A DNA stretch of 64,000 nt, taken from NCBI GenBank assembly GCA_020723305.1, contig DYJC01000003.1:62584-126583 (forward strand). Reading direction: 5' to 3'. Below, piece by piece: positions 1 to 64,000 of this stretch; positions within the stretch are counted from its first letter, which is position 1; each line of letters opens with the position of its first letter. A model generated the notes under the pieces. The model saw nothing but the letters and a program-made list of their open reading frames with translations. It was not told where the DNA came from and made no database searches. The DNA comes from Desulfosudis oleivorans. GTDB taxonomy: Bacteria > Desulfobacterota > Desulfobacteria > Desulfobacterales > SURF-7. The position numbers were made by a program, and so were the translations under genes.

Positions 1-473
1 TGAAGCATGTTTTTGGCTTTCCGGACACGCAGGCTGGTTTCGTCATTCCCCCAGACCGAAATATGGATGTTGTAATCCACAGAGGGGGAGATCCGGGAGA
101 GACCATTGGAAGCAATGCAGCCCAGTGGAATCTCTTTGTAGCAGACTTCCAGGAGGGCCGGCACCAGCGATGGTTCGGCACCGGCAAGAACCACATAGGT
201 GATTCCCCGTTTTTTTTCATTTTTCATGAGTTCCTGCCAGAGCAGGGGATCTTGAATCTCTTCCGCAAACTGTTTGTCACCTTTAAAATAATAACACCCT
301 TCACACTGGATATTGCAATGGTTGGACATATCATAGGTGGATTCACGAAGAAAAAAGAATTTCCGGACTTTTTCCCATCTCTCATGAACAAACGGATCAG
401 CGATGATTTCGGAAAATTTCCATCTTTTATCCTCATTGTCCGGGCAAGAATTTTGTTTTTTGGCGGTCTCCAC
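1..473 (-). CDS. Radical SAM protein, 5' part only (gene leaves the window)
   Basis: About 157 codons of the N-terminal part are visible on the minus strand. After a 52-residue lead comes CX3CX2C (Cys53, Cys57, Cys60, in the context HCNIQCEGCYYF), the [4Fe-4S]/SAM loop of radical SAM enzymes. An aromatic residue after the third Cys and the later segment YVVLAGAEPSLVP (a GGEP-like SAM-binding stretch) agree with this. The start is taken as GTG at 473, preceded by AGAGGA; the frame is closed by a TGA around 520 and offers no ATG before the cluster. It follows an ACP gene by under 50 bp in the same direction, so it is read as a member of the lipid/polyene cluster. Substrate unknown; the C-terminal domain is outside the window. 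Confidence 0.82.
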   Translation of the reverse strand, partial: METAKKQNSCPDNEDKRWKFSEIIADPFVHERWEKVRKFFFLRESTYDMSNHCNIQCEGCYYFKGDKQFAEEIQDPLLWQELMKNEKKRGITYVVLAGAEPSLVPALLEVCYKEIPLGCIASNGLSRISPSVDYNIHISVWGNDETSLRVRKAKNML

Positions 474-520
474 TACAATCCGATCCTCTGCGTTATAAAC
501 AAATGTTAATCAAACCTTCC

Positions 521-784
521 TTACGAAAGCTGGTCTTTGATGTATTCAGCGATCAAACGGATGGTTGTGAGTTTGGGGTAATCGTCTTCATCAAATCGCA
601 TTCCATACTCATCCTGTAATACCAGAGCCACTGTGGCCAGGTCCATGCTATCAATACCGATCTCATCAACCAGATCAATGTCCGGATCGAACGTTCCCGG
701 AGTCACATCTTCCAGTTTGAGTTCTTCAATCATCACTTGGGCAACACGGGTAATAATATCGTTGGTGGTCATTTCAGCAGTCAT
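521..784 (-). CDS. Acyl carrier protein (ACP)
   Basis: An 87-residue acidic helical protein with the phosphopantetheine attachment motif GIDSMDL; Ser46 would carry the prosthetic arm. Length and pattern match type II ACPs. The start ATG at 784 has a GGGG run six bases upstream and lies inside the end of the dehydratase gene (overlap 774-784), implying translational coupling. It is one of five different ACPs in this cluster; the sequence after the serine (DLATVALVLQDEYG) differs clearly from the other four, which suggests that individual ACPs serve different partners rather than being simple copies. Which partner it serves cannot be told from sequence. Confidence 0.93.
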   Translation of the reverse strand: MTAEMTTNDIITRVAQVMIEELKLEDVTPGTFDPDIDLVDEIGIDSMDLATVALVLQDEYGMRFDEDDYPKLTTIRLIAEYIKDQLS

Positions 785-1142
785 TCTTTTCCCCTTCAGC
801 AGATATAATGCTTTTGCTTTTCAGTGTCATGACTCCCTGGCAGGCAGTCTCTCCCCTGACCTGAATCATAAACGAATAGGTATCCGGTTCTTTTTCACTC
901 CGGACAGCCTGTATTTCAAGCAGATCATCCGGCTTGATAATCTGTTTAAATTTTACTCTTTTGAATTCCTGGATGGAAATTTTTGTTGTGGCAGCCTGTT
1001 GAATCATATCCAATACAATCGAGAGCTGTGCAATGCCGGGGAGAATCGGATTGTCCGGGAAGTGCCCTGAGAACCAGAGAGAATTCCGGCTAAACTCCCG
1101 GGTTGAAAAAAAACGGTTCTGTGACATATGGGTGTCGGTCAT
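774..1142 (-). CDS. Hotdog-fold 3-hydroxyacyl-ACP dehydratase-like protein (FabZ/ApeI type)
   Basis: A 122-residue single-hotdog protein with the motif GHFPDNPILPGIAQL, the dehydratase signature containing the catalytic His region. It matches the variant used by aryl-polyene dehydratases (PG..QL) better than FabZ, where PG is followed by a catalytic Glu; that Glu position is Ser here, so catalysis must use another acidic residue (an Asp lies a few residues on) or be altered. Predicted role: dehydration of 3-hydroxyacyl-ACP during chain extension, in the cytoplasm. The gene overlaps the preceding ACP gene by ATGA and the following ACP gene by 11 bp, so it is tightly embedded in the ACP operon. 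Confidence 0.8.
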   Translation of the reverse strand: MTDTHMSQNRFFSTREFSRNSLWFSGHFPDNPILPGIAQLSIVLDMIQQAATTKISIQEFKRVKFKQIIKPDDLLEIQAVRSEKEPDTYSFMIQVRGETACQGVMTLKSKSIISAEGEKNDC

Positions 1143-1444
1143 TGTAACTGTCCTGCCGAAGAAGGCAATATGGAATCGGATGAGAGATTCTGAACAATAT
1201 GGTCAACAATATCCTGAATCGTGACAATTTTTTTCAGATCATCATCTTCGATTTCAATATCCATTTTCATTTCAATCATACCGGCGATATTAAATGCATC
1301 AATGCTGTCCAATTCAAGATCCTGGTATAAGTTTGTCTCCGGCAGAATTCTATCTTCTGAAATTTCAAACTCTTGTATGAAATAATTTTTCAGAAACAGA
1401 AAAATGTCATCGCTGCTTTTAACCTTTTGGTTCTTCGATTTCAC
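1139..1444 (-). CDS. Acyl carrier protein
   Basis: ACP with attachment motif ELDSIDAF (Ser47 if started at the GTG at 1444). I chose that GTG because TAGGA lies six bases upstream; starts at 1501 (ATG) and 1510 (TTG) are also open and would add an N-terminal tail of about 20 residues with no ACP-like character. The helix II region (IDAFNIAGMIEMKMDIEIEDDDL) is close to that of the next ACP upstream (1518-1799), so these two look like an old tandem duplication. Stop overlaps the start of the dehydratase gene (ATGA). Function: carrier of growing or modified acyl chains. Confidence 0.88.
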   Translation of the reverse strand: MKSKNQKVKSSDDIFLFLKNYFIQEFEISEDRILPETNLYQDLELDSIDAFNIAGMIEMKMDIEIEDDDLKKIVTIQDIVDHIVQNLSSDSILPSSAGQLQ

Positions 1445-1517
1445 GGGTATTCCTAAAAACATCAATGGATTGTTTCCATCCATCTGGAAATGTAACATCA
1501 TGGAATTCAAAGTATAT

Positions 1518-1799
1518 TCAGACCGTCACTTGCGAGTTCAGGTTTGGTTTATTTTGATTCGAAGTCTTCCGTATAATATACTCCACCACATCCTGAACCG
1601 TTATAATGGTTTTCAATTCTTTTTCATTGGTTTCAATATTCATTTCCGCTTCCAGCATCCCGACCATGTCCAGTGCATCAATGCTGTCGAGTTCAAGATC
1701 TTCAAACAGACTGGATTTTAAATCGATTTTTTTTTCCGGGATTTCAAATGTATCCACAAAATATTTTTTTACAAAAAGAAAAATATCATTCTTATCCAT
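1518..1799 (-). CDS. Acyl carrier protein
   Basis: A 93-residue ACP (from ATG 1799; a GTG at 1811 is an alternative) with motif ELDSIDALDMVGML, Ser39 being the phosphopantetheine site. Strong similarity in pattern to the ACP at 1139-1444 (both start near DIFLFxKxYF and share DLELDSIDA) points to tandem duplication and later divergence. It has a longer, Asn/Ser-rich C-terminal tail than usual. About 95 bp separate it from the deacetylase gene upstream, the largest gap in the left half of the cluster, so a secondary promoter there is possible though not evident. Confidence 0.9.
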   Translation of the reverse strand: MDKNDIFLFVKKYFVDTFEIPEKKIDLKSSLFEDLELDSIDALDMVGMLEAEMNIETNEKELKTIITVQDVVEYIIRKTSNQNKPNLNSQVTV

Positions 1800-1895
1800 G
1801 GTTCTTTTCACATCCTATTCAAATTTCATCATTCAGGATCAACTTGTCTATTTAATTTGTCATGATAAATATGTCAAGGAAATTGAATGCTTCTG

Positions 1896-2780
1896 TCAGG
1901 ATTCCGAAGCCGGACACACATAATGAGGAGCATCTGTAACTTTTCGAATTGACTTCATTACCGGCCGGTGAATCAGATCGGCAAGCGGGATGACTTCTAA
2001 TCCTTTCTTTTGGATGCCATTCACGATCTCTTCGATTTCAATCAGCCATCGTAACATCCATTGCTTTTTTTCTTTTGCCGGAACGATGTCATGCAGCAGA
2101 ACAATATCATTGGATTGGATTTTATGCAAAATTTTTCCAGACAGATTTTGAATTCTTCGATTCCCCATGTCAAAGGCACGGCAACTGTAATTTACACAAT
2201 ACATACCGAGTTTGGATAAGATATTTCCAAGTTTCGGATTGGTGATACCTGCCGGTGGCCGGAATGCAAGGGTATGAATTCCAAATATTTTCAATATGTC
2301 TTGCGTTCGCTGGATTTCCTGATACAGCTTTTTTGAACTTTTCAGCATGATCAGGGGGTCATGGTGATAGGAGTGATTTCCAATGGTATGGCCTTGCCGG
2401 AGGATATCCTGGATCAGATCCGGATGCCGGGAAGCATTTTCACCGGTTACAAAAAAAGTGGCCTTTATTTTTTTTTGGGCAAGCAGGTTTAGCAAAGCAG
2501 GAGTGGATAAAGGGTCCGGGCCGTCATCAAAGGTGAGGGAAACCGTTTTCTCTGAAGATTTTCCATGAGTAATGACCGGAAGAAAATAGCTTAAGCTGGT
2601 GAAAAATGGAGCAGTGAAACTGGCCAGCACAAAAAGGGATAGGGGGATCATGGAAAGACGGATGTCCCATACGGACAGCAGCAAAGCTGCGGAAAGCGAA
2701 GAGATTCCAAGAAGATGGGAAATTGTAACCCGGCTGACGTGAGCCGTATCGGTACTTGTATCCTCTTTCCTTGCATTCAT
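1896..2780 (-). CDS. Membrane-anchored polysaccharide deacetylase (NodB/CE4 family)
   Basis: The N-terminus has two to three hydrophobic helices (about residues 20-70) followed by a NodB homology domain with its ordered motifs: TFDDGPDP (Asp85, Asp86), a metal-site HSYHHDP, RPPAG and LLHD. All expected metal and catalytic residues are visible, so it should be an active metal-dependent deacetylase acting outside the inner membrane, either on N- or O-acetyl groups of a glycan or glycolipid. Its start overlaps the stop of the ketosynthase gene (ATGA), so it belongs to the cluster operon. A carbohydrate deacetylase in a fatty-acid cluster suggests that the product carries a sugar head group; that is inference. 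Confidence 0.9.
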   Translation of the reverse strand: MNARKEDTSTDTAHVSRVTISHLLGISSLSAALLLSVWDIRLSMIPLSLFVLASFTAPFFTSLSYFLPVITHGKSSEKTVSLTFDDGPDPLSTPALLNLLAQKKIKATFFVTGENASRHPDLIQDILRQGHTIGNHSYHHDPLIMLKSSKKLYQEIQRTQDILKIFGIHTLAFRPPAGITNPKLGNILSKLGMYCVNYSCRAFDMGNRRIQNLSGKILHKIQSNDIVLLHDIVPAKEKKQWMLRWLIEIEEIVNGIQKKGLEVIPLADLIHRPVMKSIRKVTDAPHYVCPASES

Positions 2781-4945
2781 GATTGAAAAATTTCAATAGC
2801 CGTTACAAAAGTTCCGGTCCCGATCAGTAAAATACCTTTGCCATCAAGCTCGATATCGTGTTCTCCGGAAAGCCTTGCCGGTATATGATTCAACTGGAGA
2901 AGCTTGATTCCTATAACCGCAGCAGTGGCAGATGCAGATGCATACTCACCAATCTGTTTGCGATAGTCAATAACCGGTTTATTGAACCGGGTCTGGTTCA
3001 GAAATTCCCGAAGCTGTTTTTCCCCGCATTCGCGAAGGGATGCCGGTATGCCGACCAGCAGGGCACCGAATTTCCGGCCGATCTGTTCAGGGCTGCCAAG
3101 GCTGCGGATCAATGCCTGGATAATATCCGGGTGGTGTTCGGCTCTTTCATAAAAACAGCAGGAGATGTTCATTCCCCTGGCAGTACCTGGGTGTTTCAGC
3201 AGCAGGGCGCCGCCGCCGTCTGAATTCTCACGGGAATTGGAAACCGATCCGTCAAACAGACCGGAAAGTTTTGTATGGTATTCATCCGCACCCATCACCA
3301 GAACAGATTCATCTGTATTGACCGGATGCAGCAGGCTGGCGGATAACAGGGCCTGCTCAAAGGAATAGTCTCCTCCGGTTGTGGTGATGTTGGCTCCTTT
3401 TGATTTCAGATACATGGCAACCTGTCCGGCGGCTGCATTGTGAACCGATCCGATAAAGTCGGTGGGGCTGGTAAATTTTTCGTTGGATTCAAATAGCTTT
3501 ATCAGAAAATCATAGGTTTCAGAAAGAGCGCCCCACCCGGTTCCCCAGAAAATGGATAAAGGAGACTGGAAAGAAATCGTATTTTTTTGCAGGGAATCCG
3601 CCAAAGCCAGGGCCATCTGTGGGAGACGCTTCAACCGCCGAATCAGTCTCGGCGGTAAATCTTCAGAAAGCGCTGCAAGGGGAAATACCCCGTTACAGTT
3701 TTCTCCATTCAGGAACCGGTTCAGGGTGGAGGTTGTTCCTCCGGCACCGGTAATACATTCGCAACCGATCACCTCAAGGGGGGATGTTTTTTTCAGGAGA
3801 ACCGGATTCCCGTTTCCTTTAACAGAGCGGATCACGACAGATGCATTGTTTCCGCCAAACCCGAACGAGTTGGATAAAACCGTATCCACCGGGTGTTCCA
3901 TCGGCGAAAGCACCGGCTGTAGGTTCGGTTTCGGGTCGGGTATGGTACATCCGGTATTGGCGGGAATGAGGTTCTGTTGAATACAGATCGTACAGATGAC
4001 GGCTTCAATCAGTCCGGCTGCGGCCAGGGGATGACCCATGGCTCCTTTGACCGAAGACAGGGGTGGTTTTTTTTCCGCAAAGATTTGGTTGACAGCCTTT
4101 GCTTCGGATAAATCATTATCCACGGTTCCGGTACCATGCAGATTGATATAGTCAATATCAGACGGTGAGAGCGAAGCATCTTCCAGGGCTTGCAGCATGG
4201 CATTCCGGGCGCCTTCACCTTCCGGATGCGGTGCGGTCGGGTGATATGCATCACAGGACAGCCCGGCGCCGAGGATTTCAGCACAGGCGGTTTCCGGTAC
4301 ACGCTCACCGGCTTCCAGAAGCAAGGCCGCAGCACCTTCGGAAACAGTCATGCCTTTACGATTCAGGTCAAACGGCCGTGCACCGGAAGGATCAATAAGC
4401 TGGAGTGAATGAAATCCAAAATAGGTGAATCGGCACAGGGAGTCTGATGCAATTGCCAGCACTTTTTTGGCCCTGCCGGATCGGATCAGCTCAAGAGCCA
4501 TTTTCAGGGCAGCCGTCCCGGAAGAGCAGGCTGTGGAAATCGTGATGACCGGGCCAAAGCATCTCAGTTGCCCGGCGATATAATCTGCAACAGAGCCTGC
4601 GGCGTGGTATTGGTATTTTTCAGGAGCGGTTTCATTTTTCCGCAGGAGTTCTTCTGTTACAGACATGCCTCCTGTGGAGGTCGCCATGACAATAGCGTCA
4701 ACCGTTCCCGGGTTGGTTTTCATCGCATCTGCTGCTGCAATCATGGCAAGACGGTGGGTTCGCGGGATATCATCATTAGGAAAAGATTGATTGACTTCTC
4801 CTGTGGGCAGGACGGTTTCGGAACGAAACAGCCGTAAAGGCCGGATTGTCGGATTACCGGTCCGGATAAAATCCTGTATCTCATGATATCCGGTTCCAAC
4901 GGGAGTGATGATCCCGATTCCGGTAATAAAGGTTCTGACCTTCAT
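2777..4945 (-). CDS. Fused ketosynthase plus chain-length-factor-like protein (KS-CLF)
   Basis: A 722-residue protein. Residues 1 to about 400 form a complete FabF-type ketosynthase: ITGIGIITPVG start, nucleophile STACSSG (Cys140), and the two His motifs LHGTGT and KGAMGHP. Residues about 405-722 resemble a second ketosynthase N-terminal fold (VLVMGADEYH, DGGGALLL), but where the active Cys should be the sequence reads TTTGGDYSFEQAL, with no Cys. A catalytic KS plus Cys-less partner is the KS/CLF heterodimer logic of aromatic and aryl-polyene systems, normally two genes. Here they are one chain with no internal stop. The ATG overlaps the ACP stop (TAATG). Predicted function: iterative condensation setting chain length. 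Confidence 0.88.
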   Translation of the reverse strand: MKVRTFITGIGIITPVGTGYHEIQDFIRTGNPTIRPLRLFRSETVLPTGEVNQSFPNDDIPRTHRLAMIAAADAMKTNPGTVDAIVMATSTGGMSVTEELLRKNETAPEKYQYHAAGSVADYIAGQLRCFGPVITISTACSSGTAALKMALELIRSGRAKKVLAIASDSLCRFTYFGFHSLQLIDPSGARPFDLNRKGMTVSEGAAALLLEAGERVPETACAEILGAGLSCDAYHPTAPHPEGEGARNAMLQALEDASLSPSDIDYINLHGTGTVDNDLSEAKAVNQIFAEKKPPLSSVKGAMGHPLAAAGLIEAVICTICIQQNLIPANTGCTIPDPKPNLQPVLSPMEHPVDTVLSNSFGFGGNNASVVIRSVKGNGNPVLLKKTSPLEVIGCECITGAGGTTSTLNRFLNGENCNGVFPLAALSEDLPPRLIRRLKRLPQMALALADSLQKNTISFQSPLSIFWGTGWGALSETYDFLIKLFESNEKFTSPTDFIGSVHNAAAGQVAMYLKSKGANITTTGGDYSFEQALLSASLLHPVNTDESVLVMGADEYHTKLSGLFDGSVSNSRENSDGGGALLLKHPGTARGMNISCCFYERAEHHPDIIQALIRSLGSPEQIGRKFGALLVGIPASLRECGEKQLREFLNQTRFNKPVIDYRKQIGEYASASATAAVIGIKLLQLNHIPARLSGEHDIELDGKGILLIGTGTFVTAIEIFQS

Positions 4946-5211
4946 TACTGGGAACTCTTTGAACGGTTTTGATCGATAAAGACGGCGAGCGTTCTCAGGG
5001 ATCTGAATACCTTCTCCCCGAGTTCTTTATTGTCAATAACCACGGAATAATCTTTTTCGATCATCATGACCAGTTCCAGCACATCGATGGAATCGATTCC
5101 GAGATCTCCTCCGACAAGCTGACCGTCAACATCAAAATCACCAGGGGTTACATCCATCAGGTTCAGGGTTTCAATCACTTTTTCTTTCAATTCATTCAGA
5201 AGGTTTTCCAT
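4945..5211 (-). CDS. Acyl carrier protein, first gene of the left operon
   Basis: An 88-residue ACP with GGDLGIDSIDVLEL; Ser41 is the phosphopantetheine site. AGGA lies six bases before the ATG. It heads the leftward operon and its stop overlaps the KS-CLF start (TAATG), so it is the most likely partner of the ketosynthase. Upstream (5212-5392) is AT-rich non-coding sequence that should hold the operon promoter; I see an AT-rich stretch around 5222-5240 but no confident -35/-10 pair. This is where the chromate-type operon now separates the two halves of the cluster. Confidence 0.93.
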   Translation of the reverse strand: MENLLNELKEKVIETLNLMDVTPGDFDVDGQLVGGDLGIDSIDVLELVMMIEKDYSVVIDNKELGEKVFRSLRTLAVFIDQNRSKSSQ

Positions 5212-5392
5212 TTTTCATCCTGTATATATAAAATATTTTAATTATTTGAATTCTGTTAGGCGGTTGAACAGATACCATATGAAAGTGTAATCTATCAATA
5301 TTTTTCTTACAGGTCATTTCCGGGTTGTGTGCAGTACCGGTATTGAATTTTTTTCTGCCTTGTAAAAAAGTCACATTTAAAAAAAGCACCCC

Positions 5393-5430
5393 TTGACAAC
5401 ATGTAACAACTGTTACATTATATATGTAAC
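5393..5430 (+). promoter_or_regulatory. Promoter with operator palindrome for the chrB operon
   Basis: TTGACA at 5393-5398, then 17 bp to CATTAT (5416-5421; shifted readings ATTATA or TTATAT are possible). The spacer contains a perfect inverted repeat at 5401-5418: ATGTAACA, AC, TGTTACAT. A further half-site TGTAACA follows at 5425-5431. A repressor bound here would cover the promoter. ChrB proteins are known to regulate chromate-inducible promoters and have a PaaX-like N-terminal part, so autoregulation by the adjacent ChrB is the natural guess. A GGAGA Shine-Dalgarno at 5440-5444 precedes the ATG at 5450. Confidence 0.75.
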
Positions 5431-5449
5431 AAATGACTTGGAGAACATT

Positions 5450-6424
5450 ATGAAGATCCCTGAATCTAAAAAATGGCTGTTGCTGATCCACCAGATTCCT
5501 CCAAAACCAAATGCCCTGCGTGTGAAGATCTGGCGGCGGCTACAACAGGTGGGAGCGGTGGCGATCAAACAATCGGTGTATGTGATGCCCCTCTCAGAAC
5601 AATCACGCGAAGATTTGAGCTGGACGCTCAAGGAGATTATTGAGGGCGGCGGGGATGGTTCCATTTTAGAGGCGCATTTTATGCAAGGTCTCTCGGACGA
5701 ACAGGTTCTTGCGTTGTTCCATAAAGCACGTAAATCCGACTATGAGAAGCTGATCCAGGAAACCAACGCCTTGCTTACCGAGTGGTCATCCAAAGAGAGC
5801 AATCCCCGGGACCCCGCCGTAAAGGGAACGGTTCAGTTATTCAGATTGAAGCACCGGTTGGACGAAATAGCGGCCATCGATTTTTTTCAGACGCCGGATC
5901 GCGCCACCGCGGAATTACAGCTCAGGGAATTGGAGAACCTTCTGTCCGGACAACCCCCAGCCGATAGTCCAGGCAGGGAGGGGATCAATGGTTTGATGGA
6001 TAAAACGTGGGTAACCCGCAGCAACCTTTTCGTTGACCGTATCGCCTGCGGCTGGCTGATTCGCCGATTCATCGACCAGGCAGCGGTATTCAAATTTGTT
6101 AGAGAACCAAACTATTCTCCCAAACCCGACGAGCTTTGTTTTGACATGTTCGATGGTGCATACACTCACGCGGGGGATCGATGCACCTTTGAGGTCATGG
6201 TTCAACGTCTCCGGCTTCCGGACCATGCATTGGTTCCCATGGCCGAAGTCGTTCATGAAATTGATTTAAAAGACGGGAAATTTGGTCGAAACGAAACCGA
6301 TGGGTTCAAGTCGCTTCTGACCGGTCTGGTGGCCATGCACCCGGATGATGACCAGCGGATGATAGAAGGGTTTCGCCTGTTTGATAATCTGTACGCCTAT
6401 TATCAGCAGCAAAAGAAGGTCTAA
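5450..6424 (+). CDS. chrB: ChrB-type chromate-resistance/regulatory protein
   Basis: 324 residues from the ATG at 5450, chosen over an upstream in-frame ATG (5393) because it has GGAGA five bases ahead and the protein family starts here (WLLLIHQIPPKPNALRVKIW). Residues 1 to about 150 match the ChrB N-terminal (PaaX-like) region with VGAVAIKQSVYVMP; residues about 184-324 match the ChrB C-terminal domain, starting TWVTRSNLFVDRIACGWLIR, with the Cys and the later H-E-D positions (VVHEIDLKD). Role by family: chromate-sensing regulator, possibly with a direct role in chromate handling. First gene of a rightward operon that continues to 12681. The DNA is visibly richer in G and C than the flanking lipid cluster. 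Confidence 0.9.
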   Translation: MKIPESKKWLLLIHQIPPKPNALRVKIWRRLQQVGAVAIKQSVYVMPLSEQSREDLSWTLKEIIEGGGDGSILEAHFMQGLSDEQVLALFHKARKSDYEKLIQETNALLTEWSSKESNPRDPAVKGTVQLFRLKHRLDEIAAIDFFQTPDRATAELQLRELENLLSGQPPADSPGREGINGLMDKTWVTRSNLFVDRIACGWLIRRFIDQAAVFKFVREPNYSPKPDELCFDMFDGAYTHAGDRCTFEVMVQRLRLPDHALVPMAEVVHEIDLKDGKFGRNETDGFKSLLTGLVAMHPDDDQRMIEGFRLFDNLYAYYQQQKKV

Positions 6425-6476
6425 TTTTATCAGGAAGGTCAAACTGGAAAACATTGTAACATAAAGGAGCTATCCC

Positions 6477-6761
6477 ATGCCATCTATTGAAAAACATGCC
6501 GATATCAGCAAACAAAGAACCGGAAAAACCTATCAACAAGTCCATGAATGGATAGATGATCCTCAGTACAAGGAGGAGCGCCATGACATTACCCGTGTAC
6601 TCGAGTTCAGCCAAATGTTCCGGGAGAAGTACGGCGAGGAAGCGGCACGGGAGTATGTGCAGCACCTGGCCGACGATCTCAGTGGCAAGTTCAACCACCT
6701 GGTCGAGGATGTCCAGGTGCTGGTGGACAAAACCCTGGCTTATTTCGGAGCCAAAAAATAA
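6477..6761 (+). CDS. Small helical protein of unknown function in the chr operon
   Basis: 94 residues, highly charged, no Cys, no signal peptide and no membrane segment. It is probably all-helical (VLEFSQMFREKYGEEAAREYVQHLADDL). A good ribosome site (AGGAG, 7 bases before the ATG) supports it as a real gene. It stands between chrB and a ChrB-C relic and only 52 bp after chrB, so it is likely co-transcribed. I do not recognise the family. The repeated acidic/aromatic heptad-like pattern would fit a small adaptor or a partner of ChrB, but nothing in the sequence proves it. Confidence 0.7.
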   Translation: MPSIEKHADISKQRTGKTYQQVHEWIDDPQYKEERHDITRVLEFSQMFREKYGEEAAREYVQHLADDLSGKFNHLVEDVQVLVDKTLAYFGAKK

Positions 6762-6774
6762 TAGGAGAATACCA

Positions 6775-6888
6775 ATGAAATGGGTGACCCGATCTCATTT
6801 TCATGTGGAAAATATCGAAAGACAGTTCGAGATCTACGACGCGCTATATGCCTGGTGCCGTCTGGATGTGGCTAAAGGGGAATCATAA
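6775..6888 (+). pseudogene. Internally deleted ChrB C-terminal-domain gene (relic)
   Basis: A 37-codon open frame with its own AGGAG ribosome site. It begins MKWVTRSHFHVE, which is how ChrB C-domain proteins start (KWVTRxHxHVDRxA), and ends EIYDALYAWCR, which is how they end, while the roughly 100 residues in between, with the catalytic or metal positions, are missing. The frame is kept across the join. I conclude that a ChrB-C gene (about 150 codons) lost its middle by an in-frame deletion. The identification rests on remembered family motifs at both ends; it is too short to fold as the parent domain. A functional ChrB C-domain is still present in the upstream chrB. Confidence 0.65.
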
Positions 6889-6899
6889 AGGAAATCGTC

Positions 6900-8162
6900 A
6901 TGGCTGTATCTGAAACCATAAAAATCCGCATGTTGAGGCTGACCGGCTTTCTGGGCTTGCAGCGCAGCACCGTTGGCGTGCTGGCCATGGTGGTGCTGGT
7001 GGGCATGGGTGAGCGCATGGCCGAGCGTTTCCTGCCCATTTACATGCTGGCCCTGGGAAGCGGGGTGCTGGCCATCGGGCTCTTGCAGGCCATGGATAAT
7101 CTGCTGTCGGCCCTTTACTCCTTTCCCGGCGGTTACCTGTCCGACCGTATCGGCACCAGGAAATCGCTGCTGATTTTTAACCTGGTGGCTATGGCCGGTT
7201 TCGCCCTGGTTGTTCTGGTGCCTTCCTGGAAAGCGGTGCTGATCGGGGCGGTGCTCTTCATCTCCTGGTCGGCCATTTCCCTTCCGGCCACCATGAGTCT
7301 GATGTACAAGGTGCTGCCCCTGAACAAACGCACCATGGGAGTGACCATGCACTCTTTGGTCAAACGCGTCCCCATGGCGCTCGGCCCTCTACTTGGTGGT
7401 CTCTTTATCGGGATATGGGGCGAGCAGGCCGGGGTGCGCCTGGCGTTCGGTACAGCCCTGGTCATGGCTGTGGCGGCTCTGTTTCTCCAGCAATTGATGA
7501 TCGAAGATGACGCGCCGGACAAGGCCGCTGCTTCCGACGCTTGTACCCTCACCCCGGAAAAGAACCCTCTGAAATTGTTGCGCCTGATGAATCCGTCCAT
7601 GAAGGGCCTGCTAGTGACCGATATCCTGGTGCGCTTCTGCGAACAGATCCCCTATGCTTTTGTGGTAGTCTGGTGCATGAAGGCCATTTCGCAACCGGTG
7701 TCGGCCCTTCAGTTCGGCCTGCTGACCACTATCGAGATGACCACGGCCGTGCTCGTTTACATCCCTGTGGCCTACCTGGCCGACCGAGGCACGAAGAAGC
7801 CTTTCGTGCTGATGACCTTTGTCTTTTTCACCCTGTTTCCCCTGGTGTTGCTGTACAGTCGCAGCTTCGAGTGGCTGATCCTGGCCTTTGTCCTGAGAGG
7901 GCTGAAGGAGTTCGGTGAGCCCACCCGTAAGTCCCTGATCATGGACCTGTCTCCGGATCACTGTAAGGCAGGGATGTTTGGCCTGTATTATCTGATCCGG
8001 GATGTGTTTGTTTCCCTCGCCGCCTTGGGGGGTGCATTTTTATGGCAAATCAGCCCGCAGAGTAACCTCATTACCGCATTTGTCTGCGGGATCATAGGTA
8101 CGATTGGGTTCGCTGTTTTCGGTCGTGATATTCCGGTACCTGTAAACAGCGAAAAGGTCTGA
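6900..8162 (+). CDS. Major facilitator superfamily (MFS) transporter
   Basis: 420 residues with about twelve hydrophobic helices in two six-helix halves separated by a hydrophilic loop (about residues 200-225, DDAPDKAAASDACTLTPEK). The MFS loop 2-3 signature GGYLSDRIGTRKSL is present, and a second copy (VAYLADRGTKKPF) marks the C-terminal half. ATG follows AAAGGA by seven bases. MFS genes are common next to chrB; this one most probably exports or imports an anion or a small product of the operon, but no substrate-specific residues can be named. Inner membrane. GC-rich codon use like the rest of the operon. Confidence 0.9.
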   Translation: MAVSETIKIRMLRLTGFLGLQRSTVGVLAMVVLVGMGERMAERFLPIYMLALGSGVLAIGLLQAMDNLLSALYSFPGGYLSDRIGTRKSLLIFNLVAMAGFALVVLVPSWKAVLIGAVLFISWSAISLPATMSLMYKVLPLNKRTMGVTMHSLVKRVPMALGPLLGGLFIGIWGEQAGVRLAFGTALVMAVAALFLQQLMIEDDAPDKAAASDACTLTPEKNPLKLLRLMNPSMKGLLVTDILVRFCEQIPYAFVVVWCMKAISQPVSALQFGLLTTIEMTTAVLVYIPVAYLADRGTKKPFVLMTFVFFTLFPLVLLYSRSFEWLILAFVLRGLKEFGEPTRKSLIMDLSPDHCKAGMFGLYYLIRDVFVSLAALGGAFLWQISPQSNLITAFVCGIIGTIGFAVFGRDIPVPVNSEKV

Positions 8163-8213
8163 ACCTGCCGATCGTGAAAGAGACTGGAATTCAATTAAAA
8201 TAAGGAGGAACCC

Positions 8214-11200
8214 ATGATACCGTTTCTGAAGAAAAAAACAACCGGGGATGCCTGTCGACCGCTTCTGGCAATGGACCCGGAGCAGACCGGCCGGTACCGG
8301 CACTTCAGATCTCTGCTCGATCACAACCGGACAGCACTCAATCTGATGGCCGACCTTGAGCAAACGTACTATGATAACCGGCCTTTTACCATGCAGATGA
8401 TAGAGCGCAAGTGCACGCAGCTCTTGTCCGAGGTTGAATCGATGGTACAGGCCCTGTCCGGTTTATCCGTCAAGCCGTATGAACGTCTGTCGGCGGTTTT
8501 GCAGAGCCTTCTTCGTTATTCCAAGGAGGAACTGAGGCCGGCTTTGCGTCCTACCACGGACGCCCTCACCTTGCCTATCTCCCGGATTGAGTCTGAGCAC
8601 GACAGTACCGTGGGGGCCAAGGCGGCCAATCTGGCCTGTGCACGGCGGGAGCTATGCCTTCCGGTACCCGAAGGTTTTGCCGTAACCACCATCGCTTACC
8701 GGCTCTTTTTACTCGAAACCGGTCTATCGGAGAAGATCGACGATGTCATGGCACAACTCGTAGCTGATGATCCGGCATCGATAGAGTCCGTAGGACGAGA
8801 CATCCGGTCACTCATCATTGAAAGCCCATTGCCAAAGTCCATCCGTGAGGCTATAGAAGCGGCCGCCGCTGAACTGATCAGCGGCAGTCCGTCCGATAAA
8901 CGTCTGGCGGTGCGCAGCAGCGCCATCGGCGAGGATGGCGAAATCTCCTTTGCCGGACAATATACATCGGTATTGAACGTGCCCATTGAGGAATTATCCG
9001 AGGCCTACAAGAACGTTGTGGCGAGCAAATACTCCGCTTCGGCGCTCTCCTATCGCCTGCATCACGGCGTGGACGACCGTGAAACCCCTATGGCGGTCCT
9101 GGTCCTCGAAATGATCCAGCCGCATCTCAGCGGCGTTTTGTACACTGCCGATCCCCTCAGCGAAGATCGTGATACCATTCAGGTTAGCGCTGTTCACGGC
9201 CTTGGGGATGCTCTGGTGGGCGGGGACGAATCACCGCAACAGTCGTACCGGATAGCAAAGACCACGTTTAAAATGCTGGACGTTGCCGGAGATGAAACCA
9301 GTTTCCCCACTTCAGGCGCAGACACTCTTGATAGTTCATATCTCAAAAAATTGTGGGAATCCGCAAAAATCCTTGAAAATCACTTTCAACGTCCCTTGGA
9401 TATCGAATGGGCGGTGGACAGCGATCACCGCTTGTACATATTGCAGGCCCGACCTTTGCTGGTGATCGAGGAGACAGCCGATCCGGGTCCCGAGCCCGCC
9501 GGCGAATATCCGGGTTACCCCTTACTTATCGAAGGTGGCAAATGCGCCGCCGGCGGTGTTGTGGCCGGCCGGGTGATGGTGCTGAAAAATACGGAGACGG
9601 ATGATCCCTTTCCGAGTCTTGATCCGGACACCATTCTGGTTGCCCGTACGGCATCTACTTCTATCACTCCTTGGATCGGCAAGGTGAAGGGCATCATCAC
9701 CGATGTCGGCGGTGTTGCCAGTCACTTGGCCTCGGTGGCACGGGAGTTCGGCGTGCCGGCACTCTTTGACACCCGAATTGCTACCGACACCCTGACGGAC
9801 GGCCAGGAAATCACCCTATGGGCCAGCCGGGCACGTGTCTACGGTGGTGTGGTGGATGAGCTGACGCGCGGTGTGCGGCCGGTGAAGCGTCCCATCTTCG
9901 CCAGCTCGCTTCACCTGAGGCTGCAACGTTTGCTGGATTTGATTTCGCCCCTGAACCTGACCGAGCCGGATTCACCCCAATTTTCCCAGGAAGGATGTCG
10001 GTCGGTTCACGATATTATCCGCTACTGTCATGAGATCTCCGTGCGCGAGATGTTCCGTTTCGGGGAATCAAGGGGTCGTCTTCGCGGCGCGTTGCGCCTC
10101 AAGGTTACCATACCCATCCAGCTTTATGCCCTGGATCTGGGACACGGGCTTCGTCAGGGACTGACTACGTGCAACGAGATCAACGTCCACGATGTAGCCA
10201 GCGCGCCCTTTCGAGCCTTGTGGCGGGGACTCTCCCATCCGGGCTTGAATTGGACGAGCACCATCGCCATGGGCGCTCACAACTTTATGTCCCTCATGGC
10301 GGGAGGCGCCATGCCCCAGCAAGGCCAGCTCGGTGAAGCCAGCTATGCCCTTATCTCGTCCGATTACATGAACTTAAGCGTGCGCTTCGGCTATCACTTC
10401 GCCACGGTGGATGCCCTTTGTGGGACGGATATGGAGCATAATTACGTCAATCTGCAATTCGCCGGCGGTGCGGGCGCTTATTTCGGTCGCTCCCTGCGGA
10501 TTCAGTACATGGACGCTGTGCTCAATCGCCTTGGATTTGAAACCAGCGTCAAAGGAGATCTGATTGAGGCGGCCATGGCGCGGTTGGACCAAGCCGGCAT
10601 GGAAGAAGCGCTTGACAAGTTGGGTCGTCTGCTGGGCACTAGCCGGCTCTTGGACATGGCGATGAAAAACCCGGAGCAGGTTGCTTCATTGACCGAGTCC
10701 TTTTTCCAAGGCAAGTATGACATCCTTGAAAAAGAACGAGAGGACGCGCCAAAAAATTTCTATCTGATCACAGGGAATTGGAAAACCCCCAAACCGGATA
10801 TGGAACCGGGGGTGCTCCAGGACGGCTCCGATTTCAGTTCCTGGATCTCCTCGGGTGTCTCCCAAGCCATGACGCGGTTTATGGGTAAGCGCTACCAGGA
10901 GATGCTGGATAATATCGGGGCTTACTACTATTTTCCATTGGCTATTTTCAAGGATAGCCTCATGACTGAAGGAGCCGCGCGGGTGATGGTCAAGCCGCTG
11001 TCCGGAATCATTGACCAGGCCGGTGGTCTGGCCTTTGCTATCCGCGATTGGAGCAACTACTTTGTCTTTCGCGTAAATGCTCTGGAGGACAACGCTATTC
11101 TGTTCGAATTCAGAAATGGCAGACGCATTGAACGGGCAAGTGTTGACACACCCATTGCCGGCGGTCATTGGCACCGGCTGCGCGTGGAAACGGCCGGTCG

Positions 11201-11360
11201 CCGCGTCCGGGCTTTCCTCGAGGATCGTCTGTTGGTGGAATATGAGGCTGATCGTGATCTTGACGGCCATGTGGGCCTGTGGACCAAAGCCGATTCCGTG
11301 ACCCTTTTCAACGATTTGTTCATAGAACCCGGCACGAAACAGGCTCGTTTGGCAGACTGA
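8214..11360 (+). CDS. PEP-synthase-like phosphotransferase without the PEP barrel, with C-terminal jelly-roll
   Basis: 1048 residues. About 130-430: pyruvate/PEP-synthase ATP-binding region (VRSSAIGEDGEISFAGQYTS, and IEWAVDSDHRLYILQARPL). About 445-540: phosphohistidine swivel domain with GGVASHLASVAREFGVPAL, His504 being the phosphorylated residue. From about 560 onwards it departs from the family: instead of the C-terminal PEP-binding TIM barrel there is a roughly 300-residue region I do not recognise, then (about 900-1040) a region resembling LamG/DUF1080 jelly-roll domains (FLEDRLLVEYEADRDLDGHVGLW). So ATP-to-His transfer is plausible but the usual acceptor site is replaced. By analogy with rifampin phosphotransferases it could phosphorylate another substrate. 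AAGGAGG ribosome site. Confidence 0.82.
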   Translation: MIPFLKKKTTGDACRPLLAMDPEQTGRYRHFRSLLDHNRTALNLMADLEQTYYDNRPFTMQMIERKCTQLLSEVESMVQALSGLSVKPYERLSAVLQSLLRYSKEELRPALRPTTDALTLPISRIESEHDSTVGAKAANLACARRELCLPVPEGFAVTTIAYRLFLLETGLSEKIDDVMAQLVADDPASIESVGRDIRSLIIESPLPKSIREAIEAAAAELISGSPSDKRLAVRSSAIGEDGEISFAGQYTSVLNVPIEELSEAYKNVVASKYSASALSYRLHHGVDDRETPMAVLVLEMIQPHLSGVLYTADPLSEDRDTIQVSAVHGLGDALVGGDESPQQSYRIAKTTFKMLDVAGDETSFPTSGADTLDSSYLKKLWESAKILENHFQRPLDIEWAVDSDHRLYILQARPLLVIEETADPGPEPAGEYPGYPLLIEGGKCAAGGVVAGRVMVLKNTETDDPFPSLDPDTILVARTASTSITPWIGKVKGIITDVGGVASHLASVAREFGVPALFDTRIATDTLTDGQEITLWASRARVYGGVVDELTRGVRPVKRPIFASSLHLRLQRLLDLISPLNLTEPDSPQFSQEGCRSVHDIIRYCHEISVREMFRFGESRGRLRGALRLKVTIPIQLYALDLGHGLRQGLTTCNEINVHDVASAPFRALWRGLSHPGLNWTSTIAMGAHNFMSLMAGGAMPQQGQLGEASYALISSDYMNLSVRFGYHFATVDALCGTDMEHNYVNLQFAGGAGAYFGRSLRIQYMDAVLNRLGFETSVKGDLIEAAMARLDQAGMEEALDKLGRLLGTSRLLDMAMKNPEQVASLTESFFQGKYDILEKEREDAPKNFYLITGNWKTPKPDMEPGVLQDGSDFSSWISSGVSQAMTRFMGKRYQEMLDNIGAYYYFPLAIFKDSLMTEGAARVMVKPLSGIIDQAGGLAFAIRDWSNYFVFRVNALEDNAILFEFRNGRRIERASVDTPIAGGHWHRLRVETAGRRVRAFLEDRLLVEYEADRDLDGHVGLWTKADSVTLFNDLFIEPGTKQARLAD

Positions 11361-11399
11361 AAAGCGTAATCAAACTTTTTGAAAACGAAAAGAGGATCA

Positions 11400-11792
11400 A
11401 TGCAGACTCAATCAATTTCAGGGCCGCCGACAGCGGCCACATTTAAGGAAGCCTTTACGTTCTGGGCCAAGCTGGGTTTTATCAGCTTCGGCGGTCCAGC
11501 CGGCCAGATCGCCATCATGCATCAGGAGGTTGTGGAACGACGCAAGTGGATCGGCGAAAACCAGTTCTTGCGCGCGCTCAACTTTTGCATGCTGCTGCCG
11601 GGGCCAGAAGCCCAGCAGCTGGCCACCTATATCGGCTGGAGGTTGCACGGCACGTTGGGCGGAATTGCCGCCGGTTCTCTGTTCGTGATTCCCTCCATCT
11701 TCGTGATGCTGCTGCAAAAATTTCACTTCCCCATCCATTACCTGGTTCCCATCGGGGCCGTGGCGGGAGTGATCTGGAAATTTTTCATCTAA
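11400..11792 (+). CDS. chrA: Internally deleted chromate transporter ChrA, probably inactive
   Basis: 130 codons from the ATG at 11400 (GAGGA five bases upstream; a TTG at 11379 is an unlikely alternative). Residues about 10-95 match the first part of the CHR domain: FWAKLGFISFGGPAGQIA, WIGENQFLRALNFCMLLPGPEAQQLATYIGWRLHG. The protein then jumps to KFHFPIHYLVPIGAVAGVIWKF, resembling the extreme C-terminus of full-length ChrA (about 390-400 residues). About 260 residues with most transmembrane helices are gone, without a frameshift. Short ChrA proteins exist, but they keep one complete CHR domain of about 190 residues, which this does not. Likely a remnant of the operon's chromate exporter. 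Confidence 0.72.
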   Translation: MQTQSISGPPTAATFKEAFTFWAKLGFISFGGPAGQIAIMHQEVVERRKWIGENQFLRALNFCMLLPGPEAQQLATYIGWRLHGTLGGIAAGSLFVIPSIFVMLLQKFHFPIHYLVPIGAVAGVIWKFFI

Positions 11793-11814
11793 AAAAACAA
11801 ATAGGAGAAACATC

Positions 11815-12681
11815 ATGACATCCACAATCGATACCAAAGATCTAAAAAAGTTTTTTGAAAATAAAGAACCGATGACCCTTTTGGATGTACGCCGAAAGGC
11901 GGATTACCAGGCCAATCCAAACAGCATCAAAGGTGCGGTATGGCGCGATCCCGAAAAGATCGGCGACTGGTCCAAGCAATTGCCGGCGGACCGACGAACC
12001 GTGGTCTACTGCGTCAAGGGCGGATCAATCAGCCAGTCCGTGACGGATCGACTTCGGGGTGAAGGCCTGGACGCCGTCTTCCTTGATGGCGGCCTCAAAA
12101 ACTGGATCGAAAGCGGACAACCGGTAGAGGCTGCACATTATTCGATTCATGAAGCCGACATCAACCTGCTGCGCCAGGCGGGCGTTTCGGAGGGGGATAT
12201 CGCCCACAGCGTCAAGGTGGCTGAAAAGGCTCTGGAAATCGCATCGCGAATCCCGAAGGACCTGGACATGGAACTCGTCGGACGCGGCGCACTCTTTCAC
12301 GACCTGGGCAAAGCCAAGACCCATGAGATCGAACATGGCAAGCTGGGAGCGGAGATGGGCGCAGCCTTGGGCTTGCCCCCGACGATCACCGCAGTAATGG
12401 AAAAGCATATCCGCGGGGGGCTCAGCGCGGAAGAAGCGGTCGAGCTGGGGCTGCCTGTCAAGGACTACACCCTTTCCACCCTTGAGGAGCGCATCATCAT
12501 CTACGCCGACCGGCTGGTGGACATCATCACCGACGGGATCGTGTCGATCAGGGGGGAAAAGGAAGCCGAGGAGCGTTTCGAGGAGATCTTACGGACCATT
12601 CCCAAGTATGGAAAAAACGATAAGACCCTGGAACGGTATCTTGGTTATCACCAGGAGATTCAAGGATTATCGGCTCAATAA
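11815..12681 (+). CDS. Rhodanese-HD domain fusion protein
   Basis: 288 residues. The N-terminal part (1 to about 105) is a rhodanese-like domain with the active loop YCVKGGSISQ (Cys66) and LDGGLKNW near its end. The C-terminal part (about 125-270) is an HD metal-dependent phosphohydrolase domain with HDLGKAKTHE (His162, Asp163), a HIRGG loop and a later YADRLVD. Rhodanese proteins are typical chr-operon members; an attached HD domain could hydrolyse a nucleotide or phosphoester. Good ribosome site (AGGAG). It is the last gene of the operon; 150 bp further on the lipid cluster resumes. Confidence 0.85.
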   Translation: MTSTIDTKDLKKFFENKEPMTLLDVRRKADYQANPNSIKGAVWRDPEKIGDWSKQLPADRRTVVYCVKGGSISQSVTDRLRGEGLDAVFLDGGLKNWIESGQPVEAAHYSIHEADINLLRQAGVSEGDIAHSVKVAEKALEIASRIPKDLDMELVGRGALFHDLGKAKTHEIEHGKLGAEMGAALGLPPTITAVMEKHIRGGLSAEEAVELGLPVKDYTLSTLEERIIIYADRLVDIITDGIVSIRGEKEAEERFEEILRTIPKYGKNDKTLERYLGYHQEIQGLSAQ

Positions 12682-12775
12682 TGTGGATTTTTTCAATGTT
12701 CCAGTTGTGTTTCTGTGATTTTTTGCATATTATTTTTTTTAATTTTTTATTATAAACAGGCCAACACCCCCCAGA

Positions 12776-12791
12776 CCCCCCTCAAGGGGGG
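12776..12791. repeat. GC hairpin at the right boundary of the chr operon
   Basis: CCCCCC, loop TCAA, GGGGGG in otherwise very AT-rich non-coding DNA (12682-12833). It is not followed by a T-run on either strand, so it is not a textbook terminator. Its place between the end of the chr operon and the restart of the lipid cluster makes it a candidate junction scar or a small repeated element. Nothing else was found in this gap apart from poly-T/A tracts. Confidence 0.45.
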
Positions 12792-12833
12792 AATATTAAA
12801 AAAATGCGGTTACTCTTGGAATAAAGTTTGTAA

Positions 12834-13271
12834 GTGAAAACAGATATGATTCATGACCTCCAGATTGAAAGCCTGATCCCCCATCGGGACCGGATGAAAT
12901 TGATTGAAACCATTGTTTCCGTTGACTATGAGAAGGCGATTTCAATGGCAACCGTCAATGAACTGTGGCCATTATATCAGGATGGCGCAGTCAGTCCGAT
13001 TGTCCTGATCGAGCTGGTAGCTCAGACAGCAGGGATCTGCATCGGCTGGAAGGAAAAAATGGAGAATAATTTCCAGAACGGAGGCAAGGGATGGATTGTG
13101 GGAATCAAACAGGCGATTTTTCATGTGGATGAGCTTCCGGTATCTTCACAGATCATCACCTGTTCGGAGGTTGAGTTGAGGCATCGTAATTATGCTGTTT
13201 TCCGGGGTACATCCACCATTGAATCCATTACAGCAGGAGAGATCAACATACAGGTTTTCCGGCCGGATTGA
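12834..13271 (+). CDS. Hotdog-fold dehydratase-like protein (ApeP/FabA-like)
   Basis: 145 residues from GTG 12834 (ATG 12846 possible; neither has a strong ribosome site). The start [22 protein letters not shown] matches the second dehydratase type of aryl-polyene clusters (PHR..M.LID). The central helix carries [20 protein letters not shown], where hotdog dehydratases place the catalytic acidic residue (Glu in IELVAQ). It would act with the dehydratase at 774-1142, perhaps on a different chain length. First gene of the rightward half of the cluster; the ketoreductase follows directly. Confidence 0.75.
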
Positions 13272-13315
13272 GAGAAAAAGATTCCGGAAAACATATTTAC
13301 TTCAGGAGACGGGAA

Positions 13316-14050
13316 ATGGATCAGAATGAAACAAAGGTAGCTATCGTGACCGGCGGAAGCAAGGGTATCGGGCGAGCCATTGCATTGGAACTGGCAAGGA
13401 ACCAATATCATGTGATCGTGAACTATAAATCCGATACGGCCGGTGCGGAAGAGACTGTAAACATGATGAAGAAGGATGGGTTTTCCGGCGAAACATCACA
13501 ATTTGATGTTTCCGATGTTCAGGAATCCAAAAAGGCCGTGGATCAGATCATATCCCGGTTTAAAAATATCGACGTGCTGGTCAATAACGCCGGGATCGCA
13601 GCAGATGGATTGTTTGTCATGATGCCTGAAAAAGAGTGGGATGCGGTGATTACCACAACCTTGAAAGGATTCTACAATATAACGAAACCGATCATCAAAA
13701 GGATGATTCCGAGGAAAAAGGGTTCCGTTGTATCCATATCGTCGGTTGCCGGTCTGATCGGAAACCGCGGGCAGGCCAACTATTCTGCTGCCAAAGCCGG
13801 TCTGATCGGCGCCAGCCGTTCGATTGCCGCAGAAGTCGCACGCCTGGGAATCCGGGTGAATGTGGTTGCGCCTGGATTAATCCAGACAGACATGATAAAG
13901 GAAGCTCCGGTCGATGTGATCAAACAGATGATTCCGATGGCCAGGATCGGACAGCCGGAAGAGGTTGCAAAGGTTGTCCGGTTTTTATGTTCGGATGATG
14001 CTTCCTATATTACCGGCCAGGTTATATCGGTTAATGGCGGGATGGTTTAG
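13316..14050 (+). CDS. 3-oxoacyl-ACP reductase (FabG-like SDR)
   Basis: 244 residues from ATG 13316, chosen because CAGGAGAC sits eight bases upstream and the Rossmann strand starts right after; an earlier in-frame start at 13268 would add a poorly conserved tail. Motifs in order: cofactor loop [18 protein letters not shown] with catalytic Ser, and YSAAKAG (Tyr and Lys), ending [11 protein letters not shown]. This is the full FabG pattern including the NADPH-type loop. It reduces 3-oxoacyl-ACP after the KS-CLF condensation. Separated from the next gene by about 120 bp of repetitive DNA. Confidence 0.9.
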
Positions 14051-14116
14051 GTCGGTTTGCCGGTTTGCCCGTTGGCCGGTTACCGGTCTCCAGTTTCTGG
14101 TTTCTGGCTTTTGGTT
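14050..14116. repeat. Degenerate short tandem repeat between ketoreductase and LolA genes
   Basis: The spacer contains run-on variants of an 8-9 base unit (GGTTTGCC, GGTTTGCC, GTTGGCC, GGTTACC, then AGTTTCTGG, TTTCTGGC, TTTTGG). It has no coding potential and no clear dyad. Such slippage-prone GT-rich spacers are of unknown use; it may only be a replication-slippage track. Confidence 0.5.
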
Positions 14117-14172
14117 GACCGTATGCGTTGAATGTTGTTAGGTTCCGGCTGCGCTGGATTGAGAGTTATGAG

Positions 14173-14775
14173 ATGAGACGATTTTTCTTTTTTAATATTG
14201 TGTTCGGATTTTTTTTCCTGTCTTCTGTATGGGCAGTTACACTGGAACAGATTCAGAAGGAGGCTGCGGGGGTTTTTTCTGTACGCGCTGAATTTATACA
14301 GGAAAAACATATGAAAATTCTGGCGAAACCGCTTGTCTCGACCGGTGTGATGCTTTTTAAAAGTCCGAAATCCGTTCGCTGGGAATATTTTCAGCCGGTA
14401 CGGAGCATCCTGATGATGGATAACGGCAGGGTGAAACGGTTTATCGAAGGGGAAAACGGGCTGGTGGAAGACCTTGGACCGGCAAAAGAGATCATGCAGT
14501 TTGTGCTTCAGGAGATCACATACTGGCTGAAAGGGGAGTTTGACAGCAGCTCCAATTTTACCACAAGTCTGAAGGGTGAACGAACCATTGTCATGACACC
14601 AAAGGAAGAATCTTTTTTAAAGGTTATTGAGCGGATTGAGTTGACGCTCTCGGATCAACCTGGGGTGATGGATCGCGTCCGGATCATTGAAACTCAGGAT
14701 ACCTATACCGAATACAGATTTCAGAAAACGATGGTCAACATTCCTCTTGCTGATGTCCTGTTCCGGAAGATCTGA
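14173..14775 (+). CDS. LolA-like outer-membrane carrier protein
   Basis: 200 residues from ATG 14173, chosen because it gives a clean signal peptide (RRFFFFNIVFGFFFLSSVWA); an upstream start would bury it. The mature part shows the LolA pattern: FIQEKHMKILAKPLVSTGVMLFKSPKSVRWEY, then alternating strands. Dedicated LolA paralogues occur in aryl-polyene clusters, where they are thought to help move the lipid-like product to the outer membrane. Periplasmic. The next gene, a lipoprotein, starts within the stop codon region (14775), so the two are coupled. Confidence 0.85.
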   Translation: MRRFFFFNIVFGFFFLSSVWAVTLEQIQKEAAGVFSVRAEFIQEKHMKILAKPLVSTGVMLFKSPKSVRWEYFQPVRSILMMDNGRVKRFIEGENGLVEDLGPAKEIMQFVLQEITYWLKGEFDSSSNFTTSLKGERTIVMTPKEESFLKVIERIELTLSDQPGVMDRVRIIETQDTYTEYRFQKTMVNIPLADVLFRKI

Positions 14776-15512
14776 TGAAACCTATTGGAATTCCAGGAAT
14801 CTTACGATACGATCCGGCCATTGGGAAATATGCCCTGCTGATATCTGTCTTCCTGATCGTAGCATCGTGTTCATCGCTTCCTGAAATTCAACCCTTCCGT
14901 CCGCCTTTACCAAAAGGTTCTGAAAACCGGTGTGAACAGCCGTTTGTAAAGAACAAGTGGCAGTTTGTTCATTCCATCCGGGCGGTTCTGCCCAATGGAC
15001 AGCGGCAATCCATGATCGGAACGATCATCGTTGCACCGGAACGGAATAGGGTTCATTGTATTCTGATGTCGATTGAAGGCCTGGTGCTCCTGGATGCTGT
15101 TTATGATCAAAAGGTGATTGTAAACCGGGCAGTGCCTCCTTTTGATGAACCGGGGATGGTTCAGGGGCTGATCTGGGATGTCCGGTTGATGTTTTTAAAA
15201 CCGGAAGGAGTGTCTACAGGATCCGGTGTTGTGGAAGAGCGGTCTGCCATCTGCCGATACAAGAACGGGGATGGAAGCACTGTAGATGTGATTGTGCAAT
15301 TGGATGGGAACTGGCGGATCGATCAGTACAGTTCGTTTGATTTTATTCAACGTTCGGTTCAGGGGTTTTTTGCGGAAGATCATCAGACAGGGGTTTTGGG
15401 AGAGTTCATCCCGGAGAGGCTTGAATTGGTAGCGCATGGATTTATGGGATACAAGCTGTCGATGAATCTGATTGAGGCCATACCATTATTTTCGCAGGGG
15501 TTGTCAGAGTGA
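14775..15512 (+). CDS. Lipoprotein resembling DUF3261 of aryl-polyene clusters
   Basis: 245 residues. After a short cytoplasmic lead there is a hydrophobic segment ending in the lipobox IVASC (Cys32), so this should be a membrane-anchored periplasmic lipoprotein. The body is beta-rich (MIGTIIVAPERNRVHCILMSIEGLVLLDAVYD), consistent with the DUF3261 proteins that accompany LolA-like proteins in polyene loci. It overlaps the LolA gene stop by one base and the ligase gene start by GTGA. Probable role: product transport or outer-membrane assembly together with the LolA-like protein. Confidence 0.75.
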   Translation: MKPIGIPGILRYDPAIGKYALLISVFLIVASCSSLPEIQPFRPPLPKGSENRCEQPFVKNKWQFVHSIRAVLPNGQRQSMIGTIIVAPERNRVHCILMSIEGLVLLDAVYDQKVIVNRAVPPFDEPGMVQGLIWDVRLMFLKPEGVSTGSGVVEERSAICRYKNGDGSTVDVIVQLDGNWRIDQYSSFDFIQRSVQGFFAEDHQTGVLGEFIPERLELVAHGFMGYKLSMNLIEAIPLFSQGLSE

Positions 15513-16951
15513 GCCTGAAACAATTGATTCGAAAATCCGTGCAGGATTATCCTGGAAAGACAGCCATTGTCGAGGGTGATCATGCAGTCACCTATGACCA
15601 GTTGTACATCATCATAACCGAAATTGCTATGGATCTGAAATCAATCGGAATGGGAAGGGGAAGCCTGGTAGGGCTTCGGTTTCCAAACAGTATTGCCTAT
15701 GTGGCCATCACTTTCGCCATATGGGAGATCGAAGCCATTGTCGTTCCCATCGGCCTGGAATTGAAAAAAACCGAGGTTGGGGATCTATGCCATACCATGA
15801 AGCTGAACGCCGTGATTCAGGATCATGGCCCGGATCATGAGGTCCGGAAAAAAGGGCAAGGATTTCCCGTATCCTATTTTGTGGATCACCGATCCGCTGT
15901 GATCGAAAATCGATATATTGAAAAGGATATTGCCTTTATCCGGTTTACATCCGGTACAACCGGTGTATCAAAGGGGGTAGTTCTCAGTCACAGAGCCATC
16001 TGTGAGAGAATCGAAGCGGTAAATCAAACTCTTAGAATCAATGCAGATGATACCATCCTGTGGCTTTTGTCCATGGCGCACCACTTTGTTTCAACGATTC
16101 TTCTCTATCTTGCAAAAAGTGCCACAATCGTTATCGTGAATAAAATGTTTGCCGGATCGATTCTGGATGCGGCAAATCGGATGAAGGCAACCGTATTGTA
16201 CGCATCCCCGTTCCATTATTCCCTGCTGGCAGCCGATACTTCCGATAAAATGCTTTCAACTGTAAGGATCGCCCTGTCAACGACCATAGAGCTTCCGGAC
16301 AGTGTATTTCATCATTTTTATAAACGGTTCCGGTTGCCGGTTGTTCAGGCTTACGGAATTATCGAAATCGGGATTGTCTGTATGAATACGGAAGAGCCTG
16401 CCCGGAAAATCGGATCTGTGGGAAAACTGCTGCCGGCGTATGAGATGAAAGTGAAAAATACAGATTGCTATCCAGGTGAAAGCCATTTATGTGGAGAACT
16501 CTGGTTCCGGGGGCCGGGTTTTTTTGATGCCTATTTCAGTCCCTGGGCGGATGCGGATAAGATCATGGAAGACGGCTGGTTTGATACCGGTGATATCGGC
16601 TGGGTGGATACGGAAGGATATGTGTACCTGTTTGCCAGAAAAAAGGATGTCATCAATATCGCCGGGATGAAGGTATTTCCTCAGGAGATCGAGGCGGTAT
16701 TGAACATGCATCCGGATGTGGAAGAATCCTATGTATATGGATTGAAAGATAAACGGTTTGGGGAACTGGTGGCGGCTGATATTGTGCCAAAAGGGTCTTC
16801 GGAATCGATTTCAAGAAACAGGATTCTGCAATACTGCCGGCAACGGCTGGCTTCCTATAAAATTCCAGAGGAGATCAAGATCGTGGAGGCCATTCCAAAA
16901 ACAGCGGTGACCTCCAAGATCGTTCGAAGAAACAGATGGCGGAAAGAATAA
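15509..16951 (+). CDS. AMP-forming acyl/aryl ligase
   Basis: 480 residues, GTG start within the preceding stop (GTGA). It has all the ANL-family landmarks: P-loop FTSGTTGVSKG (147-156), YGIIEIG (the YGxTE equivalent with Ile), TGDIGW and, near the end, PKTAVTSKIVRR with the catalytic Lys. It would activate a carboxylic acid as acyl-AMP and load it on an ACP; a starter unit is the usual job in this cluster type. The small ACP immediately downstream (16959) is its most likely acceptor. Confidence 0.9.
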   Translation: MSLKQLIRKSVQDYPGKTAIVEGDHAVTYDQLYIIITEIAMDLKSIGMGRGSLVGLRFPNSIAYVAITFAIWEIEAIVVPIGLELKKTEVGDLCHTMKLNAVIQDHGPDHEVRKKGQGFPVSYFVDHRSAVIENRYIEKDIAFIRFTSGTTGVSKGVVLSHRAICERIEAVNQTLRINADDTILWLLSMAHHFVSTILLYLAKSATIVIVNKMFAGSILDAANRMKATVLYASPFHYSLLAADTSDKMLSTVRIALSTTIELPDSVFHHFYKRFRLPVVQAYGIIEIGIVCMNTEEPARKIGSVGKLLPAYEMKVKNTDCYPGESHLCGELWFRGPGFFDAYFSPWADADKIMEDGWFDTGDIGWVDTEGYVYLFARKKDVINIAGMKVFPQEIEAVLNMHPDVEESYVYGLKDKRFGELVAADIVPKGSSESISRNRILQYCRQRLASYKIPEEIKIVEAIPKTAVTSKIVRRNRWRKE

Positions 16952-16958
16952 TACAATA

Positions 16959-17210
16959 ATGGTACAGATCGAACAAATAAAAGAACAGCTGATTTTTTTT
17001 CTGCATAATGAGATTTTTGATCCGTCCATTCAGATTAATGCGGACACGGATCTTCTTGAGTCGGGTTTTGATTCATTCTCTCTGGTGAAGCTTCTGGTGT
17101 TTATCGAAAAACAATACAGCCTTCAGGTTCCCGAAGATAAGCTGACCGAAGACACCCTGAGGAACGTCAACCGGTTATCAGAGATGATTTATGCTTTTCA
17201 AGAAAAATAA
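16959..17210 (+). CDS. Acyl carrier protein beside the ligase
   Basis: 83 residues with ESGFDSFSLVKLLVFIEKQY; Ser39 is the pantetheine site. The motif GFDSFSLV resembles carrier domains loaded by stand-alone ligases more than fatty-acid ACPs (GIDSID). It starts seven bases after the ligase stop and overlaps the acyltransferase gene by 20 bp (17191-17210), making ligase-carrier-acyltransferase a compact unit. Probable role: carrying the starter or a tailoring acyl group. Confidence 0.92.
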   Translation: MVQIEQIKEQLIFFLHNEIFDPSIQINADTDLLESGFDSFSLVKLLVFIEKQYSLQVPEDKLTEDTLRNVNRLSEMIYAFQEK

Positions 17211-18567
17211 ACGCATCAACCTCAATGGTATGGACTGCCTGTTGATGGCATTTGATTACCACATGAGAAAAAACGGATTTGCCGGAAATCTTGCGCAAAT
17301 GGTTCTGGGGCTTCCAATACAGATCCGTGAATCAGAGTTTGCCGACCGGATTTCCAGTCTGATGGATCAATTCCCGATTATTCATGCGGTCTCCAAACGG
17401 CATTTTTTTTCCCGGCTGCCCTGCTGGGAGATAAATCCGGAACAACCATCCGCTTTTCCCAGGATAACCGCATACCATCTGGAAGAAAAAACAGAAGAAA
17501 ATCCGGAATTCAAAACGCTCAGGAAGAAGCTGTTCAATCTTCCCCTTCAACCCGGAAAAGGAGAACAGATCCGGTTTGATCTTGTCTATTTTAACAAAGG
17601 GGGGATGGAAATCTATATGACCTGGGTTCACGCGCTCATGGATGCACATGGCGCCGAGTATTTTCTCTCCATGATCGGAAACCCGGATCTTGTGAAAGAA
17701 GCCCTGATATCGGAATCCAGCCGTATGGCTGCATCCGGCCGGGTAAATTCCGGATCGGATAATCATCCGAAGCCGAAAACAGGGAGTGCTGATGACAAAT
17801 GGAAGAAGGCAAAGCAATCCTTTGACCATATTGATGAGATCGCTTTGAATCCGCCGGTGTCCATATTGTCGAAGTTTCCGGAAAAAGCAAAACCTCTCCA
17901 AGAGTACACGATCATCTCTTTTTCACAAGAGGAAACAAAAATAATCCTGGACCTGGCGCGCAAACGGTGCGGTTTTTTTAATGAGTCCACTTATTTTGCC
18001 GCATCCACCATGCGTGAGCTGAAGCAGCTCTATCAAAAGAAGGGAGTAGCCTCCAACAATTATGTTTTGTCGCTACCGGTGAACCTTCGGAAAAAAGGAA
18101 CCCATCTTCCTGTTTTCTCAAACCAGTCAACATCCCTGTTGTATTCTTTTTCTTCAGAGAGCCTTGAGGATTTTGATTCAGCGGTCCGGCATTTTAAAGA
18201 GCAGACACAGCGTGTGATCAAAACAGGATTGCTGGATGCCAATGTTGCCGTGATGGAGATATCGAAATTTCTGCCCACCTGGTTTTATATCCGGAAAGTC
18301 CGGCAGGCCATGAAAGGTGAAATCGCCTCCATTGTGATGGCCAATCCAGGTACAATGTATTCCCGCCTGTCGGAATTCATAGGGACAAAAGTCGATTATG
18401 TCCGCCATATGCCGGCAATCATCGCTCCACCGGGAATCGGTGTCCTGTTTTATCAATTTGCAGGAAGATTGAATATCACCTTTGTGTATACGGAAGGAAT
18501 TCTTTCTCCGGAAGAAACAAACGGATTTCAGCTGGGGATACGAACCCATCTGCTGAATGGAAAGTGA
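17191..18567 (+). CDS. CAT/condensation-fold acyltransferase
   Basis: 458 residues. The motif WVHALMDAHGAEYFL (His147, Asp151) corresponds to HHxxxDG of CoA-dependent acyltransferases and NRPS condensation domains; the second His is replaced, but the catalytic His and structural Asp are kept. A second typical piece is IVMANPGTMYSRLSEFIG (the DFG/W-like region of this fold). No signal peptide. It probably transfers an acyl chain from one of the ACPs to an alcohol or amine acceptor. It overlaps the ACP gene upstream and is followed after three bases by a radical SAM gene. Confidence 0.72.
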   Translation: MLFKKNKRINLNGMDCLLMAFDYHMRKNGFAGNLAQMVLGLPIQIRESEFADRISSLMDQFPIIHAVSKRHFFSRLPCWEINPEQPSAFPRITAYHLEEKTEENPEFKTLRKKLFNLPLQPGKGEQIRFDLVYFNKGGMEIYMTWVHALMDAHGAEYFLSMIGNPDLVKEALISESSRMAASGRVNSGSDNHPKPKTGSADDKWKKAKQSFDHIDEIALNPPVSILSKFPEKAKPLQEYTIISFSQEETKIILDLARKRCGFFNESTYFAASTMRELKQLYQKKGVASNNYVLSLPVNLRKKGTHLPVFSNQSTSLLYSFSSESLEDFDSAVRHFKEQTQRVIKTGLLDANVAVMEISKFLPTWFYIRKVRQAMKGEIASIVMANPGTMYSRLSEFIGTKVDYVRHMPAIIAPPGIGVLFYQFAGRLNITFVYTEGILSPEETNGFQLGIRTHLLNGK

Positions 18568-18570
18568 GGA

Positions 18571-19977
18571 TTGTTGAAGATTCTGATCATTGCCATCAAT
18601 CAGGAGAAGTTTCCATTGGCTGTTGCCCCGATCGGAGCCGCCGGTATTGTCCGCATTCTGGAGCATCAGGGCCAGGATGTGCATTTTGTGGATCTTTGTT
18701 TTTCCGGCAACCTGAAACGGAATCTGGCCGGAGTATTAAAAAAGACAGATCCGGATATTGTCGGGCTTGCCATACGGAATCTCGACAACTGTTCCAGCAC
18801 CACCCAAAAAACATTTTTTCAGACCGCACGAAGTGTGATTCAAATTGTAAAGGAATATTCCAGCGCGACCATTATCATGGGAGGAGGCGGCGCGTCCGTA
18901 CTTCCGCAGGAACTGGCAGCCTATCTCCATGTGCCTTATACATTTATCGGAGAAGGCGAGGAAAGCCTTCCTGCTTTTCTCCGGGAGTATTCCGGGAAAA
19001 AGGATTTTTCAAAAATTCCGGGTCTTCTCTATCAGGAGAAGGAGACCTGGCATATGAACCCACCCGACTTTTCCGGAAATCTGGATCATTACCCCTTGTA
19101 TGCATATGAGAGAATCAACCATAAAAAGTATTTTGAACATGGCGGAATGATCGGATACCAGACCAAGAGGGGATGCCCTTTCGGATGTGTATATTGCAAT
19201 TACCGGACACTGGAAGGAACACGTCTGCGGTACCGGTCGCCTCAGCTTTGTGTGGATGATATGGAAAAGCTGGTCCGGGAAACCGGTTTTCGGGATTTCT
19301 TTTTCACAGACGGCGTTTTTAACTGGCCGCCGGATCATGCAATGAAAATCTGTGAGGAGATCATCCGGCGGAATCTGCAAATCCGGTGGATCGCCTATTG
19401 CAACCCGGCGGGTCTGGATGATGAGATGGCGCGGGTTTTTAAAGCTTCCGGTTGTGTGGGGATCGAGCTTGGGGTGGATGCGGTTACGGATAAAATGCTG
19501 GAAAACATGGGCAAAGGATTTACGCGTCAGGATATCCAGAAGAGCTATCAGGCACTTCTTCGCTCCGGAATTCCATTTGCAGTGTTTCTTCTTTTCGGAG
19601 GGCCGGATGAATCCTATCCGGATATGGTTGAAACCCAGAAATGCCTGATGGAGTTTGGAAAGGCGAATGCGGTTTTTGCATCTCTGGGTATAAGGATTTA
19701 CCGGGATGCTCCCATATACCGGATCGCAATCCGGGAAGGGATCATTACGCCGCAGACCAACCTCCTGAATCCGGTTTTTTATATCTCTCCAAAGCTGGGT
19801 GAAGATGCCATGGATCGACTGGACAGGCTTGCACGCCAGGAGGTTACCTGGAGCACTCCGACAGACTGGGATTCCTTTACCGTAAAATCGGTTCAGCGGA
19901 TCTTGAACCGGTTCCGGGTGATTCCGAACTGGAAAGATATTGAGGCATATGGCACCCATATGAGAAGAAAACGTTGA
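18571..19977 (+). CDS. B12-binding-domain radical SAM protein
   Basis: 468 residues, TTG start (18571 or 18574) directly after GTGAGGA. The first about 160 residues form a Rossmann-like B12-binding-type domain (APIGAAGIVRILEHQGQDVHFVDL, IMGGGGASVLPQELAAYL), without the DxHxxG base-off motif. The radical SAM loop is KRGCPFGCVYC (Cys202, Cys206, Cys209). This architecture includes methyltransferases, cyclases and oxidative decarboxylases. In this cluster it probably tailors the acyl chain. The TTGA overlap with the following FAD-oxidoreductase gene suggests equal expression. Confidence 0.87.
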   Translation: MLKILIIAINQEKFPLAVAPIGAAGIVRILEHQGQDVHFVDLCFSGNLKRNLAGVLKKTDPDIVGLAIRNLDNCSSTTQKTFFQTARSVIQIVKEYSSATIIMGGGGASVLPQELAAYLHVPYTFIGEGEESLPAFLREYSGKKDFSKIPGLLYQEKETWHMNPPDFSGNLDHYPLYAYERINHKKYFEHGGMIGYQTKRGCPFGCVYCNYRTLEGTRLRYRSPQLCVDDMEKLVRETGFRDFFFTDGVFNWPPDHAMKICEEIIRRNLQIRWIAYCNPAGLDDEMARVFKASGCVGIELGVDAVTDKMLENMGKGFTRQDIQKSYQALLRSGIPFAVFLLFGGPDESYPDMVETQKCLMEFGKANAVFASLGIRIYRDAPIYRIAIREGIITPQTNLLNPVFYISPKLGEDAMDRLDRLARQEVTWSTPTDWDSFTVKSVQRILNRFRVIPNWKDIEAYGTHMRRKR

Positions 19978-21194
19978 AACAGCATTATCATGTGGTTGTC
20001 GCCGGAGCAGGGCCTTCCGGCATTGCTGCGGCAGTCGCAGCTTCACGGAACGGATGCCGAACCCTTCTGCTGGAAAAAAACAGCTTTCCCGGCGGATTGG
20101 CGGCCATGGGAAAAATATCCACCATCTGCGGTTTGTATCATAATTCCGTAAAGCCGGCACCGGAATTGTTATATGACGGATTTCCACGGGAATTTGCAGC
20201 CAGGGTGATGTCGCTGGATCTGCTTTCCGGCCCTGTCCGGAGCGGGCGGGTTTTTGTTCTTCACTCCCGGCCTGGAATGATTGAGGCCGCTGCCAGGAAG
20301 TTTCTGGAGTCCACGAAAAATCTGGATGTTCACTACAGGGCGGAAATTTCCGGGCTGACCATGGACGGGAAACAGATCCGGCAGATTCAATTTTCAGTTT
20401 CCGGCCGGGAACAAGTTGTTCAGGCTGATGCGGTGATCGACAGTACCGGAGATGCCGTGATAGGTGAGATGGCCGGTGCATCTTTGCTGCTCCCGGATGA
20501 AACGGAGCAGGCGCCCGCGCTTCTGTTTTCAATAACTAATTTCGGGGATGCGTTTTCAGACCGGTCAGACATCATCCGGATACGGATGAAAATAAAGCAT
20601 GCTGTGGATTTGGGAGATCTGCCCCGGGGAACGGATGATGTCAGTTTTTCTCCTGACATCGGAGGTGGCTCGGCTTTCGTGAAGCTGAATCTCGGAGCCT
20701 TGATCTGTCCGGATCATGATGGAGCGGAATCCGGACTTGAGGAGAAAGCACAGGATATGAAAAAGCATCTGATTCATTTTTTACAGAAGAATGTTGGCGG
20801 CCTTGAGCATGTCCAAACCATCGGCCAATCCGGAACGGTTTTACACAGAGCCGGTAAGAGAGCGGAAGGATTATATCTCCTGACACGGGAAGATGTCTTA
20901 AACAATGCACAGTTTCCGGATGCAGTTGCAAGAGGGAACTGGCCTATTGAAAAGTATTCCTGTTCAGGGGCTCCCCGGTTTTCCTATCTTCCGGATGAAA
21001 CCGCGTATGACATTCCCGGGCGGTGTTTGCGTGTGTCCGGTATGGATAATCTCTTTACAGCCGGAAAGTGTATCAGCGCAGATGATGATGCCATTGCATC
21101 CGCCCGGGTGATCGGGTGCTGTCTTTCGACAGGAGAAGCTGCCGGAAACCTTGCCGGCCAATTTGTATCCAAAACAGATCGATCATGTCCATAA
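19974..21194 (+). CDS. FAD-dependent oxidoreductase
   Basis: 406 residues, TTG start overlapping the previous stop. The dinucleotide-binding motif VVVAGAGPSGIAAAVAASRNG (residues 8-28) and LLLEKNSFPGGLA are those of the FAD_oxidored family; a C-terminal GMDNLFTAGKCISADDDAIASARVIG completes the FAD site (GD motif variant). It most likely oxidises or reduces a carbon-carbon or carbon-oxygen bond in the lipid product. Position between two radical SAM genes, coupled to the first, indicates a shared tailoring step. In the candidate ladderane loci a flavin desaturase occupies a similar place, but this is a different flavoprotein family. Confidence 0.85.
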   Translation: MKQHYHVVVAGAGPSGIAAAVAASRNGCRTLLLEKNSFPGGLAAMGKISTICGLYHNSVKPAPELLYDGFPREFAARVMSLDLLSGPVRSGRVFVLHSRPGMIEAAARKFLESTKNLDVHYRAEISGLTMDGKQIRQIQFSVSGREQVVQADAVIDSTGDAVIGEMAGASLLLPDETEQAPALLFSITNFGDAFSDRSDIIRIRMKIKHAVDLGDLPRGTDDVSFSPDIGGGSAFVKLNLGALICPDHDGAESGLEEKAQDMKKHLIHFLQKNVGGLEHVQTIGQSGTVLHRAGKRAEGLYLLTREDVLNNAQFPDAVARGNWPIEKYSCSGAPRFSYLPDETAYDIPGRCLRVSGMDNLFTAGKCISADDDAIASARVIGCCLSTGEAAGNLAGQFVSKTDRSCP

Positions 21195-21214
21195 ACAACA
21201 ACGGGTGAAATACT

Positions 21215-22477
21215 ATGAAATTCAAACTGATTTATCCGCGTTGGTCCAAACTCTTTACACAGACGGAGTTTCATCTCCCTCCTCATGGGCCGGTGGTTTT
21301 TGCTGCATCCCTTCCCGAATATGTGGAAGTTGATTTTATCGATGAGAATCTTCAGGAGATCGATTTTGATGATCCGGTTGATTTTGTCGGCATATCCATG
21401 ATGCTGACCATACAGATAAAGCGAGGCTGGGAGATTGCCGATATCTACCGGAAAAAGGGAATCAAGGTGATATTCGGTGGGATTTCCACCATGCTGCATG
21501 CAGAGGAAACCATGAACCATGCGGATTCTGTTTTTCTGGGAGAAGCAGAAGGAAGGATGGAGGCTGTTTTTTCCGATTTTCAGAACAACCGGCTGAAAAA
21601 GAAGTATGACTACCTGGAAGATCATCCGCCGATCGAGATCGTTGGCACAGCCCGCCGGGACATCTTACAGAGAGATCTGTATAACTACCGGGGTATCCAG
21701 ATGGTGGATCTTTTCCACGCATCCCGGGGTTGCCGGTTCAACTGCTACCCCTGCGCCGTGGCTTATCTTGGGGGGAGGAAATTCAGGCCCCGGCCTATTG
21801 AAAAGTCGATTCAGGAACTGGAGAGTATTGACAACAATCGTCTATTTATCGTGGATAACTCGCTTGCGCAGGATGAAGAGTGGGAAAAGGATCTGTTCCG
21901 CGAGATGATCCCCCTGAAAAAGAAGTGGTGCAGCCATCCGATCCAGGATAAACCGGAAGTACTGGATCTGGCAGCTCAGGCAGGGGCATGGTATGTCTAC
22001 CAGGCGGTTTTCGATACATCGGACTACATCCGGGAGCGGATCAAACGGTATCATGACCATGGGATTCTGGTGGAGGGAACCATACTCCTTGGTATGGACA
22101 ATCACACGGAAGAGGATATCAAACGGCTGATCGATTTTCTGCTTGAAATCCAACTGGATCTGGCTGAATTTACCGTACTGACGCCCTTTCCTCATACACC
22201 GGCCTTCCGGGAGCTTCACCAGGACAAACGGATTCTTTCCTATGACTGGGATGATTATTCAGCGGACAAGGTGGTGTTTCAGCCCAAACATATGGCCCCG
22301 GAAAAGCTTCAGGAATTATTGAAGTATGCGTGGGACACGTTTTATCATGACGAACCGCAGCCGGTGAAGATGTTCAAGCTGTTTCAGCATGTGATCGAAA
22401 AGGAGAAGGCGGACAACACCTATCGCCCCAGGAAAAGAGATCTCGCCAACTATGCATTCGGCAAGAAAATCCGGTGA
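21215..22477 (+). CDS. B12-binding-domain radical SAM protein (second)
   Basis: 420 residues. N-terminal Rossmann-type domain (about 1-130, VDFVGISMMLTIQIKRGWEIADIYRKKG, VIFGGISTMLH), then SRGCRFNCYPC (Cys173, Cys177, Cys180) and a TIM-barrel half. Clearly different from the protein at 18571 (different lead, different spacing), so not a recent duplicate. The ATG lies 20 bp after the oxidoreductase gene. It ends the cluster; its last 162 bases overlap in antisense with an AbrB-type gene. Reaction unknown; likely C-C bond formation or methylation in the lipid chain. Confidence 0.87.
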   Translation: MKFKLIYPRWSKLFTQTEFHLPPHGPVVFAASLPEYVEVDFIDENLQEIDFDDPVDFVGISMMLTIQIKRGWEIADIYRKKGIKVIFGGISTMLHAEETMNHADSVFLGEAEGRMEAVFSDFQNNRLKKKYDYLEDHPPIEIVGTARRDILQRDLYNYRGIQMVDLFHASRGCRFNCYPCAVAYLGGRKFRPRPIEKSIQELESIDNNRLFIVDNSLAQDEEWEKDLFREMIPLKKKWCSHPIQDKPEVLDLAAQAGAWYVYQAVFDTSDYIRERIKRYHDHGILVEGTILLGMDNHTEEDIKRLIDFLLEIQLDLAEFTVLTPFPHTPAFRELHQDKRILSYDWDDYSADKVVFQPKHMAPEKLQELLKYAWDTFYHDEPQPVKMFKLFQHVIEKEKADNTYRPRKRDLANYAFGKKIR

Positions 22478-22750
22478 GGTTTTCACTGACGGTTTTTTCT
22501 CTTTCAAAACGGTTTCACGTAAATCAGATACATCGAAAGCTTTTAACGGTGCAATACCAGCGCCTGTATCAATAGTCAGAATGGGACCTCGTTTAATAAA
22601 ACGTCGCTTTGGGCGGTCCGGTATTAATGTAAGACCTTCTTTTGAAGGTACAATTCGAACTTTTTGACCGGATTCAAATCCATAACGCTTGCGAAGCTCA
22701 ATGGGGATCACCAAGCGACCTGTTGAATCTATATGTGTTACCAATTTCAT
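22316..22750 (-). CDS. AbrB/MazE-type antitoxin-like DNA-binding protein, orphan
   Basis: 144 codons. Residues 1-50 are a classic swapped-hairpin AbrB/SpoVT domain (THIDSTGRLVIPIELRKRYGFESGQKVRIV). The middle (DLRETVLKEKKPSVKTSPDFLAE) resembles antitoxin tails. The last about 50 codons run antisense through the end of the radical SAM gene and look uncharacteristic, so the natural stop may have been lost when the two gene ends were joined. No PIN or MazF toxin gene lies downstream. Either a solo regulator or the leftover of a broken toxin-antitoxin pair. Confidence 0.7.
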   Translation of the reverse strand: MKLVTHIDSTGRLVIPIELRKRYGFESGQKVRIVPSKEGLTLIPDRPKRRFIKRGPILTIDTGAGIAPLKAFDVSDLRETVLKEKKPSVKTSPDFLAECIVGEISFPGAIGVVRLLLFDHMLKQLEHLHRLRFVMIKRVPRILQ

Positions 22751-22872
22751 GGTGCCAACATGGCGATTGAAATGGTATTCGTCAAGAAAAATGCCATTTT
22801 TTTGAGAGAAGAGATATCTCCCAATAGTATCTTATTTCTTTTTCCAGTGCTACTCCGGTGTTCTAACTCTTT

Positions 22873-24051
22873 TTACCCGGCGTATAGTTCCGTAACGCTC
22901 TTGGGCAGTTTTCCGTCTGTCAGCATAAAAGATCGGCAGGGCATGGACGGACGGTTTAATTTTTTCTGCTTGGCTGCAAACATATCCAGCACATCTTTTC
23001 GGAATCCTTTTCCTAGATCGATCAGCTTTTCCGGATCAATGCCGGTCACAACCCCGATTTGATGAAACATCGTCACCATGTCCTCTGTCGAGATCAGCCC
23101 ATGGTTAAAGTGGTCGCTGTAGTAATCACCTTCTCGTCCCTGAATCGGGACACCGTCCACAGTGTTGGCAGGCTGCCCGCCGATGCCTGACATGCAGGAT
23201 TCAAACCGGATAATGCCGGCTTTCAGAGCAGCGGCGGCATTCCGAAGAGCAGAAGCCATGTTTTTGGTATGGAAGTGTGCGATATATAGGTTAGGATCAG
23301 CATAGTTCCGGCCATCGGGACCGATCCCCATCTCCTTAGGGTCAAGCACGCGGCTGAAAAACTCATAGGCTTTGTGATAATCGGTAACCGAGCCGTCATG
23401 ATCGGCGAGTTCAATGTCGTCGGCCCCGCAGCCCAGATACCGTTTGACAAAGGCAATGGCAATATCCAGTTTTTCCTGCATGGTATACTGTTTGTTGAAT
23501 TTTTCAAAGGGGCTGCCCCAAATGGTGCTGACCGTTCCGTTGACCACCATCCCGCGGCTGTGTGCGGCTTTAATAACCTGCTCGGTCATGGTAAAGTACT
23601 GGTCATGGGTCTTGCCTGAATTGGCCTTCTGATGTTCCGGGCAGGTTGAGGTCATCTGCAGGATGCGGTCCGGGCCATGCCCTGCATCAAAATCTTTGAA
23701 AGCCCTTTCAGCGCCGCTTTCATGAATGGTAATCGCTGTCAGTTCAACATCGCCGCCGTTTCGTTTCATCATCTGACCGATGGTTCGACCGTCCGGTGCT
23801 TTGGTTTCACTGTTCAGCAGACGCTTCAATACTTCCGTTGCATCCGGAAAAAAGGGGACAAATTTTGGGTGGCCGTAGTTGGTTGCCTCCATTCGCTTGA
23901 ATCCTGCTATAATCAACCCTTCCAGATATTTGACCTTGGTTTCGGTATCAATCACGGTCTCCAGCGACTGCAGGCCGTCACGGATACTGATATCGCTAAG
24001 TTCCACTTTTTTCCCAGTCAGTTGATTCTTGGCAATATAAAGGTCTGTCAT
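22873..24051 (-). CDS. HMG-CoA lyase-like / DRE-TIM aldolase family protein
   Basis: 392 residues from ATG 24051, chosen because AGGA lies eight bases upstream; the ATG at 24060 is inside that ribosome site. The family signature is ELSDISIRDGLQSLE (D-x-x-x-RDGLQ), and the metal site HFHTKNMA (HxH) lies about residue 270, followed by ESCMSGIGGQPANT, matching the GxGGCPYA loop of HMG-CoA lyases with Gln in place of Cys. Longer than bacterial HMG-CoA lyases (about 300 residues). Likely cleaves a hydroxyacyl-CoA or related acid. Single-gene unit; regulated as described for the promoter at 24225-24278. Confidence 0.82.
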   Translation of the reverse strand: MTDLYIAKNQLTGKKVELSDISIRDGLQSLETVIDTETKVKYLEGLIIAGFKRMEATNYGHPKFVPFFPDATEVLKRLLNSETKAPDGRTIGQMMKRNGGDVELTAITIHESGAERAFKDFDAGHGPDRILQMTSTCPEHQKANSGKTHDQYFTMTEQVIKAAHSRGMVVNGTVSTIWGSPFEKFNKQYTMQEKLDIAIAFVKRYLGCGADDIELADHDGSVTDYHKAYEFFSRVLDPKEMGIGPDGRNYADPNLYIAHFHTKNMASALRNAAAALKAGIIRFESCMSGIGGQPANTVDGVPIQGREGDYYSDHFNHGLISTEDMVTMFHQIGVVTGIDPEKLIDLGKGFRKDVLDMFAAKQKKLNRPSMPCRSFMLTDGKLPKSVTELYAG

Positions 24052-24224
24052 GTTTTCCATCCTTTTCTGTCAATCGCTCTGATCGAGCTTAAAAGGTCTC
24101 CTCTTGTTTGTGATTGAAAAGAATTTCGACCGACGATTGACAAATTAAAAATTGGCTCTCCTGTCCTGTTTTTTTATTAACCATCCATAAATATTTGAGC
24201 GGTCATCACCGAATGAAGGCAAGC

Positions 24225-24278
24225 GAACGAGCGCTCAATCACAAACCAATTATAAAACGCTCTGCACGAGCCTGTCAA
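24225..24278 (-). promoter_or_regulatory. Consensus promoter with TetR-type dyads upstream of the lyase gene
   Basis: Read on the minus strand: TTGACA (24273-24278), 18-bp spacer, TATAAT (24249-24254), both perfect consensus hexamers. Inside the spacer is GCTC-TGCAC-GAGC (24259-24271), and downstream is GAACGAGCGCTCAAT with core palindrome GAGCGCTC (24229-24236). GAGCG/CGCTC half-sites resemble operators of TetR-type regulators of acyl-CoA metabolism. A perfect promoter overlain by two dyads suggests strong expression held by a repressor. The remaining 24061-24224 and 24279-24438 hold nothing I recognise. Confidence 0.65.
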
Positions 24279-24438
24279 TGGTTTTTTAATGCTTTTATTA
24301 TCGCTTACAACGCAGACATTTCATTATCATATAATGATAATCACCCCGGTATTGAGATATACCGTTGCCGACTGACATCAACAATTGGGATATGCAATGT
24401 GATCATGTATCGGTTATGCATTTCCGCCTGAATCAAAA

Positions 24439-25929
24439 CTACATGGCATTGAAACGCCCCACCATATCATGCAACTGATTGGCAAGCTGCATCAACTCTT
24501 TCACACTGGCATTCACCTTGGCGCTTCTGTCTGCCATACTTCCGGCAGCCTGATTTGCTTTGGCAATGTCTTTTGAGATTTCCTCGGCTACTGTTGAATT
24601 CTGAGCCATACTCCGGTTGATTTCCGAAATTCCCTGAGAGGATTGGGCGATGTTCCCAGCGATCTCTTTGGTGGTTGAAGACTGTTCCTCGACAGAGGAA
24701 GAGATAATCACGACATAATTATTCAATTCATGAATAACCTCTGATATTTCGGTGATCTTATTCACGGTTTCCGCTGTAGCGGCTTGAATGTCTTCGATCT
24801 GCCGTTTTATCTGCTGCGTAGCGTTGGACGTCTGCTTTGCCAATTCCTTAATTTCGTTGGCCACTACGGAGAAACCTTTCCCCGCTTCTCCGGCCCGGGC
24901 AGCCTCAATCGTTGCATTCAGGGCCAGAAGGTTTGTCTGTTCGGAAATGTCTTTTATCGTTTCGGTTACCTTTCCCACCTCTTTGGCTGTCTGACCCAGT
25001 TTATGGACCAGGTCGGAAATAATTTTTGACTGGGAAACCGTATTCTGGGCGACCACCTGGGTACGATTTGTATTTTCCGCTATCTCATTGATGGTACTCG
25101 TCATCTGTTCAACCGATGAAGCGACCATGTTTGCATTCGTGGACAGTTGTTCTATGGAGGCGGCCACCGATTTTGTATTCGTGCCAAACTGTTCGTACGC
25201 GCCTGCTACATTATCCGAAATTTTGGACATATCGCCGGCGCCAATGGACATCTGATCCGACAGATCCGACAGCCCTTTTGACGAACTATTTAAAATTTCG
25301 GCATTTTTCTGTATTTCCAGGATCGCCTCCTCCAGCTTCAACTTGTTTGAAGTAAGCTCTTTTTCCCTGCCTTTCAGCTTGTTCCGGATTGTATTCATGT
25401 AGGTTCCGATATAGGTAAGCCAGCCTAATCCCAGGAAACAGATGACCCATTGAACAATATTCTGGATAAGACTGAAATCCTGAGGCGGAGACAGAATATC
25501 CAGGATAATGACAACCCCATATCCTGTCAGCGCAGCCAGGGATACAAAAATAAACCCGGACATTGTAAGCTGAAAAGCTCCGAACAGAATGGTTAAAAAA
25601 TATAAAGCCATGACCGCCCCTCGGAGATCTTGGACAAAGTACATGAAATACGATATATAGACAGTGCCCGCAGATATCTGAAAAACAGTCATGCTGGGAT
25701 CTGTAAAATCCTTGTTTAGACCACTCCGAATGATGATGAAAATAAGGGACTGCGTAAAAACCATGACCGCCAAGAAAATGATTTGATGACCCATGGACAT
25801 GGCAACCAGACCCGACTGCATGGCAACGACAATCACGATTGCACAGATAACGAAAAAGGCATTTGCCATGAACAGTCTCTTTATCCGGAATGCTTGTTTT
25901 TTGTCCTCTCTGGGAATGATTGAAAACAT
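24439..25929 (-). CDS. Methyl-accepting chemotaxis protein with polytopic membrane sensor
   Basis: 496 residues. About six hydrophobic helices (residues 18-180) without a large periplasmic loop, then a cytoplasmic coiled-coil signalling domain with the conserved hairpin tip [42 protein letters not shown] domain is not evident. The membrane-embedded sensor suggests detection of membrane or energy state rather than a periplasmic ligand. GGAG five bases upstream of the ATG. No che genes nearby, so it must feed a chemosensory array coded elsewhere. Confidence 0.93.
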
Positions 25930-26057
25930 AGTGACTCCAATTTTTTATAAAATAATTTTAAAGGGGGTATTTCAGGACTGATTCTGATCATTTATCATTG
26001 TTACTTGATTGTGATATATAACATTCCAGCTTCCTGACTGCAAGTACTAGATATTTC

Positions 26058-26114
26058 AGGGGTGTAATCAAAACTGTTGAATAATCGAAACCCAACACTT
26101 TTCATTACACCCCT
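26058..26114. repeat. Long-loop inverted repeat
   Basis: AGGGGTGTAAT at 26058-26068 is matched by ATTACACCCCT at 26104-26114: 11-bp perfect arms with a 35-base loop. No T-run directly follows on the plus strand beyond TTTGG. It lies between the chemoreceptor promoter region and the degV-tail relic. It could be a weak bidirectional terminator or the end of a small mobile element. Confidence 0.5.
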
Positions 26115-26165
26115 TTGGCCTGATTCTCATTGAAATTTGTAAGCGGGCGAGGCCGCCCAACAGCT

Positions 26166-26224
26166 GACCCCTAAGGTCAGGGAAAGGGGACGGGTCATGA
26201 TAGTGAATAAGGGGAATTCTGTTT
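26166..26224 (-). pseudogene. Relic of the 3' end of a degV (FakB-like) gene
   Basis: 59 bases match 36244-36302, inside the 3' end of the FakA-FakB fusion gene, at 51 of 59 positions without gaps. Translated in the same frame on the minus strand it reads KTEFPLFTIMTRPLSLTLGV against KTEFPLSDIMIRPLSLTSGV in the intact protein. Nothing upstream in this position continues the gene. It is therefore a gene-tail copy in the same orientation as the intact gene, separated from it by the regulator and the seven-gene catabolic operon. Confidence 0.8.
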
Positions 26225-26252
26225 GGGTTTAATTCATATCATTGGTTGATCC

Positions 26253-27116
26253 TCAAAACGAATTCTTTCCACCTGGCACCAACCGGCTTGTAATCAGGTC
26301 TGCGATAAAATCCATAACATCCTGCAACGTATATTTACGATCCAGCGAAAGTCTTAAAGACATGATCTCGACCAGTCCGGTCAACGCGTAGGCCAGCAAA
26401 TCCGGATCGATTTTGGTAATGACCCCTTCCTGAACGGCGGCTTTAATCTCCTGAATCACTGGCTTTGTCAGTCCATGATAGATTTTCTTGATTTTTTCTT
26501 CCGGCCACTGATCATCGCTTGCCATTTCAGCACGCAACTGATTTAAAATTTCATTGTATCTGATGTAATTTTCATAAAAAATCTTACCCCTGATTTGCAT
26601 CCTTTTAGCAAAATCATTTTCTCCCTTGATGGCGATGGCTGCTTCGCCCACAATATTGCGAAACACATCATCAATCACTTCGATAAACAAATCCCTTTTA
26701 TTTTTGAAATAAATATAAAATGTGCCGGTAGAAATATTGAGCGGATCGGTTATATCAATCACTTTGGTGCGGTGATATCCTTTCCGGCTGAAAACCTCTA
26801 TAGCTGTTTTAATGATTCCCTGTCGTTTTTTTTCCTTTTCTTTATTCGTGACCACTGTTTTACGGACATCATATTCTTGAGATATAGACTGTGGTGAAGC
26901 TTCAGTTCCTCCAATTTTTTCTTTTAGAAAAGATAACGGCACCCGTGAGCCTTTCTTTACATTTTCGATCTGCTTGAGCCGCTGAAGATGGCTTTCATCA
27001 TAGTATGCCATAGTGCGGCCTGTTTTTTGGGGTGGATGAAGCAATCCATGGCGAAGATAAAAATGAATCTTCGTGCGCGGCAAACCTGATTTTTCCACAA
27101 GTTCTTTTATTTTCAT
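26253..27116 (-). CDS. MerR-TetR dual-HTH transcriptional regulator
   Basis: 287 residues. The N-terminus (1 to about 70) is a MerR-type winged helix: MKIKELVEKSGLPRTKIHFYLRHGLLHPP followed by YYDESHLQRLKQIENVKKG. A linker leads into a TetR N-terminal domain (about 97-145: GIIKTAIEVFSRKGYHRTKV, STGTFYIYFKNKRDLF) and a helical TetR-type ligand domain to the end. Two different DNA-binding domains in one protein are unusual. It faces the catabolic operon at 27411 across a 294-bp gap carrying repeated CTATAG sites, so it very likely controls that operon and itself, probably with an acyl-CoA ligand. Confidence 0.9.
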   Translation of the reverse strand: MKIKELVEKSGLPRTKIHFYLRHGLLHPPQKTGRTMAYYDESHLQRLKQIENVKKGSRVPLSFLKEKIGGTEASPQSISQEYDVRKTVVTNKEKEKKRQGIIKTAIEVFSRKGYHRTKVIDITDPLNISTGTFYIYFKNKRDLFIEVIDDVFRNIVGEAAIAIKGENDFAKRMQIRGKIFYENYIRYNEILNQLRAEMASDDQWPEEKIKKIYHGLTKPVIQEIKAAVQEGVITKIDPDLLAYALTGLVEIMSLRLSLDRKYTLQDVMDFIADLITSRLVPGGKNSF

Positions 27117-27140
27117 TTATAGATGTCTCCTGTTGATAAA

Positions 27141-27344
27141 CTATAGATTTTAACTCTATAGATTATAAAAGCATGATTTCAGAATCTTCAATGCATACCA
27201 GATGAATTCCGTTTTTACAATAAAAAAATATTATTAATTAAATATGTTATTTCTGTTCACTTGATTTCGGACATTTGGTTCAAAAAATGTTGACCGATGA
27301 ATCGCTATAGACTAATTATAGAAACAACACGTCATTTTCTATAG
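27141..27344. promoter_or_regulatory. CTATAG operator cluster between the MerR-TetR gene and the catabolic operon
   Basis: Palindromic hexamer CTATAG followed by A occurs at 27141-27146, 27156-27161, 27305-27310 and 27339-27344, with a variant TTATAG near 27317. The copies form two groups, one next to each divergent gene. In the first group they are 15 bp apart, roughly 1.5 helical turns. I infer binding sites for the two-headed MerR-TetR regulator. The rest of the gap (27162-27304) is AT-rich without further structure; the operon start at 27411 has GGAGACGTGA ahead of its ATG. Confidence 0.6.
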
Positions 27345-27410
27345 ATTTAGCAATGCCGTGGAATTGTGTCAATGGATAAATCGATATTTTTTTTTAGTAT
27401 GGAGACGTGA

Positions 27411-28592
27411 ATGGGAAAGAAAAATCTTGCAATTATCGGGGTTGGAGAGGTTCCGACCGGAACCTATCCGGACCGGTCACAGTGGGACATCATTTATGAA
27501 ACCAGCATACAGGCTGTAAGGGATGCGGGAATTCATAAAAATGATGTGGAAGGGGTTATCGCTGTCGCCCCTCAAGCACAGCCGCAGCTTACGGCTGAAA
27601 TATCTTTCGGGAAAATACCGGAGGAGCTTGGCTTAAAGGGATGCAAGGATGTCTGCATCTGCAATGCCGGCGGCGCATCCACATCCAACTGTCTGCGCCT
27701 GGCAGAACAGATGATTGAAAGTAATCAGGCAAAAATCGTTCTGATTCCCCATGTCACGGTTCACTCTACCATACCCATACCGGATCTGATCAATTTTTTT
27801 GCGAAAGCAGGTATCGATCTTCAGTGGGAGTATCCATACGGTACCACGTACAACGGGATCATTGCCATGATGACGAGGCGATACATGCATGAATCCGGAA
27901 CAACCGAAGAAGAAATGGCATCGGTTGTTGTTTCCTTGCGGAAATGGGCGGCACTGGACCCCAATTCTATTTTTTACGGCAAAGAAGTCCCGACGATTGA
28001 GAAAGTCCTGTCATCCAGCATGGTATCGTCTCCTCTGCATAAACGTGAATGTAATGTACTGGCAGATGGAGGCGCTGCACTGGTGGTGACTTCGGCTGAA
28101 TATGCAAAACAGATGAAATGCCCGGCAGCTTGTAAACTCGGTGAGAGTTCACGATATTTCAGCGCGTTTACGACCACCCGGAGCACGGAACGTGTAAAAG
28201 AAGGTTTTCGTGATGCCACGGATGAAGCCTTGGCAGATGCCGGGGTATCAAAGGAAGAGATCGATATCTGGAATGTATACCTGGCGTATCCGGTAGGACA
28301 TCCCATGTTTATGGAAACTATCGGCCTTTGTAAACCTGGTCAGGCAGGAAAGATGTTTATGGAGGGTCATACATGGCCTGGCGGAAGAATGCCGTGGGCG
28401 ACCATCGGCGACGCCATTGGCCGGGGACATACCGGTTCCGGTGTCAGCATGGCAACCTATGTGGAAACCGCCAGACAGCTCATGGGAAAAGCCGGGGCTA
28501 GGCAGGTGAAGGATGCCGAATATGTATTTCAAAACACTTCCGGCGGATCGGGCATGAACTTCATCGCAACCGTGTGGGGGAGGAATAGATAA
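27411..28592 (+). CDS. Thiolase-like acyl-CoA acetyltransferase (SCP-X/BbsB type)
   Basis: 393 residues. Starts KNLAIIGVGEVPTGTYPDRSQWDIIYET, typical for the thiolase-like lipid-transfer subgroup. The Cys of DVCICNAGGAST lies about residue 90 where the nucleophile is expected; a late GRGHTGSG motif supplies the His. These proteins work with DUF35 zinc/OB-fold partners, as in the BbsA/BbsB thiolase of benzylsuccinate degradation. The partner domain is supplied by the very next gene, which begins within the stop codon (TAATG). Predicted: thiolytic release of acetyl-CoA or related cleavage of a 3-oxoacyl-CoA. Confidence 0.85.
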   Translation: MGKKNLAIIGVGEVPTGTYPDRSQWDIIYETSIQAVRDAGIHKNDVEGVIAVAPQAQPQLTAEISFGKIPEELGLKGCKDVCICNAGGASTSNCLRLAEQMIESNQAKIVLIPHVTVHSTIPIPDLINFFAKAGIDLQWEYPYGTTYNGIIAMMTRRYMHESGTTEEEMASVVVSLRKWAALDPNSIFYGKEVPTIEKVLSSSMVSSPLHKRECNVLADGGAALVVTSAEYAKQMKCPAACKLGESSRYFSAFTTTRSTERVKEGFRDATDEALADAGVSKEEIDIWNVYLAYPVGHPMFMETIGLCKPGQAGKMFMEGHTWPGGRMPWATIGDAIGRGHTGSGVSMATYVETARQLMGKAGARQVKDAEYVFQNTSGGSGMNFIATVWGRNR

Positions 28593-29908
28593 TGGACACT
28601 CAAAAACCAACACCCGTCATACAACCCTGGACCAAAGAATTCTGGAAGGCCACCCAACAGGGCAAACTTCTGGTTCAACATTGCAAGGATTGCAACAGCA
28701 AAATCTTTTTCCCGAAAAAAGTCTGTCCGGAATGCTGGTCTGAAAACCTGAACTGGATCGAATCCACCGGCAAGGCCAAGGTCTATACTTATACCGAGAT
28801 GATCGACATGGTAGAGCCCAAATTTATGGCGGATCTTCCCTATATCATTGCCATGGTGGATCTGGATGAAGGTATCCGCATGACCACCCGGATTGTCAAT
28901 TGCAAATCCGAAGACGTGGCCATCGGCATGGATGTTGAAGTTGTTTTTCAGGAAATATCGCCGGAATGCTCTTTGCCCGTGTTTCAGCCAACGGATATAT
29001 CACTGAGGATCAAAACAACCGATCCAAAAGAAACGGAAACAAAGGTTCCGGAATTTGAAACCCGCTTACAACCTGAGAATTACCAGGCGATCCAATATGA
29101 AATCGGCGGTAAAAATAATGTGGTCTGTTTCATTACCTTGAACCGGCCGGACAAATATAATGCCATCAATCGGCGCATGGCCGCTGAACTCATCGACGCT
29201 TTCCGCCGAGTGAGAGAGATCCCTGCCGTGGGCGTTGTTGTATTGACTGGCGCCGGCAAAGCATTCTGCACCGGCGGCGATCTTGAAATTTTCCCGTCCC
29301 TTGCCGGACATCAAAACAGTCTCAACTGGCTGTCCCATGAAGGACTTGATGTTCAGCGGGCCATCACAAGTTGCGAGAAGGTCGTCATCTGTAAAATCAA
29401 CGGACACTGTCTTGCGGGCGGCCTTGAAATCGCCCTGGCTTGTGATCTTCTTTATGCCGGAGAATCAGCCAAGATGGGAACCACGGAAATCAACATGGGC
29501 ATTCTGCCCGGATGGGGTGGAACCGCCCGATTGCCGAGAAGCATGCCTATTTTCCGCGCCCGGGAAATCATCTTCAGCGGCCGGAAAGACTATACGGCAA
29601 GAGAAATGTACGACATGGGCCTGCTGACAAGAGTTTTTAAAGATGATGAATTTGAATTTCAATTTGAAAAAGTGGTGAACAATATTGCTTCCAAGAAACC
29701 CATTGCACTTCGAATGGGCAAGGAAATCATGGCCCGGTCTGTTGACGGCTGTGATATAGAGACCGCCCTTGCGGTAGAACGAAACGGCATCCAGTGGTTG
29801 ACCTATTCACCCGATATTCAGTCGGTGATGGATCAGTTCAGAGCCAGTCCCGATCAACTGACACAGCAGCAGAAACAGCAAAATATCCGATCCGATGCCA
29901 AGAAATGA
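28592..29908 (+). CDS. DUF35 zinc-ribbon/OB-fold fused to enoyl-CoA hydratase
   Basis: 438 residues. Residues 1 to about 135: rubredoxin-like zinc ribbon (Cys31, Cys34, Cys45, Cys48) plus OB-fold, the DUF35 partner of thiolases. Residues about 165-430: crotonase fold with both catalytic Glu positions kept (HCLAGGLEIALACDL and GTTEINMGILPGWGGTARL) and oxyanion-hole region LTGAGKAFCTGGDLE. The fusion would physically couple hydration of an enoyl-CoA to thiolysis by the neighbouring thiolase. I know DUF35 and crotonase as separate genes; the fusion looks genuine, as there is no stop or frameshift between them. Confidence 0.9.
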   Translation: MDTQKPTPVIQPWTKEFWKATQQGKLLVQHCKDCNSKIFFPKKVCPECWSENLNWIESTGKAKVYTYTEMIDMVEPKFMADLPYIIAMVDLDEGIRMTTRIVNCKSEDVAIGMDVEVVFQEISPECSLPVFQPTDISLRIKTTDPKETETKVPEFETRLQPENYQAIQYEIGGKNNVVCFITLNRPDKYNAINRRMAAELIDAFRRVREIPAVGVVVLTGAGKAFCTGGDLEIFPSLAGHQNSLNWLSHEGLDVQRAITSCEKVVICKINGHCLAGGLEIALACDLLYAGESAKMGTTEINMGILPGWGGTARLPRSMPIFRAREIIFSGRKDYTAREMYDMGLLTRVFKDDEFEFQFEKVVNNIASKKPIALRMGKEIMARSVDGCDIETALAVERNGIQWLTYSPDIQSVMDQFRASPDQLTQQQKQQNIRSDAKK

Positions 29909-29922
29909 TAAGGAGAGATACC

Positions 29923-31086
29923 ATGGATTTTGGTTTCACGAAAGAACAGGAAATGATCCGCAATGAAATGACCCGGTTCTGCAAAAAGGAATTGAACAAG
30001 GAGTATGTTGCCTGGATGGATGAAAACGTGGATTTTCCCCCTCCTGAATTGTGGCGGAAATTCATCGACATCGGTATGTTTCAATACAATATTCCAGAAG
30101 AATATGGCGGGGAGGGACTTGGGATGGTGGATGGCATGATTGCCTTTGAAGAGATCTGCAAGGCCTCTATGTCGGTTGCTCTGGCCGTGGGGACAACCAT
30201 CGGTTTCGGCACCCGCTTTATTGTGGAAATGGGAACCGCTGTCCAGAAAGAAAAATACCTCCCGCTCCTGGGTGAAGGCAAACTGAAAATGTGTATGGCC
30301 CTGACCGAGCCGGCCGGTGGCACCGATATCCTGGGGTCTGTCGCAACCTTTGCTCAAGAAAAGGAAGGACGATGGGTGATCAATGGTGAAAAGGTCTTTA
30401 TCACCGGTGCGCATGTTTCAGATTTTATGATTACGGTTTGCAGGACGGAAACCGATGCCAAACCCAGCCAATCCCTTTCCGTGTTTTTGATACCCTCGGG
30501 GTCCAAGGGCATCACCATCAACCGTATCCCCAAGATCAGTTGCCACCACTGTGATTCCGTGGGAATCACCTTTTCCGGTGTGGAAATTCCGTCGGAAAAC
30601 ATTCTGGGAACCCGCGGCAACGGCTGGTATGAGATGCTGACGATCCTTAATCCGGAACGTATCGGTTGTGCCATGATGGGGGTTGGACTTATGGCTGCCG
30701 CCTATGAGGATGCTTTTCAGTATGCCCGGCAGCGTCAGGCTTTCGGTGGCCCCATCAGCCGCTTTCAGATATTGCAGCATTATCTGGCCGATATGTACAT
30801 CAATCTGGAAAATGCCCGGAACCTGACTTACAAGGCAGCGTGGTTATGCGATCAGGGCAAACCCTACCATCTGGAAGCCACCATGGCCAAGCTGGTTGCG
30901 TCGGAAGGAGCCCTGCATGCCGGCCGGTTCGGGGCTGAAATCATGGGGGGATACGGCATCTGTAATGAATATTCCATGCAGCGCTATCTGCGGGATGCCT
31001 ATCAACTGCAATTCTCGCCCATTTCAAACGAGATGAGCAAGAACATGCTGATGCAGTTTCAGGGATTGCCTAAGTCGTGGGCATAA
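29923..31086 (+). CDS. Acyl-CoA dehydrogenase
   Basis: 387 residues from ATG 29923 (AAGGAGA eight bases upstream; a longer in-frame reading from 29794 overlaps the previous gene in another frame and is rejected). Shows N-terminal helices, KMCMALTEPAGGTD (FAD/substrate motif), FITGAHVSDF and, near the end, GGYGICNEYSMQRYLRDAY with the Glu at the usual catalytic place. A flavoenzyme that would introduce the 2,3-double bond used by the hydratase. Electron acceptor (ETF) genes are not in the window. Confidence 0.92.
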   Translation: MDFGFTKEQEMIRNEMTRFCKKELNKEYVAWMDENVDFPPPELWRKFIDIGMFQYNIPEEYGGEGLGMVDGMIAFEEICKASMSVALAVGTTIGFGTRFIVEMGTAVQKEKYLPLLGEGKLKMCMALTEPAGGTDILGSVATFAQEKEGRWVINGEKVFITGAHVSDFMITVCRTETDAKPSQSLSVFLIPSGSKGITINRIPKISCHHCDSVGITFSGVEIPSENILGTRGNGWYEMLTILNPERIGCAMMGVGLMAAAYEDAFQYARQRQAFGGPISRFQILQHYLADMYINLENARNLTYKAAWLCDQGKPYHLEATMAKLVASEGALHAGRFGAEIMGGYGICNEYSMQRYLRDAYQLQFSPISNEMSKNMLMQFQGLPKSWA

Positions 31087-31187
31087 ACAGAAATGAAAAA
31101 ACCGCATTCAAAGTTCCATGGTTTCAAACAGAATCGCAGGACGTTGAACAGGAGCTACAACTAATTGAAACATAAGGAGATATATCC

Positions 31188-32741
31188 ATGTATACCTTAG
31201 GCGACATTCCACGAAAAAGTGCACTGAATTTTCCGGATAAAGAAGCCATCGTCTTTGAACAAACCCGGCTGACCTATGAAAAACTGAATCATCGCATCAA
31301 CCGCCTTGCAAACGCTCTGGCAAAAATGGGATGCAGATCCGGAGACCGGCTTACGGTGCTGGCGGAAAACACCCACAAATATCTCGAAGTCTATTTTGCC
31401 GCCGCTAAAATGGGCTTGAGCGTGACACCGCTGAATTTCAGACTGTCGGATGATGAAATTATTCACATTGTAAATGATAGTGAGGCTTCCTGTTTTTTTA
31501 TCGGGGATACATATGAAGAGCGGGTGTCAAAAATGCATGATCGCCTTCAGGCGATTAATGCCTGGATAACATTTGACAGTCAATCACCGGGATTTATTTT
31601 TTATGAAGACATGCTGAAGGATGCTTCAGATAAAGAACCGGATGTTGAGGTAGATGAAGACGATCTGACAGTATTGATGTATACCGGCGGAACCACCGGC
31701 CTTCCGAAAGGAGTCATGCTATCCCATCGCAACATCATGACCGGCGTGATCAGCGCCAACCTGATGTCCAATATTACCAGCGAGGATGCTACCTGTTTTG
31801 TACTGCCGTTATTTCATGTGTCTTTCTGGCCGGCTTTTTGTCTGCTGCTGGCCGGCGGAAAAGTGGCCATTAACCGGAAACCCGACCTCAACGAGATCCT
31901 GCGTATCATACAGGATGAACGCTGCACCCACATGAACGCCGTGCCCACGGTTTACGGGTGGCTGCTGCAATTCGGAAATGTGGAAGGATATGATCTTTCA
32001 AGCCTTAAACTACTATCCTATGCCGGCAGTCCTTTTCCACCGGAAGTTTTAAAACAGTGCATGGAAAAATTCGGTCTGATCTTTGCCCAGGGCTATGGCG
32101 CGACAGAAACTGCAGGCGGTGCGATCAGCCTTTTGAGGAATGAAGATCATGCTGTGTCAGGTTCTAAAGCCAAACTTCTTGTAAGCGCCGGGAAGGCGTC
32201 TTTATGTGCGGAAATCCGTATTGTGGATGAAAGCGGGTTGGCATTGCCATTCAATGCAATCGGCGAAATTGCTGTTAAGGGCAGGCATGTCATGATGGGA
32301 TACTGGAAAAATCCGGAAATGACTGAAAAAGCGTTACGAGGCGGCTGGTATCATACCGGCGATATGGGATTCATGGATGAGGATGGGTATCTTTATCTGG
32401 TGGACCGCAAGGCAGACATGATCGTTACCGGAGGTGAAAATGTGTACCCAAAAGAAGTTGAAGATGTTCTTTATGAACATCCGGCTGTTTCCATGGTGGC
32501 TGTGGTATCGGCTCCGGATCAAAAATGGGGGGAACGTGTCCAGGCCGTAGTGGTTCTGAAGCCTGATCAAATATCAACGGAAGAAGAACTCATCGATTTT
32601 TGCAAAAAAAAACTGGGAGGCTACAAATGTCCCAAAGCCATTGAATTTTGGGAATCGATTCCAACTACACCCATTGGAAAAATTCTACGCAAGGATGTGA
32701 AGAAAAAGTTCTGGGAAGGTTATGAACGTTCCGTCGGATAA
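31188..32741 (+). CDS. Acyl-CoA synthetase (AMP-forming)
   Basis: 517 residues with complete ANL motifs: YTGGTTGLPKGVMLSH (P-loop), GYGATETAG, YHTGDMGFMDEDGYLYLVDRKADMI and PIGKILRKDV with the catalytic Lys. AAGGAG seven bases upstream of the ATG. In this operon it would activate the incoming carboxylic acid to its CoA thioester, the first step of the pathway. It is a full two-domain ligase of usual length; sequence alone does not tell aromatic from aliphatic substrates. Confidence 0.92.
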   Translation: MYTLGDIPRKSALNFPDKEAIVFEQTRLTYEKLNHRINRLANALAKMGCRSGDRLTVLAENTHKYLEVYFAAAKMGLSVTPLNFRLSDDEIIHIVNDSEASCFFIGDTYEERVSKMHDRLQAINAWITFDSQSPGFIFYEDMLKDASDKEPDVEVDEDDLTVLMYTGGTTGLPKGVMLSHRNIMTGVISANLMSNITSEDATCFVLPLFHVSFWPAFCLLLAGGKVAINRKPDLNEILRIIQDERCTHMNAVPTVYGWLLQFGNVEGYDLSSLKLLSYAGSPFPPEVLKQCMEKFGLIFAQGYGATETAGGAISLLRNEDHAVSGSKAKLLVSAGKASLCAEIRIVDESGLALPFNAIGEIAVKGRHVMMGYWKNPEMTEKALRGGWYHTGDMGFMDEDGYLYLVDRKADMIVTGGENVYPKEVEDVLYEHPAVSMVAVVSAPDQKWGERVQAVVVLKPDQISTEEELIDFCKKKLGGYKCPKAIEFWESIPTTPIGKILRKDVKKKFWEGYERSVG

Positions 32742-32808
32742 TTTCGATACATCATATTGATCGGGAAAAAAACAAATTGGGCCATTAATAAACCATCAAG
32801 GAGGCATC

Positions 32809-33816
32809 ATGAGCAAATTTGAAAAAGACAATTATTTTAAAATCGATCCCGAGCCCCACCTGCTCGGCGACATGGAAGTGATCAACCATTTTCCGGGAGT
32901 TCAAATGTGGTGGCGGGCCATCGAAAATATTCATCGGCCCTTGATTACCGGTATGCCGATTGAAGCCTATGAGGGTATGGAAGAGTGGGAGATGTTGAAA
33001 ACCGCTGACCCGAATTCTTTACTGGCTGCTATGGACAAGTATGGTGTGGACATCGCCTGCCTGTTGCCGGAGTCCATGATGGATACCACCGGTTACACCA
33101 GCCGATGGTGCACCAATGGCGGAATGGCAAAAATAGTTGAGTCTCATCCGGATCGTTTCATGTATCAGCCGAACATTTCGCCCATCAAGCACAAGGGCGT
33201 ACAGAATACCATCTGGGAGCTGGAATACTGGGTCAAAGAAAAAGGGGCAAAGATATTCAAATTTTATCCTCCGGAAGATACCTATATCAATGATCCGGAT
33301 CTGTGGCCCTTTTATAAAAAAGCAGAAGAACTGAATATTGTGCTGGATATACATACCGGTTTCTGCTGGGTTCCTCCTGGTAAAAGCAAGTATGCGCTGC
33401 CTATATATTTAGATGATGTGGCAAGGGATTTTCCCGGTTTGAAAATCAATGCATTTCATATGGGATATCCCTATTGTGACGATTTAAATATGATCGCCAT
33501 GGGGCATCCCAATGTCTTTGTATGTTTAAGCCTTTTGCTGCCCTGGGCGCTGTGTGCGCCGAGAAAATTCGCCAAGATCATCGGTGAAGCGCTCCGCTGG
33601 GTGGGTCCGGACAAGATTATCTGGGGAACGGACTATGCAGGATACGGCGCTCAGATCCGGAGCGCCGTCATGGGTATGAGAAAGTTTCAGATCCCGGAAG
33701 ATATGCAGAAAGATTTCGGATATCCATCCATTACCGATGAAGACCGTAAAAAAATATTTGGCGGAAACCTGGCCCGGCTGCTGGGTGTGGATACAACAAA
33801 AAGACGGGTGAAATAA
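32809..33816 (+). CDS. Amidohydrolase-2 family protein (ACMSD-like TIM barrel)
   Basis: 335 residues. C-terminal half keeps the barrel metal-site features of the family: LDIHTGFCW, NAFHMGYPYCDDL and IIWGTDYAGYG. The N-terminal HxH motif of zinc members is not intact: the sequence reads IDPEPHLLG, with Glu-Pro-His where Asp-x-His-x-His is usual. Members are decarboxylases or hydrolases of cyclic acids. In the operon it could cleave or decarboxylate a ring-derived acid. Strong ribosome site AAGGAGG. Confidence 0.8.
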   Translation: MSKFEKDNYFKIDPEPHLLGDMEVINHFPGVQMWWRAIENIHRPLITGMPIEAYEGMEEWEMLKTADPNSLLAAMDKYGVDIACLLPESMMDTTGYTSRWCTNGGMAKIVESHPDRFMYQPNISPIKHKGVQNTIWELEYWVKEKGAKIFKFYPPEDTYINDPDLWPFYKKAEELNIVLDIHTGFCWVPPGKSKYALPIYLDDVARDFPGLKINAFHMGYPYCDDLNMIAMGHPNVFVCLSLLLPWALCAPRKFAKIIGEALRWVGPDKIIWGTDYAGYGAQIRSAVMGMRKFQIPEDMQKDFGYPSITDEDRKKIFGGNLARLLGVDTTKRRVK

Positions 33817-33889
33817 TCAATAGAAAACGAAGTTACCACTTTTTAAAAAAATCACAGATCTCATAAACCGGCAAAAAGGGAGATAGATT

Positions 33890-35296
33890 ATGAGTTATGA
33901 TGCTTTATTTGAGCCGATCACCATCGGTGATATGGAACTGAAAAACCGGCTGGCAGTTGCGCCTATGAATGTAGGATATGCTGCACCGGATGGATATCCC
34001 AATGATCAGTATCTGGCACATTATGCCACACGGGCGCGGGGCGGCTTCGGCCTTATCATCACAACCGCAGCCATGGTCAATCCTCATGAATGGGCCGGCA
34101 GCGAGAAAATGAATCCTCTGAAATTTACGGATCATCGATATTATCGATTCTGGAGTGAGATCATCAAGGCCATCCATTACTACGACGGTTGTAAAATCGC
34201 CATTCAATTGAGTCCTGGCTGGGGCCGTCAGGGTCATCCGAATGTTGGCCGACCGGATGTTCCCGCCGGAGCGCCTTCTTGTGTTCCGCTTTGTATGGAT
34301 ATCAGGGATTATTTCAAAAAATGCAAAGGCAATATCACACAGATGAAAAAGAAGATTCCGCTGGAAGTGTTCAACAGCATGGATATTGAAGGAATCATCC
34401 GGATGCCGGATGAGGAATATTTTTCAGCGGATTTCCAGAAATTTATGCAGGATGCCCTTTCCCAATTGCAACCTGAAATGTTTCATTTTATCTGGGGAGA
34501 TGTGCCCCGGGAACTGACAATCCCGGAAATCAGAGATCTGGAAGACCGTATGGCTACGCAGGCCAAAGCTGCATTTGATCTGGAATTTGACGCAGTGGAA
34601 ATCCACAGCCCCCACGGTTACCTGATTCACCAGTTCCTTTCTCCGAAGATGAACAAACGGAAAGACGAATATGGCGGCAGTCTGGAAAACAGGGCACGAT
34701 TTCTGGTGAATATCATAAAAAAAATAAGAAAAAAGGTCGGACCTGACAAGCCGGTCTGGTGCCGACTGAGCGGCGATGAATTGCAGCCCGGCGGCATTCA
34801 CCATGAGGAGCAGTGCCAGGTGGCAGCCATGGCAAAAGATGCTGGTGTCAATGCCATCAATGTCTCCCAGGGGAGCTACGAAGCCATGGGCAGTGCATTT
34901 GCTCCTGACGGCGAAGGTGATTTTACGAGGTGGGCCCCTGGATTTAAAAAGGCAACCAATGGCCTTCCTATCATTGTACCTAATTTTCTGACTCCGGGGT
35001 GTGCGGAAAAGGCGATCAAGGAACAGTCCGTGGATATTATTGAACTGGGCCGGCAATCCCTGGCGGATCCGTTCTGGCCGGTCAAGGTAAAAACCGGCAG
35101 GGAAAAGGAGATCATCAAATGCATCCGGTGTCAGCAATGTTATGTGGAGTTTGGTGCAAACCATTTTCTGGATTGTGCCGTCAATCCATTGACCGGCCGG
35201 GAAAAATATTTTCCAAAGCTGTGGCTTAACGACACAACATTCGGTAATCGTTTGGAAAAGGTTATTAAAAAAATGGAAGGGTTTCAGCAGATATAG
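33890..35296 (+). CDS. Old Yellow Enzyme-type FMN reductase with Fe-S motif
   Basis: 468 residues. FMN TIM barrel of the 2,4-dienoyl-CoA reductase/OYE type: LFEPITIGDMELKNRLAVAPM, VEIHSPHGYLIHQFLSPKMNKRKDEYGG (substrate His pair), and ELGRQSLADP. The C-terminus has CIRCQQC and a fourth Cys eleven residues on (Cys411, 414, 417, 429), fitting a [4Fe-4S] cluster. The FAD/NAD domain of the 670-residue family members is absent, so an external electron donor is needed. A roughly 60-residue insertion around 140-205 is unusual. Predicted: reduction of an activated C=C bond. Confidence 0.88.
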   Translation: MSYDALFEPITIGDMELKNRLAVAPMNVGYAAPDGYPNDQYLAHYATRARGGFGLIITTAAMVNPHEWAGSEKMNPLKFTDHRYYRFWSEIIKAIHYYDGCKIAIQLSPGWGRQGHPNVGRPDVPAGAPSCVPLCMDIRDYFKKCKGNITQMKKKIPLEVFNSMDIEGIIRMPDEEYFSADFQKFMQDALSQLQPEMFHFIWGDVPRELTIPEIRDLEDRMATQAKAAFDLEFDAVEIHSPHGYLIHQFLSPKMNKRKDEYGGSLENRARFLVNIIKKIRKKVGPDKPVWCRLSGDELQPGGIHHEEQCQVAAMAKDAGVNAINVSQGSYEAMGSAFAPDGEGDFTRWAPGFKKATNGLPIIVPNFLTPGCAEKAIKEQSVDIIELGRQSLADPFWPVKVKTGREKEIIKCIRCQQCYVEFGANHFLDCAVNPLTGREKYFPKLWLNDTTFGNRLEKVIKKMEGFQQI

Positions 35297-35326
35297 CTTC
35301 TTTTTACTCCTATTGAAGGATCCAAT

Positions 35327-36157
35327 ATGAAGATTTTATCTGGAAAAACAGCCTTGGTTACAGGTGCATCCCGGGGCCTTGGAAGAGCCATTGCGTTAGC
35401 CCTTGGCAATGCAGGCGCGGATGTCGCGGTCACCGATCTTCTGATTGAAAAGGAAGCGGTTGATAAAGAAAAAATGTCTGAATATGGGCTGCTTGCCTCT
35501 TATTTCACTGAAACAGAAAACATCCGGACGATTTCAACTGCCGATGAAATAGAGAAACTCGGGTCTCGGAGTCTGGGCATAAAAATGGATGTTACCAATC
35601 CAGATGACCTTCAAAAAGCGATTGCTCAAACAAGGGGTAAATTTGGAAAGATCGATATCCTCGTTAACAATGCAGGGGTAATGGAAAATATGGCCATGCT
35701 TGAACATCAAACTGAGCAGATGTGGGAAAGAGATTTGAAAGTGAATTTAACCGGTTGCTTTAACTGTATCCGGGCTGTCTGGCAGCAAATGAAACAAAAA
35801 CAGTGGGGACGGATAATTATTATCTCATCATTTGTCGGCTTACACGGTGCTTTTGCTCAGCCGGGATATGGTGCATCCAAAGCCGGTTTGATTGGACTTA
35901 CGAAATCTCTGGCATTAGAAGGTGCCAGATATGGAATCACCGTCAATGCTGTTTTGCCGGGATTTATTGAAACAGAAGCTGTTAAGTTGCACGATCCTAA
36001 GATGCTTGATCGGATTAAAGCGCGAACCCCGATGAAACGTATGGGAACACCCGAAGAAATTACTCCGTTAGTCGTTTTTCTGGCAGGTGAAGGTGCAAGT
36101 TTTATAACAGGGGCTGCAATCCCGGTCACCGGAGGCGCTGATCTGTTTGTTTTTTAG
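35327..36157 (+). CDS. Short-chain dehydrogenase/reductase
   Basis: 276 residues: TGASRGLG cofactor loop, NNAG, IISSF with catalytic Ser, YGASKAG (Tyr/Lys), ending ITGAAIPVTGG. An extra segment of about 25 residues after the second strand (EKEAVDKEKMSEYGLLASYF) is longer than in FabG. Ribosome site GAAGGA. Last gene of the catabolic operon; expected to oxidise a hydroxyacyl-CoA or alcohol intermediate. The next gene is convergent, 35 bp away, and its 3' tail has a relic at 26166. Confidence 0.9.
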   Translation: MKILSGKTALVTGASRGLGRAIALALGNAGADVAVTDLLIEKEAVDKEKMSEYGLLASYFTETENIRTISTADEIEKLGSRSLGIKMDVTNPDDLQKAIAQTRGKFGKIDILVNNAGVMENMAMLEHQTEQMWERDLKVNLTGCFNCIRAVWQQMKQKQWGRIIIISSFVGLHGAFAQPGYGASKAGLIGLTKSLALEGARYGITVNAVLPGFIETEAVKLHDPKMLDRIKARTPMKRMGTPEEITPLVVFLAGEGASFITGAAIPVTGGADLFVF

Positions 36158-36192
36158 AGTTCAAGGGGTATCCATATATAAAGACCTCTCTC

Positions 36193-37911
36193 CTATGCAG
36201 AAACCGGCAGAAACGCAACCGCCCAGGTGCCGGGCCCTGTATGGACTCCCGAGGTCAGGGAAAGGGGGCGGATCATGATATCGGATAAGGGGAATTCTGT
36301 TTTGATTCTGTTTTGTACAATTTCAGATACCCAGTCCGGATTGTCCGTATACTGAATCAGGACAGAGACCGCTGATTTTGGATTCAGGGTTGCATGCAGC
36401 TTTTTCAGGAGAATTTTTAATTGATCCTCCTGGTTGCGGGCCATGGCGACTTTTTGGGCTCCCTGGGCTGTGGGCGTAACCACGGGTTTGAGATGAAGCA
36501 TGTCACCGAAAAAAGCACTGGCTTTGGAGGTTCTGCCGCCCCGTGCCAGGTATTTCAGGCAGTCCACAAACAGATACTCCTGACACTGGTCAACCGCATG
36601 TTGTGCAAATTTTTTTACCTGATCCGGATTATCGGTTTGGTTCGCATGCATGGCGGTAGCAATCGCCGTAAGCCCCAGCCGTCCGGAAGCTGCCCCTGTA
36701 TCGATCACTGTAAACCGGTCTTCCGGATCGTTCTTCTGCTTCCACTCCATGGCAATATCATAATTGCCGGTATAGAAAGAACCGACACAGAGATATAAGA
36801 CCTGGTCATATTGATCCAGGGCGCTCTGGTAATACTGATGCCTTTCAAATTCAGAGGCCTGGGAAGTGGATGCTTTTTCTCCCTGTTTCATGATACGGTA
36901 TAGGTCCTCAGGAAGAAAGCAGGTTTCCGGCAGGGATTGATCTCCGGCTGTGATATAGCTGTCCAGAAGGGTCATCCTCAGGTGTGCGGCATCTTCCCGG
37001 GTTACGGACCCGGCCGCATCGGTCATGATATGAATGGATTGTTCTTTTGGTCTGGATTGAAAGTTTCTGACCTGGGAGATCAGGTCTTCCTCCGACCATT
37101 TTACCAATGAGCCCAGAGATTTCATCTTTTCCCGCACAGCGTCTTTGTCATCCGCATGCAGGTGAATTTTCAGAAAATCTTTTTCCGGGACAATGACAAT
37201 ACTGTCCCCATATTCGGAAAGCCTTTTGATCTCTTCTTCAATCCCGTTTTCCGGCCGAAGCACCATGTCAATACAATAGTGTTTCTGATCTGTTTCATGA
37301 AAGGATGACCGGATCTCCAGACGGTTTTGAAAGATGGATGCGATTGGACGGAAGGGCCCCATCCGGCCGGTCAGACCGGTCAGAAAACCATCCAGATAGA
37401 TAAACATGCCCAAGGCTCCGGAATCCACGACATTGGCTTCCTGGAGCCGGGGAAGGTGATCGGTTGTCGAGTGCACGGCGTTTTGCAGATGGTCAATCAC
37501 TCTGGATGCATATTCTTCAATGCTGTCCGGCTTTGTTTTTTCCGTGATATCCACCAGAGCGTCAAAGATGTCCAGCATGGTTCCTTTCCGGGGGTTCCGG
37601 ATGGCTTTCCAGGCCAGATCCCGCCCCAGCCTTGCAGCCGCAGGAATGGATTCAAGAGAGTCGGCTGTCAGAAATCCGGAAAAGAAACGGGCGGCAATAA
37701 TGCCTGAGTTCCCGCGGGCGGACAGGAGAAGATGGTGGATGACTGTTTTTGAATCGCTTTCAATTTTCCTTAGCGGGCCAAGGGTTACCAGAAGATTGCG
37801 CCCTGTATCCCCGTCCGCAACCGGGAAAACATTGATGGTATCTAAGAGGTCTGACCATGCGGCAACCCGTTCAACGCCGGTGATCCATGCTTTTTGAAAT
37901 CGGTTATCCAT
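36193..37911 (-). CDS. FakA-FakB-type fusion: DhaL/Dak kinase plus DegV fatty-acid-binding domain
   Basis: 572 residues from ATG 37911 (37944 is an alternative). About 1-200: DhaL (Dak2) domain with TINVFPVADGDTGRNL (metal-binding Asp33, Asp35) and LLSARGNSGI. About 215-300: FakA-type middle domain (GDSIVIVPEKDFLKIHLHADD). About 305-572: DegV/FakB domain (MTDAAGSVT, CVGSFYTGNYDIA, LARGGRTSKA). FakA and FakB, normally separate, phosphorylate exogenous fatty acids; here enzyme and fatty-acid carrier are in one chain. Downstream of a thioesterase gene with overlapping start. The last about 110 bp have a decayed copy near 26166. Confidence 0.87.
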   Translation of the reverse strand: MDNRFQKAWITGVERVAAWSDLLDTINVFPVADGDTGRNLLVTLGPLRKIESDSKTVIHHLLLSARGNSGIIAARFFSGFLTADSLESIPAAARLGRDLAWKAIRNPRKGTMLDIFDALVDITEKTKPDSIEEYASRVIDHLQNAVHSTTDHLPRLQEANVVDSGALGMFIYLDGFLTGLTGRMGPFRPIASIFQNRLEIRSSFHETDQKHYCIDMVLRPENGIEEEIKRLSEYGDSIVIVPEKDFLKIHLHADDKDAVREKMKSLGSLVKWSEEDLISQVRNFQSRPKEQSIHIMTDAAGSVTREDAAHLRMTLLDSYITAGDQSLPETCFLPEDLYRIMKQGEKASTSQASEFERHQYYQSALDQYDQVLYLCVGSFYTGNYDIAMEWKQKNDPEDRFTVIDTGAASGRLGLTAIATAMHANQTDNPDQVKKFAQHAVDQCQEYLFVDCLKYLARGGRTSKASAFFGDMLHLKPVVTPTAQGAQKVAMARNQEDQLKILLKKLHATLNPKSAVSVLIQYTDNPDWVSEIVQNRIKTEFPLSDIMIRPLSLTSGVHTGPGTWAVAFLPVSA

Positions 37912-38353
37912 GATGAGTAAAACCCAATGCCTTTTGGATATCATCCGGTATCCGCAGCATCAGTGCATTGCCCGGCAGTGTGACCGCTGCCTGCTCTCCC
38001 GTGCCTTTGCAGCAGATCTCATTGCGGTCTGAATACCGGATCTGAAAATCAATGACGATTTTCGTGTATGCCTGAACAAGAGTGGCCTTGCAGATAACCC
38101 GGTCCCGGTGCCGGAGCGGTATGATATGTTTGGTTGTGGTCTTGATGATCGGGAAAATAATGTTTGTTTTCCGGTAATAATCCTGAAGATCGATGTTCTG
38201 TTTTTCGAAAAGCGCAAAACGGGCCATGTCAAAATATTTTAAATAGTTGCCATGCCATACAATCTGCAATGGGTCCAGGTCATGAAACGGAACCACAATA
38301 TCAATTTCCGTACTGGGAAGATGAGTGCTTTTCATGTTATGTTTATCGGTCAT
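37904..38353 (-). CDS. Acyl-CoA thioesterase (4HBT/YbgC hotdog)
   Basis: 149 residues from ATG 38353. I rejected a much longer in-frame reading from 38731, because its first 126 codons cover the neighbouring membrane-protein gene and look non-protein-like (Cys/Arg rich). The motif VPFHDLDPLQIVWHGNYLKYFDMAR is the 4HBT active-site signature, with Asp27 as catalytic residue. Hydrolyses acyl-CoA or acyl-ACP to free fatty acid, which the fused fatty-acid kinase gene next door could then phosphorylate. It overlaps both neighbours (ATGA upstream). Confidence 0.88.
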   Translation of the reverse strand: MTDKHNMKSTHLPSTEIDIVVPFHDLDPLQIVWHGNYLKYFDMARFALFEKQNIDLQDYYRKTNIIFPIIKTTTKHIIPLRHRDRVICKATLVQAYTKIVIDFQIRYSDRNEICCKGTGEQAAVTLPGNALMLRIPDDIQKALGFTHHG

Positions 38354-38790
38354 GTATTGAATTTCTGAATCAGCATCCGGGCCAGCCATTTTGAAAACGC
38401 TTTTGCATACTGGCTTCCGGCCAGATACATTCCGGCCAGGAACACCAGGTGAGAGAATCCATATACCAACGGGCCGCCGATTGCAATCAGTAAAGGCTGC
38501 TTTAGATAAAGGGAGATCGTTCCCAACACACCGACTGCAGGCCACCCGATCACATAGCTGCCGGCAATCAGAAAAAGCCCGAACGTGATTTTTAGGTTGG
38601 GGCGCTCTTTGAACAAGCTCAGATCCGCTTCTTCCTGGATCGCATTCCTGGCAAATTCTGTTTTTAACAGAAAGGCAACTGCTTTTTGTTTTAAGTTCAA
38701 TCCGATTGCTCCCTGATTCTGTTTCATCCACTTTTTATGTTGTTTGGTTCCGGCAATCATAGGGTTATCAAAAAAAAGGCTGGGAGACAA
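38350..38790 (-). CDS. Small membrane protein of unknown function
   Basis: 146 residues with two or three hydrophobic segments (about 68-90, LKITFGLFLIAGSYVIGWPAVGVLG, and 96-125). The N-terminus is basic and soluble, the C-terminus amphipathic. No recognised family. It is the first gene of a three-gene leftward unit with the thioesterase and the FakA-FakB fusion, overlapping the thioesterase by ATGA. A link to membrane lipid turnover is suggested by its neighbours only. Confidence 0.72.
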   Translation of the reverse strand: MSPSLFFDNPMIAGTKQHKKWMKQNQGAIGLNLKQKAVAFLLKTEFARNAIQEEADLSLFKERPNLKITFGLFLIAGSYVIGWPAVGVLGTISLYLKQPLLIAIGGPLVYGFSHLVFLAGMYLAGSQYAKAFSKWLARMLIQKFNT

Positions 38791-38924
38791 TTGCTTATCG
38801 TTTGAAGAAACATTTCTTTCCGGATAGAGAATATGCCCCGGAAATTCCGGACTTGTCGAAATATTCTGGATTATTGTTCGACAGTATGATTATATTACTT
38901 ACATATTTGAGGATATGGAGACTT

Positions 38925-39149
38925 ATGGAACATCGACATTTGGACGTAAAACCCGGACAATGGGGTGTGGCAATTGTTCATTCAATATGGGAACGCGGCT
39001 CTGATCATGAAATCAAAGAGCTGATCCGCCAGGTAAAGACAAATCCCGAAGCGGCCGATGCGGTGAAACGGGCGATCCCTCATTCACAAGTATATGGGTT
39101 TCCTAAGTTTTTCAAAATGTACCTGGAAAAAATTTATGGGAAAAAATGA
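38925..39149 (+). CDS. Small protein upstream of nucleotidyltransferase; possible antitoxin
   Basis: 74 residues from ATG 38925 (GGAG four bases upstream; an earlier in-frame ATG at 38802 lacks a ribosome site). Sequence MEHRHLDVKPGQWGVAIVHSIWERGSDHEIKELIRQ with a basic C-terminus. No recognised domain; a small mixed helix protein. It overlaps the following nucleotidyltransferase gene by 14 bp, the arrangement of antitoxin-toxin pairs. It is not an AbiEi-type antitoxin, which is longer and has a winged helix. Confidence 0.65.
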   Translation: MEHRHLDVKPGQWGVAIVHSIWERGSDHEIKELIRQVKTNPEAADAVKRAIPHSQVYGFPKFFKMYLEKIYGKK

Positions 39150-39834
39150 CCAGTACTGGGCGAATTGGGAAAAGCTTCTTGAGGCCGCGTCAAACCTCCA
39201 GGGGCTTTTTCCGGATGCGGTTCTGGTCGGCGGCAGCGCAGCCAGAGTTCATACTCAACATCGATTCTCGTTTGATGCCGACCATGTCTTATCGGATCTA
39301 GAACATAATTATAAAGAAGTTCTGGATTTTCTGGAGAAACGGGACGATTGGAAAACAGCCCGCCTCAATCCTCCCAAATTGATACTCGGAAATTTTCAGG
39401 GTGTGGAAACCGGCATACGACAGCTACGACGGAACCTTCCTCTTGAAACGGAAACTTTACATATCCACGGTAAAAAATTGACGATTCCAACCCTGCCGGA
39501 AATGCTGCGAACAAAGGCATGGATGATTGTCAGCCGGAATGCTGTCAGGGATTATATTGATTTTACGGCTCTGGCTGAGAAAGCAGGGATGGAACATACA
39601 GTAGCCGCTTTGGAAAAATTTGATGCCTATTATTCGGATTTGATCCGGAAAGATGAATCTTCTCCACTGATCCAGCTGATTCGTCAGCTTGCAGAACCGA
39701 ATCCCTATGATCTTGATGACGTTGATGTGCATCACTATAAAGGCATCGGCCCGCCGTTGAATTCATGGGATTATATCCAAAAAGTCTGTGAAAGAATATC
39801 GGTCGAACTAGGGGATGTGTTGTCGGAAGAATAG
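39136..39834 (+). CDS. Nucleotidyltransferase, AbiEii/MenT toxin-like
   Basis: 232 residues from ATG 39136. The nucleotidyltransferase core is VLVGGSAARVHTQHRFSFDADHVL: GGS (32-34) with Asp47 and Asp49 as metal ligands. Later TLPEMLRTKAWMIVSRNAVRDYIDFTAL matches the helical part of AbiEii-type proteins (K...R..RDY.D). AbiEii/MenT proteins are toxins that modify tRNA in phage-defence and toxin-antitoxin modules. Together with the overlapping small gene upstream it forms a probable two-gene module. No conserved phage genes lie nearby. Confidence 0.75.
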   Translation: MGKNDQYWANWEKLLEAASNLQGLFPDAVLVGGSAARVHTQHRFSFDADHVLSDLEHNYKEVLDFLEKRDDWKTARLNPPKLILGNFQGVETGIRQLRRNLPLETETLHIHGKKLTIPTLPEMLRTKAWMIVSRNAVRDYIDFTALAEKAGMEHTVAALEKFDAYYSDLIRKDESSPLIQLIRQLAEPNPYDLDDVDVHHYKGIGPPLNSWDYIQKVCERISVELGDVLSEE

Positions 39835-39837
39835 AAT

Positions 39838-39979
39838 GAGCCAGTTTCAAAACGCTCCATTTTGGCCAATCTCGGCGTTGGGCTCAAATTGTAATCCTCG
39901 GAATACTCACTGTATTACTGCGGTTAAAATTTTCGCCCGCCTTGACCTTGACCAAACTGAAACGTTTTGAAAGTGGCTC
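39838..39979. repeat. 142-bp non-coding element with 17-bp terminal inverted repeats
   Basis: Left end GAGCCAGTTTCAAAACG (39838-39854) and right end CGTTTTGAAAGTGGCTC (39963-39979) are reverse complements except for one base. The interior is non-coding. Size, terminal repeats and placement between a toxin-antitoxin-like pair and a convergent kinase gene fit a MITE or REP-like element. Whether it occurs elsewhere in the genome cannot be seen here; no second copy is in this window. Confidence 0.7.
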
Positions 39980-39990
39980 GAATGATCGGA

Positions 39991-42444
39991 TTATTTCTTT
40001 TCCAGAACCTCCCGCACCTTGGCAGCCAGATTGTTCACGGAAAACGGCTTTTGCAGAAAATGGACATCGGATTCCAGTATTCCTTGATGAGCAATGATGT
40101 TGGCAGTGTAACCTGACATAAAAAGAACTTTTATTTCCGGTCGTAAAGCCGCAATTTTATTCCGTAGATCCCTGCCGTTCATCCCGGGCATGACCACATC
40201 GGTGATGAGCAGGTGGATCGTTCCTGTTTGTTTTCTGACAAGAGAAAGGGCTTCACCCGGACTCCGGGCTGTAAAAACCGTGTAACCAAAACGTTTCAGG
40301 ATCGCCGCCCCAAGCTGGAGAATCGAATCATCATCTTCCACAAACAGAACGGTTTCGGTACCCTTAGCTGGTTTTGCATCTTTTTTTGGCGGCAGGGCTT
40401 TGGTCTTGTATGGTGCACGGGGCAGGTAGATGTTGAAGATCGTACCTTTGTCCGGCTCGCTGTAAACATTGATCCATCCGTTGTTTTGTTTGACAATGCC
40501 GTATACGGTAGCTAAACCCAGACCGGTTCCTTTCCCGACTTCCTTGGTGGTAAAAAAAGGATCGAAAATATTTCGAAGAACATCCTTGTCCATACCGCAA
40601 CCATCATCGCTTACTGAAAGCCGGATATAATCGCCTGGTACAAAACCGGCGTGGTCATCGAGATAGGTTTCATCCAGAAAGATATTTTCCACCTCGATGG
40701 TTAGAATTCCGACACCGGTAATAGCGTCGCGAGCATTGACCCCGAGATTGGCCAGAATCTGGTCGACTTGGGTAGGGTCTATTTTAACCGGCCAGAGGTT
40801 TGCTCCCGGCTTCCAGATCAATTCAATGTCCTCACCAATGATCCGGCGTAGCATCTTGAGCATACCGGTCACGGTGTCGTTCAGATCGAGAACGATGGGA
40901 CTCACGGTCTGTTTACGTGCAAAAGCAAGGAGTTGCCGGGTCAGTTCCGCAGACCGGCTTGCTGCCTTCCGGATCTCCATTAGATTTTCGTGCAATGGAT
41001 GGTCATCTTCAATGTCGCCCAGCGCTAGGTCGGAATGACCCAGAATGGATTGAAGCATATTGTTGAAATCATGGGCCACGCCGCCGGCAAGACGCCCGAT
41101 GGACTCCATCTTCTGGGCCTGAAGAAGTTGTTTTTCCAATGATTTCTGTTCGGTGATGTCCCGGGCCGAGGAAAGCGCTCCGGTCACGTTACCTTTTTCA
41201 TCCTTGAGCACCCGGCACCACCAGGCCAGCAGCCGTTTTTGTCCGTCCGCCCGGCGCTGGAGGCTTTCTAAATAAACCACATCCTCCCTGCCATTAAAAA
41301 GCGGCTGCACCGTTGAGTAGGTTTCCTGCTCTCCTTCGAAATAAAAACTAGCTTCCTTTCCGATTACATCCTTGCCGAAAAAAGCCAATCCAGCCTGATT
41401 GGCCCAGGTATATACCTTGTCCGCATTCACCTCCATGATGATATCCGGAATGGCGGACAGTAATGCATTTTGACGGGAAGACAGGTTTCGCAGCGCATCC
41501 TCGATTCGCCGGCGCTCCGTCAATTCCTGCTGAACCTTATGAAAAAGGCGGGCATTTACGAGTGCAACTGAAACCTGACCGGCCAGGGTTTCCAGAAAAA
41601 CGGCCTGTTTTTCAAAATTCCGAATGGTTTCCGAGGCCAGTCCGATAACCCCGAAGGCTTTTTCTGCGTCGCGCAGCGGCAGGGCGGCAAACGATTTGAT
41701 TCCCGATTGTTTGCATTCTTCCCAGGTGCAGCGTGAATCATCAAAGATGTTCAAAGAGAAGAGAGGTTTGTTTTCCGTAATGGCCAGACCGCAGATACAT
41801 TCGCCCGCCCGGTGTTCCGGAATATTTTCCATGTGCAGACGGGCGTTGGACGGCAGGACATTCTGCAGGATCATCCTATCCCCTTGACGCAGGAAAAGAA
41901 AGGCAATATCCGGCCGGACAGCCTTGAGCATACCCCGCAATCCTGCGGATATGGTGTCATCAAGTGACAGGGTGGCATTGACCTCCCGGCCCAGTTCCTT
42001 TAATACGGTCAGCTCCTCGGCCTGTTGAAGCAGCGTTTCCTCAACCTGTTTTCGCTCCGTGATATCGATCTCGATTCCATCCCAGCAGGTCGATCCGTCT
42101 TCCAGTCTGCGGGGGCTTGAAGCAAAATAGGACCAGCGAATATCCCCGGCAGGATTTTTCATGCGGACTTCCGTGGAAAACGTGGAAAAACGCCTATGGG
42201 CATCTTCCTCTTCATTCCATACGCGCAGTTGATCTTCTTCCACTACCCGGCTGTAAATCAGACTTGCATCAGCCATGGCCTCAGCCGGAGAGCATCCATA
42301 AAAACGCCGGACCGCATCGCTTACATAGGCAAATTTGCGGCTGCCGTCCGGTTTACGGATGACCTGGTAAAGCATGCTATTGGGAAGATTGTTCCCGATG
42401 GAGCGTATCAATGCTTCATCTGCTGTCTGGTGAGGCATGACCAT
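39991..42444 (-). CDS. Hybrid sensor histidine kinase (PAS-GAF-PAS-HisKA-HATPase-REC)
   Basis: 817 residues, no membrane segment, so cytoplasmic. Order: PAS (about 15-130), GAF (about 150-300, with CICGLAITENKPLFSLNIF), PAS (about 325-445), HisKA with AGGVAHDFNNMLQSILGHSD, HATPase with DDGCGMDKD and KEVGKGTGLGLATVYG, then a receiver domain with FVEDDD and LLITDVVMPGMNG (Asp acceptor). A soluble redox- or ligand-sensing kinase; no output regulator is adjacent. It ends 12 bp past the inverted-repeat element. Confidence 0.93.
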   Translation of the reverse strand: MVMPHQTADEALIRSIGNNLPNSMLYQVIRKPDGSRKFAYVSDAVRRFYGCSPAEAMADASLIYSRVVEEDQLRVWNEEEDAHRRFSTFSTEVRMKNPAGDIRWSYFASSPRRLEDGSTCWDGIEIDITERKQVEETLLQQAEELTVLKELGREVNATLSLDDTISAGLRGMLKAVRPDIAFLFLRQGDRMILQNVLPSNARLHMENIPEHRAGECICGLAITENKPLFSLNIFDDSRCTWEECKQSGIKSFAALPLRDAEKAFGVIGLASETIRNFEKQAVFLETLAGQVSVALVNARLFHKVQQELTERRRIEDALRNLSSRQNALLSAIPDIIMEVNADKVYTWANQAGLAFFGKDVIGKEASFYFEGEQETYSTVQPLFNGREDVVYLESLQRRADGQKRLLAWWCRVLKDEKGNVTGALSSARDITEQKSLEKQLLQAQKMESIGRLAGGVAHDFNNMLQSILGHSDLALGDIEDDHPLHENLMEIRKAASRSAELTRQLLAFARKQTVSPIVLDLNDTVTGMLKMLRRIIGEDIELIWKPGANLWPVKIDPTQVDQILANLGVNARDAITGVGILTIEVENIFLDETYLDDHAGFVPGDYIRLSVSDDGCGMDKDVLRNIFDPFFTTKEVGKGTGLGLATVYGIVKQNNGWINVYSEPDKGTIFNIYLPRAPYKTKALPPKKDAKPAKGTETVLFVEDDDSILQLGAAILKRFGYTVFTARSPGEALSLVRKQTGTIHLLITDVVMPGMNGRDLRNKIAALRPEIKVLFMSGYTANIIAHQGILESDVHFLQKPFSVNNLAAKVREVLEKK

Positions 42445-42611
42445 TTTTCCCTTTGACCCAATTTATAGAATCAAGGAATACGATAACGAAAAAAAAGTAA
42501 CGGATATGAATAATGTTATAATGTTAAAAAAAGTTATCTGTAAAGTCAATAAGTTTTCCTATTGATTTCAGGGTAATCACATATCTTCGATGAAACGGAT
42601 TTCACCGTTGT

Positions 42612-43340
42612 TCAGGATTTCTGATTTTCCTCAGGATCGTGTACCTTCTTTTTGGCAATCACTATCGCCTTTTCCTCCATCAAACGGGTGTATTCACTCC
42701 ATTTACGGGATTCTTCCGGATCACCGCGGAAGAGCTCGAAGTAGCAGGTTTCGCTTCCGGATGGTATGGTTGTTTGAAAAGCCACATCCCATATATCCTC
42801 CCGCCCCTGCTGCCGGGCGAACTCCATGGCTGCATCAATCATGCCCTGGACAAAATAGCGCTGCACCCGGCAATCAAAGGCCTGGTAATGATCCTGATGC
42901 GGACACCAGTCGATGTGGAAAGAGGCCTTCTGATCATTTTCGATATTGGGGCTTTCCAAAGAAGCATAGGCAATACGGTTGATCACTGTTGCATAGAAAC
43001 TGATCCATTCCGCTGTGGTCATCTCTTCGGGAATGACCGTCCCCTGTGTGATCTGCCGCCCCACATCATATCCGACCCGCCACATGCTGTCGAAAGCGAC
43101 CTGCTGACCTTCCCGGCCGAACCTTCCCTCCAGGGTTTTAAGGATTTCAATAACCGCCATGGCCTGCATGGTACCCCATTGCCACAGCACGGCCGGATCG
43201 AAGTTGGTATTGCTCAGCACCTGTGTCTTCAAACGTTCCAGCCCTTCCGGATAGGGCTGATTGAATCGGAACTTTTTCCAATTGTCTTCGGTGCGCTTTT
43301 CCCAGTGTTTCACTGTCATGTCGTCATGCGGGGATTTCAT
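42612..43340 (-). CDS. Protein of unknown function, possibly ATC-hydrolase/DUF6125-like
   Basis: 242 residues, soluble, with a strong AAGGAGGAGG ribosome site. Notable segments: DPAVLWQWGTMQAMAVIEIL, FHIDWCPHQDHYQAFDCRVQRYFVQGMIDAA with conserved-looking Cys/His residues that could bind metal, and SGSETCYFELFRG. The general pattern recalls the L-2-amino-thiazoline-4-carboxylate hydrolase/DUF6125 group found in anaerobes, but I am not sure. Single-gene unit between a histidine kinase and a NapH-like gene. Confidence 0.55.
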   Translation of the reverse strand: MKSPHDDMTVKHWEKRTEDNWKKFRFNQPYPEGLERLKTQVLSNTNFDPAVLWQWGTMQAMAVIEILKTLEGRFGREGQQVAFDSMWRVGYDVGRQITQGTVIPEEMTTAEWISFYATVINRIAYASLESPNIENDQKASFHIDWCPHQDHYQAFDCRVQRYFVQGMIDAAMEFARQQGREDIWDVAFQTTIPSGSETCYFELFRGDPEESRKWSEYTRLMEEKAIVIAKKKVHDPEENQKS

Positions 43341-43476
43341 AAGCCTCCTCCTTAAAATTCATCCATTATCCTTGAACAGGATTCAACCATACTAGTTTGA
43401 AAGATATGCCATGCTTTTTTTAAGGGTTGAGCATATGTGAAGGGTGCCGGCAGGTCAACAACATAGTTTATCCTCC

Positions 43477-43505
43477 TTGACACGCTTTGCTTACTCATCT
43501 ACTGT
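43477..43505 (+). promoter_or_regulatory. Sigma-70-type promoter for the NapH-like gene
   Basis: TTGACA at 43477-43482, a 17-bp spacer and TACTGT at 43500-43505, about 55 bases before the ATG at 43561. The -35 hexamer is perfect, the -10 moderate. No dyad was seen around it. Confidence 0.5.
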
Positions 43506-43560
43506 CCGGATTGAAAAGAAGTTTTTTCAGAGACGATAATCAGGGCCAGGCAGACATTCC

Positions 43561-44436
43561 ATGAGAAAAAACAGATTGCCGTTTTACGTGCTTTTCCTAT
43601 TTGTCACCATTGGTGCGCTTGTCGCAGTTTTCCGGGAGAACAACTGGTATTTTCTGATGTTTGCAATGATCGGAGGCATCGGCATGACCTCGGTGATGCT
43701 GACCGATCGATATCCCCGGTTGAGTCAGACTATCCGTTTGATTCAACTGTCGGCCCTGGGCATTTTTCTTTTTGTTGGCTTGTCCCTTCGTCTGAACGTT
43801 AATTTTCAGTTTCCGGAGGTTATTTTCGATGCAGCTGCCGGGATCGTAAGCGGCGCATTGGTTCAGCTTCTGATTGCAAGAGCCGCTGTTCCGTTTATCT
43901 TCGGAAATGCATTCTGTTCCAGGGCATGCTGGAACGCGGTGATTTTTGAATGGGCGGATCAGGGCCGGAAACGAGGGCAGGGCCGATCCGGAAAAAAGCG
44001 CTCCGAATTTCTGGCTTGGGGCTATCTTGCTGCACTTGTTGTTCTGGCCGTCATTGTTTCCCATTGGCATAACCCGGTGTATGATGATACGGCCCGACGT
44101 TATTGGCTGATCGGGGAAAATCTGTGGATCATTGTCTTCGGCCTCGGGCTGACCCATTGGCTGGGGCGCAGGGCCTATTGCCGCCTGCTGTGTCCGTTCC
44201 TGACCCTGTCGGGGCTGATTTCCCGTTTTTCCGTTTTTAAGATCACGCCGGTGAACCCAGATGCGTGTAATGAGTGTTCCTTGTGCAATTCAGCCTGCCC
44301 CATGATGGTGAATGTTATGGAAACAGTCCGGGAGCGGAGCAGGGTTCGAGACCGGCAATGTATCCTGTGTGAGCGATGCGTGGATGCATGCCCGCAAAGA
44401 TGCCTCAAGATCGCTGCCGGCAATCCGCTGGGATAA
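43561..44436 (+). CDS. NapH/CcoG-like polyferredoxin membrane protein
   Basis: 291 residues with about six hydrophobic helices and typical cysteine pairs: FCSRACW, YCRLLCPF, then two C-terminal 4Fe-4S motifs CNECSLCNSACP and CILCERCVDACP. This is the NapH-type arrangement (membrane quinol oxidase feeding electrons to periplasmic reductases). Ferredoxin sites follow the last helix. No reductase is adjacent, so its electron acceptor is unknown. The following kinase gene starts 43 bp on in the same direction. Confidence 0.87.
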   Translation: MRKNRLPFYVLFLFVTIGALVAVFRENNWYFLMFAMIGGIGMTSVMLTDRYPRLSQTIRLIQLSALGIFLFVGLSLRLNVNFQFPEVIFDAAAGIVSGALVQLLIARAAVPFIFGNAFCSRACWNAVIFEWADQGRKRGQGRSGKKRSEFLAWGYLAALVVLAVIVSHWHNPVYDDTARRYWLIGENLWIIVFGLGLTHWLGRRAYCRLLCPFLTLSGLISRFSVFKITPVNPDACNECSLCNSACPMMVNVMETVRERSRVRDRQCILCERCVDACPQRCLKIAAGNPLG

Positions 44437-44479
44437 TTCTTTGAGCTTATGTTATGATACAGGAAAATCAGGTGAAAAC

Positions 44480-45838
44480 ATGAAATCCATCGGCCGATAT
44501 GAAATAAGAGCCATGCTGGGACAGGGCGGAATGGGCAGGGTATATAAGGTCATCATACCGGGGATCCATAAGATTGCAGCGGTAAAAAGTCTGGAACCCA
44601 GTCCCAAACTGGTTGAAAAAATGGGAATGAACCGGCTGCGGGAGCAGTTTATTCAGGAAGCTTCCATTATTGCCAATATCCGTCATCCCAATGTTGTCGA
44701 GGTCTGGAGTCTGGAAGAAACAGATGGCCGATTGTTTTATGTGATGGAGTATTTTTGTCATAACCTGGGTACCCTGATCGGGGAGGCGTATTGGGCGGAT
44801 TCCTCCACGCGGGTGGTTCGTGTGGAAAAGGCGGTGAAGGCTATTCTTGATGTCCTGCAAGGGCTGTCCCGGCTTCACCATGAGGGCATCCTTCATCAGG
44901 ATATCAAGCCGTTCAATATCATGTTTACCGATTCGGAAACAGCAAAGATTGTGGATTTCGGGCTTTCCCGGAAAAGGGGGGAGTCTTCGGCAGAAGGGGA
45001 GGGAATCCTGATCGGCACCAAGTTTTATGCAGCTCCGGAACAGATCACGGCCCCGGACGATGCTGATCACCGGGCGGATCTCTATTCTGCGGGGGTTATG
45101 CTGTACCGCATGGTAACCGGCCGGCTGCCCAAACCCATACCTGAACCGCCCTCCCATCTGAATCCGGATCTTACTTCACTATGGGATCGATTGATCCTGA
45201 AATCCATTGATCCGGCTCCGGATCAACGGTTTCAGGATGCGGAAAAGATGTCAATGGCAATCCGGGAAATCTATGCCCGGTATCGGAAAAACAAAGAGAT
45301 GGCGTGTACCCTTCCCGATGCTTCCGGAAAATCGGCTGAATCGGAGCAAGCCCGGACGCATCTTACGGCTCCTCTTCGTTCCAAGGCCGGACGCATCCTG
45401 GCCAAACAGGGAAAATCCGTGTTCGGGATCAATGACCTGTATCGCCCCATGACCTATATTCAGAACCGTATTGATGCGATTCAGGATGATCTTCTGATGG
45501 ATCACACAACCGGATTGATCTGGCAGGGTTCAGGCTCCCCATATCCTGTTTCCTGGGACCAGACCTTGGAATATGTGCAGCAGATCAATGAAAAAAAGAT
45601 GGGCGGATATGATCGATGGCGACTGCCTACCGTGAATGAACTTCTGTCTTTATTAAACCCACCTCCCCCGGGAGAGGACTTCTGTTTCCAATCCCCTTTT
45701 TCATCCGTTCAAAAATGGATCTGGAGCGGGGATACCCGGTCCGACAGGGCTTCCTGGGTAGTGAATCTTGAAATGGGTTTTGTGATGTCCGGTGATGTCA
45801 TGGATTTTTTTTATGTCCGGGCGGTTTGCAGTTTATGA
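44480..45838 (+). CDS. Ser/Thr protein kinase with C-terminal DUF1566/Lcl-type domain
   Basis: 452 residues from ATG 44480 (AGG before it; the longer in-frame reading from 44312 lies inside the NapH-like gene and is rejected). Kinase domain about 5-275: GQGGMGRVYK, AAVKSLE with the catalytic Lys, LHQDIKPFNI (HQD instead of HRD, Asp141 kept), VDFGLS, AAPEQ. Residues about 335-452: DUF1566-type lectin-like domain (DHTTGLIWQ, WRLPTVNELLSLL, WSGDT, YVRAVC). No membrane segment. The last 75 bases reappear downstream (see the repeats at 48166 and 48923). Confidence 0.87.
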   Translation: MKSIGRYEIRAMLGQGGMGRVYKVIIPGIHKIAAVKSLEPSPKLVEKMGMNRLREQFIQEASIIANIRHPNVVEVWSLEETDGRLFYVMEYFCHNLGTLIGEAYWADSSTRVVRVEKAVKAILDVLQGLSRLHHEGILHQDIKPFNIMFTDSETAKIVDFGLSRKRGESSAEGEGILIGTKFYAAPEQITAPDDADHRADLYSAGVMLYRMVTGRLPKPIPEPPSHLNPDLTSLWDRLILKSIDPAPDQRFQDAEKMSMAIREIYARYRKNKEMACTLPDASGKSAESEQARTHLTAPLRSKAGRILAKQGKSVFGINDLYRPMTYIQNRIDAIQDDLLMDHTTGLIWQGSGSPYPVSWDQTLEYVQQINEKKMGGYDRWRLPTVNELLSLLNPPPPGEDFCFQSPFSSVQKWIWSGDTRSDRASWVVNLEMGFVMSGDVMDFFYVRAVCSL

Positions 45839-45846
45839 TTGTGTTC
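45772..45846 (+). repeat. Intact copy of the kinase-gene tail repeat (copy A)
   Basis: The last coding bases and the stop region of the kinase gene. Bases 45772-45798 match 48166-48192 at 25 of 27; bases 45782-45846 match 48923-48986 with nine mismatches and one gap. All copies have the same orientation. Copies B and C together reconstitute one further decayed tail. Confidence 0.85.
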
Positions 45847-45856
45847 AATATCATCT

Positions 45857-47803
45857 TCAGGCCAATGCAGGCAGGGTGAAGATAAACCGGACCCACTGGT
45901 CGCCCTGGCATTCGGCCCAGATCTTGCCGCCATGCTTGTGAACAATATTTTGAGTAATGAAGAGTCCCAACCCTGTGCCTTGGGCCAACCCCTCAGCGCG
46001 CCGCAGGCGAACGAATTTGTCAAATACCTGCGCGAGTTGTGCCTCGGAGAGGTTATCCCCCTCGTTCCACACCTCGAAGCGGAGTTCGGATTTGCCGGCA
46101 GCCAGAGTCAGGCGGATGGCGCCGCCAGGGCGGCCATACTTGACGGCATTGTCCAGGAGGTTTTTGTAAACCACCTGCAACAGATCGCGGTCGCCTGTAA
46201 GAGGAACAGCTTCGGGCAACTCGTTGCTCACCTTTATCTGCCTTGCGGCCAGTGTGTCGCGGAATTCCGATAGCAGAGGCGTCACCACATCTCTGACCAT
46301 ATCCATGGGTTGCGGACGGACTTGAAGTTCGCCTTTTTCGATACGCGACAGATCCAGATATTTACGCGTCATGCCTACGGCCTTGTCAATGCTCGTGGTG
46401 ATATTGGCCACCAGGTTGGCCTGGGCCGGGGACAGCGGGCCGATGGTCGTCATACTGAGAGCCTTGGCTGAAGTAAAAATCACGCCCAGTGTGTTTTTCA
46501 GCTCATGGGAGACAAAGCCAAGCATGTCCAGATAATTGCGGTTGACCATATGTAGCGACCGGTTGGTCTGGTCCAGTTCCGCGTTGGCTTTTTTCATTCC
46601 CTCTTCGCGCTCCTCGAGCCGTTCGGCCATGAAATTGAACGCCTTGGTCAGATCGCGTACCTCATCATCCGTGGCCGGATCAGGCACGCGCATCTTCAGA
46701 CGGCCTCCTGCAATTTCTGAAGCGGCATTGGCCAGGCTGCTGATGGAGCCGGTGAGGCGCCGCGCAAAGAGAAACCCAAGGGCCAGGACAAGCACAACAG
46801 CTCCCAGGGAAAGCAGACCGTATAGGGTCCACAGATCGCGTTTCAAATCGTCATACTGCCGGGCCAGCACCCCCACATAGAGAATGCCGATCACCCGTCC
46901 ATCGATATCATGGAGAGGATCGTAGGCGCTCAGGTACCAGTCGTTGACCACAAAGGCCCGGTCATAATAGGGCCGGTTGTTTTCCAGCACCGTATCGTAA
47001 ACTGTTTCGCTGACCCGCGTACCGATAGCCCGATTGCCGTTGACGGTTTTGACATTGGTGGCCACCCGGCTGTCCCACTGGAAAATGGTCACTGTGCCGG
47101 GTTGTTTTCCTTTATAAAGACGGTCTTCGAAGACAATGGATTGGATCTTGTCCACCAGGGCGTGGTTGCGGTTGAGCAGGATGCCGGCATAGAGCACTCC
47201 CTTGCGCGCTCCGGTTTCATCGTCCACGGGGGTCGCGGCTACCAGGGCCAGGCCGGTTGTCTCAGCATTTTTGGCCCTGAGTTTGGCCCGGGCCGTGGGT
47301 TCGAACACCATGAATGCCTTTTCTTCCAGATCGCCGCCTTCGGCTTGCAGCCGGCCCGCATCCATCAGGGCAAAACCGCTCACGGTTTCACCTTTGAGCG
47401 CCCGAACCATGAATGGGTCCTGGGTAAGGTAGTCACCGGTGTGGTAAGGGGCAAGGGTACGCAGGATAACGCGTCCTTTGGTGTCGGTGAGGCTGAGAAA
47501 GTCGCATCGGCCCTGGCGGCGTGCCAGTTCCAGCATCGCCCGAATTCCTTCGGCTGCTGGTTGTTGGAATGCCTCCTGTACTCGCTTGCCGCCGCTCAAT
47601 GCTCCCAAAAAAAGTTCCAGACCGTCCAATTCGCTCTGCACGACGCTCCATGCCGAGCGCAGATCTAAGCTCACTCTTCGCTGAGCTTCGTTTACCGTTG
47701 AACGGTTAATCAGAAAGGCCCCTACGGCCCCGGCCAGCAACCCGAAGAGGGCGATGACCAGCACGAAGTTCAGAAAGATGCGTTTGTATAGTTGCACTCT
47801 CAT
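45857..47803 (-). CDS. Membrane sensor histidine kinase (Cache-HAMP-HisKA-HATPase)
   Basis: 648 residues. A first helix (about 8-32), a periplasmic double-Cache-like sensor (about 35-325, with SLTDTKGRVILRTLAPYHTGDYL and GILYVGVLARQYDDL), a second helix (about 330-350), HAMP, then HisKA with FVSHELKNTLGVIFTSAK and HATPase with NLLDNAVKYGRPGG and GTGLGLFITQNIVHKHGG. Its coding DNA is much richer in G and C than its neighbours, suggesting foreign origin. It is convergent with the Ser/Thr kinase gene, 18 bp away, and stands between two copies of that gene's tail. No response regulator is adjacent. Confidence 0.93.
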   Translation of the reverse strand: MRVQLYKRIFLNFVLVIALFGLLAGAVGAFLINRSTVNEAQRRVSLDLRSAWSVVQSELDGLELFLGALSGGKRVQEAFQQPAAEGIRAMLELARRQGRCDFLSLTDTKGRVILRTLAPYHTGDYLTQDPFMVRALKGETVSGFALMDAGRLQAEGGDLEEKAFMVFEPTARAKLRAKNAETTGLALVAATPVDDETGARKGVLYAGILLNRNHALVDKIQSIVFEDRLYKGKQPGTVTIFQWDSRVATNVKTVNGNRAIGTRVSETVYDTVLENNRPYYDRAFVVNDWYLSAYDPLHDIDGRVIGILYVGVLARQYDDLKRDLWTLYGLLSLGAVVLVLALGFLFARRLTGSISSLANAASEIAGGRLKMRVPDPATDDEVRDLTKAFNFMAERLEEREEGMKKANAELDQTNRSLHMVNRNYLDMLGFVSHELKNTLGVIFTSAKALSMTTIGPLSPAQANLVANITTSIDKAVGMTRKYLDLSRIEKGELQVRPQPMDMVRDVVTPLLSEFRDTLAARQIKVSNELPEAVPLTGDRDLLQVVYKNLLDNAVKYGRPGGAIRLTLAAGKSELRFEVWNEGDNLSEAQLAQVFDKFVRLRRAEGLAQGTGLGLFITQNIVHKHGGKIWAECQGDQWVRFIFTLPALA

Positions 47804-48165
47804 GGATTACACCTTGGGAATTCACATATTGCAAAAACCGGGCAAGGCTGATGCATTGCTCCGGACAGAAACCGACACATGCCTGACTGGACGTCACCAA
47901 TGCAGGAAGGACGCATCTTGTGGAACGGTGTCCGGTGGATTGACAGTCTGTAAAATCGGTTGACACTCTCTATGAAAGACCATGCGGCGACCATGAAGAT
48001 TTATCCAGTTGAAATAGTTAATAAATTGGCAACGCACACAAATCATCTTTCTCTGATCATAAGGTGCGGTATGCCCAAAATTTATATTTTCATTGATGAG
48101 TATCTGCTAAAATCAAGCCAGAGATAAGCGGAAAAAGATCAAACATCAACAAGTTCATTTTTTAG
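47804..48165. other. Non-coding gap upstream of the sensor kinase
   Basis: About 360 bases without a credible gene. It should contain the promoter of the leftward histidine kinase. Two TTGACA-like hexamers point rightwards near 47939 and 47961 but have no convincing -10 partners. The right end runs into the tail repeat copy B. Confidence 0.5.
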
Positions 48166-48192
48166 AATGGGTTTGCTGATGTCCGGTGATGT
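48166..48192 (+). repeat. Kinase-tail repeat copy B (upstream part of a split relic)
   Basis: 27 bases matching 45772-45798 at 25 positions. Its last 16 bases (48177-48192) are repeated at 48924-48939 with two changes, so the toxin-antitoxin module between them is flanked by a 16-bp direct repeat that looks like a target-site duplication inside an older gene-tail copy. Confidence 0.75.
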
Positions 48193-48614
48193 TAGGCATC
48201 ACCATCTGTCTCTTTTCGGGATGTCAGTGCACACCAGAATTGCCTTGGAGACATGATGCGGATGCCTGAAATCTCGCCAAGTTCTTGAAGCTCCTTGTCA
48301 CCGGTGACAAGGATTTTTGCGCCGCCGTCCTGAGCGGCAGCTAAAATTCCAAGATCGTCAAGATCCTTCAGTTTGATATCGGGCAGATGTTTTGAACTTG
48401 CATGGATGGCGTCCTGCTGGATCAACCAAATGAAATCATTTATAATATCTGTTGAAACACCAAACTTTTCCTTGAGAACCCGGCGCAGTTCCGATATGAT
48501 TTGGGGACAGACAATCAGTTCATGCTCAGCCAGCACCTCTCGGAGAACGTCTGCACATAGGCCTCTGGTAGCCGTAGCACTTGCAAGAACGTTTGTATCC
48601 AACAGTACCCTCAT
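48192..48614 (-). CDS. PIN-domain toxin (VapC-like ribonuclease)
   Basis: 140 residues of the COG1569-type PIN family. Acidic metal-site residues are in order: LLDTNV (Asp6), an ELRRVL helix (Glu43), LDDLGILAAA (Asp pair) and VTGDKELQ. Expected to be an RNA-cleaving toxin. Its start overlaps the antitoxin stop by ATGA. Its stop codon lies on the last base of tail repeat B, consistent with arrival of the module by insertion at that point. Confidence 0.88.
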   Translation of the reverse strand: MRVLLDTNVLASATATRGLCADVLREVLAEHELIVCPQIISELRRVLKEKFGVSTDIINDFIWLIQQDAIHASSKHLPDIKLKDLDDLGILAAAQDGGAKILVTGDKELQELGEISGIRIMSPRQFWCALTSRKETDGDA

Positions 48615-48832
48615 GAAACGTCCTGGAAGATATCCTCATCAGTCAGGTATCCTCGCGCTTCCGCAAACGGCATTATTTTGCGCCGCAAAGCCTCGAATTG
48701 CGTGATGCGCAACTGTCGTCTGAGTGCTTCTCTCGCCACTTCACTTCTGTTTTTGCCTGACTGACGAACAGCCTTGGTCAGCAGCTTGTTCAGATCATCA
48801 TCCAATCTTATGGTAAGGGTATTTATTTTCAT
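48611..48832 (-). CDS. Ribbon-helix-helix antitoxin
   Basis: 73 residues. N-terminus INTLTIRLDDDLNKLLTKAVRQSGKNRSEVAREALRR is a canonical ribbon-helix-helix fold (strand, two helices). The C-terminal part (AEARGYLTDEDIFQDVS) is acidic and would wrap the PIN toxin. It lies upstream of the toxin with a 4-base overlap, the usual order. The palindrome at its start codon is the expected autoregulatory site. Confidence 0.88.
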   Translation of the reverse strand: MKINTLTIRLDDDLNKLLTKAVRQSGKNRSEVAREALRRQLRITQFEALRRKIMPFAEARGYLTDEDIFQDVS

Positions 48833-48850
48833 GTCTTACATTGTAAGACA
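48832..48850. promoter_or_regulatory. Perfect 19-bp palindrome, operator of the toxin-antitoxin module
   Basis: TGTCTTACA, T, TGTAAGACA: 9-bp perfect arms around one base. It touches the antitoxin start codon, so a bound antitoxin dimer would block transcription and translation start. Leaves little room for a ribosome site, so the message may be leaderless or very short-leadered. Confidence 0.75.
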
Positions 48851-48922
48851 AGTTCCTCAAAAAATCAACAGTTTTTTTAATCTGATTATTCCCATACGCA
48901 TTTTTTAGTCTCGTATTCATTG

Positions 48923-48986
48923 GTGATGTCCGGAGACGTCATGGATTATTTTATGTCAGATCGGTATGCAGCCTATGATTGTGTTC
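48923..48986 (+). repeat. Kinase-tail repeat copy C (downstream part of a split relic)
   Basis: 64 bases aligned with 45782-45846 (nine mismatches, one deleted T). The deletion shifts the frame, so the DUF1566 ending (MSGDVMDFFYVRAVCSL in the intact gene) is broken: a relic, not a gene. The stop codon of the leftward phosphoesterase gene lies inside it (48973-48975), as that of the histidine kinase lies just past copy A. Confidence 0.8.
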
Positions 48987-49710
48987 CCTCCAGACAGCGG
49001 GCAAATTTTTCCGGAATATCGGCAGCGATGATCTTTTTGACTGCGGTTGAAATATCATAGGGAATCGATCGGGTTTCAAGCTGATAAGCCGCTGTATCCC
49101 AGATCAGGTATTTTGCATTTGGATCTCCATCTCTTGGCTGGCCCACACTTCCGGCATTGATGATATACTTCTGATCTCTGTTTAATTGAATGATCCTGTT
49201 CTGAAGTGGCTGGGAATCAATCCGGTCTTTGTCCGAACAGACCAGACGGAGCTTATGGGTGTGGCCGACAAAGCAGATAGGTTCCTCCATATCACGGAAG
49301 GTTTGGAGCAGTTGTGCGTCACGGATCTGAAACAGATAGAGCCTGGCCGAGTCAGGGGGAAATCCATGTACGAAAAGACAGTCCGCCATGCTGAAATTGA
49401 TTTGCAGGCCATGGATATATTGTATGGAATCCGCTGACAGGGTTTCCAGTACCTGATTCAGGGCCTCCTTAGCATCTTTTGTAAACCAGTTCCGCACCTT
49501 TGAATCCATAACGGCAAGTTCATGATTCCCCAGGATGGAGATGATGTCATGTGTCTGGATCTGCTGAATAACGGTTTCAGAGTCCGCACCATAACTGATA
49601 TTGTCTCCCAGAGAGATAATGAAATCTACCTGTTGCAGATGGATATCTTCCAGCACACGGGTCAAGGCTTCCAGATTCCCATGGATATCGGAGATAACGG
49701 CTATTTTCAT
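48973..49710 (-). CDS. Metallophosphoesterase (YfcE/MJ0936-like)
   Basis: 245 residues with the full calcineurin-type motif set: SDIHGN (D8, H10), SLGDN, GNHE, a late VHGFPP and GHTH. Cytoplasmic two-metal phosphodiesterase or phosphatase. The segment INAGSVGQPRDGDPNAKY is characteristic of this subgroup. Single-gene unit convergent with the toxin-antitoxin and kinase-tail region; its last four codons are within relic C, which suggests that its 3' end was once next to the kinase gene. Confidence 0.9.
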   Translation of the reverse strand: MKIAVISDIHGNLEALTRVLEDIHLQQVDFIISLGDNISYGADSETVIQQIQTHDIISILGNHELAVMDSKVRNWFTKDAKEALNQVLETLSADSIQYIHGLQINFSMADCLFVHGFPPDSARLYLFQIRDAQLLQTFRDMEEPICFVGHTHKLRLVCSDKDRIDSQPLQNRIIQLNRDQKYIINAGSVGQPRDGDPNAKYLIWDTAAYQLETRSIPYDISTAVKKIIAADIPEKFARCLEGTQS

Positions 49711-49801
49711 GTTGACACCATTTTTTATTCATATCACAGATTCCATCCTTTATCCATGATCCAATGAAACAGAATTTATTACAAAGCGGGGTCAGGCATG
49801 G

Positions 49802-49830
49802 TTGACTTGGCCGGATTATCCATTTATACT
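49802..49830 (+). promoter_or_regulatory. Sigma-70-type promoter for the outer-membrane metallopeptidase gene
   Basis: TTGACT (49802-49807), exactly 17 bases, TATACT (49825-49830), 106 bases before the ATG at 49937. Both hexamers differ from consensus by one base. The leader contains a short CGAAGGT...ACCTTCG dyad of unknown meaning. Confidence 0.6.
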
Positions 49831-49936
49831 TTTTTGCAAAAAACGAAGGTTGTCTTTTTCATCTGCCCTTCACCTTCGGCGGATGATATGACGGAAACAT
49901 CATATATCAAGAACCAGATTTGCGGGGAATTATCGT

Positions 49937-52900
49937 ATGGTTAATTTCTGTGGGAAACGGTTGTTCTTTTTCATGGTTATGTTTTTCATCGTAAGTATGA
50001 TATTTCAGGGTCAATCCGTTGCTTATGATGTACCCCGGTTCCCGATTCATGAAAAGGCTCTGGAAAGAGAAACAGCGCATTTCCGATTTATCTATCAGCA
50101 ACCCCTGGAAGCAACCGTTCCGCTGATTGCCGCCTATTTTGAAGAGGCATATGCGGTTTTGACGCCGATTTTTAACTGGCGGCCCTCCGGCAGAACAACG
50201 GTGTTACTCCAGGATGGATTTGATACCCATAATGGATGGTCTTCAACCATACCCCATAATGTCATATCATTGTATATTGCCGGTCCGACACCGGGAACAT
50301 CGATTTTTCAGGATGGAAATTATATTCGGCGGACAGTCTATCATGAACTGACCCATCTGATCAGTACGGATATGCGGCTCGGATACAGCAAATATTTTTC
50401 AAAGGTGTTTGGAAAAGTCGAGCCGACGGATCTTGTTTCCATGGGATTGTTTTTGTTCACTTCCTCCCCTGTGCAGTTATCGCCGAGATGGTTCCTTGAA
50501 GGCATGGCGATCTGGTCTGAAACAGAGTTCTGCCCGCCGGGAAGGGGAAGATCAACCTATGCGGATATGCTTTTCCGGTGTGCGGTACGGGATGACCAAC
50601 TGCTTCCCTATTCAAGATGGTATCTGGAGATACCCTACTGGCCGTATGGTGATGGGGCATATCTGTATGGAATGAAGTATTTCCAATACCTGTATGAGAA
50701 CGGCCCGGGAGAGAACGCGGTTGGCGATCAAGTGCAGAACCTGGGAAAATCGTTTCTGTTTAATCTGGATTCTCCGACTTATAATACAACGGGCAAATGC
50801 GCATGGGAGCTGGCCCAGGAGATGCTGGCCAAAGAAACCGAGGACCAGAATGAAAAACTGGAGCATCTCCACACCTACACGCCGACTGAAAACATCCGGC
50901 TGACGTCTCCCGAGATATCGGTCTACCATCCTGTATTCGCAGGAGACCGGATATTCTTTCTGGGAATGGAACCCGAGGACAGGGATACCCTGTATGCCTA
51001 TGATCCAAAGACAAAGGAAACGGAAAAAATTTCCGGCACACGATCCACTTCCGAATATGGAAGTCTGTCGGTTTCGTCCGATGGCCGGTATCTTTACTAT
51101 ACAGCTCTGGAATTGCAGAAGAACGAGAATTTCTGGTCTGAAATCCGGAGGTATGATATTCAGGAAGGAAAAGACAGGCGGATTACGGATCAGGGGCGAT
51201 ATGTTTCAATCGATCTCTCTTCCGACGGGAAAAAAATTGCAGCCGTAAGTCAGCGAAGCGGAACAAGCCATCTTGTGCTTCTGGAACTGGATGAGGATGG
51301 CAATGCAGGCCCGGAAAGAATTCTTGAAAGTGCCCCCCTGTTTCATATCCTTTCCACGCCGAAGTTTTCTCCGGACGGGAACCGGATTGTTTATACAGAG
51401 ACCGGTTCGGACGGATATGGGTTACAGGTTTTTCACTTGGAAAGCAATACCCGCGAGACCATCTATCAGAGCCGGCGGCAGATATTGACACCCGACTGGC
51501 ACCCTGTAAAAGACCTGCTGGTGTTCAGCAGCGATCTGAATGGTGTATACAATCTTTATGCGGTGGAGGCAAAAAAAGATTCAATTCCTTTTTCCCTGAC
51601 CCATGTTACCGGAGGACTGATTTCTCCGGTTGTGTCCGAAGATGGAAATCAGATTGCCGCAGTGGGCTTTGATTCCAAGGGGCCATACTTGACAAGGATT
51701 CCCTATCCAATAATCGGGTTTGACATCAATGCCCTGCCGAAAATCGGGCCCTCATGGGAAAGCGGAAAGATCAAGAAATTTCTCGGCAAAGATATCACGG
51801 AAATCCAAAAGCAAGCAGAAAAAACCACTTCCAAAGGTACATCGGATTCCTACAATTCCTTTATCGGAATTCAGCCGGACTACTGGTCGCCCTGGCTGGA
51901 GGCGGATTCATTCGGACTCCGGAGCGGGTTGGGGGTGTCTTTTTCAGATCCCACCGGTTATCAGAGCCTGAAGGCTTCTGCTGGATATGAATTTGAACAT
52001 GAATCGGTTCTGGGAACGTTTCAGTATACTTACAGCGGTATCTATCCCCAGATTCATCTCTATGCAGCTGCGGATCAGGAAAATTATTCGGATCTGCTGA
52101 TCGATCGGAATACAGGGGCACAGTTTGACTATACCGAGGATATCTATGGGGCAGGCGCTGCGATTGAATTCCCCTATATCAAGCTTGACCGGCAGATCCT
52201 GTTTCGATGCGGGTATGCGTTTTCAAAAAGAGAGGTTGTGGAAGAGACTGATCAGGATTACCGGAACCGGAGATTATCTGTTTATCCGACAGAGGAAGAT
52301 GAGGGCGATCTGTGGGCAAGGATTTTATACTTTGACGGAACCGCATTCAAAAGCAGCAGCTCCATAGAGGACGGCCGTTATATCACCATTGCCGCCAGTC
52401 TCTCGGATGAAACCTTGGGCGGCGGGTACTACCGGAGATTGTTCACATCCGAATGGAGAGAATATGTTTCCATGCCATGGCTGCACAATCATGTGCTGAT
52501 GCTTTCGGGATTCTATGGATATGGAGACGGGGACCAATTTGCCCAGGGATATTTCGGATTGGGAGGAAGTCCGGGAACGTCTTTATTTACCAGCGATACC
52601 TTTGGCATTTCCCGGACACATGGAATCCGGGGATATTCGGAGAACTATCAGGTTGGAGAAGAGATCACCAGCGCCATTGCCTCTTACCGGTTCCCCATCG
52701 TTTCTTTTTCAAAAGGGGTAGGCAACCGGTTTCCTTCCTATTTTCAGCAGATTCACGGTGAAGTCTATTATGAGGGCGGAAGAACATGGGATGAACTGGG
52801 TCGCGGAGATGATCTGGAATGGCTCGATGCTGTCGGGACGGAAGTAAATTTATCCATGACGCTTTTCCGGTATTTACAGTTTGCTCCTGGGCTGGGAGTC

Positions 52901-53002
52901 GTCTATGCACCGGATCAGCGGTTGGAAGATGAGGATGATGAAGATGAGGATGAAGGTGAAGTGACGCCGTACATCAGTATCAAGGGATGGGTCAGTTTTT
53001 AA
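49937..53002 (+). CDS. Secreted metallopeptidase-like / TolB propeller / outer-membrane barrel protein
   Basis: 1021 residues. A signal peptide (about 1-29, cut near QSVA-YD) precedes a gluzincin-like domain with HELTH (His136, Glu137, His140) and a downstream WFLEGMAIWSE (Glu188), the zinc and catalytic set of M61-like/peptidase-MA families. Residues about 330-610 form a PD40/TolB-type beta-propeller (repeated SSDGRYLYYT, SSDGKKIAAVS, SPDGNRIVYT). Residues about 660-1021 are amphipathic strands ending in aromatic GWVSF, like an Omp85-type beta-barrel. A cell-surface or periplasm-facing protease anchored in the outer membrane is inferred. An acidic DEDDEDEDEGE stretch lies near the end. Confidence 0.82.
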   Translation: MVNFCGKRLFFFMVMFFIVSMIFQGQSVAYDVPRFPIHEKALERETAHFRFIYQQPLEATVPLIAAYFEEAYAVLTPIFNWRPSGRTTVLLQDGFDTHNGWSSTIPHNVISLYIAGPTPGTSIFQDGNYIRRTVYHELTHLISTDMRLGYSKYFSKVFGKVEPTDLVSMGLFLFTSSPVQLSPRWFLEGMAIWSETEFCPPGRGRSTYADMLFRCAVRDDQLLPYSRWYLEIPYWPYGDGAYLYGMKYFQYLYENGPGENAVGDQVQNLGKSFLFNLDSPTYNTTGKCAWELAQEMLAKETEDQNEKLEHLHTYTPTENIRLTSPEISVYHPVFAGDRIFFLGMEPEDRDTLYAYDPKTKETEKISGTRSTSEYGSLSVSSDGRYLYYTALELQKNENFWSEIRRYDIQEGKDRRITDQGRYVSIDLSSDGKKIAAVSQRSGTSHLVLLELDEDGNAGPERILESAPLFHILSTPKFSPDGNRIVYTETGSDGYGLQVFHLESNTRETIYQSRRQILTPDWHPVKDLLVFSSDLNGVYNLYAVEAKKDSIPFSLTHVTGGLISPVVSEDGNQIAAVGFDSKGPYLTRIPYPIIGFDINALPKIGPSWESGKIKKFLGKDITEIQKQAEKTTSKGTSDSYNSFIGIQPDYWSPWLEADSFGLRSGLGVSFSDPTGYQSLKASAGYEFEHESVLGTFQYTYSGIYPQIHLYAAADQENYSDLLIDRNTGAQFDYTEDIYGAGAAIEFPYIKLDRQILFRCGYAFSKREVVEETDQDYRNRRLSVYPTEEDEGDLWARILYFDGTAFKSSSSIEDGRYITIAASLSDETLGGGYYRRLFTSEWREYVSMPWLHNHVLMLSGFYGYGDGDQFAQGYFGLGGSPGTSLFTSDTFGISRTHGIRGYSENYQVGEEITSAIASYRFPIVSFSKGVGNRFPSYFQQIHGEVYYEGGRTWDELGRGDDLEWLDAVGTEVNLSMTLFRYLQFAPGLGVVYAPDQRLEDEDDEDEDEGEVTPYISIKGWVSF

Positions 53003-53018
53003 TCATCCGCTTCCATGA

Positions 53019-54572
53019 TTATTGTTGAGACGGGTCTAGTTCACATATTGGGCCGGTATGCGGAGAGAAACGATGGGGAGGAGTCAGAACGGTTTTTCCG
53101 GCATTTCGTGCAATGGATCGAAGCATGCCGCAGAATAACCAAGAATGAAAGGGATAAAGGGTGTACCAGTAGATCAGTCCGCCCAGCCCGGAAGGAAGAA
53201 AACGGGCGATCAACTGCAACTCCACGACTTCAGTTTCCGGAGAGTCGATACGGATGTCCAGAAGCGCATCGCCAGGAGATTTCATTTCGGCCAGCAGCAG
53301 CAGACGATTGGGGGGATTGGCCTCCAGGACACGCCAGAAATCGAGAGCATCCCCGACCCTAAGCTGATCGGGGTCACGACGACCGCGCTGCAACCCGACT
53401 CCGCCGATCCATCGATCCAGAAGCCCCCGCAGCCGCCATAGCATTGATCCGAAATACCATCCTTCGTTACCGCCAATCCGGATAATATAATGCCATATGT
53501 CTTCCGGGTAACCAGACAACCGGACCCGGTAGGCACACTGGAGGACATCTCCTCCGCTATAGGCCTCGTCCCCGCAATAGACCCACTCCGGCGGTGCCAG
53601 ACATCCGGCGTCAGACCAGCAGGTATCCACGCGGTTCTCCCGGATTCTTTCGAGGGCGATCTGAATCGCCTCCCGGCAGGAAATTAATGGTTGCGGAATG
53701 ATCTTCCGGATGCGGTGGTCGTGACAGATCACTTCATTGCGCAGGCCGGCAGCCAGCGAACGGGCAATGGGGGAGGGGACAGGTGTAATAAAATGGAGCC
53801 AGTAGGAGCTCAGTACCAGGGAAAGCAAGGGGATGGGAATGATCCGTCGCTTGGGCAGACCTGCTTCTTCGGCATAAATGTCGAAAAGTTCCCGGTATGT
53901 CAGAATATCAGGACCGCCGATGTCAAAGGATTGCGATAGAACCTCATCGGTTTCCAGGCATCCCCGCAGATAAAACAGCACATTGCGAATGGCGATGGGT
54001 TGATTCAGGGTATTGACCCATTTGGGTGTAATCATGACCGGGAGCCGTTCCACCAGATATCGCATGATTTCAAAAGATACACTGCCGGAACCCAGTATCA
54101 CGGCTGCCCGAAGCACAGTTGTGGGAACCTTCCCTGCCTGCAGAATGGCGGCGACCTCATGGCGCGACCGAAGGTGCCGGCTGAGTTTGGCCTGATTCGT
54201 TTCCCCCAACCCGCCCAGGTAGATCATCCGTTCCACACCTTCTTTGGAAGCAGCCTCGACCATGTTTTGAGCAGCGCGGCGGTCGGTTTCCGCAAACGAA
54301 GCGGTTTCCGAATTCATGGAGTGCACCAGATAATAGATGGCCCGGCATCCCCGGACTGCACGGCTCAGTGATTCCGCATCCAGGGCATCTGCCTTGATCA
54401 GTTCTGCATGGGGGTGATTGGCCCAAGGTCTTGCCTGAAGCTTCTGAAGGGATCGGCTCATGGCGCGGACATGATAACCGCTCCCCAGAAGCAGCGGAAC
54501 AAGCCGTCCACCCACATACCCCGTAGCACCGGTCACCAGAATCGGTTTTATCGATCTTTCATTTTCGTCCAT
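53019..54572 (-). CDS. NAD(P)-binding SDR with C-terminal DUF2867 domain
   Basis: 517 residues from ATG 54572. Atypical SDR: ILVTGATGYVGGRLVPLLL, IYYLVHSM, IYLGGLGE, then a helical middle; from about 335 on a DUF2867-type domain (WHYIIRIGGNEGWYFGSMLWRLRGLLDRWIGG, LLLLAEMKSPGDALLDIRI). This pairing is a known bacterial architecture (YbjT-like with DUF2867) of unknown substrate, possibly quinone or lipid related. Convergent with the barrel gene, whose end (TAATCAT...ATGATTA) forms a weak 7-bp dyad that may stop both transcripts. Confidence 0.85.
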   Translation of the reverse strand: MDENERSIKPILVTGATGYVGGRLVPLLLGSGYHVRAMSRSLQKLQARPWANHPHAELIKADALDAESLSRAVRGCRAIYYLVHSMNSETASFAETDRRAAQNMVEAASKEGVERMIYLGGLGETNQAKLSRHLRSRHEVAAILQAGKVPTTVLRAAVILGSGSVSFEIMRYLVERLPVMITPKWVNTLNQPIAIRNVLFYLRGCLETDEVLSQSFDIGGPDILTYRELFDIYAEEAGLPKRRIIPIPLLSLVLSSYWLHFITPVPSPIARSLAAGLRNEVICHDHRIRKIIPQPLISCREAIQIALERIRENRVDTCWSDAGCLAPPEWVYCGDEAYSGGDVLQCAYRVRLSGYPEDIWHYIIRIGGNEGWYFGSMLWRLRGLLDRWIGGVGLQRGRRDPDQLRVGDALDFWRVLEANPPNRLLLLAEMKSPGDALLDIRIDSPETEVVELQLIARFLPSGLGGLIYWYTLYPFHSWLFCGMLRSIARNAGKTVLTPPHRFSPHTGPICELDPSQQ

Positions 54573-54894
54573 TTTGTATAAAGCCCGTGTTGTATGTTCA
54601 ACCCATTGACGGCAGAGATTCACCGGATTGTTCAAAAAGTCATGATCATGTTCTTTTTTGAACAGATAGTAACGGTTTTCAGGATGAACTGCAACCAGAA
54701 TAAAGTGAATTGTTTCTGTCGTCTGTCCTCGATTCAGACCCTGAAGAACAAGGGGGTTGGTGTTTATGAAAAAAGTATATTGAATTTTTCATCTATTTGA
54801 AATAATGTTAAAATAAACTTAACAAATGTTCAGCAATCATTACCTTTTTGCCGAATGGAAAAGATCAACTAATCATAAAAGCAGGAGCGATACC
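54573..54894. other. Divergent non-coding region with two dyads
   Basis: Between the SDR gene (left) and the alcohol-dehydrogenase relic (right). TGTTCAAAAAG (54629-54639) pairs with CTTTTTTGAACA (54653-54664), and TGTTAA (54806-54811) pairs with TTAACA (54819-54824), the latter close to AT-rich promoter-like sequence. No credible gene. Confidence 0.5.
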
Positions 54895-55596
54895 ATGCGA
54901 GCTGTCGTACTGTCCGGACCGAAAAAACTGGATCTGATCCATGTGAAGAATCCGGAGCCTGATGGGAACAATATTATGATCAGAGTAACTGCATGCGGCA
55001 TATGTGGTTCAGACCTGCATTACTGGGAACTGGGCGTGGGCATGGATGGTCTGCCGGGTCTCATCATGGGTCATGAGTTTTGCGGCATGGTTCATGATCC
55101 GGGTAACCGGCTGGATCTGAAAAAAGGGGAGCGGGTGACTGCGTTGCCCATCAATCCGTGCGGGGTCTGTAAAAACTGTATGACCGGTCATCAGAATATT
55201 TGTCTGAATGGTTTGAAAATGCCGAATCCCGGAAACAACAGTCCGGGAGCCTACGCGGAATATATCTCTATCCGGCCGGACATGGTCCGGAAATTGCCGG
55301 ATACGGTCAGCGACAGGGAAGCAGCCCTGATTGAGCCGGCTTCTGTGGCGTTGCATGCGGTTACGCTTGCCGATATCCGGATCGGGGATTCTGTCCTGAT
55401 TACCGGCGGCGGCCCTATCGGAGTGTTATGTGCTGTATGGGCAAGGATCCATTTTCTGTCAAAAAGAAAAATAGACATCGAAGCCCTTGTCACCAGTGAA
55501 ATTCAGTTGGAGAAGGTTCAGCAGACCTTTGAACAGTTTGATTTAAAAAATCATCAAAATATGAAGGTTCTGATACGGCCTTTTATCTACCATTGA
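54895..55596 (+). CDS. Internally deleted zinc alcohol/threonine-dehydrogenase-like protein
   Basis: 233 codons from ATG 54895 (GGAGC upstream) against about 350 in the family. Residues 1 to about 185 are a complete GroES-like zinc lobe: CGICGSDLHYWE, GHEFCG, and the structural zinc Cys of NPCGVCKNCMTGHQNIC, running into the Rossmann start VLITGGGPIGVLCAVWARI. Here about 110 residues of the NAD-binding domain are missing and the frame continues with KIDIEALVTSEIQLEKVQQTFE and KVLIRP, the family's C-terminal end. Without the cofactor domain it is almost surely inactive. The following OYE gene may be translated from the same message. Confidence 0.75.
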   Translation: MRAVVLSGPKKLDLIHVKNPEPDGNNIMIRVTACGICGSDLHYWELGVGMDGLPGLIMGHEFCGMVHDPGNRLDLKKGERVTALPINPCGVCKNCMTGHQNICLNGLKMPNPGNNSPGAYAEYISIRPDMVRKLPDTVSDREAALIEPASVALHAVTLADIRIGDSVLITGGGPIGVLCAVWARIHFLSKRKIDIEALVTSEIQLEKVQQTFEQFDLKNHQNMKVLIRPFIYH

Positions 55597-55658
55597 GCAT
55601 GATTGCCGGATCGATTTTGAAAGATCATCCGTAACCAGACAGGAGGAAGGAGAATAAA

Positions 55659-56795
55659 ATGGCAGCAAAGAAAGCTTTTGAACAGGCGACGGTCGGCGGG
55701 ATTGAAGTGAAAAACAGAATGGTTCGATCCGCCACCTTTGAAGGAACGGCAAAGGATAAAAAGGTCAGCGACCGGATCCTGGATATGCACCGCGAGCTTG
55801 CAGAAGGAGAAGTCGGATTGATCATCACCGGTTATTTCTGTGTTTCAAAGACCGACAATCCTGCAAAAGGAACCGTGGTGATCACGGATGATGCCGCTAT
55901 ACCGGGCATGGAGAAACTGGCCCAAACCATACATGAACATGGTACAAAAATTGTGGCTCAGCTCAACCATGCCGGAGTGCAACTGTTTGCGCCGGCAAGG
56001 GGCCCGGTGTATGGTCCTTCCGATGTGGTCGATTCCATCAGCGGAATCAAACCCGTTCCTTTTACAGAGGATCAGATTCATGATCTGGTTACAGAGTTTG
56101 GCGAAGCTGCCGATAGAACGCAGAAAGCCGGTTTCGATGGCGTGCAGATTCATGCAGCCCACGGATATCTCCTCAGTCAGTTCGTAAGCCCAGTCTGCAA
56201 CAAACGAACCGATGCATATGGCGGAAACCCGCTGAAGAACTCCCGCATCATTCTGGAGATTTTACATGAAATCAAAAAAAGATGCGGAAAAAATTATCCG
56301 GTATGGATCAAGCTGAACTGCTCTGATTTCCATCCAGCCGGACAGGGGTTAAATCCGGATGATTTTCTAATTATCGCAAAAGAACTGGCCAGGAACGGAA
56401 TCGATGCCATTGAAGTGAGCGGGGGAACCCTTTCCGGAAAGTATCTGCCTTCCCGGTCCAAAAAGCATGCCGCCTACCATCTTGAACATGCAAAGCAGTT
56501 GGCAACAGAAGTCGATGCTTCCGTTATTCTGGTAGGAGGACTCCGAAGCATAGATACCATTGATCAGATTCTTTCCGAAACCGATATCGCGGCCATATCC
56601 ATGTCCCGTCCCTTGATTCGGGAACCGGGACTGGTCAAACGATGGATGGAAGGTGACGACCGGGATGCTGAATGTATCGCCTGCAACGGATGTTTCAATC
56701 CCAACGGCACAAAATGTTTTTTTACACTTGGAGAGGAAGAAAAAGCCGTTCAGAAAGAGATCATGAAATTCATGAGTTCTCTGGGGGGGCATTGA
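55659..56795 (+). CDS. Old Yellow Enzyme-like NADH:flavin oxidoreductase
   Basis: 378 residues. FMN barrel motifs KNRMVRSATFEG, VAQLNHAG, GVQIHAAHGYLLSQFVSPVCNKRTDAYGG (His pair and Tyr) and SRPLIREP. C-terminal CIACNGC plus a further Cys seven residues on suggests an Fe-S cluster. Distinct from the OYE at 33890 (no 60-residue insertion). AGGAGGAAGGAG ribosome-site region. Expected to reduce an activated alkene; paired with the broken dehydrogenase it may be all that remains of a two-enzyme unit. Confidence 0.9.
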   Translation: MAAKKAFEQATVGGIEVKNRMVRSATFEGTAKDKKVSDRILDMHRELAEGEVGLIITGYFCVSKTDNPAKGTVVITDDAAIPGMEKLAQTIHEHGTKIVAQLNHAGVQLFAPARGPVYGPSDVVDSISGIKPVPFTEDQIHDLVTEFGEAADRTQKAGFDGVQIHAAHGYLLSQFVSPVCNKRTDAYGGNPLKNSRIILEILHEIKKRCGKNYPVWIKLNCSDFHPAGQGLNPDDFLIIAKELARNGIDAIEVSGGTLSGKYLPSRSKKHAAYHLEHAKQLATEVDASVILVGGLRSIDTIDQILSETDIAAISMSRPLIREPGLVKRWMEGDDRDAECIACNGCFNPNGTKCFFTLGEEEKAVQKEIMKFMSSLGGH

Positions 56796-56816
56796 AACAT
56801 TTTGAGTTCATGGCCG

Positions 56817-57857
56817 TTATGATACTTGCCTGGCTCTATCCAATTCGTTGTGTAGAGCATCGCCGGACCAGGTTCGATTTCCGCCGGCTTCCGCATCCCG
56901 AATCAGCGCAATCAGTCTTGAATTCACAGGCGCCGATTGTCCAAGTTTTTCGGCAAGATGAACGATCTCTCCGTTGAGGTAGTCAATCTCGGTTATTCGT
57001 TCGGCTTCCAGGTCCTCCCACATGGAGGATCTGGCCAGAGGATCGATGGCCAGCATTTTGCCGGCCAAAATCTGGAACAGCCTGTCGGGAAGATTGAGAA
57101 AGCCGGGAATCCAGCGCGGAGGAACCGGCGTCAGCTTTGCAGGCCGGATGCCCGCGACATCCATGATTGCCAATGCTTCCTTCTGTGCCATAGAGAAGCA
57201 TTGCCGGAACGGGCGTTGTGAAAGTTGATCCTTGAGCGGCAAATTGGAAAGCGCATTAACCGGGTTGTTCAGGTTGATGAGGAGTTTGGCCCACTGAACG
57301 GACAGCATGTCCTTGCGCTGTTTTACAGGAAAACCCGCCCGGGCAAAAACAGGGCTAACCGGTGCAAAGTCCGGATGCTGCTCTACTTCCAGTCCGCCTT
57401 CTGATCCTTGATGAAAACGCCCCATGCCGCGGTTCAGAACGTTAAACCCTACCATACCGGCCAGAACGGTTTGATGCGGCAGAGAGTCGCGGAGCCATCC
57501 GGTATTGCTCACACCATTCTGGAAACTCACGACAACAGTATCGCCATTCAACACGGATGCGAGTGTCTGTCCGGCCTCCAATGTCCCAGCCGACTTGACT
57601 GTTACAAGCACCAGATCTGCTTCACCGGCGGCATCCGCTTCGGTCTCAAAACAAAAACCGTCCGGCGGAACATGGATTTTTGTGCCAGTGAAGTCTGTCA
57701 GGCAGAGACCGCTGTGCCGCAATTCATCACGGATACGCTTTCTGCCGATAAAGGTCACGCTACATCCCGCCGCGGCCAGACGTCCTCCCAGGTAACATCC
57801 GATACTACCGGCACCAAAAATGCAAAACCGCTTTTTTTCATCGGGAATTTCCATCAT
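56817..57857 (-). CDS. Ketopantoate reductase-like (PanE/ApbA) dehydrogenase
   Basis: 346 residues from ATG 57857. N-terminal Rossmann motif FCIFGAGSIGCYLGGRLAAAG, then VTVKSAGT, SFQNGVSN and WAKLLINLNNPVNAL with the catalytic Lys and Asn. C-terminal all-helical domain ends with the S/E/D pattern SMWEDLEAERITEIDYLNG, the substrate site of PanE. Longer than biosynthetic PanE (about 300), so it may be a PanE-like enzyme with another 2-oxo acid substrate. Convergent with the OYE gene. Confidence 0.85.
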   Translation of the reverse strand: MMEIPDEKKRFCIFGAGSIGCYLGGRLAAAGCSVTFIGRKRIRDELRHSGLCLTDFTGTKIHVPPDGFCFETEADAAGEADLVLVTVKSAGTLEAGQTLASVLNGDTVVVSFQNGVSNTGWLRDSLPHQTVLAGMVGFNVLNRGMGRFHQGSEGGLEVEQHPDFAPVSPVFARAGFPVKQRKDMLSVQWAKLLINLNNPVNALSNLPLKDQLSQRPFRQCFSMAQKEALAIMDVAGIRPAKLTPVPPRWIPGFLNLPDRLFQILAGKMLAIDPLARSSMWEDLEAERITEIDYLNGEIVHLAEKLGQSAPVNSRLIALIRDAEAGGNRTWSGDALHNELDRARQVS

Positions 57858-58165
57858 AACCAATATAATAGTAGTAATAATTATATTCGATAATGTTGAA
57901 TAACGTATTGCATTGTCATATTATTTGTAAACTGCGGATTTGTTGATGTCAAGGGTTATGTGTACAACAGGACATGAACGGACAATCGAAAAATACCTAT
58001 TTCGTCATAACGTGTCGTTGTTCATGAGTCTTAACGGAAATCCCGAATGCTTTTTCGGTGCTATCAGGAAAGATTTCGGATAAGGTGATGCTCTTCAGTG
58101 TTATTGTCTTTGTTCATTTCCGTTTCGGAAATAATGTACCGTCCAGGTCATACTTTTTTCAGATA
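57858..58165. other. Non-coding gap between PanE-like and lipoprotein genes
   Basis: About 300 bases. The left part (57865-57905) is AT-rich and probably contains the PanE-like gene promoter. No hairpin followed by a T-run and no gene was seen. Confidence 0.4.
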
Positions 58166-59119
58166 CTACTTTTCAATGCATGTTGGATCGTTTATATCGC
58201 CGTATTCTGTTTGTATCCATAATTCCCCATTGTCGGCGTAAACGGTGACATTTCCATGATAACCATTCACATAGGCTGGAATTGTATTTTCTGTCACCCA
58301 ATTCCGAACTTGAGAACTTCGTTCAGAACACCAAAGCTCCAGGGGCGACGGAATTAGAACGTATAGCGGATCAACCATTTGAAAAAAGTCAATCGGCGCA
58401 ATACCGACTGTACCATGATGAGGAACCTTCAGGATATCTGCTTGCAGGTTTTGTCCGTTTTCTGCCAGATATTGCCCTATTGCATTGTTAAGGTCTCCGG
58501 TAAACAGGAATCGATACTGTTGATGGTGTACCAACATGATCAAGGACTCATCATTCAAATCAATACCCTCAACAGGAGCATTCTCTCGGTGAAATGCATA
58601 TAAAATTTCTATTGAGGAATGATTCCCCAAATCAAAAAACATACCTTGTTTGGCTTCATGGATTGGAATTGCATGTGTTTCCAAATTTTGTCTTATCTCA
58701 AGAAGATCGTTTGCATTGCAGCCCCAATTTTCTTCATTACATCTCTCTTCTGTTGGGATATTAAAATATACGACTTTTATATTTATTCCATGATTCAATA
58801 AGGGAATGATACCCCCATAATGATCGATATGGGGATGGCTGATAAATAGAATATCAATATTTTGAATATGTTTCTCAATAAGATAAGGAATCAAGTCTGT
58901 TTCTGCTCTTTCCGGATATCCAGTGTCAATTAAAATGGTTTTTCCGTTCCGAATATGAATCAGATGAGCATCTCCCTGAGGGCCGCTGTTTACATTGATC
59001 ATTGTCCATTGAAAATCTTTAAAATCCGAATCTGTCTGATCATCATCCGTAACGGCAGTACAGCCGTATAACAATAGCATTAAAAACGGAATAATCATAA
59101 TTTGCTTGATTCTTTTCAT
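58166..59119 (-). CDS. Metallo-beta-lactamase-fold lipoprotein (ComEC-like hydrolase domain)
   Basis: 317 residues from ATG 59119 (GTG 59146 is an alternative without a ribosome site). Signal with lipobox LLLYGC, so a lipid-anchored periplasmic protein. MBL motifs: ISHPHIDHYGG (HxHxDH variant HPHIDH), FTGDLN and KVPHHGT. The pattern matches the stand-alone form of the ComEC/Rec2 C-terminal domain, which acts on phosphodiesters or nucleic acid. A Cys pair (CNEENWGC) could form a disulfide. Single gene, low GC. Confidence 0.87.
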   Translation of the reverse strand: MKRIKQIMIIPFLMLLLYGCTAVTDDDQTDSDFKDFQWTMINVNSGPQGDAHLIHIRNGKTILIDTGYPERAETDLIPYLIEKHIQNIDILFISHPHIDHYGGIIPLLNHGINIKVVYFNIPTEERCNEENWGCNANDLLEIRQNLETHAIPIHEAKQGMFFDLGNHSSIEILYAFHRENAPVEGIDLNDESLIMLVHHQQYRFLFTGDLNNAIGQYLAENGQNLQADILKVPHHGTVGIAPIDFFQMVDPLYVLIPSPLELWCSERSSQVRNWVTENTIPAYVNGYHGNVTVYADNGELWIQTEYGDINDPTCIEK

Positions 59120-59204
59120 TTTTTTTAGGGAAGCGGAAAATTTCACTGCTGTTTTAGTAAGCAGTATATTTTCAATTGATTGTTGTCAATACAGATGAGT
59201 AGAA

Positions 59205-59600
59205 TTATCTTTGTTTCAAAGAAACGGTTTTTATCTTCAAACGCCCCATAGAAAAGAATACGCCTACCACACAGAGGCCGCAGAAGATAATCATGCTGAC
59301 ATGCATGCTTTTCAGAAAAGCGTTTCGGGTTTGATCATTCACGGGTTGATCCCCCATAAAATAATGGAAGATCAATGTAATGACCGTCATGCAGCCCAGC
59401 ATGCCAAGGGTTCGCATGGTGGCCATGAAACCGGATGCAATGCCGTAATGGCGGGGAGTTACACTACCCATGATGGCAGTGGTGTTGGGGGAAGAAAACA
59501 GGCTGAATCCCAGACCCATAAGGGCCAGTATGCCCATGATTACAGGAATGGTTGTTGCGGCATGAATCTGGAATGCCATGCCCAGGCCGATCACGCACAA
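59205..59600 (-). pseudogene. C-terminal fragment of an MFS (DHA2-like) drug transporter
   Basis: About 131 codons with four hydrophobic helices (GILALMGLGFSLFSSPNTTAIMGSVTPRHYGIASGFMATMRTLGM is typical for the C-terminal third of 14-helix DHA2 transporters). The N-terminal two thirds are missing and the 5' end meets a TGA and poly-T within a few codons, with no ATG or ribosome site. Interpreted as a relic cut by the event that placed the LuxI-like/HemN-like pair next to it. Confidence 0.75.
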
Positions 59601-59625
59601 TGAAAAAAATAATCAAGAAACGATC

Positions 59626-60219
59626 CTATTCAGTTACAAGAAAACCGCTCACGTCCGGTATGTTTGTTAAATCGCATAACAGCAGCTTCATATCGATATT
59701 GTTGTAGTAGGGATGGTCTGCAATCGCCACGTCCTCAAAAATCTGAATTTTAACACCAAACTGCCCGGCGATATCCCGGTATTTTTCTGCCTGCCCTTTT
59801 GGTGCAACGGTTGTGAGATAGCGACAATGATGCAATTGCGCCTGAAGAACCAGATAAAAACCAATTTTAGCGGTTTTCTTTCCCCTGTATTCCGGGATAA
59901 TCGCGATTCGACCGATTTCTCCAAAAATTGCATTTTCATTTTCCGTCAGGGGTAGTACTTTGTGCAGCAGGAAGTTTTCCGTTTCCATAGGCAATCGGTT
60001 TGAAGAAAAAGCAGATCTTAACACAAGACGCCCTCCACCGACAACTTCGTTCCCATTTCTGACAATCAGGATATGTCCTCTTCGATCAAATTCATCTTCC
60101 GCACCGGAAAAAATCTTCAGTCCCCAAACCTCTTTATAACACTCCTCCCGAATCCGATAATACGGGGCCAGCAGATTCGGATCATTCGAAAATTCATAGA
60201 TTAATTCCGGGCTCATCAT
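59626..60219 (-). CDS. LuxI-like (acyl-homoserine-lactone synthase) / GNAT-fold protein
   Basis: 197 residues. The residues invariant in LuxI synthases appear in order: Arg24 and Tyr28 (RIREECY), Trp32, Asp42 and Asp45 (EDEFDRRGH), Arg64 (GGGRLV), Glu101 and Arg104 (GEIGRIAI), at nearly LuxI spacing. The second half (IIPEYRGKKTAKIGFYLVLQAQ) is equally compatible with general GNAT acyltransferases and PEP-CTERM-type N-acyl amino acid synthases. So it probably makes an N-acyl product from acyl-ACP/CoA. No LuxR gene is nearby. Its start overlaps the stop of the HemN-like gene by four bases. Confidence 0.68.
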   Translation of the reverse strand: MMSPELIYEFSNDPNLLAPYYRIREECYKEVWGLKIFSGAEDEFDRRGHILIVRNGNEVVGGGRLVLRSAFSSNRLPMETENFLLHKVLPLTENENAIFGEIGRIAIIPEYRGKKTAKIGFYLVLQAQLHHCRYLTTVAPKGQAEKYRDIAGQFGVKIQIFEDVAIADHPYYNNIDMKLLLCDLTNIPDVSGFLVTE

Positions 60220-61703
60220 TTTAAAAAATTCAGTTCGCTCATGTCATACATGAAGTTATAGTTTTCAATAAGCTCCTGTTCCGATGTGATCAATTCATTT
60301 TGTTGCCGCAATTTATTTTGCATATCGGGTGTGATAAACTGGACTGCGATTTCATCTGCAAAGAGAATACCTTTTTCTGAGAGTCGAATGTTCCCGTTTG
60401 TTTTTTCCAGCAATTCAAGTTTTTCAAGATTCAACAAGAGAGAATCATATCTTTCATCTATTTTTTGGTTGAACCGTTCTTCAATCTCACGGATATTCAC
60501 ATCACCGGATTTGATTCCGAGAACCATGGCCCTGGCCAACCTTTCCTCTTCCGTCAGTTTGATTCCTCTCCAGATTGGTAATTTGTTTTCATTGAGAGAT
60601 GCGCAATACTTTCGGATATCCGGAAAGTTATAATACTGATGATAATTCAAATACGTAAAAACACCGCTGCCGAAAGACAACAATTGAATCTCTTCTGTTT
60701 TTTTGGCTTCGTTCTTCTGATGCTTGTAATGGAAGTCTTTCCTGGGTTTGACAAACCAGTCAATCAACTGCCGGTGATCGTATCCTTCCTCCCTGGCCTT
60801 TTCGATGGTCATGATCCTGAAAAGGTGATTCATATATTCATTCGGGAATCTGGCAGGCGCTTTTTGAAGCAGATGATAGACGGATGAAGGCTTTCGGATT
60901 GCCGTGAAATAGGTTGTAACCGATTCCGGCTTCAGATTAAACGCTGCAATCAATGTCTGTTCCCATATCCAGGGCGAGAGATCCGGCAGCGGATAAAGCA
61001 GATCGATATTGACATTCGTGAATCCGGTTTCTCTTGCCAGGTTGTAGACATCAACAGCGTCTGCAGCAGTGTGCCGCCTGTTTGTCGTCCTGAGGATTTG
61101 ATCATCAAAGCTCTGGACACCGAGATTTAAACGATTGACCTGATTCTCGAAATATCTTTTCAGCAAGGCCCTGCCATTTTTCCGGATGATTTCCGGATGA
61201 ACTTCAACGGTAATCTCGGTCTGCGCGGAGAAGGCGAATTGCTTTTCAATATATTCAATTAAATCCGCAAACTGGTCGCCGGATAAAATCGTCGGACTCC
61301 CGCCGCCGAAAAAAATGGATGGAATCGTGATGCCATCCAGTTGTTCTTTGATTTTTTGGGAGACAAGCCTGATTTCCTTCTTAATGGCTTCCAGATAATC
61401 CAGAATGATTTTCGGTTTTGGTTTTTCAATCTGGTGGAAATAGCAGAATGAACACCTGCCGCTGCAAAAAGGGATATGAATATACAGAGCAAATTCCCTG
61501 CTGATATTCTGAAAATCTGTGAATATGGTACCTTCGCTGATTTGGTCCATGGCTTTCAGTGGCGGGTACATGACGGTGATATGATAGTTTTTTGGGTCTC
61601 TCCGTAATCCGGCCTGCCATATCTGTTCCAAGCAGCTTTTTTCGATAACTTCAACGGCTCTGCGGAGTAAATCTGTTTTTTCTTTTTGAAGGTTGCTGTT
61701 CAT
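60216..61703 (-). CDS. HemN/HemW-like radical SAM protein
   Basis: 495 residues. LYIHIPFCSGRCSFCYF (Cys80, Cys84, Cys87), IFFGGGSPTIL, VEVHPE and LNLGVQSFDDQILRTTNRRHTA are the coproporphyrinogen-oxidase-like motifs. An 70-residue N-terminal extension and a C-terminal winged-helix-like HemN_C part (IREIEERFNQKIDERYDSLL) are present. The HemN-type second aromatic/Cys position after CX3CX2C is Phe-His rather than Cys, so it need not be a porphyrin enzyme; HemN-like proteins include methyltransferases and cyclopropanases. Coupled to the LuxI-like gene, it may modify that gene's substrate or product. Confidence 0.85.
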   Translation of the reverse strand: MNSNLQKEKTDLLRRAVEVIEKSCLEQIWQAGLRRDPKNYHITVMYPPLKAMDQISEGTIFTDFQNISREFALYIHIPFCSGRCSFCYFHQIEKPKPKIILDYLEAIKKEIRLVSQKIKEQLDGITIPSIFFGGGSPTILSGDQFADLIEYIEKQFAFSAQTEITVEVHPEIIRKNGRALLKRYFENQVNRLNLGVQSFDDQILRTTNRRHTAADAVDVYNLARETGFTNVNIDLLYPLPDLSPWIWEQTLIAAFNLKPESVTTYFTAIRKPSSVYHLLQKAPARFPNEYMNHLFRIMTIEKAREEGYDHRQLIDWFVKPRKDFHYKHQKNEAKKTEEIQLLSFGSGVFTYLNYHQYYNFPDIRKYCASLNENKLPIWRGIKLTEEERLARAMVLGIKSGDVNIREIEERFNQKIDERYDSLLLNLEKLELLEKTNGNIRLSEKGILFADEIAVQFITPDMQNKLRQQNELITSEQELIENYNFMYDMSELNFLK

Positions 61704-62091
61704 TTATTGGTTCCACTTGTAATTGAAATCGGTTTGTGAGTCAAGAATTTTGTGAAAACAGCATGTTGAATCATGGCAAGCCAACCATTCGATGTTTTAT
61801 AACAAATTACACAAACGAAAAATTTCTCTACCTCTGCTATTCTCGACCGTCCATAATAATAGAAACAACTCGACAAATTTTTTATTGCCATTTGTTTGTA
61901 GCAATAAAATAATTGTCAAATAGGAGCTGTTATAAAAATTCAAGCCAGGCCACCTGTCAGGTGGAAAATTTTTTATGCAGGGAAAATATCATTCAGAAAG
62001 CCTGGGAGTTGATTGAATCCGGATGCCTCATAGCCAACCGGCATCTGGGCTCGTTAAAACAAGGTAAAAACAGCATCATCTTACATTGAGA
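61704..62091. other. Non-coding or decayed region with a hairpin
   Basis: The left part must hold the promoter of the HemN-like operon. CCACCTG-T-CAGGTGG (61950-61964) followed by AAAATTTTTT could terminate rightward transcription. From 61913 to 62089 a 58-codon frame (TTG start, ...NIIQKAWELIESGCLIANRH...) is open but unrecognised; with the fragment that follows it may be part of a decayed gene. Confidence 0.45.
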
Positions 62092-62268
62092 ATGTTTGAA
62101 GAAAATCCTCATGGATTGAAAGACCGCTTTAAGCCGGTCTATTATGCGTTAATGTTCTTCATGAAAAATGACTTCCCCAATGAATATGTAAAAATGGGCG
62201 GGGAACTCAAGGAAACAGTCGAAGAAATTATCGCAACGATTCAACAACTGGAAAAGGAATATCGATGA
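62092..62268 (+). pseudogene. C-terminal fragment of a larger protein
   Basis: 58 codons (ATG 62092; TTG 62086 possible): FEENPHGLKDRFKPVYYALMFFMKNDFPNEYVKMGGELKETVEEIIATIQQLEKEYR. It reads like the helical end of a large ATP-binding or TPR-type protein, with no plausible N-terminal part in frame upstream. No ribosome site. Kept as a probable relic; I am not certain of the parent family. Confidence 0.5.
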
Positions 62269-62278
62269 TCTGACAAAG

Positions 62279-63424
62279 TTATTCAGACACCATAACTCCA
62301 CCCATTACGTAGTAGTCATACTTTCCATTTTCATAGTTGTAGTAGTATCGGATTTCATACTTTCCGGGAGCAAGTCCCCCCAGGACAATTTTCCCTTCTG
62401 TTAATCCTGAACCTGAATAGGCATAGGTTTGATAATAGTTTTCCGGTTCATCCGGTAATGCAATGGATATCCAGTCATAATTGTTTCCGGGAAAATTGGA
62501 AAAGGACAGTTCAATCTCTTCATAAGGGGCGTATACTCGTTTACTAGGAACTACATTCGCACTGGTTTTTGATGATTTTTTAATGGTTGTTCCGGTTGTG
62601 CTTGCGGTTATGGGTGTACTGGTTTGGCTTACTGCTTTTGCGGCTCCGGTTGTGCTTGCAGCGGTTGTTTTATTTGCTGTACTCGCGGTTGTTGTGCTTG
62701 CAGCTGGTTTTTTATCTGCGGAAGCAGGTTTACTTACTTTTTTTGCAGCTTTTGTTTTCGGGGTTGTGCTTTCAGTGCCCACTGTGCTGGCAGCTCTTGT
62801 TTTCGGGGCTGTGTCTGCTGAGTCCGCTGTGATTTCAGTCTTTGTTTTTTTCGGAGTGCTGACGGCTTTCCTTTCCTGGTCAGCAATTTCTGTTGAATCA
62901 TCGGCAGGTTTTGGAACTGCTTTTTTCTTTTTAATCCCGGATATTTCTGCTGTCTGACTGCTTGTTCCGGTCAGTTTTTTGCAGAACATCCGGGTTGCCT
63001 CCAGCAATTGATTTTCATTTGCGGCCGACTGGTTTACGGCAAATTCAGCGACTCCTTTTTCAATATCGACTATCCTGCCGCTGATGATAATGGCATCTCC
63101 TAGTTGCATCACTGTTCCAATAAGGATTTTCTGAGCAGACAGCAGCTCACCCATTTTGATGGCATAGGCATCATTGATAACGCCGGTTTGCTGAATGCCC
63201 TGCTCTTTAAATACCATATCCATCTGATTCCGTTCAATGACCGTATACACATTGGTATTGACGATTTCCGTCCGGATCAGCTCCGAGATTCTAAGGGCTT
63301 TTTCCTTGGAGATTCCGTCTGCCCGGAAGTCCATGACGGCGATTCGGTTTTTGGCTGCCATTGCCGTGGCAGACAACAGATGGAAAAGAATAATGATGAG
63401 GGTGATTTTTTTTAGCGAGGCCAT
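62279..63424 (-). CDS. CsgG/FlgO-like periplasmic protein with Ala/Thr/Lys-rich linker
   Basis: 381 residues from ATG 63424, giving a clean signal peptide (KKITLIIILFHLLSATAMA); the longer reading from 63499 is rejected. About 24-150: CsgG/FlgO-type domain (RIAVMDFRADGISKEKALRISELIRTEI, VYTVIERNQMDMVFKEQG, KILIGTVMQLGDAIIISGRIVDIEKG). About 160-295: very low complexity Lys/Thr/Ala/Ser repeats (TTASTANKTTAASTTG). About 300-381: beta-sandwich ending with Tyr-rich strands (KYEIRYYYNYENGKYDYYVMGG). The linker likely spans the peptidoglycan. Near a Sel1 gene in the same direction, so possibly one envelope unit. Confidence 0.82.
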   Translation of the reverse strand: MASLKKITLIIILFHLLSATAMAAKNRIAVMDFRADGISKEKALRISELIRTEIVNTNVYTVIERNQMDMVFKEQGIQQTGVINDAYAIKMGELLSAQKILIGTVMQLGDAIIISGRIVDIEKGVAEFAVNQSAANENQLLEATRMFCKKLTGTSSQTAEISGIKKKKAVPKPADDSTEIADQERKAVSTPKKTKTEITADSADTAPKTRAASTVGTESTTPKTKAAKKVSKPASADKKPAASTTTASTANKTTAASTTGAAKAVSQTSTPITASTTGTTIKKSSKTSANVVPSKRVYAPYEEIELSFSNFPGNNYDWISIALPDEPENYYQTYAYSGSGLTEGKIVLGGLAPGKYEIRYYYNYENGKYDYYVMGGVMVSE

Positions 63425-63443
63425 GTGATTTCCTAACAACAGG

Positions 63444-64000
63444 TTAATTATTTGTATATTTTTCCCACAATTCTGCGGCTCTTTTTTGGCTTTCCGCAAT
63501 CTGTTCGCTTGTTAATTTGGGTTCAATGACAAACAGGTTGTGTATTGCATCCTTATGTCCCTGAGCCGATGCCAGGCTGTACCAGACATATGCTTCGGTC
63601 AGATCCTGAAGAACTCCCTTGCCTTTTTCATATACAATGCCAAGATTATATTGTGCATTGTCATGTCCTTTTTCTGCGGCATTTGAAAACCATTTGATGG
63701 CTTCCTGATAATTCTGGGGCACACCATCTCCGTTCAAATACATGACGCCCAGGTTGTTCTGTGCTTTTGCATCATTTTGTTCAGCCGCTTTTTTGAACCA
63801 TTTCATGGCTTCCTGGTAATTCTGGGACACGCCATCTCCGTTCAGATACATGACGCCCAGGTTGTTCTGTGCTTTTGCATCATTTTGTTCAGCGGCTTTT
63901 TTGAACCATTTCATTGCCTTAAAATAGTTTACCGGTATTCCGTCCCCGTTAAAGTATATCAAACCCAGTTCATTCTGGGCACTCGGTTCTCCCTGCATGG
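63444..64000 (-). CDS. Sel1-like repeat (TPR) protein, C-terminal part
   Basis: At least 184 residues; the 5' end lies outside the window (the first Met seen, at 63998, is probably internal). At least four 36-residue Sel1 units, e.g. AQNNLGVMYLNGDGVPQNYQEA, each an antiparallel helix pair used for protein binding. The C-terminal tail (SEQIAESQKRAAELWEKYTNN) is typical. Two units are almost identical, see the repeat entry. Located 20 bp upstream of the CsgG-like gene in the same direction, so probably the same transcript. Confidence 0.9.
   Translation of the reverse strand, partial: MQGEPSAQNELGLIYFNGDGIPVNYFKAMKWFKKAAEQNDAKAQNNLGVMYLNGDGVSQNYQEAMKWFKKAAEQNDAKAQNNLGVMYLNGDGVPQNYQEAIKWFSNAAEKGHDNAQYNLGIVYEKGKGVLQDLTEAYVWYSLASAQGHKDAIHNLFVIEPKLTSEQIAESQKRAAELWEKYTNN
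63690..63905. repeat. Two nearly identical 108-bp tandem units in the Sel1 gene
   Basis: 63690-63797 and 63798-63905 are head-to-tail copies with only a few differences (for instance GGGGCACACC against GGGACACGCC). They encode one Sel1 unit each, so the copy number can change without a frame shift. The high identity points to recent duplication or gene conversion. Confidence 0.88.

Follow-up and report, generated by a model that had tools for sequence, protein, structure and literature searches.

Organization of the cluster

A cluster of 26 genes crosses the left edge of the 64,000-nucleotide stretch of Desulfosudis oleivorans DNA analysed here (the window), reaching from roughly -8.6 kb, outside that edge, to 22.5 kb and encoding in total five PP-binding ACPs and five radical SAM proteins, designated A to E (Table 1). 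The part left of the window completes radical SAM A and adds radical SAM B, a pair of KS, a thioesterase, a PS-DH protein, a PlsY-like protein, radical SAM C (of the B12 type) and a BtrH-like protein; an aconitase comes next. The first-pass annotation, made from the window, had proposed that the cluster extends past the left edge, which is borne out by the core genes and radical SAM C located there. All the parts that it had named were found in the sequence, among them the three radical SAM proteins that it had counted in the window (3-473, cut by the edge, 18571-19977 and 21215-22477), and two of the labels, DUF3261-like and acyltransferase, are weak. A Pfam search with the former window protein itself (14775-15512) matched nothing, DUF3261 being recognized in three of 14 homologues (the window protein counted) at a best E of 0.0017; nothing matched the latter window protein itself (17191-18567), one of six homologues giving a Condensation match (2.3e-7). 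PF13723 was found on the CLF half of KS-CLF, and no enoyl reductase was found in the cluster. When solved structures were searched by sequence, radical SAM B retrieved generic radical SAM proteins only (best 2.5e-5 over 62 residues), the acyltransferase a single match (E 0.52) and KS-CLF ordinary KS.

Table 1. Features of the D. oleivorans cluster and of loci associated with it (window coordinates unless a contig is given)
Feature	Position	Strand	Remarks
Radical SAM A	about 1..473, continues to -627 left of window	-	366 aa, cut by window edge
ACP4	521..784	-	PP-binding; found in 21/22 loci
DH1, ApeI/FabZ-type dehydratase	774..1142	-	
ACP3	1139..1510	-	PP-binding
ACP2	1518..1811	-	PP-binding
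Polysaccharide deacetylase	1896..2780	-	
Fused KS-CLF	2777..4945	-	722 aa; Cys-His-His motifs kept in KS half
ACP1	4945..5211	-	PP-binding
Inserted chromate operon	5365..12760	.	ChrB, small protein, MFS, PEP-synthase-like, ChrA-like, rhodanese-HD
DH2, ApeP-type dehydratase	12834..13271	+	
Ketoreductase, FabG type	13268..14050	+	
LolA-like	14128..14775	+	
DUF3261-like (weak label)	14775..15512	+	
AMP ligase (cassette)	15509..16951	+	
ACP5 (cassette)	16959..17210	+	PP-binding
Condensation-superfamily acyltransferase (cassette; weak label)	17191..18567	+	
B12 radical SAM D (cassette)	18571..19977	+	family TIGR04072
FAD_oxidored flavoprotein (cassette)	19974..21194	+	
B12 radical SAM E	21215..22477	+	
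DAK2 + DegV fusion, FakA/FakB-like kinase	36193..37944	-	homologues in or near cluster in relatives
Thioesterase-like protein by kinase	37904..38353	-	by eye, and TE-like neighbour in G001
Contig 7 run	G000:C7:19865-28610		ApeJ-like glycosyltransferase, aromatic ammonia-lyase, LPLAT-type acyltransferase, ApeR-like KS
Contig 7 run, rest			MMPL protein with methyltransferase-like end, LpxL-like acyltransferase

A chromate operon interrupts the cluster

The two halves of the cluster are separated by an insertion of ~7.4 kb that carries a chromate operon, with ChrB at 5393-6424. Two of its other products, a short protein resembling ChrA (11379-11792) and a rhodanese-HD protein resembling ChrE (11815-12681), score under the NCBIfam cut-offs. 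The proposal that a single cluster had been split in this way was checked by a search of related genomes for the unbroken form, which was found in G001 and G007, where the halves lie adjacent and divergent without the chromate operon. The edges of the insertion (5365 and 12760) were set by comparison with G001. ACP1 and DH2 are, moreover, divergent neighbours in eight more loci (G354, G145, G189, G392, G072, G326, G286 and G191). The chromate operon is thus an insertion between the halves of one cluster, and breaks a conserved box upstream of the right half. It is scarcely conceivable that the halves are unrelated gene sets flanking the operon by chance, a view to which the occurrence, in G006 and G012, of the right half's five-gene cassette away from the core lends something but which the arrangement in G001 and G007 rules out and the eight further loci contradict. 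Because the cassette stands apart from the core in those two genomes, we consider parts of the cluster able to move.

A conserved core and a movable cassette

A core consisting of two radical SAM proteins (A and B), two KS, the thioesterase and the PS-DH protein occurs in 21 of 22 loci, counted at coverage/identity thresholds of 0.6/0.8 that were chosen after an earlier locus comparison was in view. Strong radical SAM B matches came from 27 other genomes, of which 19 contributed flanks (G174, G227, G284, G334, G364, G400, G421 and G429 were left out); the flanks of G001, G007, G006, G012 and the weak G076 were added. Within the stretch fetched per locus, KS-CLF is visible in only 12 of the 22 loci. 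Radical SAM A and B form an unusual pair in which both members have a second set of invariant Cys, and the two core KS (KS2 and KS3) have intact active-site motifs. The cassette comprises the genes for the AMP ligase, ACP5, the acyltransferase, radical SAM D and the FAD_oxidored protein. Both the conserved radical SAM/KS core and the movable five-gene cassette are new here.

Relationship to aryl-polyene systems

The first-pass annotation had described the locus as aryl-polyene/ladderane-like and had proposed a KS phylogeny; the aryl-polyene part of that description is supported, and kinship with ladderane loci is not (see below). In the first KS tree (61 rows, with long-branch warnings) the KS half of KS-CLF groups with E. 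coli ApeO and a Roseomonas KS at a key fork that is weak (93/70), and the same grouping reaches 99/91 in the second tree (56 rows, seven long-branched KS rows having been dropped and two added, again with long-branch warnings). Queries from E. coli ape and Roseomonas matched the KS, CLF, reductase, both dehydratases, ACPs and thioesterase of the D. oleivorans region; the deacetylase and LolA were matched by Roseomonas queries, in the case of LolA by a Roseomonas query only. E. coli ApeH, ApeM, ApeJ, ApeD, ApeB, ApeG, ApeN and ApeL gave no match at E 0.01 between -18.6 and 28 kb.

The cluster holds the ApeO-type KS with chain-length factor, ketoreductase, two dehydratases and ACPs of an aryl-polyene (APE) system. 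Of the APE transport set LolA is present, DUF3261 is weak (3/14 homologues) and MMPL is on contig 7 only. The AMP ligase of the cluster differs from the 4-hydroxybenzoate ligase ApeH, and because no ApeH ligase was found between -18.6 and 28 kb we regard the cluster as a variant rather than a plain member of the APE group. In common with APE clusters such as apeA-R of E. coli CFT073, as described in the available part of PMC8253772, are KS and CLF, ketoreductase, two dehydratases, ACPs, thioesterase, LolA and a DUF3261-like protein, together with an ApeR-type KS, MMPL and ApeJ/ApeD-like proteins that are here on contig 7. In contrast with those clusters, KS and CLF are fused, ApeH was not found in that interval, an aromatic ammonia-lyase is encoded on contig 7, five radical SAM proteins, an extra KS pair, a PS-DH protein and a PlsY-like protein are added, and the genes are split over two loci. 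A plasmid search with KS-CLF (630 records, none of which held 80% of the query in one place) led to the Roseomonas reference locus (L185, plasmid p546-1 of Roseomonas haemaphysalidis). This locus is aryl-polyene-like and also has a polysaccharide deacetylase, but its KS and CLF are separate and no radical SAM gene is annotated in the 28.9 kb shown.

Among NCBIfam models, those for flexirubin rank first or close to first for the reductase and LolA. All four models nevertheless remain under their cut-offs (FlxA, for the contig-7 lyase, 326.8 versus 700; FlxB 300.5 versus 340; LolA2_flexi 95.6 versus 125; DarH 149.1 versus 300), and flexirubin membership was rejected.

A second locus on contig 7

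Most of the aryl-polyene genes missing from the cluster lie, with the aromatic ammonia-lyase, in the contig 7 run, and the same run occurs in G001 (G001:C12). The contig-7 KS groups with E. coli ApeR (100/100, second KS tree), placing the initiating ApeR-type KS outside the window cluster, and the contig-7 lyase and other contig-7 proteins score under the NCBIfam cut-offs. Within the D. oleivorans genome the run can be connected to the window cluster through gene content, not linkage. Beside the core of G191 are genes for the kinase, glycosyltransferase, MMPL protein and lyase, the last within ~0.6 kb of DH1 and the core; G187 has the same four beside radical SAM E, with the lyase directly next to it. 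A PF00221 lyase is present in only 10 of the 22 core genomes. We infer that the two loci work jointly. The earlier proposal of an outer-membrane-directed lipid, probably with a sugar, is plausible on both counts from gene content, namely LolA and DUF3261-like genes here and MMPL on contig 7 for the former, and the contig-7 ApeJ-like glycosyltransferase and the deacetylase in the cluster for the latter.

Proposed pathway

The larger part of a type II (KS-CLF) lipid pathway of the aryl-polyene type is likely to be encoded by the cluster; the pathway's product, destined for the outer envelope, is probably a lipid of aryl-polyene kind, unsaturated and pigment-like. We infer this product and every reaction of the following scheme. 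The contig-7 ammonia-lyase would supply an aromatic acid, which an AMP ligase may activate onto an ACP, and the contig-7 ApeR-type KS would start the chain. The fused KS-CLF, ketoreductase and two dehydratases, with no enoyl reductase in the cluster, would then generate a conjugated polyene. Thioesterase, FakAB-like kinase and PlsY-like or other acyltransferases could transfer the chain onto a glycerolipid or glycolipid, which MMPL, LolA and the DUF3261-like protein would deliver to the outer membrane. Radical chemistry by the core (ACP4, radical SAM A/B, KS2, KS3, thioesterase and PS-DH protein) may make or modify a second chain or the head group, and in this lineage the cassette would subject a carrier-bound acid to a further step that uses B12 radical SAM and flavin.

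It could be argued that the same machinery makes a polyene lipid from a non-aromatic starter, with a fatty acid or some other acid loaded, for example by the ligase-ACP5 cassette, while the lyase serves something else. In keeping with this rather unlikely scheme, 12 of the 22 core genomes lack a PF00221 lyase, no ApeH counterpart was found between -18.6 and 28 kb, and the cassette brings its own ligase and ACP. The positions of the lyase in G191 and G187, however, and its presence on contig 7 in one run with an ApeR-like KS and MMPL, argue for the aromatic starter.

More tentatively, and as a possibility that we hold at less than even weight, the core with ACP4 may be an undescribed radical lipid-modifying unit that acts on a C-H or C-C bond of an ACP-bound chain, the result being joined to an aryl-polyene-type chain to give the lipid class behind some unexplained non-anammox 'ladderane' cluster calls.

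Comparison with other radical SAM and FASII clusters

It is improbable that the cluster makes polyunsaturated fatty acids or hydrocarbons anaerobically, the function that Rattray and others proposed for similar clusters of Desulfotalea psychrophila, Geobacter and Pelobacter. The available part of PMC2649909 reports radical SAM and FASII genes together in these non-anammox organisms, and C31 polyunsaturated hydrocarbons in D. psychrophila; the clusters are probably of an overlapping kind to ours, likened by description only. As in the loci of that source, an Amino_oxidase-type flavoprotein adjoins KS-CLF in the relative G097 (L082:8697-10178). The D. oleivorans flavoprotein, however, is of the FAD_oxidored type, with no Amino_oxidase (phytoene-dehydrogenase-like) match at 0.001 and only 21 bits over 38 residues to the crtI family, and LolA and DUF3261-like genes, plus MMPL and glycosyltransferase genes elsewhere, point to an exported lipid. 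A narrow literature search for such clusters in Geobacter or Desulfobacterota found only PMC2649909, and earlier descriptions are possible.

A pathway to ladderanes or other ring-bearing lipids, akin to that of anammox bacteria, is very improbable. The comparison covered six anammox-type genomes (five titled Brocadia or Kuenenia, with neither K. stuttgartiensis nor Scalindua included, and one titled 'Planctomycetia bacterium H5_AMX3'). None of the six contains a close counterpart of radical SAM A or B at 1e-20, the best radical SAM B matches being partial (50.9-60.4 bits, against 587-783 bits within its own phylum). Anammox KS are 23-38% identical to the cluster KS and fall mostly in other clades in both trees; in the second, one group is placed with weak support (86/85) as sister to the clade of ApeO and KS-CLF. 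The phytoene-dehydrogenase-like flavoprotein expected of anammox candidate loci was not recognized in the cluster either. Likeness to the FASII and radical SAM loci proposed for ladderanes in the available part of PMC2649909 is likewise distant in KS and radical SAM proteins. In Brocadia and Kuenenia hertensis, the two anammox genomes whose loci were compared (located by KS likeness, K. stuttgartiensis being left out), four FASII-type loci encode a radical SAM protein 28-30% identical to radical SAM E. This resemblance, the weak KS sister group and the presence of several radical SAM proteins alongside FASII-type genes favour ladderane kinship, as does radical SAM D, which scores 362.1-362.6 bits against a cut-off of 360 for TIGR04072 (rSAM_ladder_B12). 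TIGR04072, however, exceeds its cut-off in only one of the six anammox-type genomes (and in none of 14 control genomes), and heterologously expressed anammox candidates yielded no ladderanes, yet few of the proteins were seen in soluble form (PMC4790861, available part). Ladderane kinship is not supported in these genomes; the cluster and anammox bacteria have in common a B12 radical SAM family, TIGR04072, and a general KS likeness.

Many bacteria of anoxic water other than anammox organisms are reported to carry 'ladderane' clusters, to which the available part of PMC9902471 assigns no function. Those of Desulfobacterota and others are probably of an overlapping kind to the cluster described here, likened by description only. 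If they are of the same kind, they acquire a testable reading as aryl-polyene-type envelope lipid clusters, which, where it applies, names an elongating KS, an initiating KS, an exporter and a possible starter enzyme. Our comparison also singles out a small conserved radical SAM/KS core. It should be emphasized that TIGR04072, though named for ladderanes, does not alone indicate them.

An aryl-polyene-type cluster interrupted by chromate genes

We assign the genes at the left end of the window (G000:C1:62584-126583; assembly G000, 5.4 Mb in 47 contigs) to a new variant of the aryl-polyene-type lipid cluster, with a predicted product, marked by a conserved core of paired radical SAM and ketosynthase (KS) genes and by an inserted B12 radical SAM cassette. 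All parts listed in the first-pass annotation lie where it placed them, two of its labels being weak: DUF3261 is matched by 3 of 14 homologues of the DUF3261-like protein (best E 0.0017), and Condensation by one of six homologues of the acyltransferase. The predicted extension past the left edge is real, as the minus-strand half reaches -8562 (negative positions lie left of the window), and an aconitase gene follows beyond the BtrH/DarH-like gene. The whole cluster comprises 26 genes, ten on the right, and encodes five radical SAM proteins; Cys-His-His motifs are intact in KS2, KS3 and the KS half of KS-CLF.

Features of the cluster, its insert and related loci
Feature	Position	Strand	Remark
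Radical SAM A	left half, extending left of window	minus	366 aa
Radical SAM B	left of window	minus	332 aa
KS2, KS3	left of window	minus	two FabF-type KS
4HBT thioesterase	left of window	minus	
PS-DH-domain protein	left of window	minus	
PlsY-like protein	left of window	minus	
B12 radical SAM C	left of window	minus	best model HpnR, 248.8 bits (cut-off 650)
BtrH/DarH-like protein	left of window	minus	
PEP-synthase-like protein	8214-11360		1048 aa
ChrA-like protein	11379-11792		137 aa
DAK2-DegV-type kinase	36193-37944		
ApeJ-like glycosyltransferase	G000:C7:19865-28610 (run)		
Aromatic ammonia-lyase	same run		ASGD motif; above Pfam cut-off
LPLAT-type acyltransferase	same run		
ApeR-like KS	same run		
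MMPL protein	same run		methyltransferase-like end
LpxL-like acyltransferase	same run		
MMPL proteins, two loci	L072:9511-12618; L194:4572-7667		methyltransferase-like C-terminal domain, clear in the first, weak in the second
Cytochrome c oxidase subunit-like proteins	L003:2061-4299		read by eye

That a single cluster is split by a chromate operon, as first proposed, is confirmed by relatives in which it is uninterrupted. The halves adjoin each other in divergent orientation in G001 (same genus) and G007 (same family), the matches to ACP1 and DH2, which face the insert in our genome, being ~260 and ~235 bases apart, respectively. G001 carries 26 of 26 cluster genes (63-93% identity); in G007, whose contig starts inside the FAD oxidoreductase gene and whose fetched stretch stops inside PlsY, the genes from one to the other are present (50-90%). 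The right half is partly present on short contigs of G002 and G003 (82-97%). Since our sequence matches G001 to ~5364 and again from ~12761, ~7.4 kb has been inserted. The insert, containing ChrB, ChrA-like, ChrE-like and PEP-synthase-like genes, fits an acquired operon, and the break looks recent. The PEP-synthase-like gene has a relative at 1e-60 in 28 of 40 genomes, the best being in G006 (81%, another contig), G037 (66%) and G002 (45%), with 32% in G001; PEP-synthase models span only residues 118-562 of its product, approximately the N-terminal half, with the remainder unassigned. The ChrA-like protein may be truncated, short ChrA/ChrB models having 178-180 positions. The insert's left edge falls within a box, TTGTATTA, common to G001 and G007. 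This box may have belonged to the promoter that drove the right half, whose genes may now depend on transcription from the chromate operon.

A conserved core and an inserted cassette

The paired radical SAM proteins, A and B, are 27.8% identical paralogues. Each carries CxxxCxxC and additional cysteines close to its C terminus, invariant across alignments of 16 A sequences (A5, own copy excluded) and 21 B sequences (A6). At 1e-20, radical SAM B (alignment A1) is matched in 29 of 395 genomes of our genome's phylum, weakly in G076 and strongly in 28 including our own (587-783 bits), each of which has a second, weaker match, radical SAM A, nearby. Flanks were examined in 19 of the 27 other strong genomes; with G001 and G007 in the tally this yielded 22 loci from 21 genomes (two from G140), several truncated by contig ends or the fetched frame and all scored by presence thresholds of our own. 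Radical SAM B occurs in 22 of these loci, while radical SAM A, KS2, KS3, the thioesterase and the PS-DH protein are each found in the same 21; ACP4 is also in 21, and all seven core genes are together in 20. Other components are progressively rarer: ACP1 and DH1 (18), TIGR04072-like radical SAM D (15), reductase and DH2 (14), deacetylase (13), KS-CLF and radical SAM E (12), LolA and the DUF3261-like gene (11), the PlsY-like gene (10), and radical SAM C and the BtrH-like gene (one, G001).

The set of ligase, ACP5, acyltransferase, radical SAM D and FAD oxidoreductase accompanies the core in two of the 22 loci (G001 and G007). It is also found without the core within 60-kb stretches of G006 and G012, and is thus a cassette. 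Radical SAM E adjoins the DUF3261-like gene in six cassette-less genomes (G354, G145, G392, G072, G326 and G097). A large aryl-polyene-like locus in G012 (C35, L035-L037) encodes radical SAM E (62%), a pair of TIGR04072-like proteins and a lyase-like protein (34%); its 60 kb contain neither radical SAM A nor radical SAM B.

Relationship to aryl-polyene and ladderane loci

E. coli CFT073 ape proteins and those of an aryl-polyene-like plasmid locus of Roseomonas were compared with our region from -18.6 to 28 kb (E 0.01). KS, CLF, reductase, both dehydratases, ACPs and thioesterase are shared, and the Roseomonas LolA and deacetylase queries were also matched, whereas ApeM, ApeJ, ApeD, ApeB, ApeH, ApeG, ApeN and ApeL of E. 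coli found no match there. A 61-row tree places the KS half of KS-CLF in a group with E. coli ApeO and its Roseomonas counterpart (93/70), unites KS2 and KS3 in a single clade (100/100), and puts the anammox KS in other parts of the tree. In a second, 56-row tree (seven long rows removed, two contig-7-type KS added) the ApeO grouping reaches 99/91, E. coli ApeR groups with the contig-7 KS (100/100), and four anammox KS appear as a weakly supported sister group (86/85) of the wider ApeO/KS-CLF clade; both trees gave long-branch warnings, including for ApeO with the Roseomonas KS.

The contig-7 run, which recurs in G001 (C12), is probably a second locus of the pathway. Its proteins tested against NCBIfam all score under the cut-offs. 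The lyase family occurs in 10 of 22 core genomes, and 5 of 14 control genomes have it too, so that finding it proves nothing by itself. Next to the core in G191, and together with radical SAM E in G187, lie genes for the lyase, a fused DAK2-DegV kinase, the glycosyltransferase and the MMPL protein; of 25 other stretches searched, 10 have a kinase of the type found in the window. Since acyl-phosphate is the substrate of PlsY, it is conceivable that thioesterase, kinase and PlsY-like protein would together hand the chain to glycerol-3-phosphate. The MMPL-methyltransferase-like proteins are perhaps fusions of ApeM- and ApeB-type functions. It should be emphasized that the aryl-polyene reading has weak points: the product is predicted, an ApeH counterpart was not found in the region searched, and more than half of the core genomes lack the lyase.

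It could be argued that several radical SAM genes in a fatty-acid locus indicate kinship with the candidate ladderane loci of anammox bacteria. This half of the original comparison was not supported, while the aryl-polyene half was. In six genomes drawn from ten stretches found with an Amx820 probe, the best radical SAM B matches are partial (50.9-60.4 bits), one tblastn match reaching 67 bits (26% identity over 94%). TIGR04072 relatives occur at 1e-40 in all six, over the cut-off in one, Brocadia carolinensis, where the member has KS, reductase, ACP and radical-SAM-E-like genes as neighbours. The KS of loci picked by KS likeness in B. pituitae and K. hertensis, presumed to be the published FASII loci, are 23-38% identical to ours, and at four places a protein shares 28-30% identity with radical SAM E. 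Four of 294 Planctomycetota genomes have relatives of radical SAM B at an intermediate level (213-227 bits; L203-L206). As these radical SAM and KS matches are weak or distant, the resemblance to anammox loci is general, not close. Indeed the anammox ladderane pathway is itself unproven, since the candidates expressed in E. coli gave no ladderanes, few proteins being detected as soluble, in the portion of that report consulted (PMC4790861).

The Brocadia carolinensis locus (G450:C42, L155-L156) is aryl-polyene-like, its TIGR04072 member scoring 437 bits; the other five anammox-type genomes fall below the cut-off. In our own genome, the cytochrome c oxidase subunit-like proteins lie ~12 kb left of the cluster, which leaves room for a lifestyle other than strict anaerobiosis.

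Follow-up and report, generated by a model that had tools for sequence, protein, structure and literature searches.

A degV tail fragment beside a patchy catabolic operon as a possible recombinase-free insertion scar in a sulfate reducer

A short piece of the 3′ tail of the DAK2-DegV fusion gene (degV) lies at the far end of a regulator gene and catabolic operon in a 64,000-nucleotide stretch of a Desulfosudis oleivorans assembly (the window; genome G000, 5.40 Mb in 47 contigs), and we put the probability at about 0.5 that this relic was displaced by foreign DNA carrying the catabolic module, which entered just behind degV. The best reading of the arrangement is a recombinase-free insertion scar, made by one-sided homology and illegitimate joining, and not an integrative element. 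The strongest support comes from two other genes of the same genome, encoding a kinase and a PilZ protein, whose displaced tails have empty sites as counterparts in other genomes. The degV locus is probably an insertion scar of an already known kind, and its interest lies in the recurrence of the signature and in those empty sites. Coordinates are collected in Table 1.

Table 1 Features of the window (bare coordinates) and further displaced tails in the same genome (coordinates with contig)
Feature	Coordinates	Strand	Remarks
Chemoreceptor beyond the relic	24439..25929	-	90% DNA identity with G002; homology ends just before the relic
Palindromic dispersed repeat	26059..26115		Next to the relic, toward the chemoreceptor; dozens of copies across the genus
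degV tail relic	26166..26224	-	Non-coding displaced copy of the last part of DAK2-DegV; direct repeat
MerR-TetR fusion regulator	26253..27116	-	First cargo gene beside the relic; Pfam MerR_1 + TetR_N
Seven-gene catabolic operon	27411..36157	+	Patchy in the order
DAK2/FakA-like - DegV fusion gene	36193..37944	-	Homology with congener degV stops at 36198
Intact degV tail	36244..36302	-	Counterpart of the relic
Intact tail of Pkinase-Lcl_C (Ser/Thr-kinase) gene	45779..45846	+	Includes bases beyond the stop
Cargo behind the kinase gene	45852..48919		sCache histidine kinase + PIN/RHH pair; absent in G001 and G003
Displaced kinase tail	48920..48986	+	Frameshifted; joined to native downstream gene
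Ddl-like gene and relic	C1:179601-180632; relic 173667-173736		71%
Penicillin-binding-protein-like gene and relic	C45:141219-143618; relic ~134600-134676		Relic partly overlaps a dispersed repeat
PilZ gene and relic	C45:291724-292137; relic 294571-294629

The relic and the degV tail form a direct repeat on the same strand (26166-26229 against 36244-36307, 84% over 64 nt, E ~2e-13 for the pair within the genome). The first 59 bases of the repeat, 51 of them identical, are in the degV reading frame, and the first-pass annotation was right about this copy in coordinates, orientation, frame and identity, as well as about the intact tail that is its counterpart. Read in the degV frame the relic gives TEFPLFTIMTRPLSLTLGV and the intact tail TEFPLSDIMIRPLSLTSGV; the final ~48 bp of the coding tail (HTGPGTWAVAFLPVSA) are absent from the relic, whose 3′ end is therefore incomplete. 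The changes private to the relic (S to F, I to T and S to L) all alter the amino acid, as expected once a sequence stops coding, and the relic is, to judge from its sequence, a decaying remnant of the degV tail. It is also the sole close second copy of the degV-tail 64-mer in the genome, the other matches being chance runs of 14-17 nt. A dispersed repeat of the REP or MITE type was considered and rejected, since the genome contains no further close match to the 59-mer; the adjoining repeat at 26059-26115 does belong to that type. The 59 bp were compared with three congeners (G001, G002 and G003, Desulfobacteraceae MAGs, one of them labelled Desulfocicer vacuolatum), and the intact tail was closest to that of G002 (55/59). 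One relic codon has the state common to G000 and G002 (TTA) and another the state of G001 and G003 (Thr, with Asp in G000 and G002); on this small evidence, the relic may have separated from degV earlier than the divergence of G000 and G002, or may derive from a related lineage.

Between the two tail copies stand only the MerR-TetR gene and the seven operon genes, encoding a thiolase-like protein, a ChsH2-enoyl-CoA hydratase, an acyl-CoA dehydrogenase, an acyl-CoA ligase, an amidohydrolase, an OYE-like oxidoreductase and an SDR. A Pfam search of the interval found no recombinase, bearing out the annotated contents (regulator, seven-gene operon, no integrase). The marks of foreign origin in this cargo are the patchiness of the operon and an amidohydrolase closer to that of another genus: the gene was found in 15 of the 194 genomes of the order, and the protein is 90% identical to its counterpart in a genome of another genus (G006), whose degV is just 49% identical. 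The OYE-like protein is 85% identical to that of a genome of another family and 32% identical to the one in the G001 operon. The GC content of the cargo is ordinary, at 46.7%. From these sequence comparisons, the catabolic module is taken to be horizontally patchy, with a shuffled gene order. The product of 28592-29908 is a single protein that joins a ChsH2-type zinc ribbon/OB domain to an enoyl-CoA hydratase.

Comparison of contig C1 with itself yielded one other isolated pair of this type, also in the window, between the tail of a Ser/Thr-kinase gene and a copy behind its cargo (45779-45846 against 48920-48986, 84%). The displaced copy, shortened by a 1-bp deletion, leads into a metallophosphoesterase gene. 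The intervening cargo is 3.1 kb long, contains no recombinase or recombinase remnant, and includes a histidine kinase gene of 57% GC against 44.5%, a sign of foreign origin. G003 (89%) and G001 (77%) have a contiguous empty site, with nothing between the kinase tail and the phosphoesterase gene, and G002 has the kinase-tail relic with the same 1-bp deletion. The kinase case is direct evidence that an insertion can be marked by such a tail copy. A diversity-generating retroelement was considered here since the tail encodes an Lcl_C domain; this was rejected, as the tails of G001 and G003 are nearly the same, with no variation, and the second copy is frameshifted.

The genome was scanned for further displaced tails by searching for copies of gene tails within 25-30 kb, over ~1.6 Mb and later 2.0 Mb of the 5.4 Mb. 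Five tails had credible low-copy matches, all downstream, on the same strand and in non-coding sequence: those of degV, the kinase gene, and genes for Ddl-like, penicillin-binding-protein-like and PilZ proteins, the last three named from reading the sequences and not from a family search. The penicillin-binding-protein-like case was lost under a stricter copy-number filter. Upstream and opposite-strand controls in the same scan gave no credible case, their matches being judged paralogues, tandem repeats or MITE-like copies, and in the gene-head control the matches were judged paralogues or repeats, plus one further head match at C45:160846-161373. Five tails against none in the upstream and opposite-strand controls is suggestive and not conclusive, the numbers being small. 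For PilZ, the site is empty in G001 and G007 and filled in G003 and G002, and the cargo holds no recombinase or remnant. At the Ddl-like locus of G001 the neighbours are unchanged and enclose a different gene; in G002 the cargo seen in G000 also adjoins Ddl. In several cases the first 10-18 bases of the tail copies are identical; no motif common to the five sites was seen by eye, and none of the 16 tRNAs in the scanned 2 Mb has a nearby displaced 3′ end.

At degV itself the relatives present a more complicated picture. The thioesterase-like upstream neighbour is kept in G001 and G002, the downstream neighbours differ in each genome, and the contig of G003 ends inside degV. In G001, the radical-SAM cluster that in the window stands beyond the chemoreceptor is ~3 kb away from degV, which indicates that the interval is an old variable one. 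In G002 and G003 the 3′ end of degV carries a GDMLSDDPKTMD-type extension that is missing in the window, where homology does not reach beyond 36198, one residue short of the end of the gene, placing a breakpoint at 36197/36198. A site in which the degV tail joins the chemoreceptor side directly, the comparison proposed by the first-pass annotation, was found in none of the three congeners. In G002, the closest of them, the position that the relic occupies in the window, next to the chemoreceptor, is taken up by 4.1 kb encoding a two-component system and one other gene; only the dispersed repeat of this cassette was found in G000. Then comes a TetR gene that has an internal deletion and is fused to the end of an OYE gene (G002 C97 6964-7736), apparently at a short GTGCG microhomology. 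G000 and G002 thus have the chemoreceptor-TetR order in common, and G002 lacks the relic. The G001 operon (67-75% DNA identity) is on another contig, also with no relic. The annotation had named an operon standing without the relic as an observation against its island, and taken literally this is what G002 (as a remnant) and G001 have; later loss of the relic in G002 could explain its operon remnant.

Under the preferred reading, insertion behind degV without a recombinase, incoming DNA would have paired with the end of degV, so that the tail was kept or restored on the gene side, and the other end of the incoming DNA would have been attached within the old tail by illegitimate joining. What was left of the old tail would then have been displaced beyond the cargo and have decayed there. 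A site-specific recombinase is not required: homology-facilitated illegitimate recombination, or a comparable one-sided event, would suffice, and the same process would have put cargo behind the kinase and PilZ genes in this lineage. One-sided homology with an illegitimate second junction accounts for an intact gene at one end of the cargo and a fragment of its tail at the other. The kinase and PilZ junctions, compared with their empty sites, are compatible with a homologous anchor plus a non-homologous junction. The one-sided step at degV, read from anatomy alone, would have followed the same route as in those two cases and would predate the split of G000 and G002. Several observations count against this reading. 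The degV empty site is absent, cargo GC is ordinary, and in G002 chemoreceptor and TetR-operon remnant stand together with no relic and an unswitched degV end. A further deletion must also be assumed to account for the ~48 bp missing from the end of the relic. Finally, another degV-tail relic lies on contig C4, which indicates that degV tails can land away from such cargo.

That last observation bears on the strongest rival at degV, which owes its standing to G002. Here the operon would already have stood beside the chemoreceptor, the degV tail copy would have arrived at the chemoreceptor-TetR junction in an event of its own, as a stray ectopic fragment, and a deletion or rearrangement cutting degV at 36197/36198 would later have made the operon its neighbour. 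The chemoreceptor-TetR order common to G000 and G002, with a degV junction that is not, the 3′ extension of degV in G002 and G003, and stray degV-tail relics on G000 C4 and G003 C166 all favour such a course. Against it, the relic has the orientation and place expected of an insertion scar, the kinase and PilZ genes have scars of this type with empty sites, and the two-component cassette of G002, exactly at the relic spot, could have removed a relic there. We consider this course possible, though clearly less probable than insertion behind degV. A complete second degV gene, of which all but the tail was lost, has the homology itself in its favour and nothing more; no degV sequence upstream of the tail is left between the relic and the TetR gene, no relative examined has two complete degV genes at the stringency used, and the other scanned cases are likewise tails only. 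We regard this origin as very improbable.

Two further rivals concern the mechanism of insertion. The first-pass annotation had read the locus as the footprint of an integrative element. In a decayed, CIME-like version, a site-specific integrase would have targeted the degV 3′ end and placed the cargo there, an element-borne tail would have restored the gene, and the integrase would have been lost or acted in trans. A direct repeat of the gene's 3′ end does flank the cargo, the geometry is that of attL and attR at a gene 3′ end, and the identical bases at the start of several tail copies are also in keeping with it. Nevertheless, an integrase gene is missing from the putative element, neither recombinase nor remnant occurs in the degV, kinase or PilZ cargos, which hold ordinary genes only, the five genes are different with no common motif seen by eye, and tRNA tails in the scanned part are not duplicated. 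Of that claim, the displaced tail as an insertion scar is supported by the kinase and PilZ empty sites and the patchy operon; an element with att sites is not supported, and we regard such an origin as rather unlikely. Less likely still is an insertion with an unusually long (45-110 bp) target duplication by end joining at a staggered break, in which both copies come from the same genome. The intact and displaced kinase copies do have the same 13 bases after the stop, which differ in G003. Such scars, however, would be expected equally often between genes as at tails, and no low-copy intergenic pair exceeded the score limit in 380 kb of C1, although neutral copies fade faster.

CIMEs are cis-mobilizable elements that have attL and attR and no integrase. 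Like genomic islands in gene 3′ ends and CIMEs, the degV arrangement has a whole gene on one side, a tail copy on the other and cargo between; unlike them, it contains neither an integrase nor the remains of one, no site or core motif common to the cases was seen, and the cargo consists of ordinary genes only. Homology-facilitated illegitimate recombination has been described in Acinetobacter, Pseudomonas stutzeri and Streptococcus pneumoniae. It is also known experimentally from E. coli conjugation (PMC3240628). In that process, as in the scar proposed here, one end joins by homology and the other without it, foreign DNA is gained without a dedicated recombinase, and host remnants are possible; those are mainly laboratory events, whereas here the process would be deduced from a gene-tail signature that recurs among the scars of a sulfate reducer. 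One-sided homology has also been proposed for displaced effector 3′ ends in Vibrio cholerae T6SS clusters (PMC5361080). There, and at orphan Rhs/CDI 3′ regions, insertion behind a shared anchor similarly shifts the old 3′ end downstream of the cargo, but in those loci variable toxin ends are swapped under selection, while here the tail is conserved and the cargo consists of unrelated metabolism or signalling genes.

The recurrence of the scar in this genome suggests that new genes are placed immediately behind resident ones with no integrase dedicated to the task. That an uncharacterised recombinase-free or trans-acting process in Desulfobacteraceae repeatedly adds kilobase cargos behind genes, keeping the gene whole, shifting a 45-110 bp tail copy to the far end and using 3′ ends as general landing sites, is a doubtful extension. 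Gene-tail relics with empty sites in relatives are datable acquisition scars that integrase- or tRNA-based island finders miss, and if the signature is general, such relics would allow operon additions by ordinary recombination to be counted against those by mobile elements.

The C4 relic (~206 bp, C4:1472-1667, 76%) is longer and older than the one in the window, and a related copy lies at G003 C166:7204-7406 (80%). These two, from two species, have common deletions and a common flanking dispersed repeat, and their further flanks differ, apparently in different places; together they indicate that the degV 3′ end was involved in more than one event. An Rfam search of the window gave no match. 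The palindromic repeat beside the window relic is ~53-57 bp long (GGGGTGTAAT...ATTACACCCC), has dozens of copies in G000, G002 and G003, and often occurs as a half-site plus a full site ~120 bp apart. An apparent integron array at C1:347659-352277 was rejected, as its several copies, with AAATATAAAGGG ends, look like a MITE-like repeat also present in G002 (C97, near 7750-7830). Another repeat, ~120 bp at G002 C97 ~6683-6815, occurs about 40 times or more in each of G000, G002 and G003 and has one match in G001.
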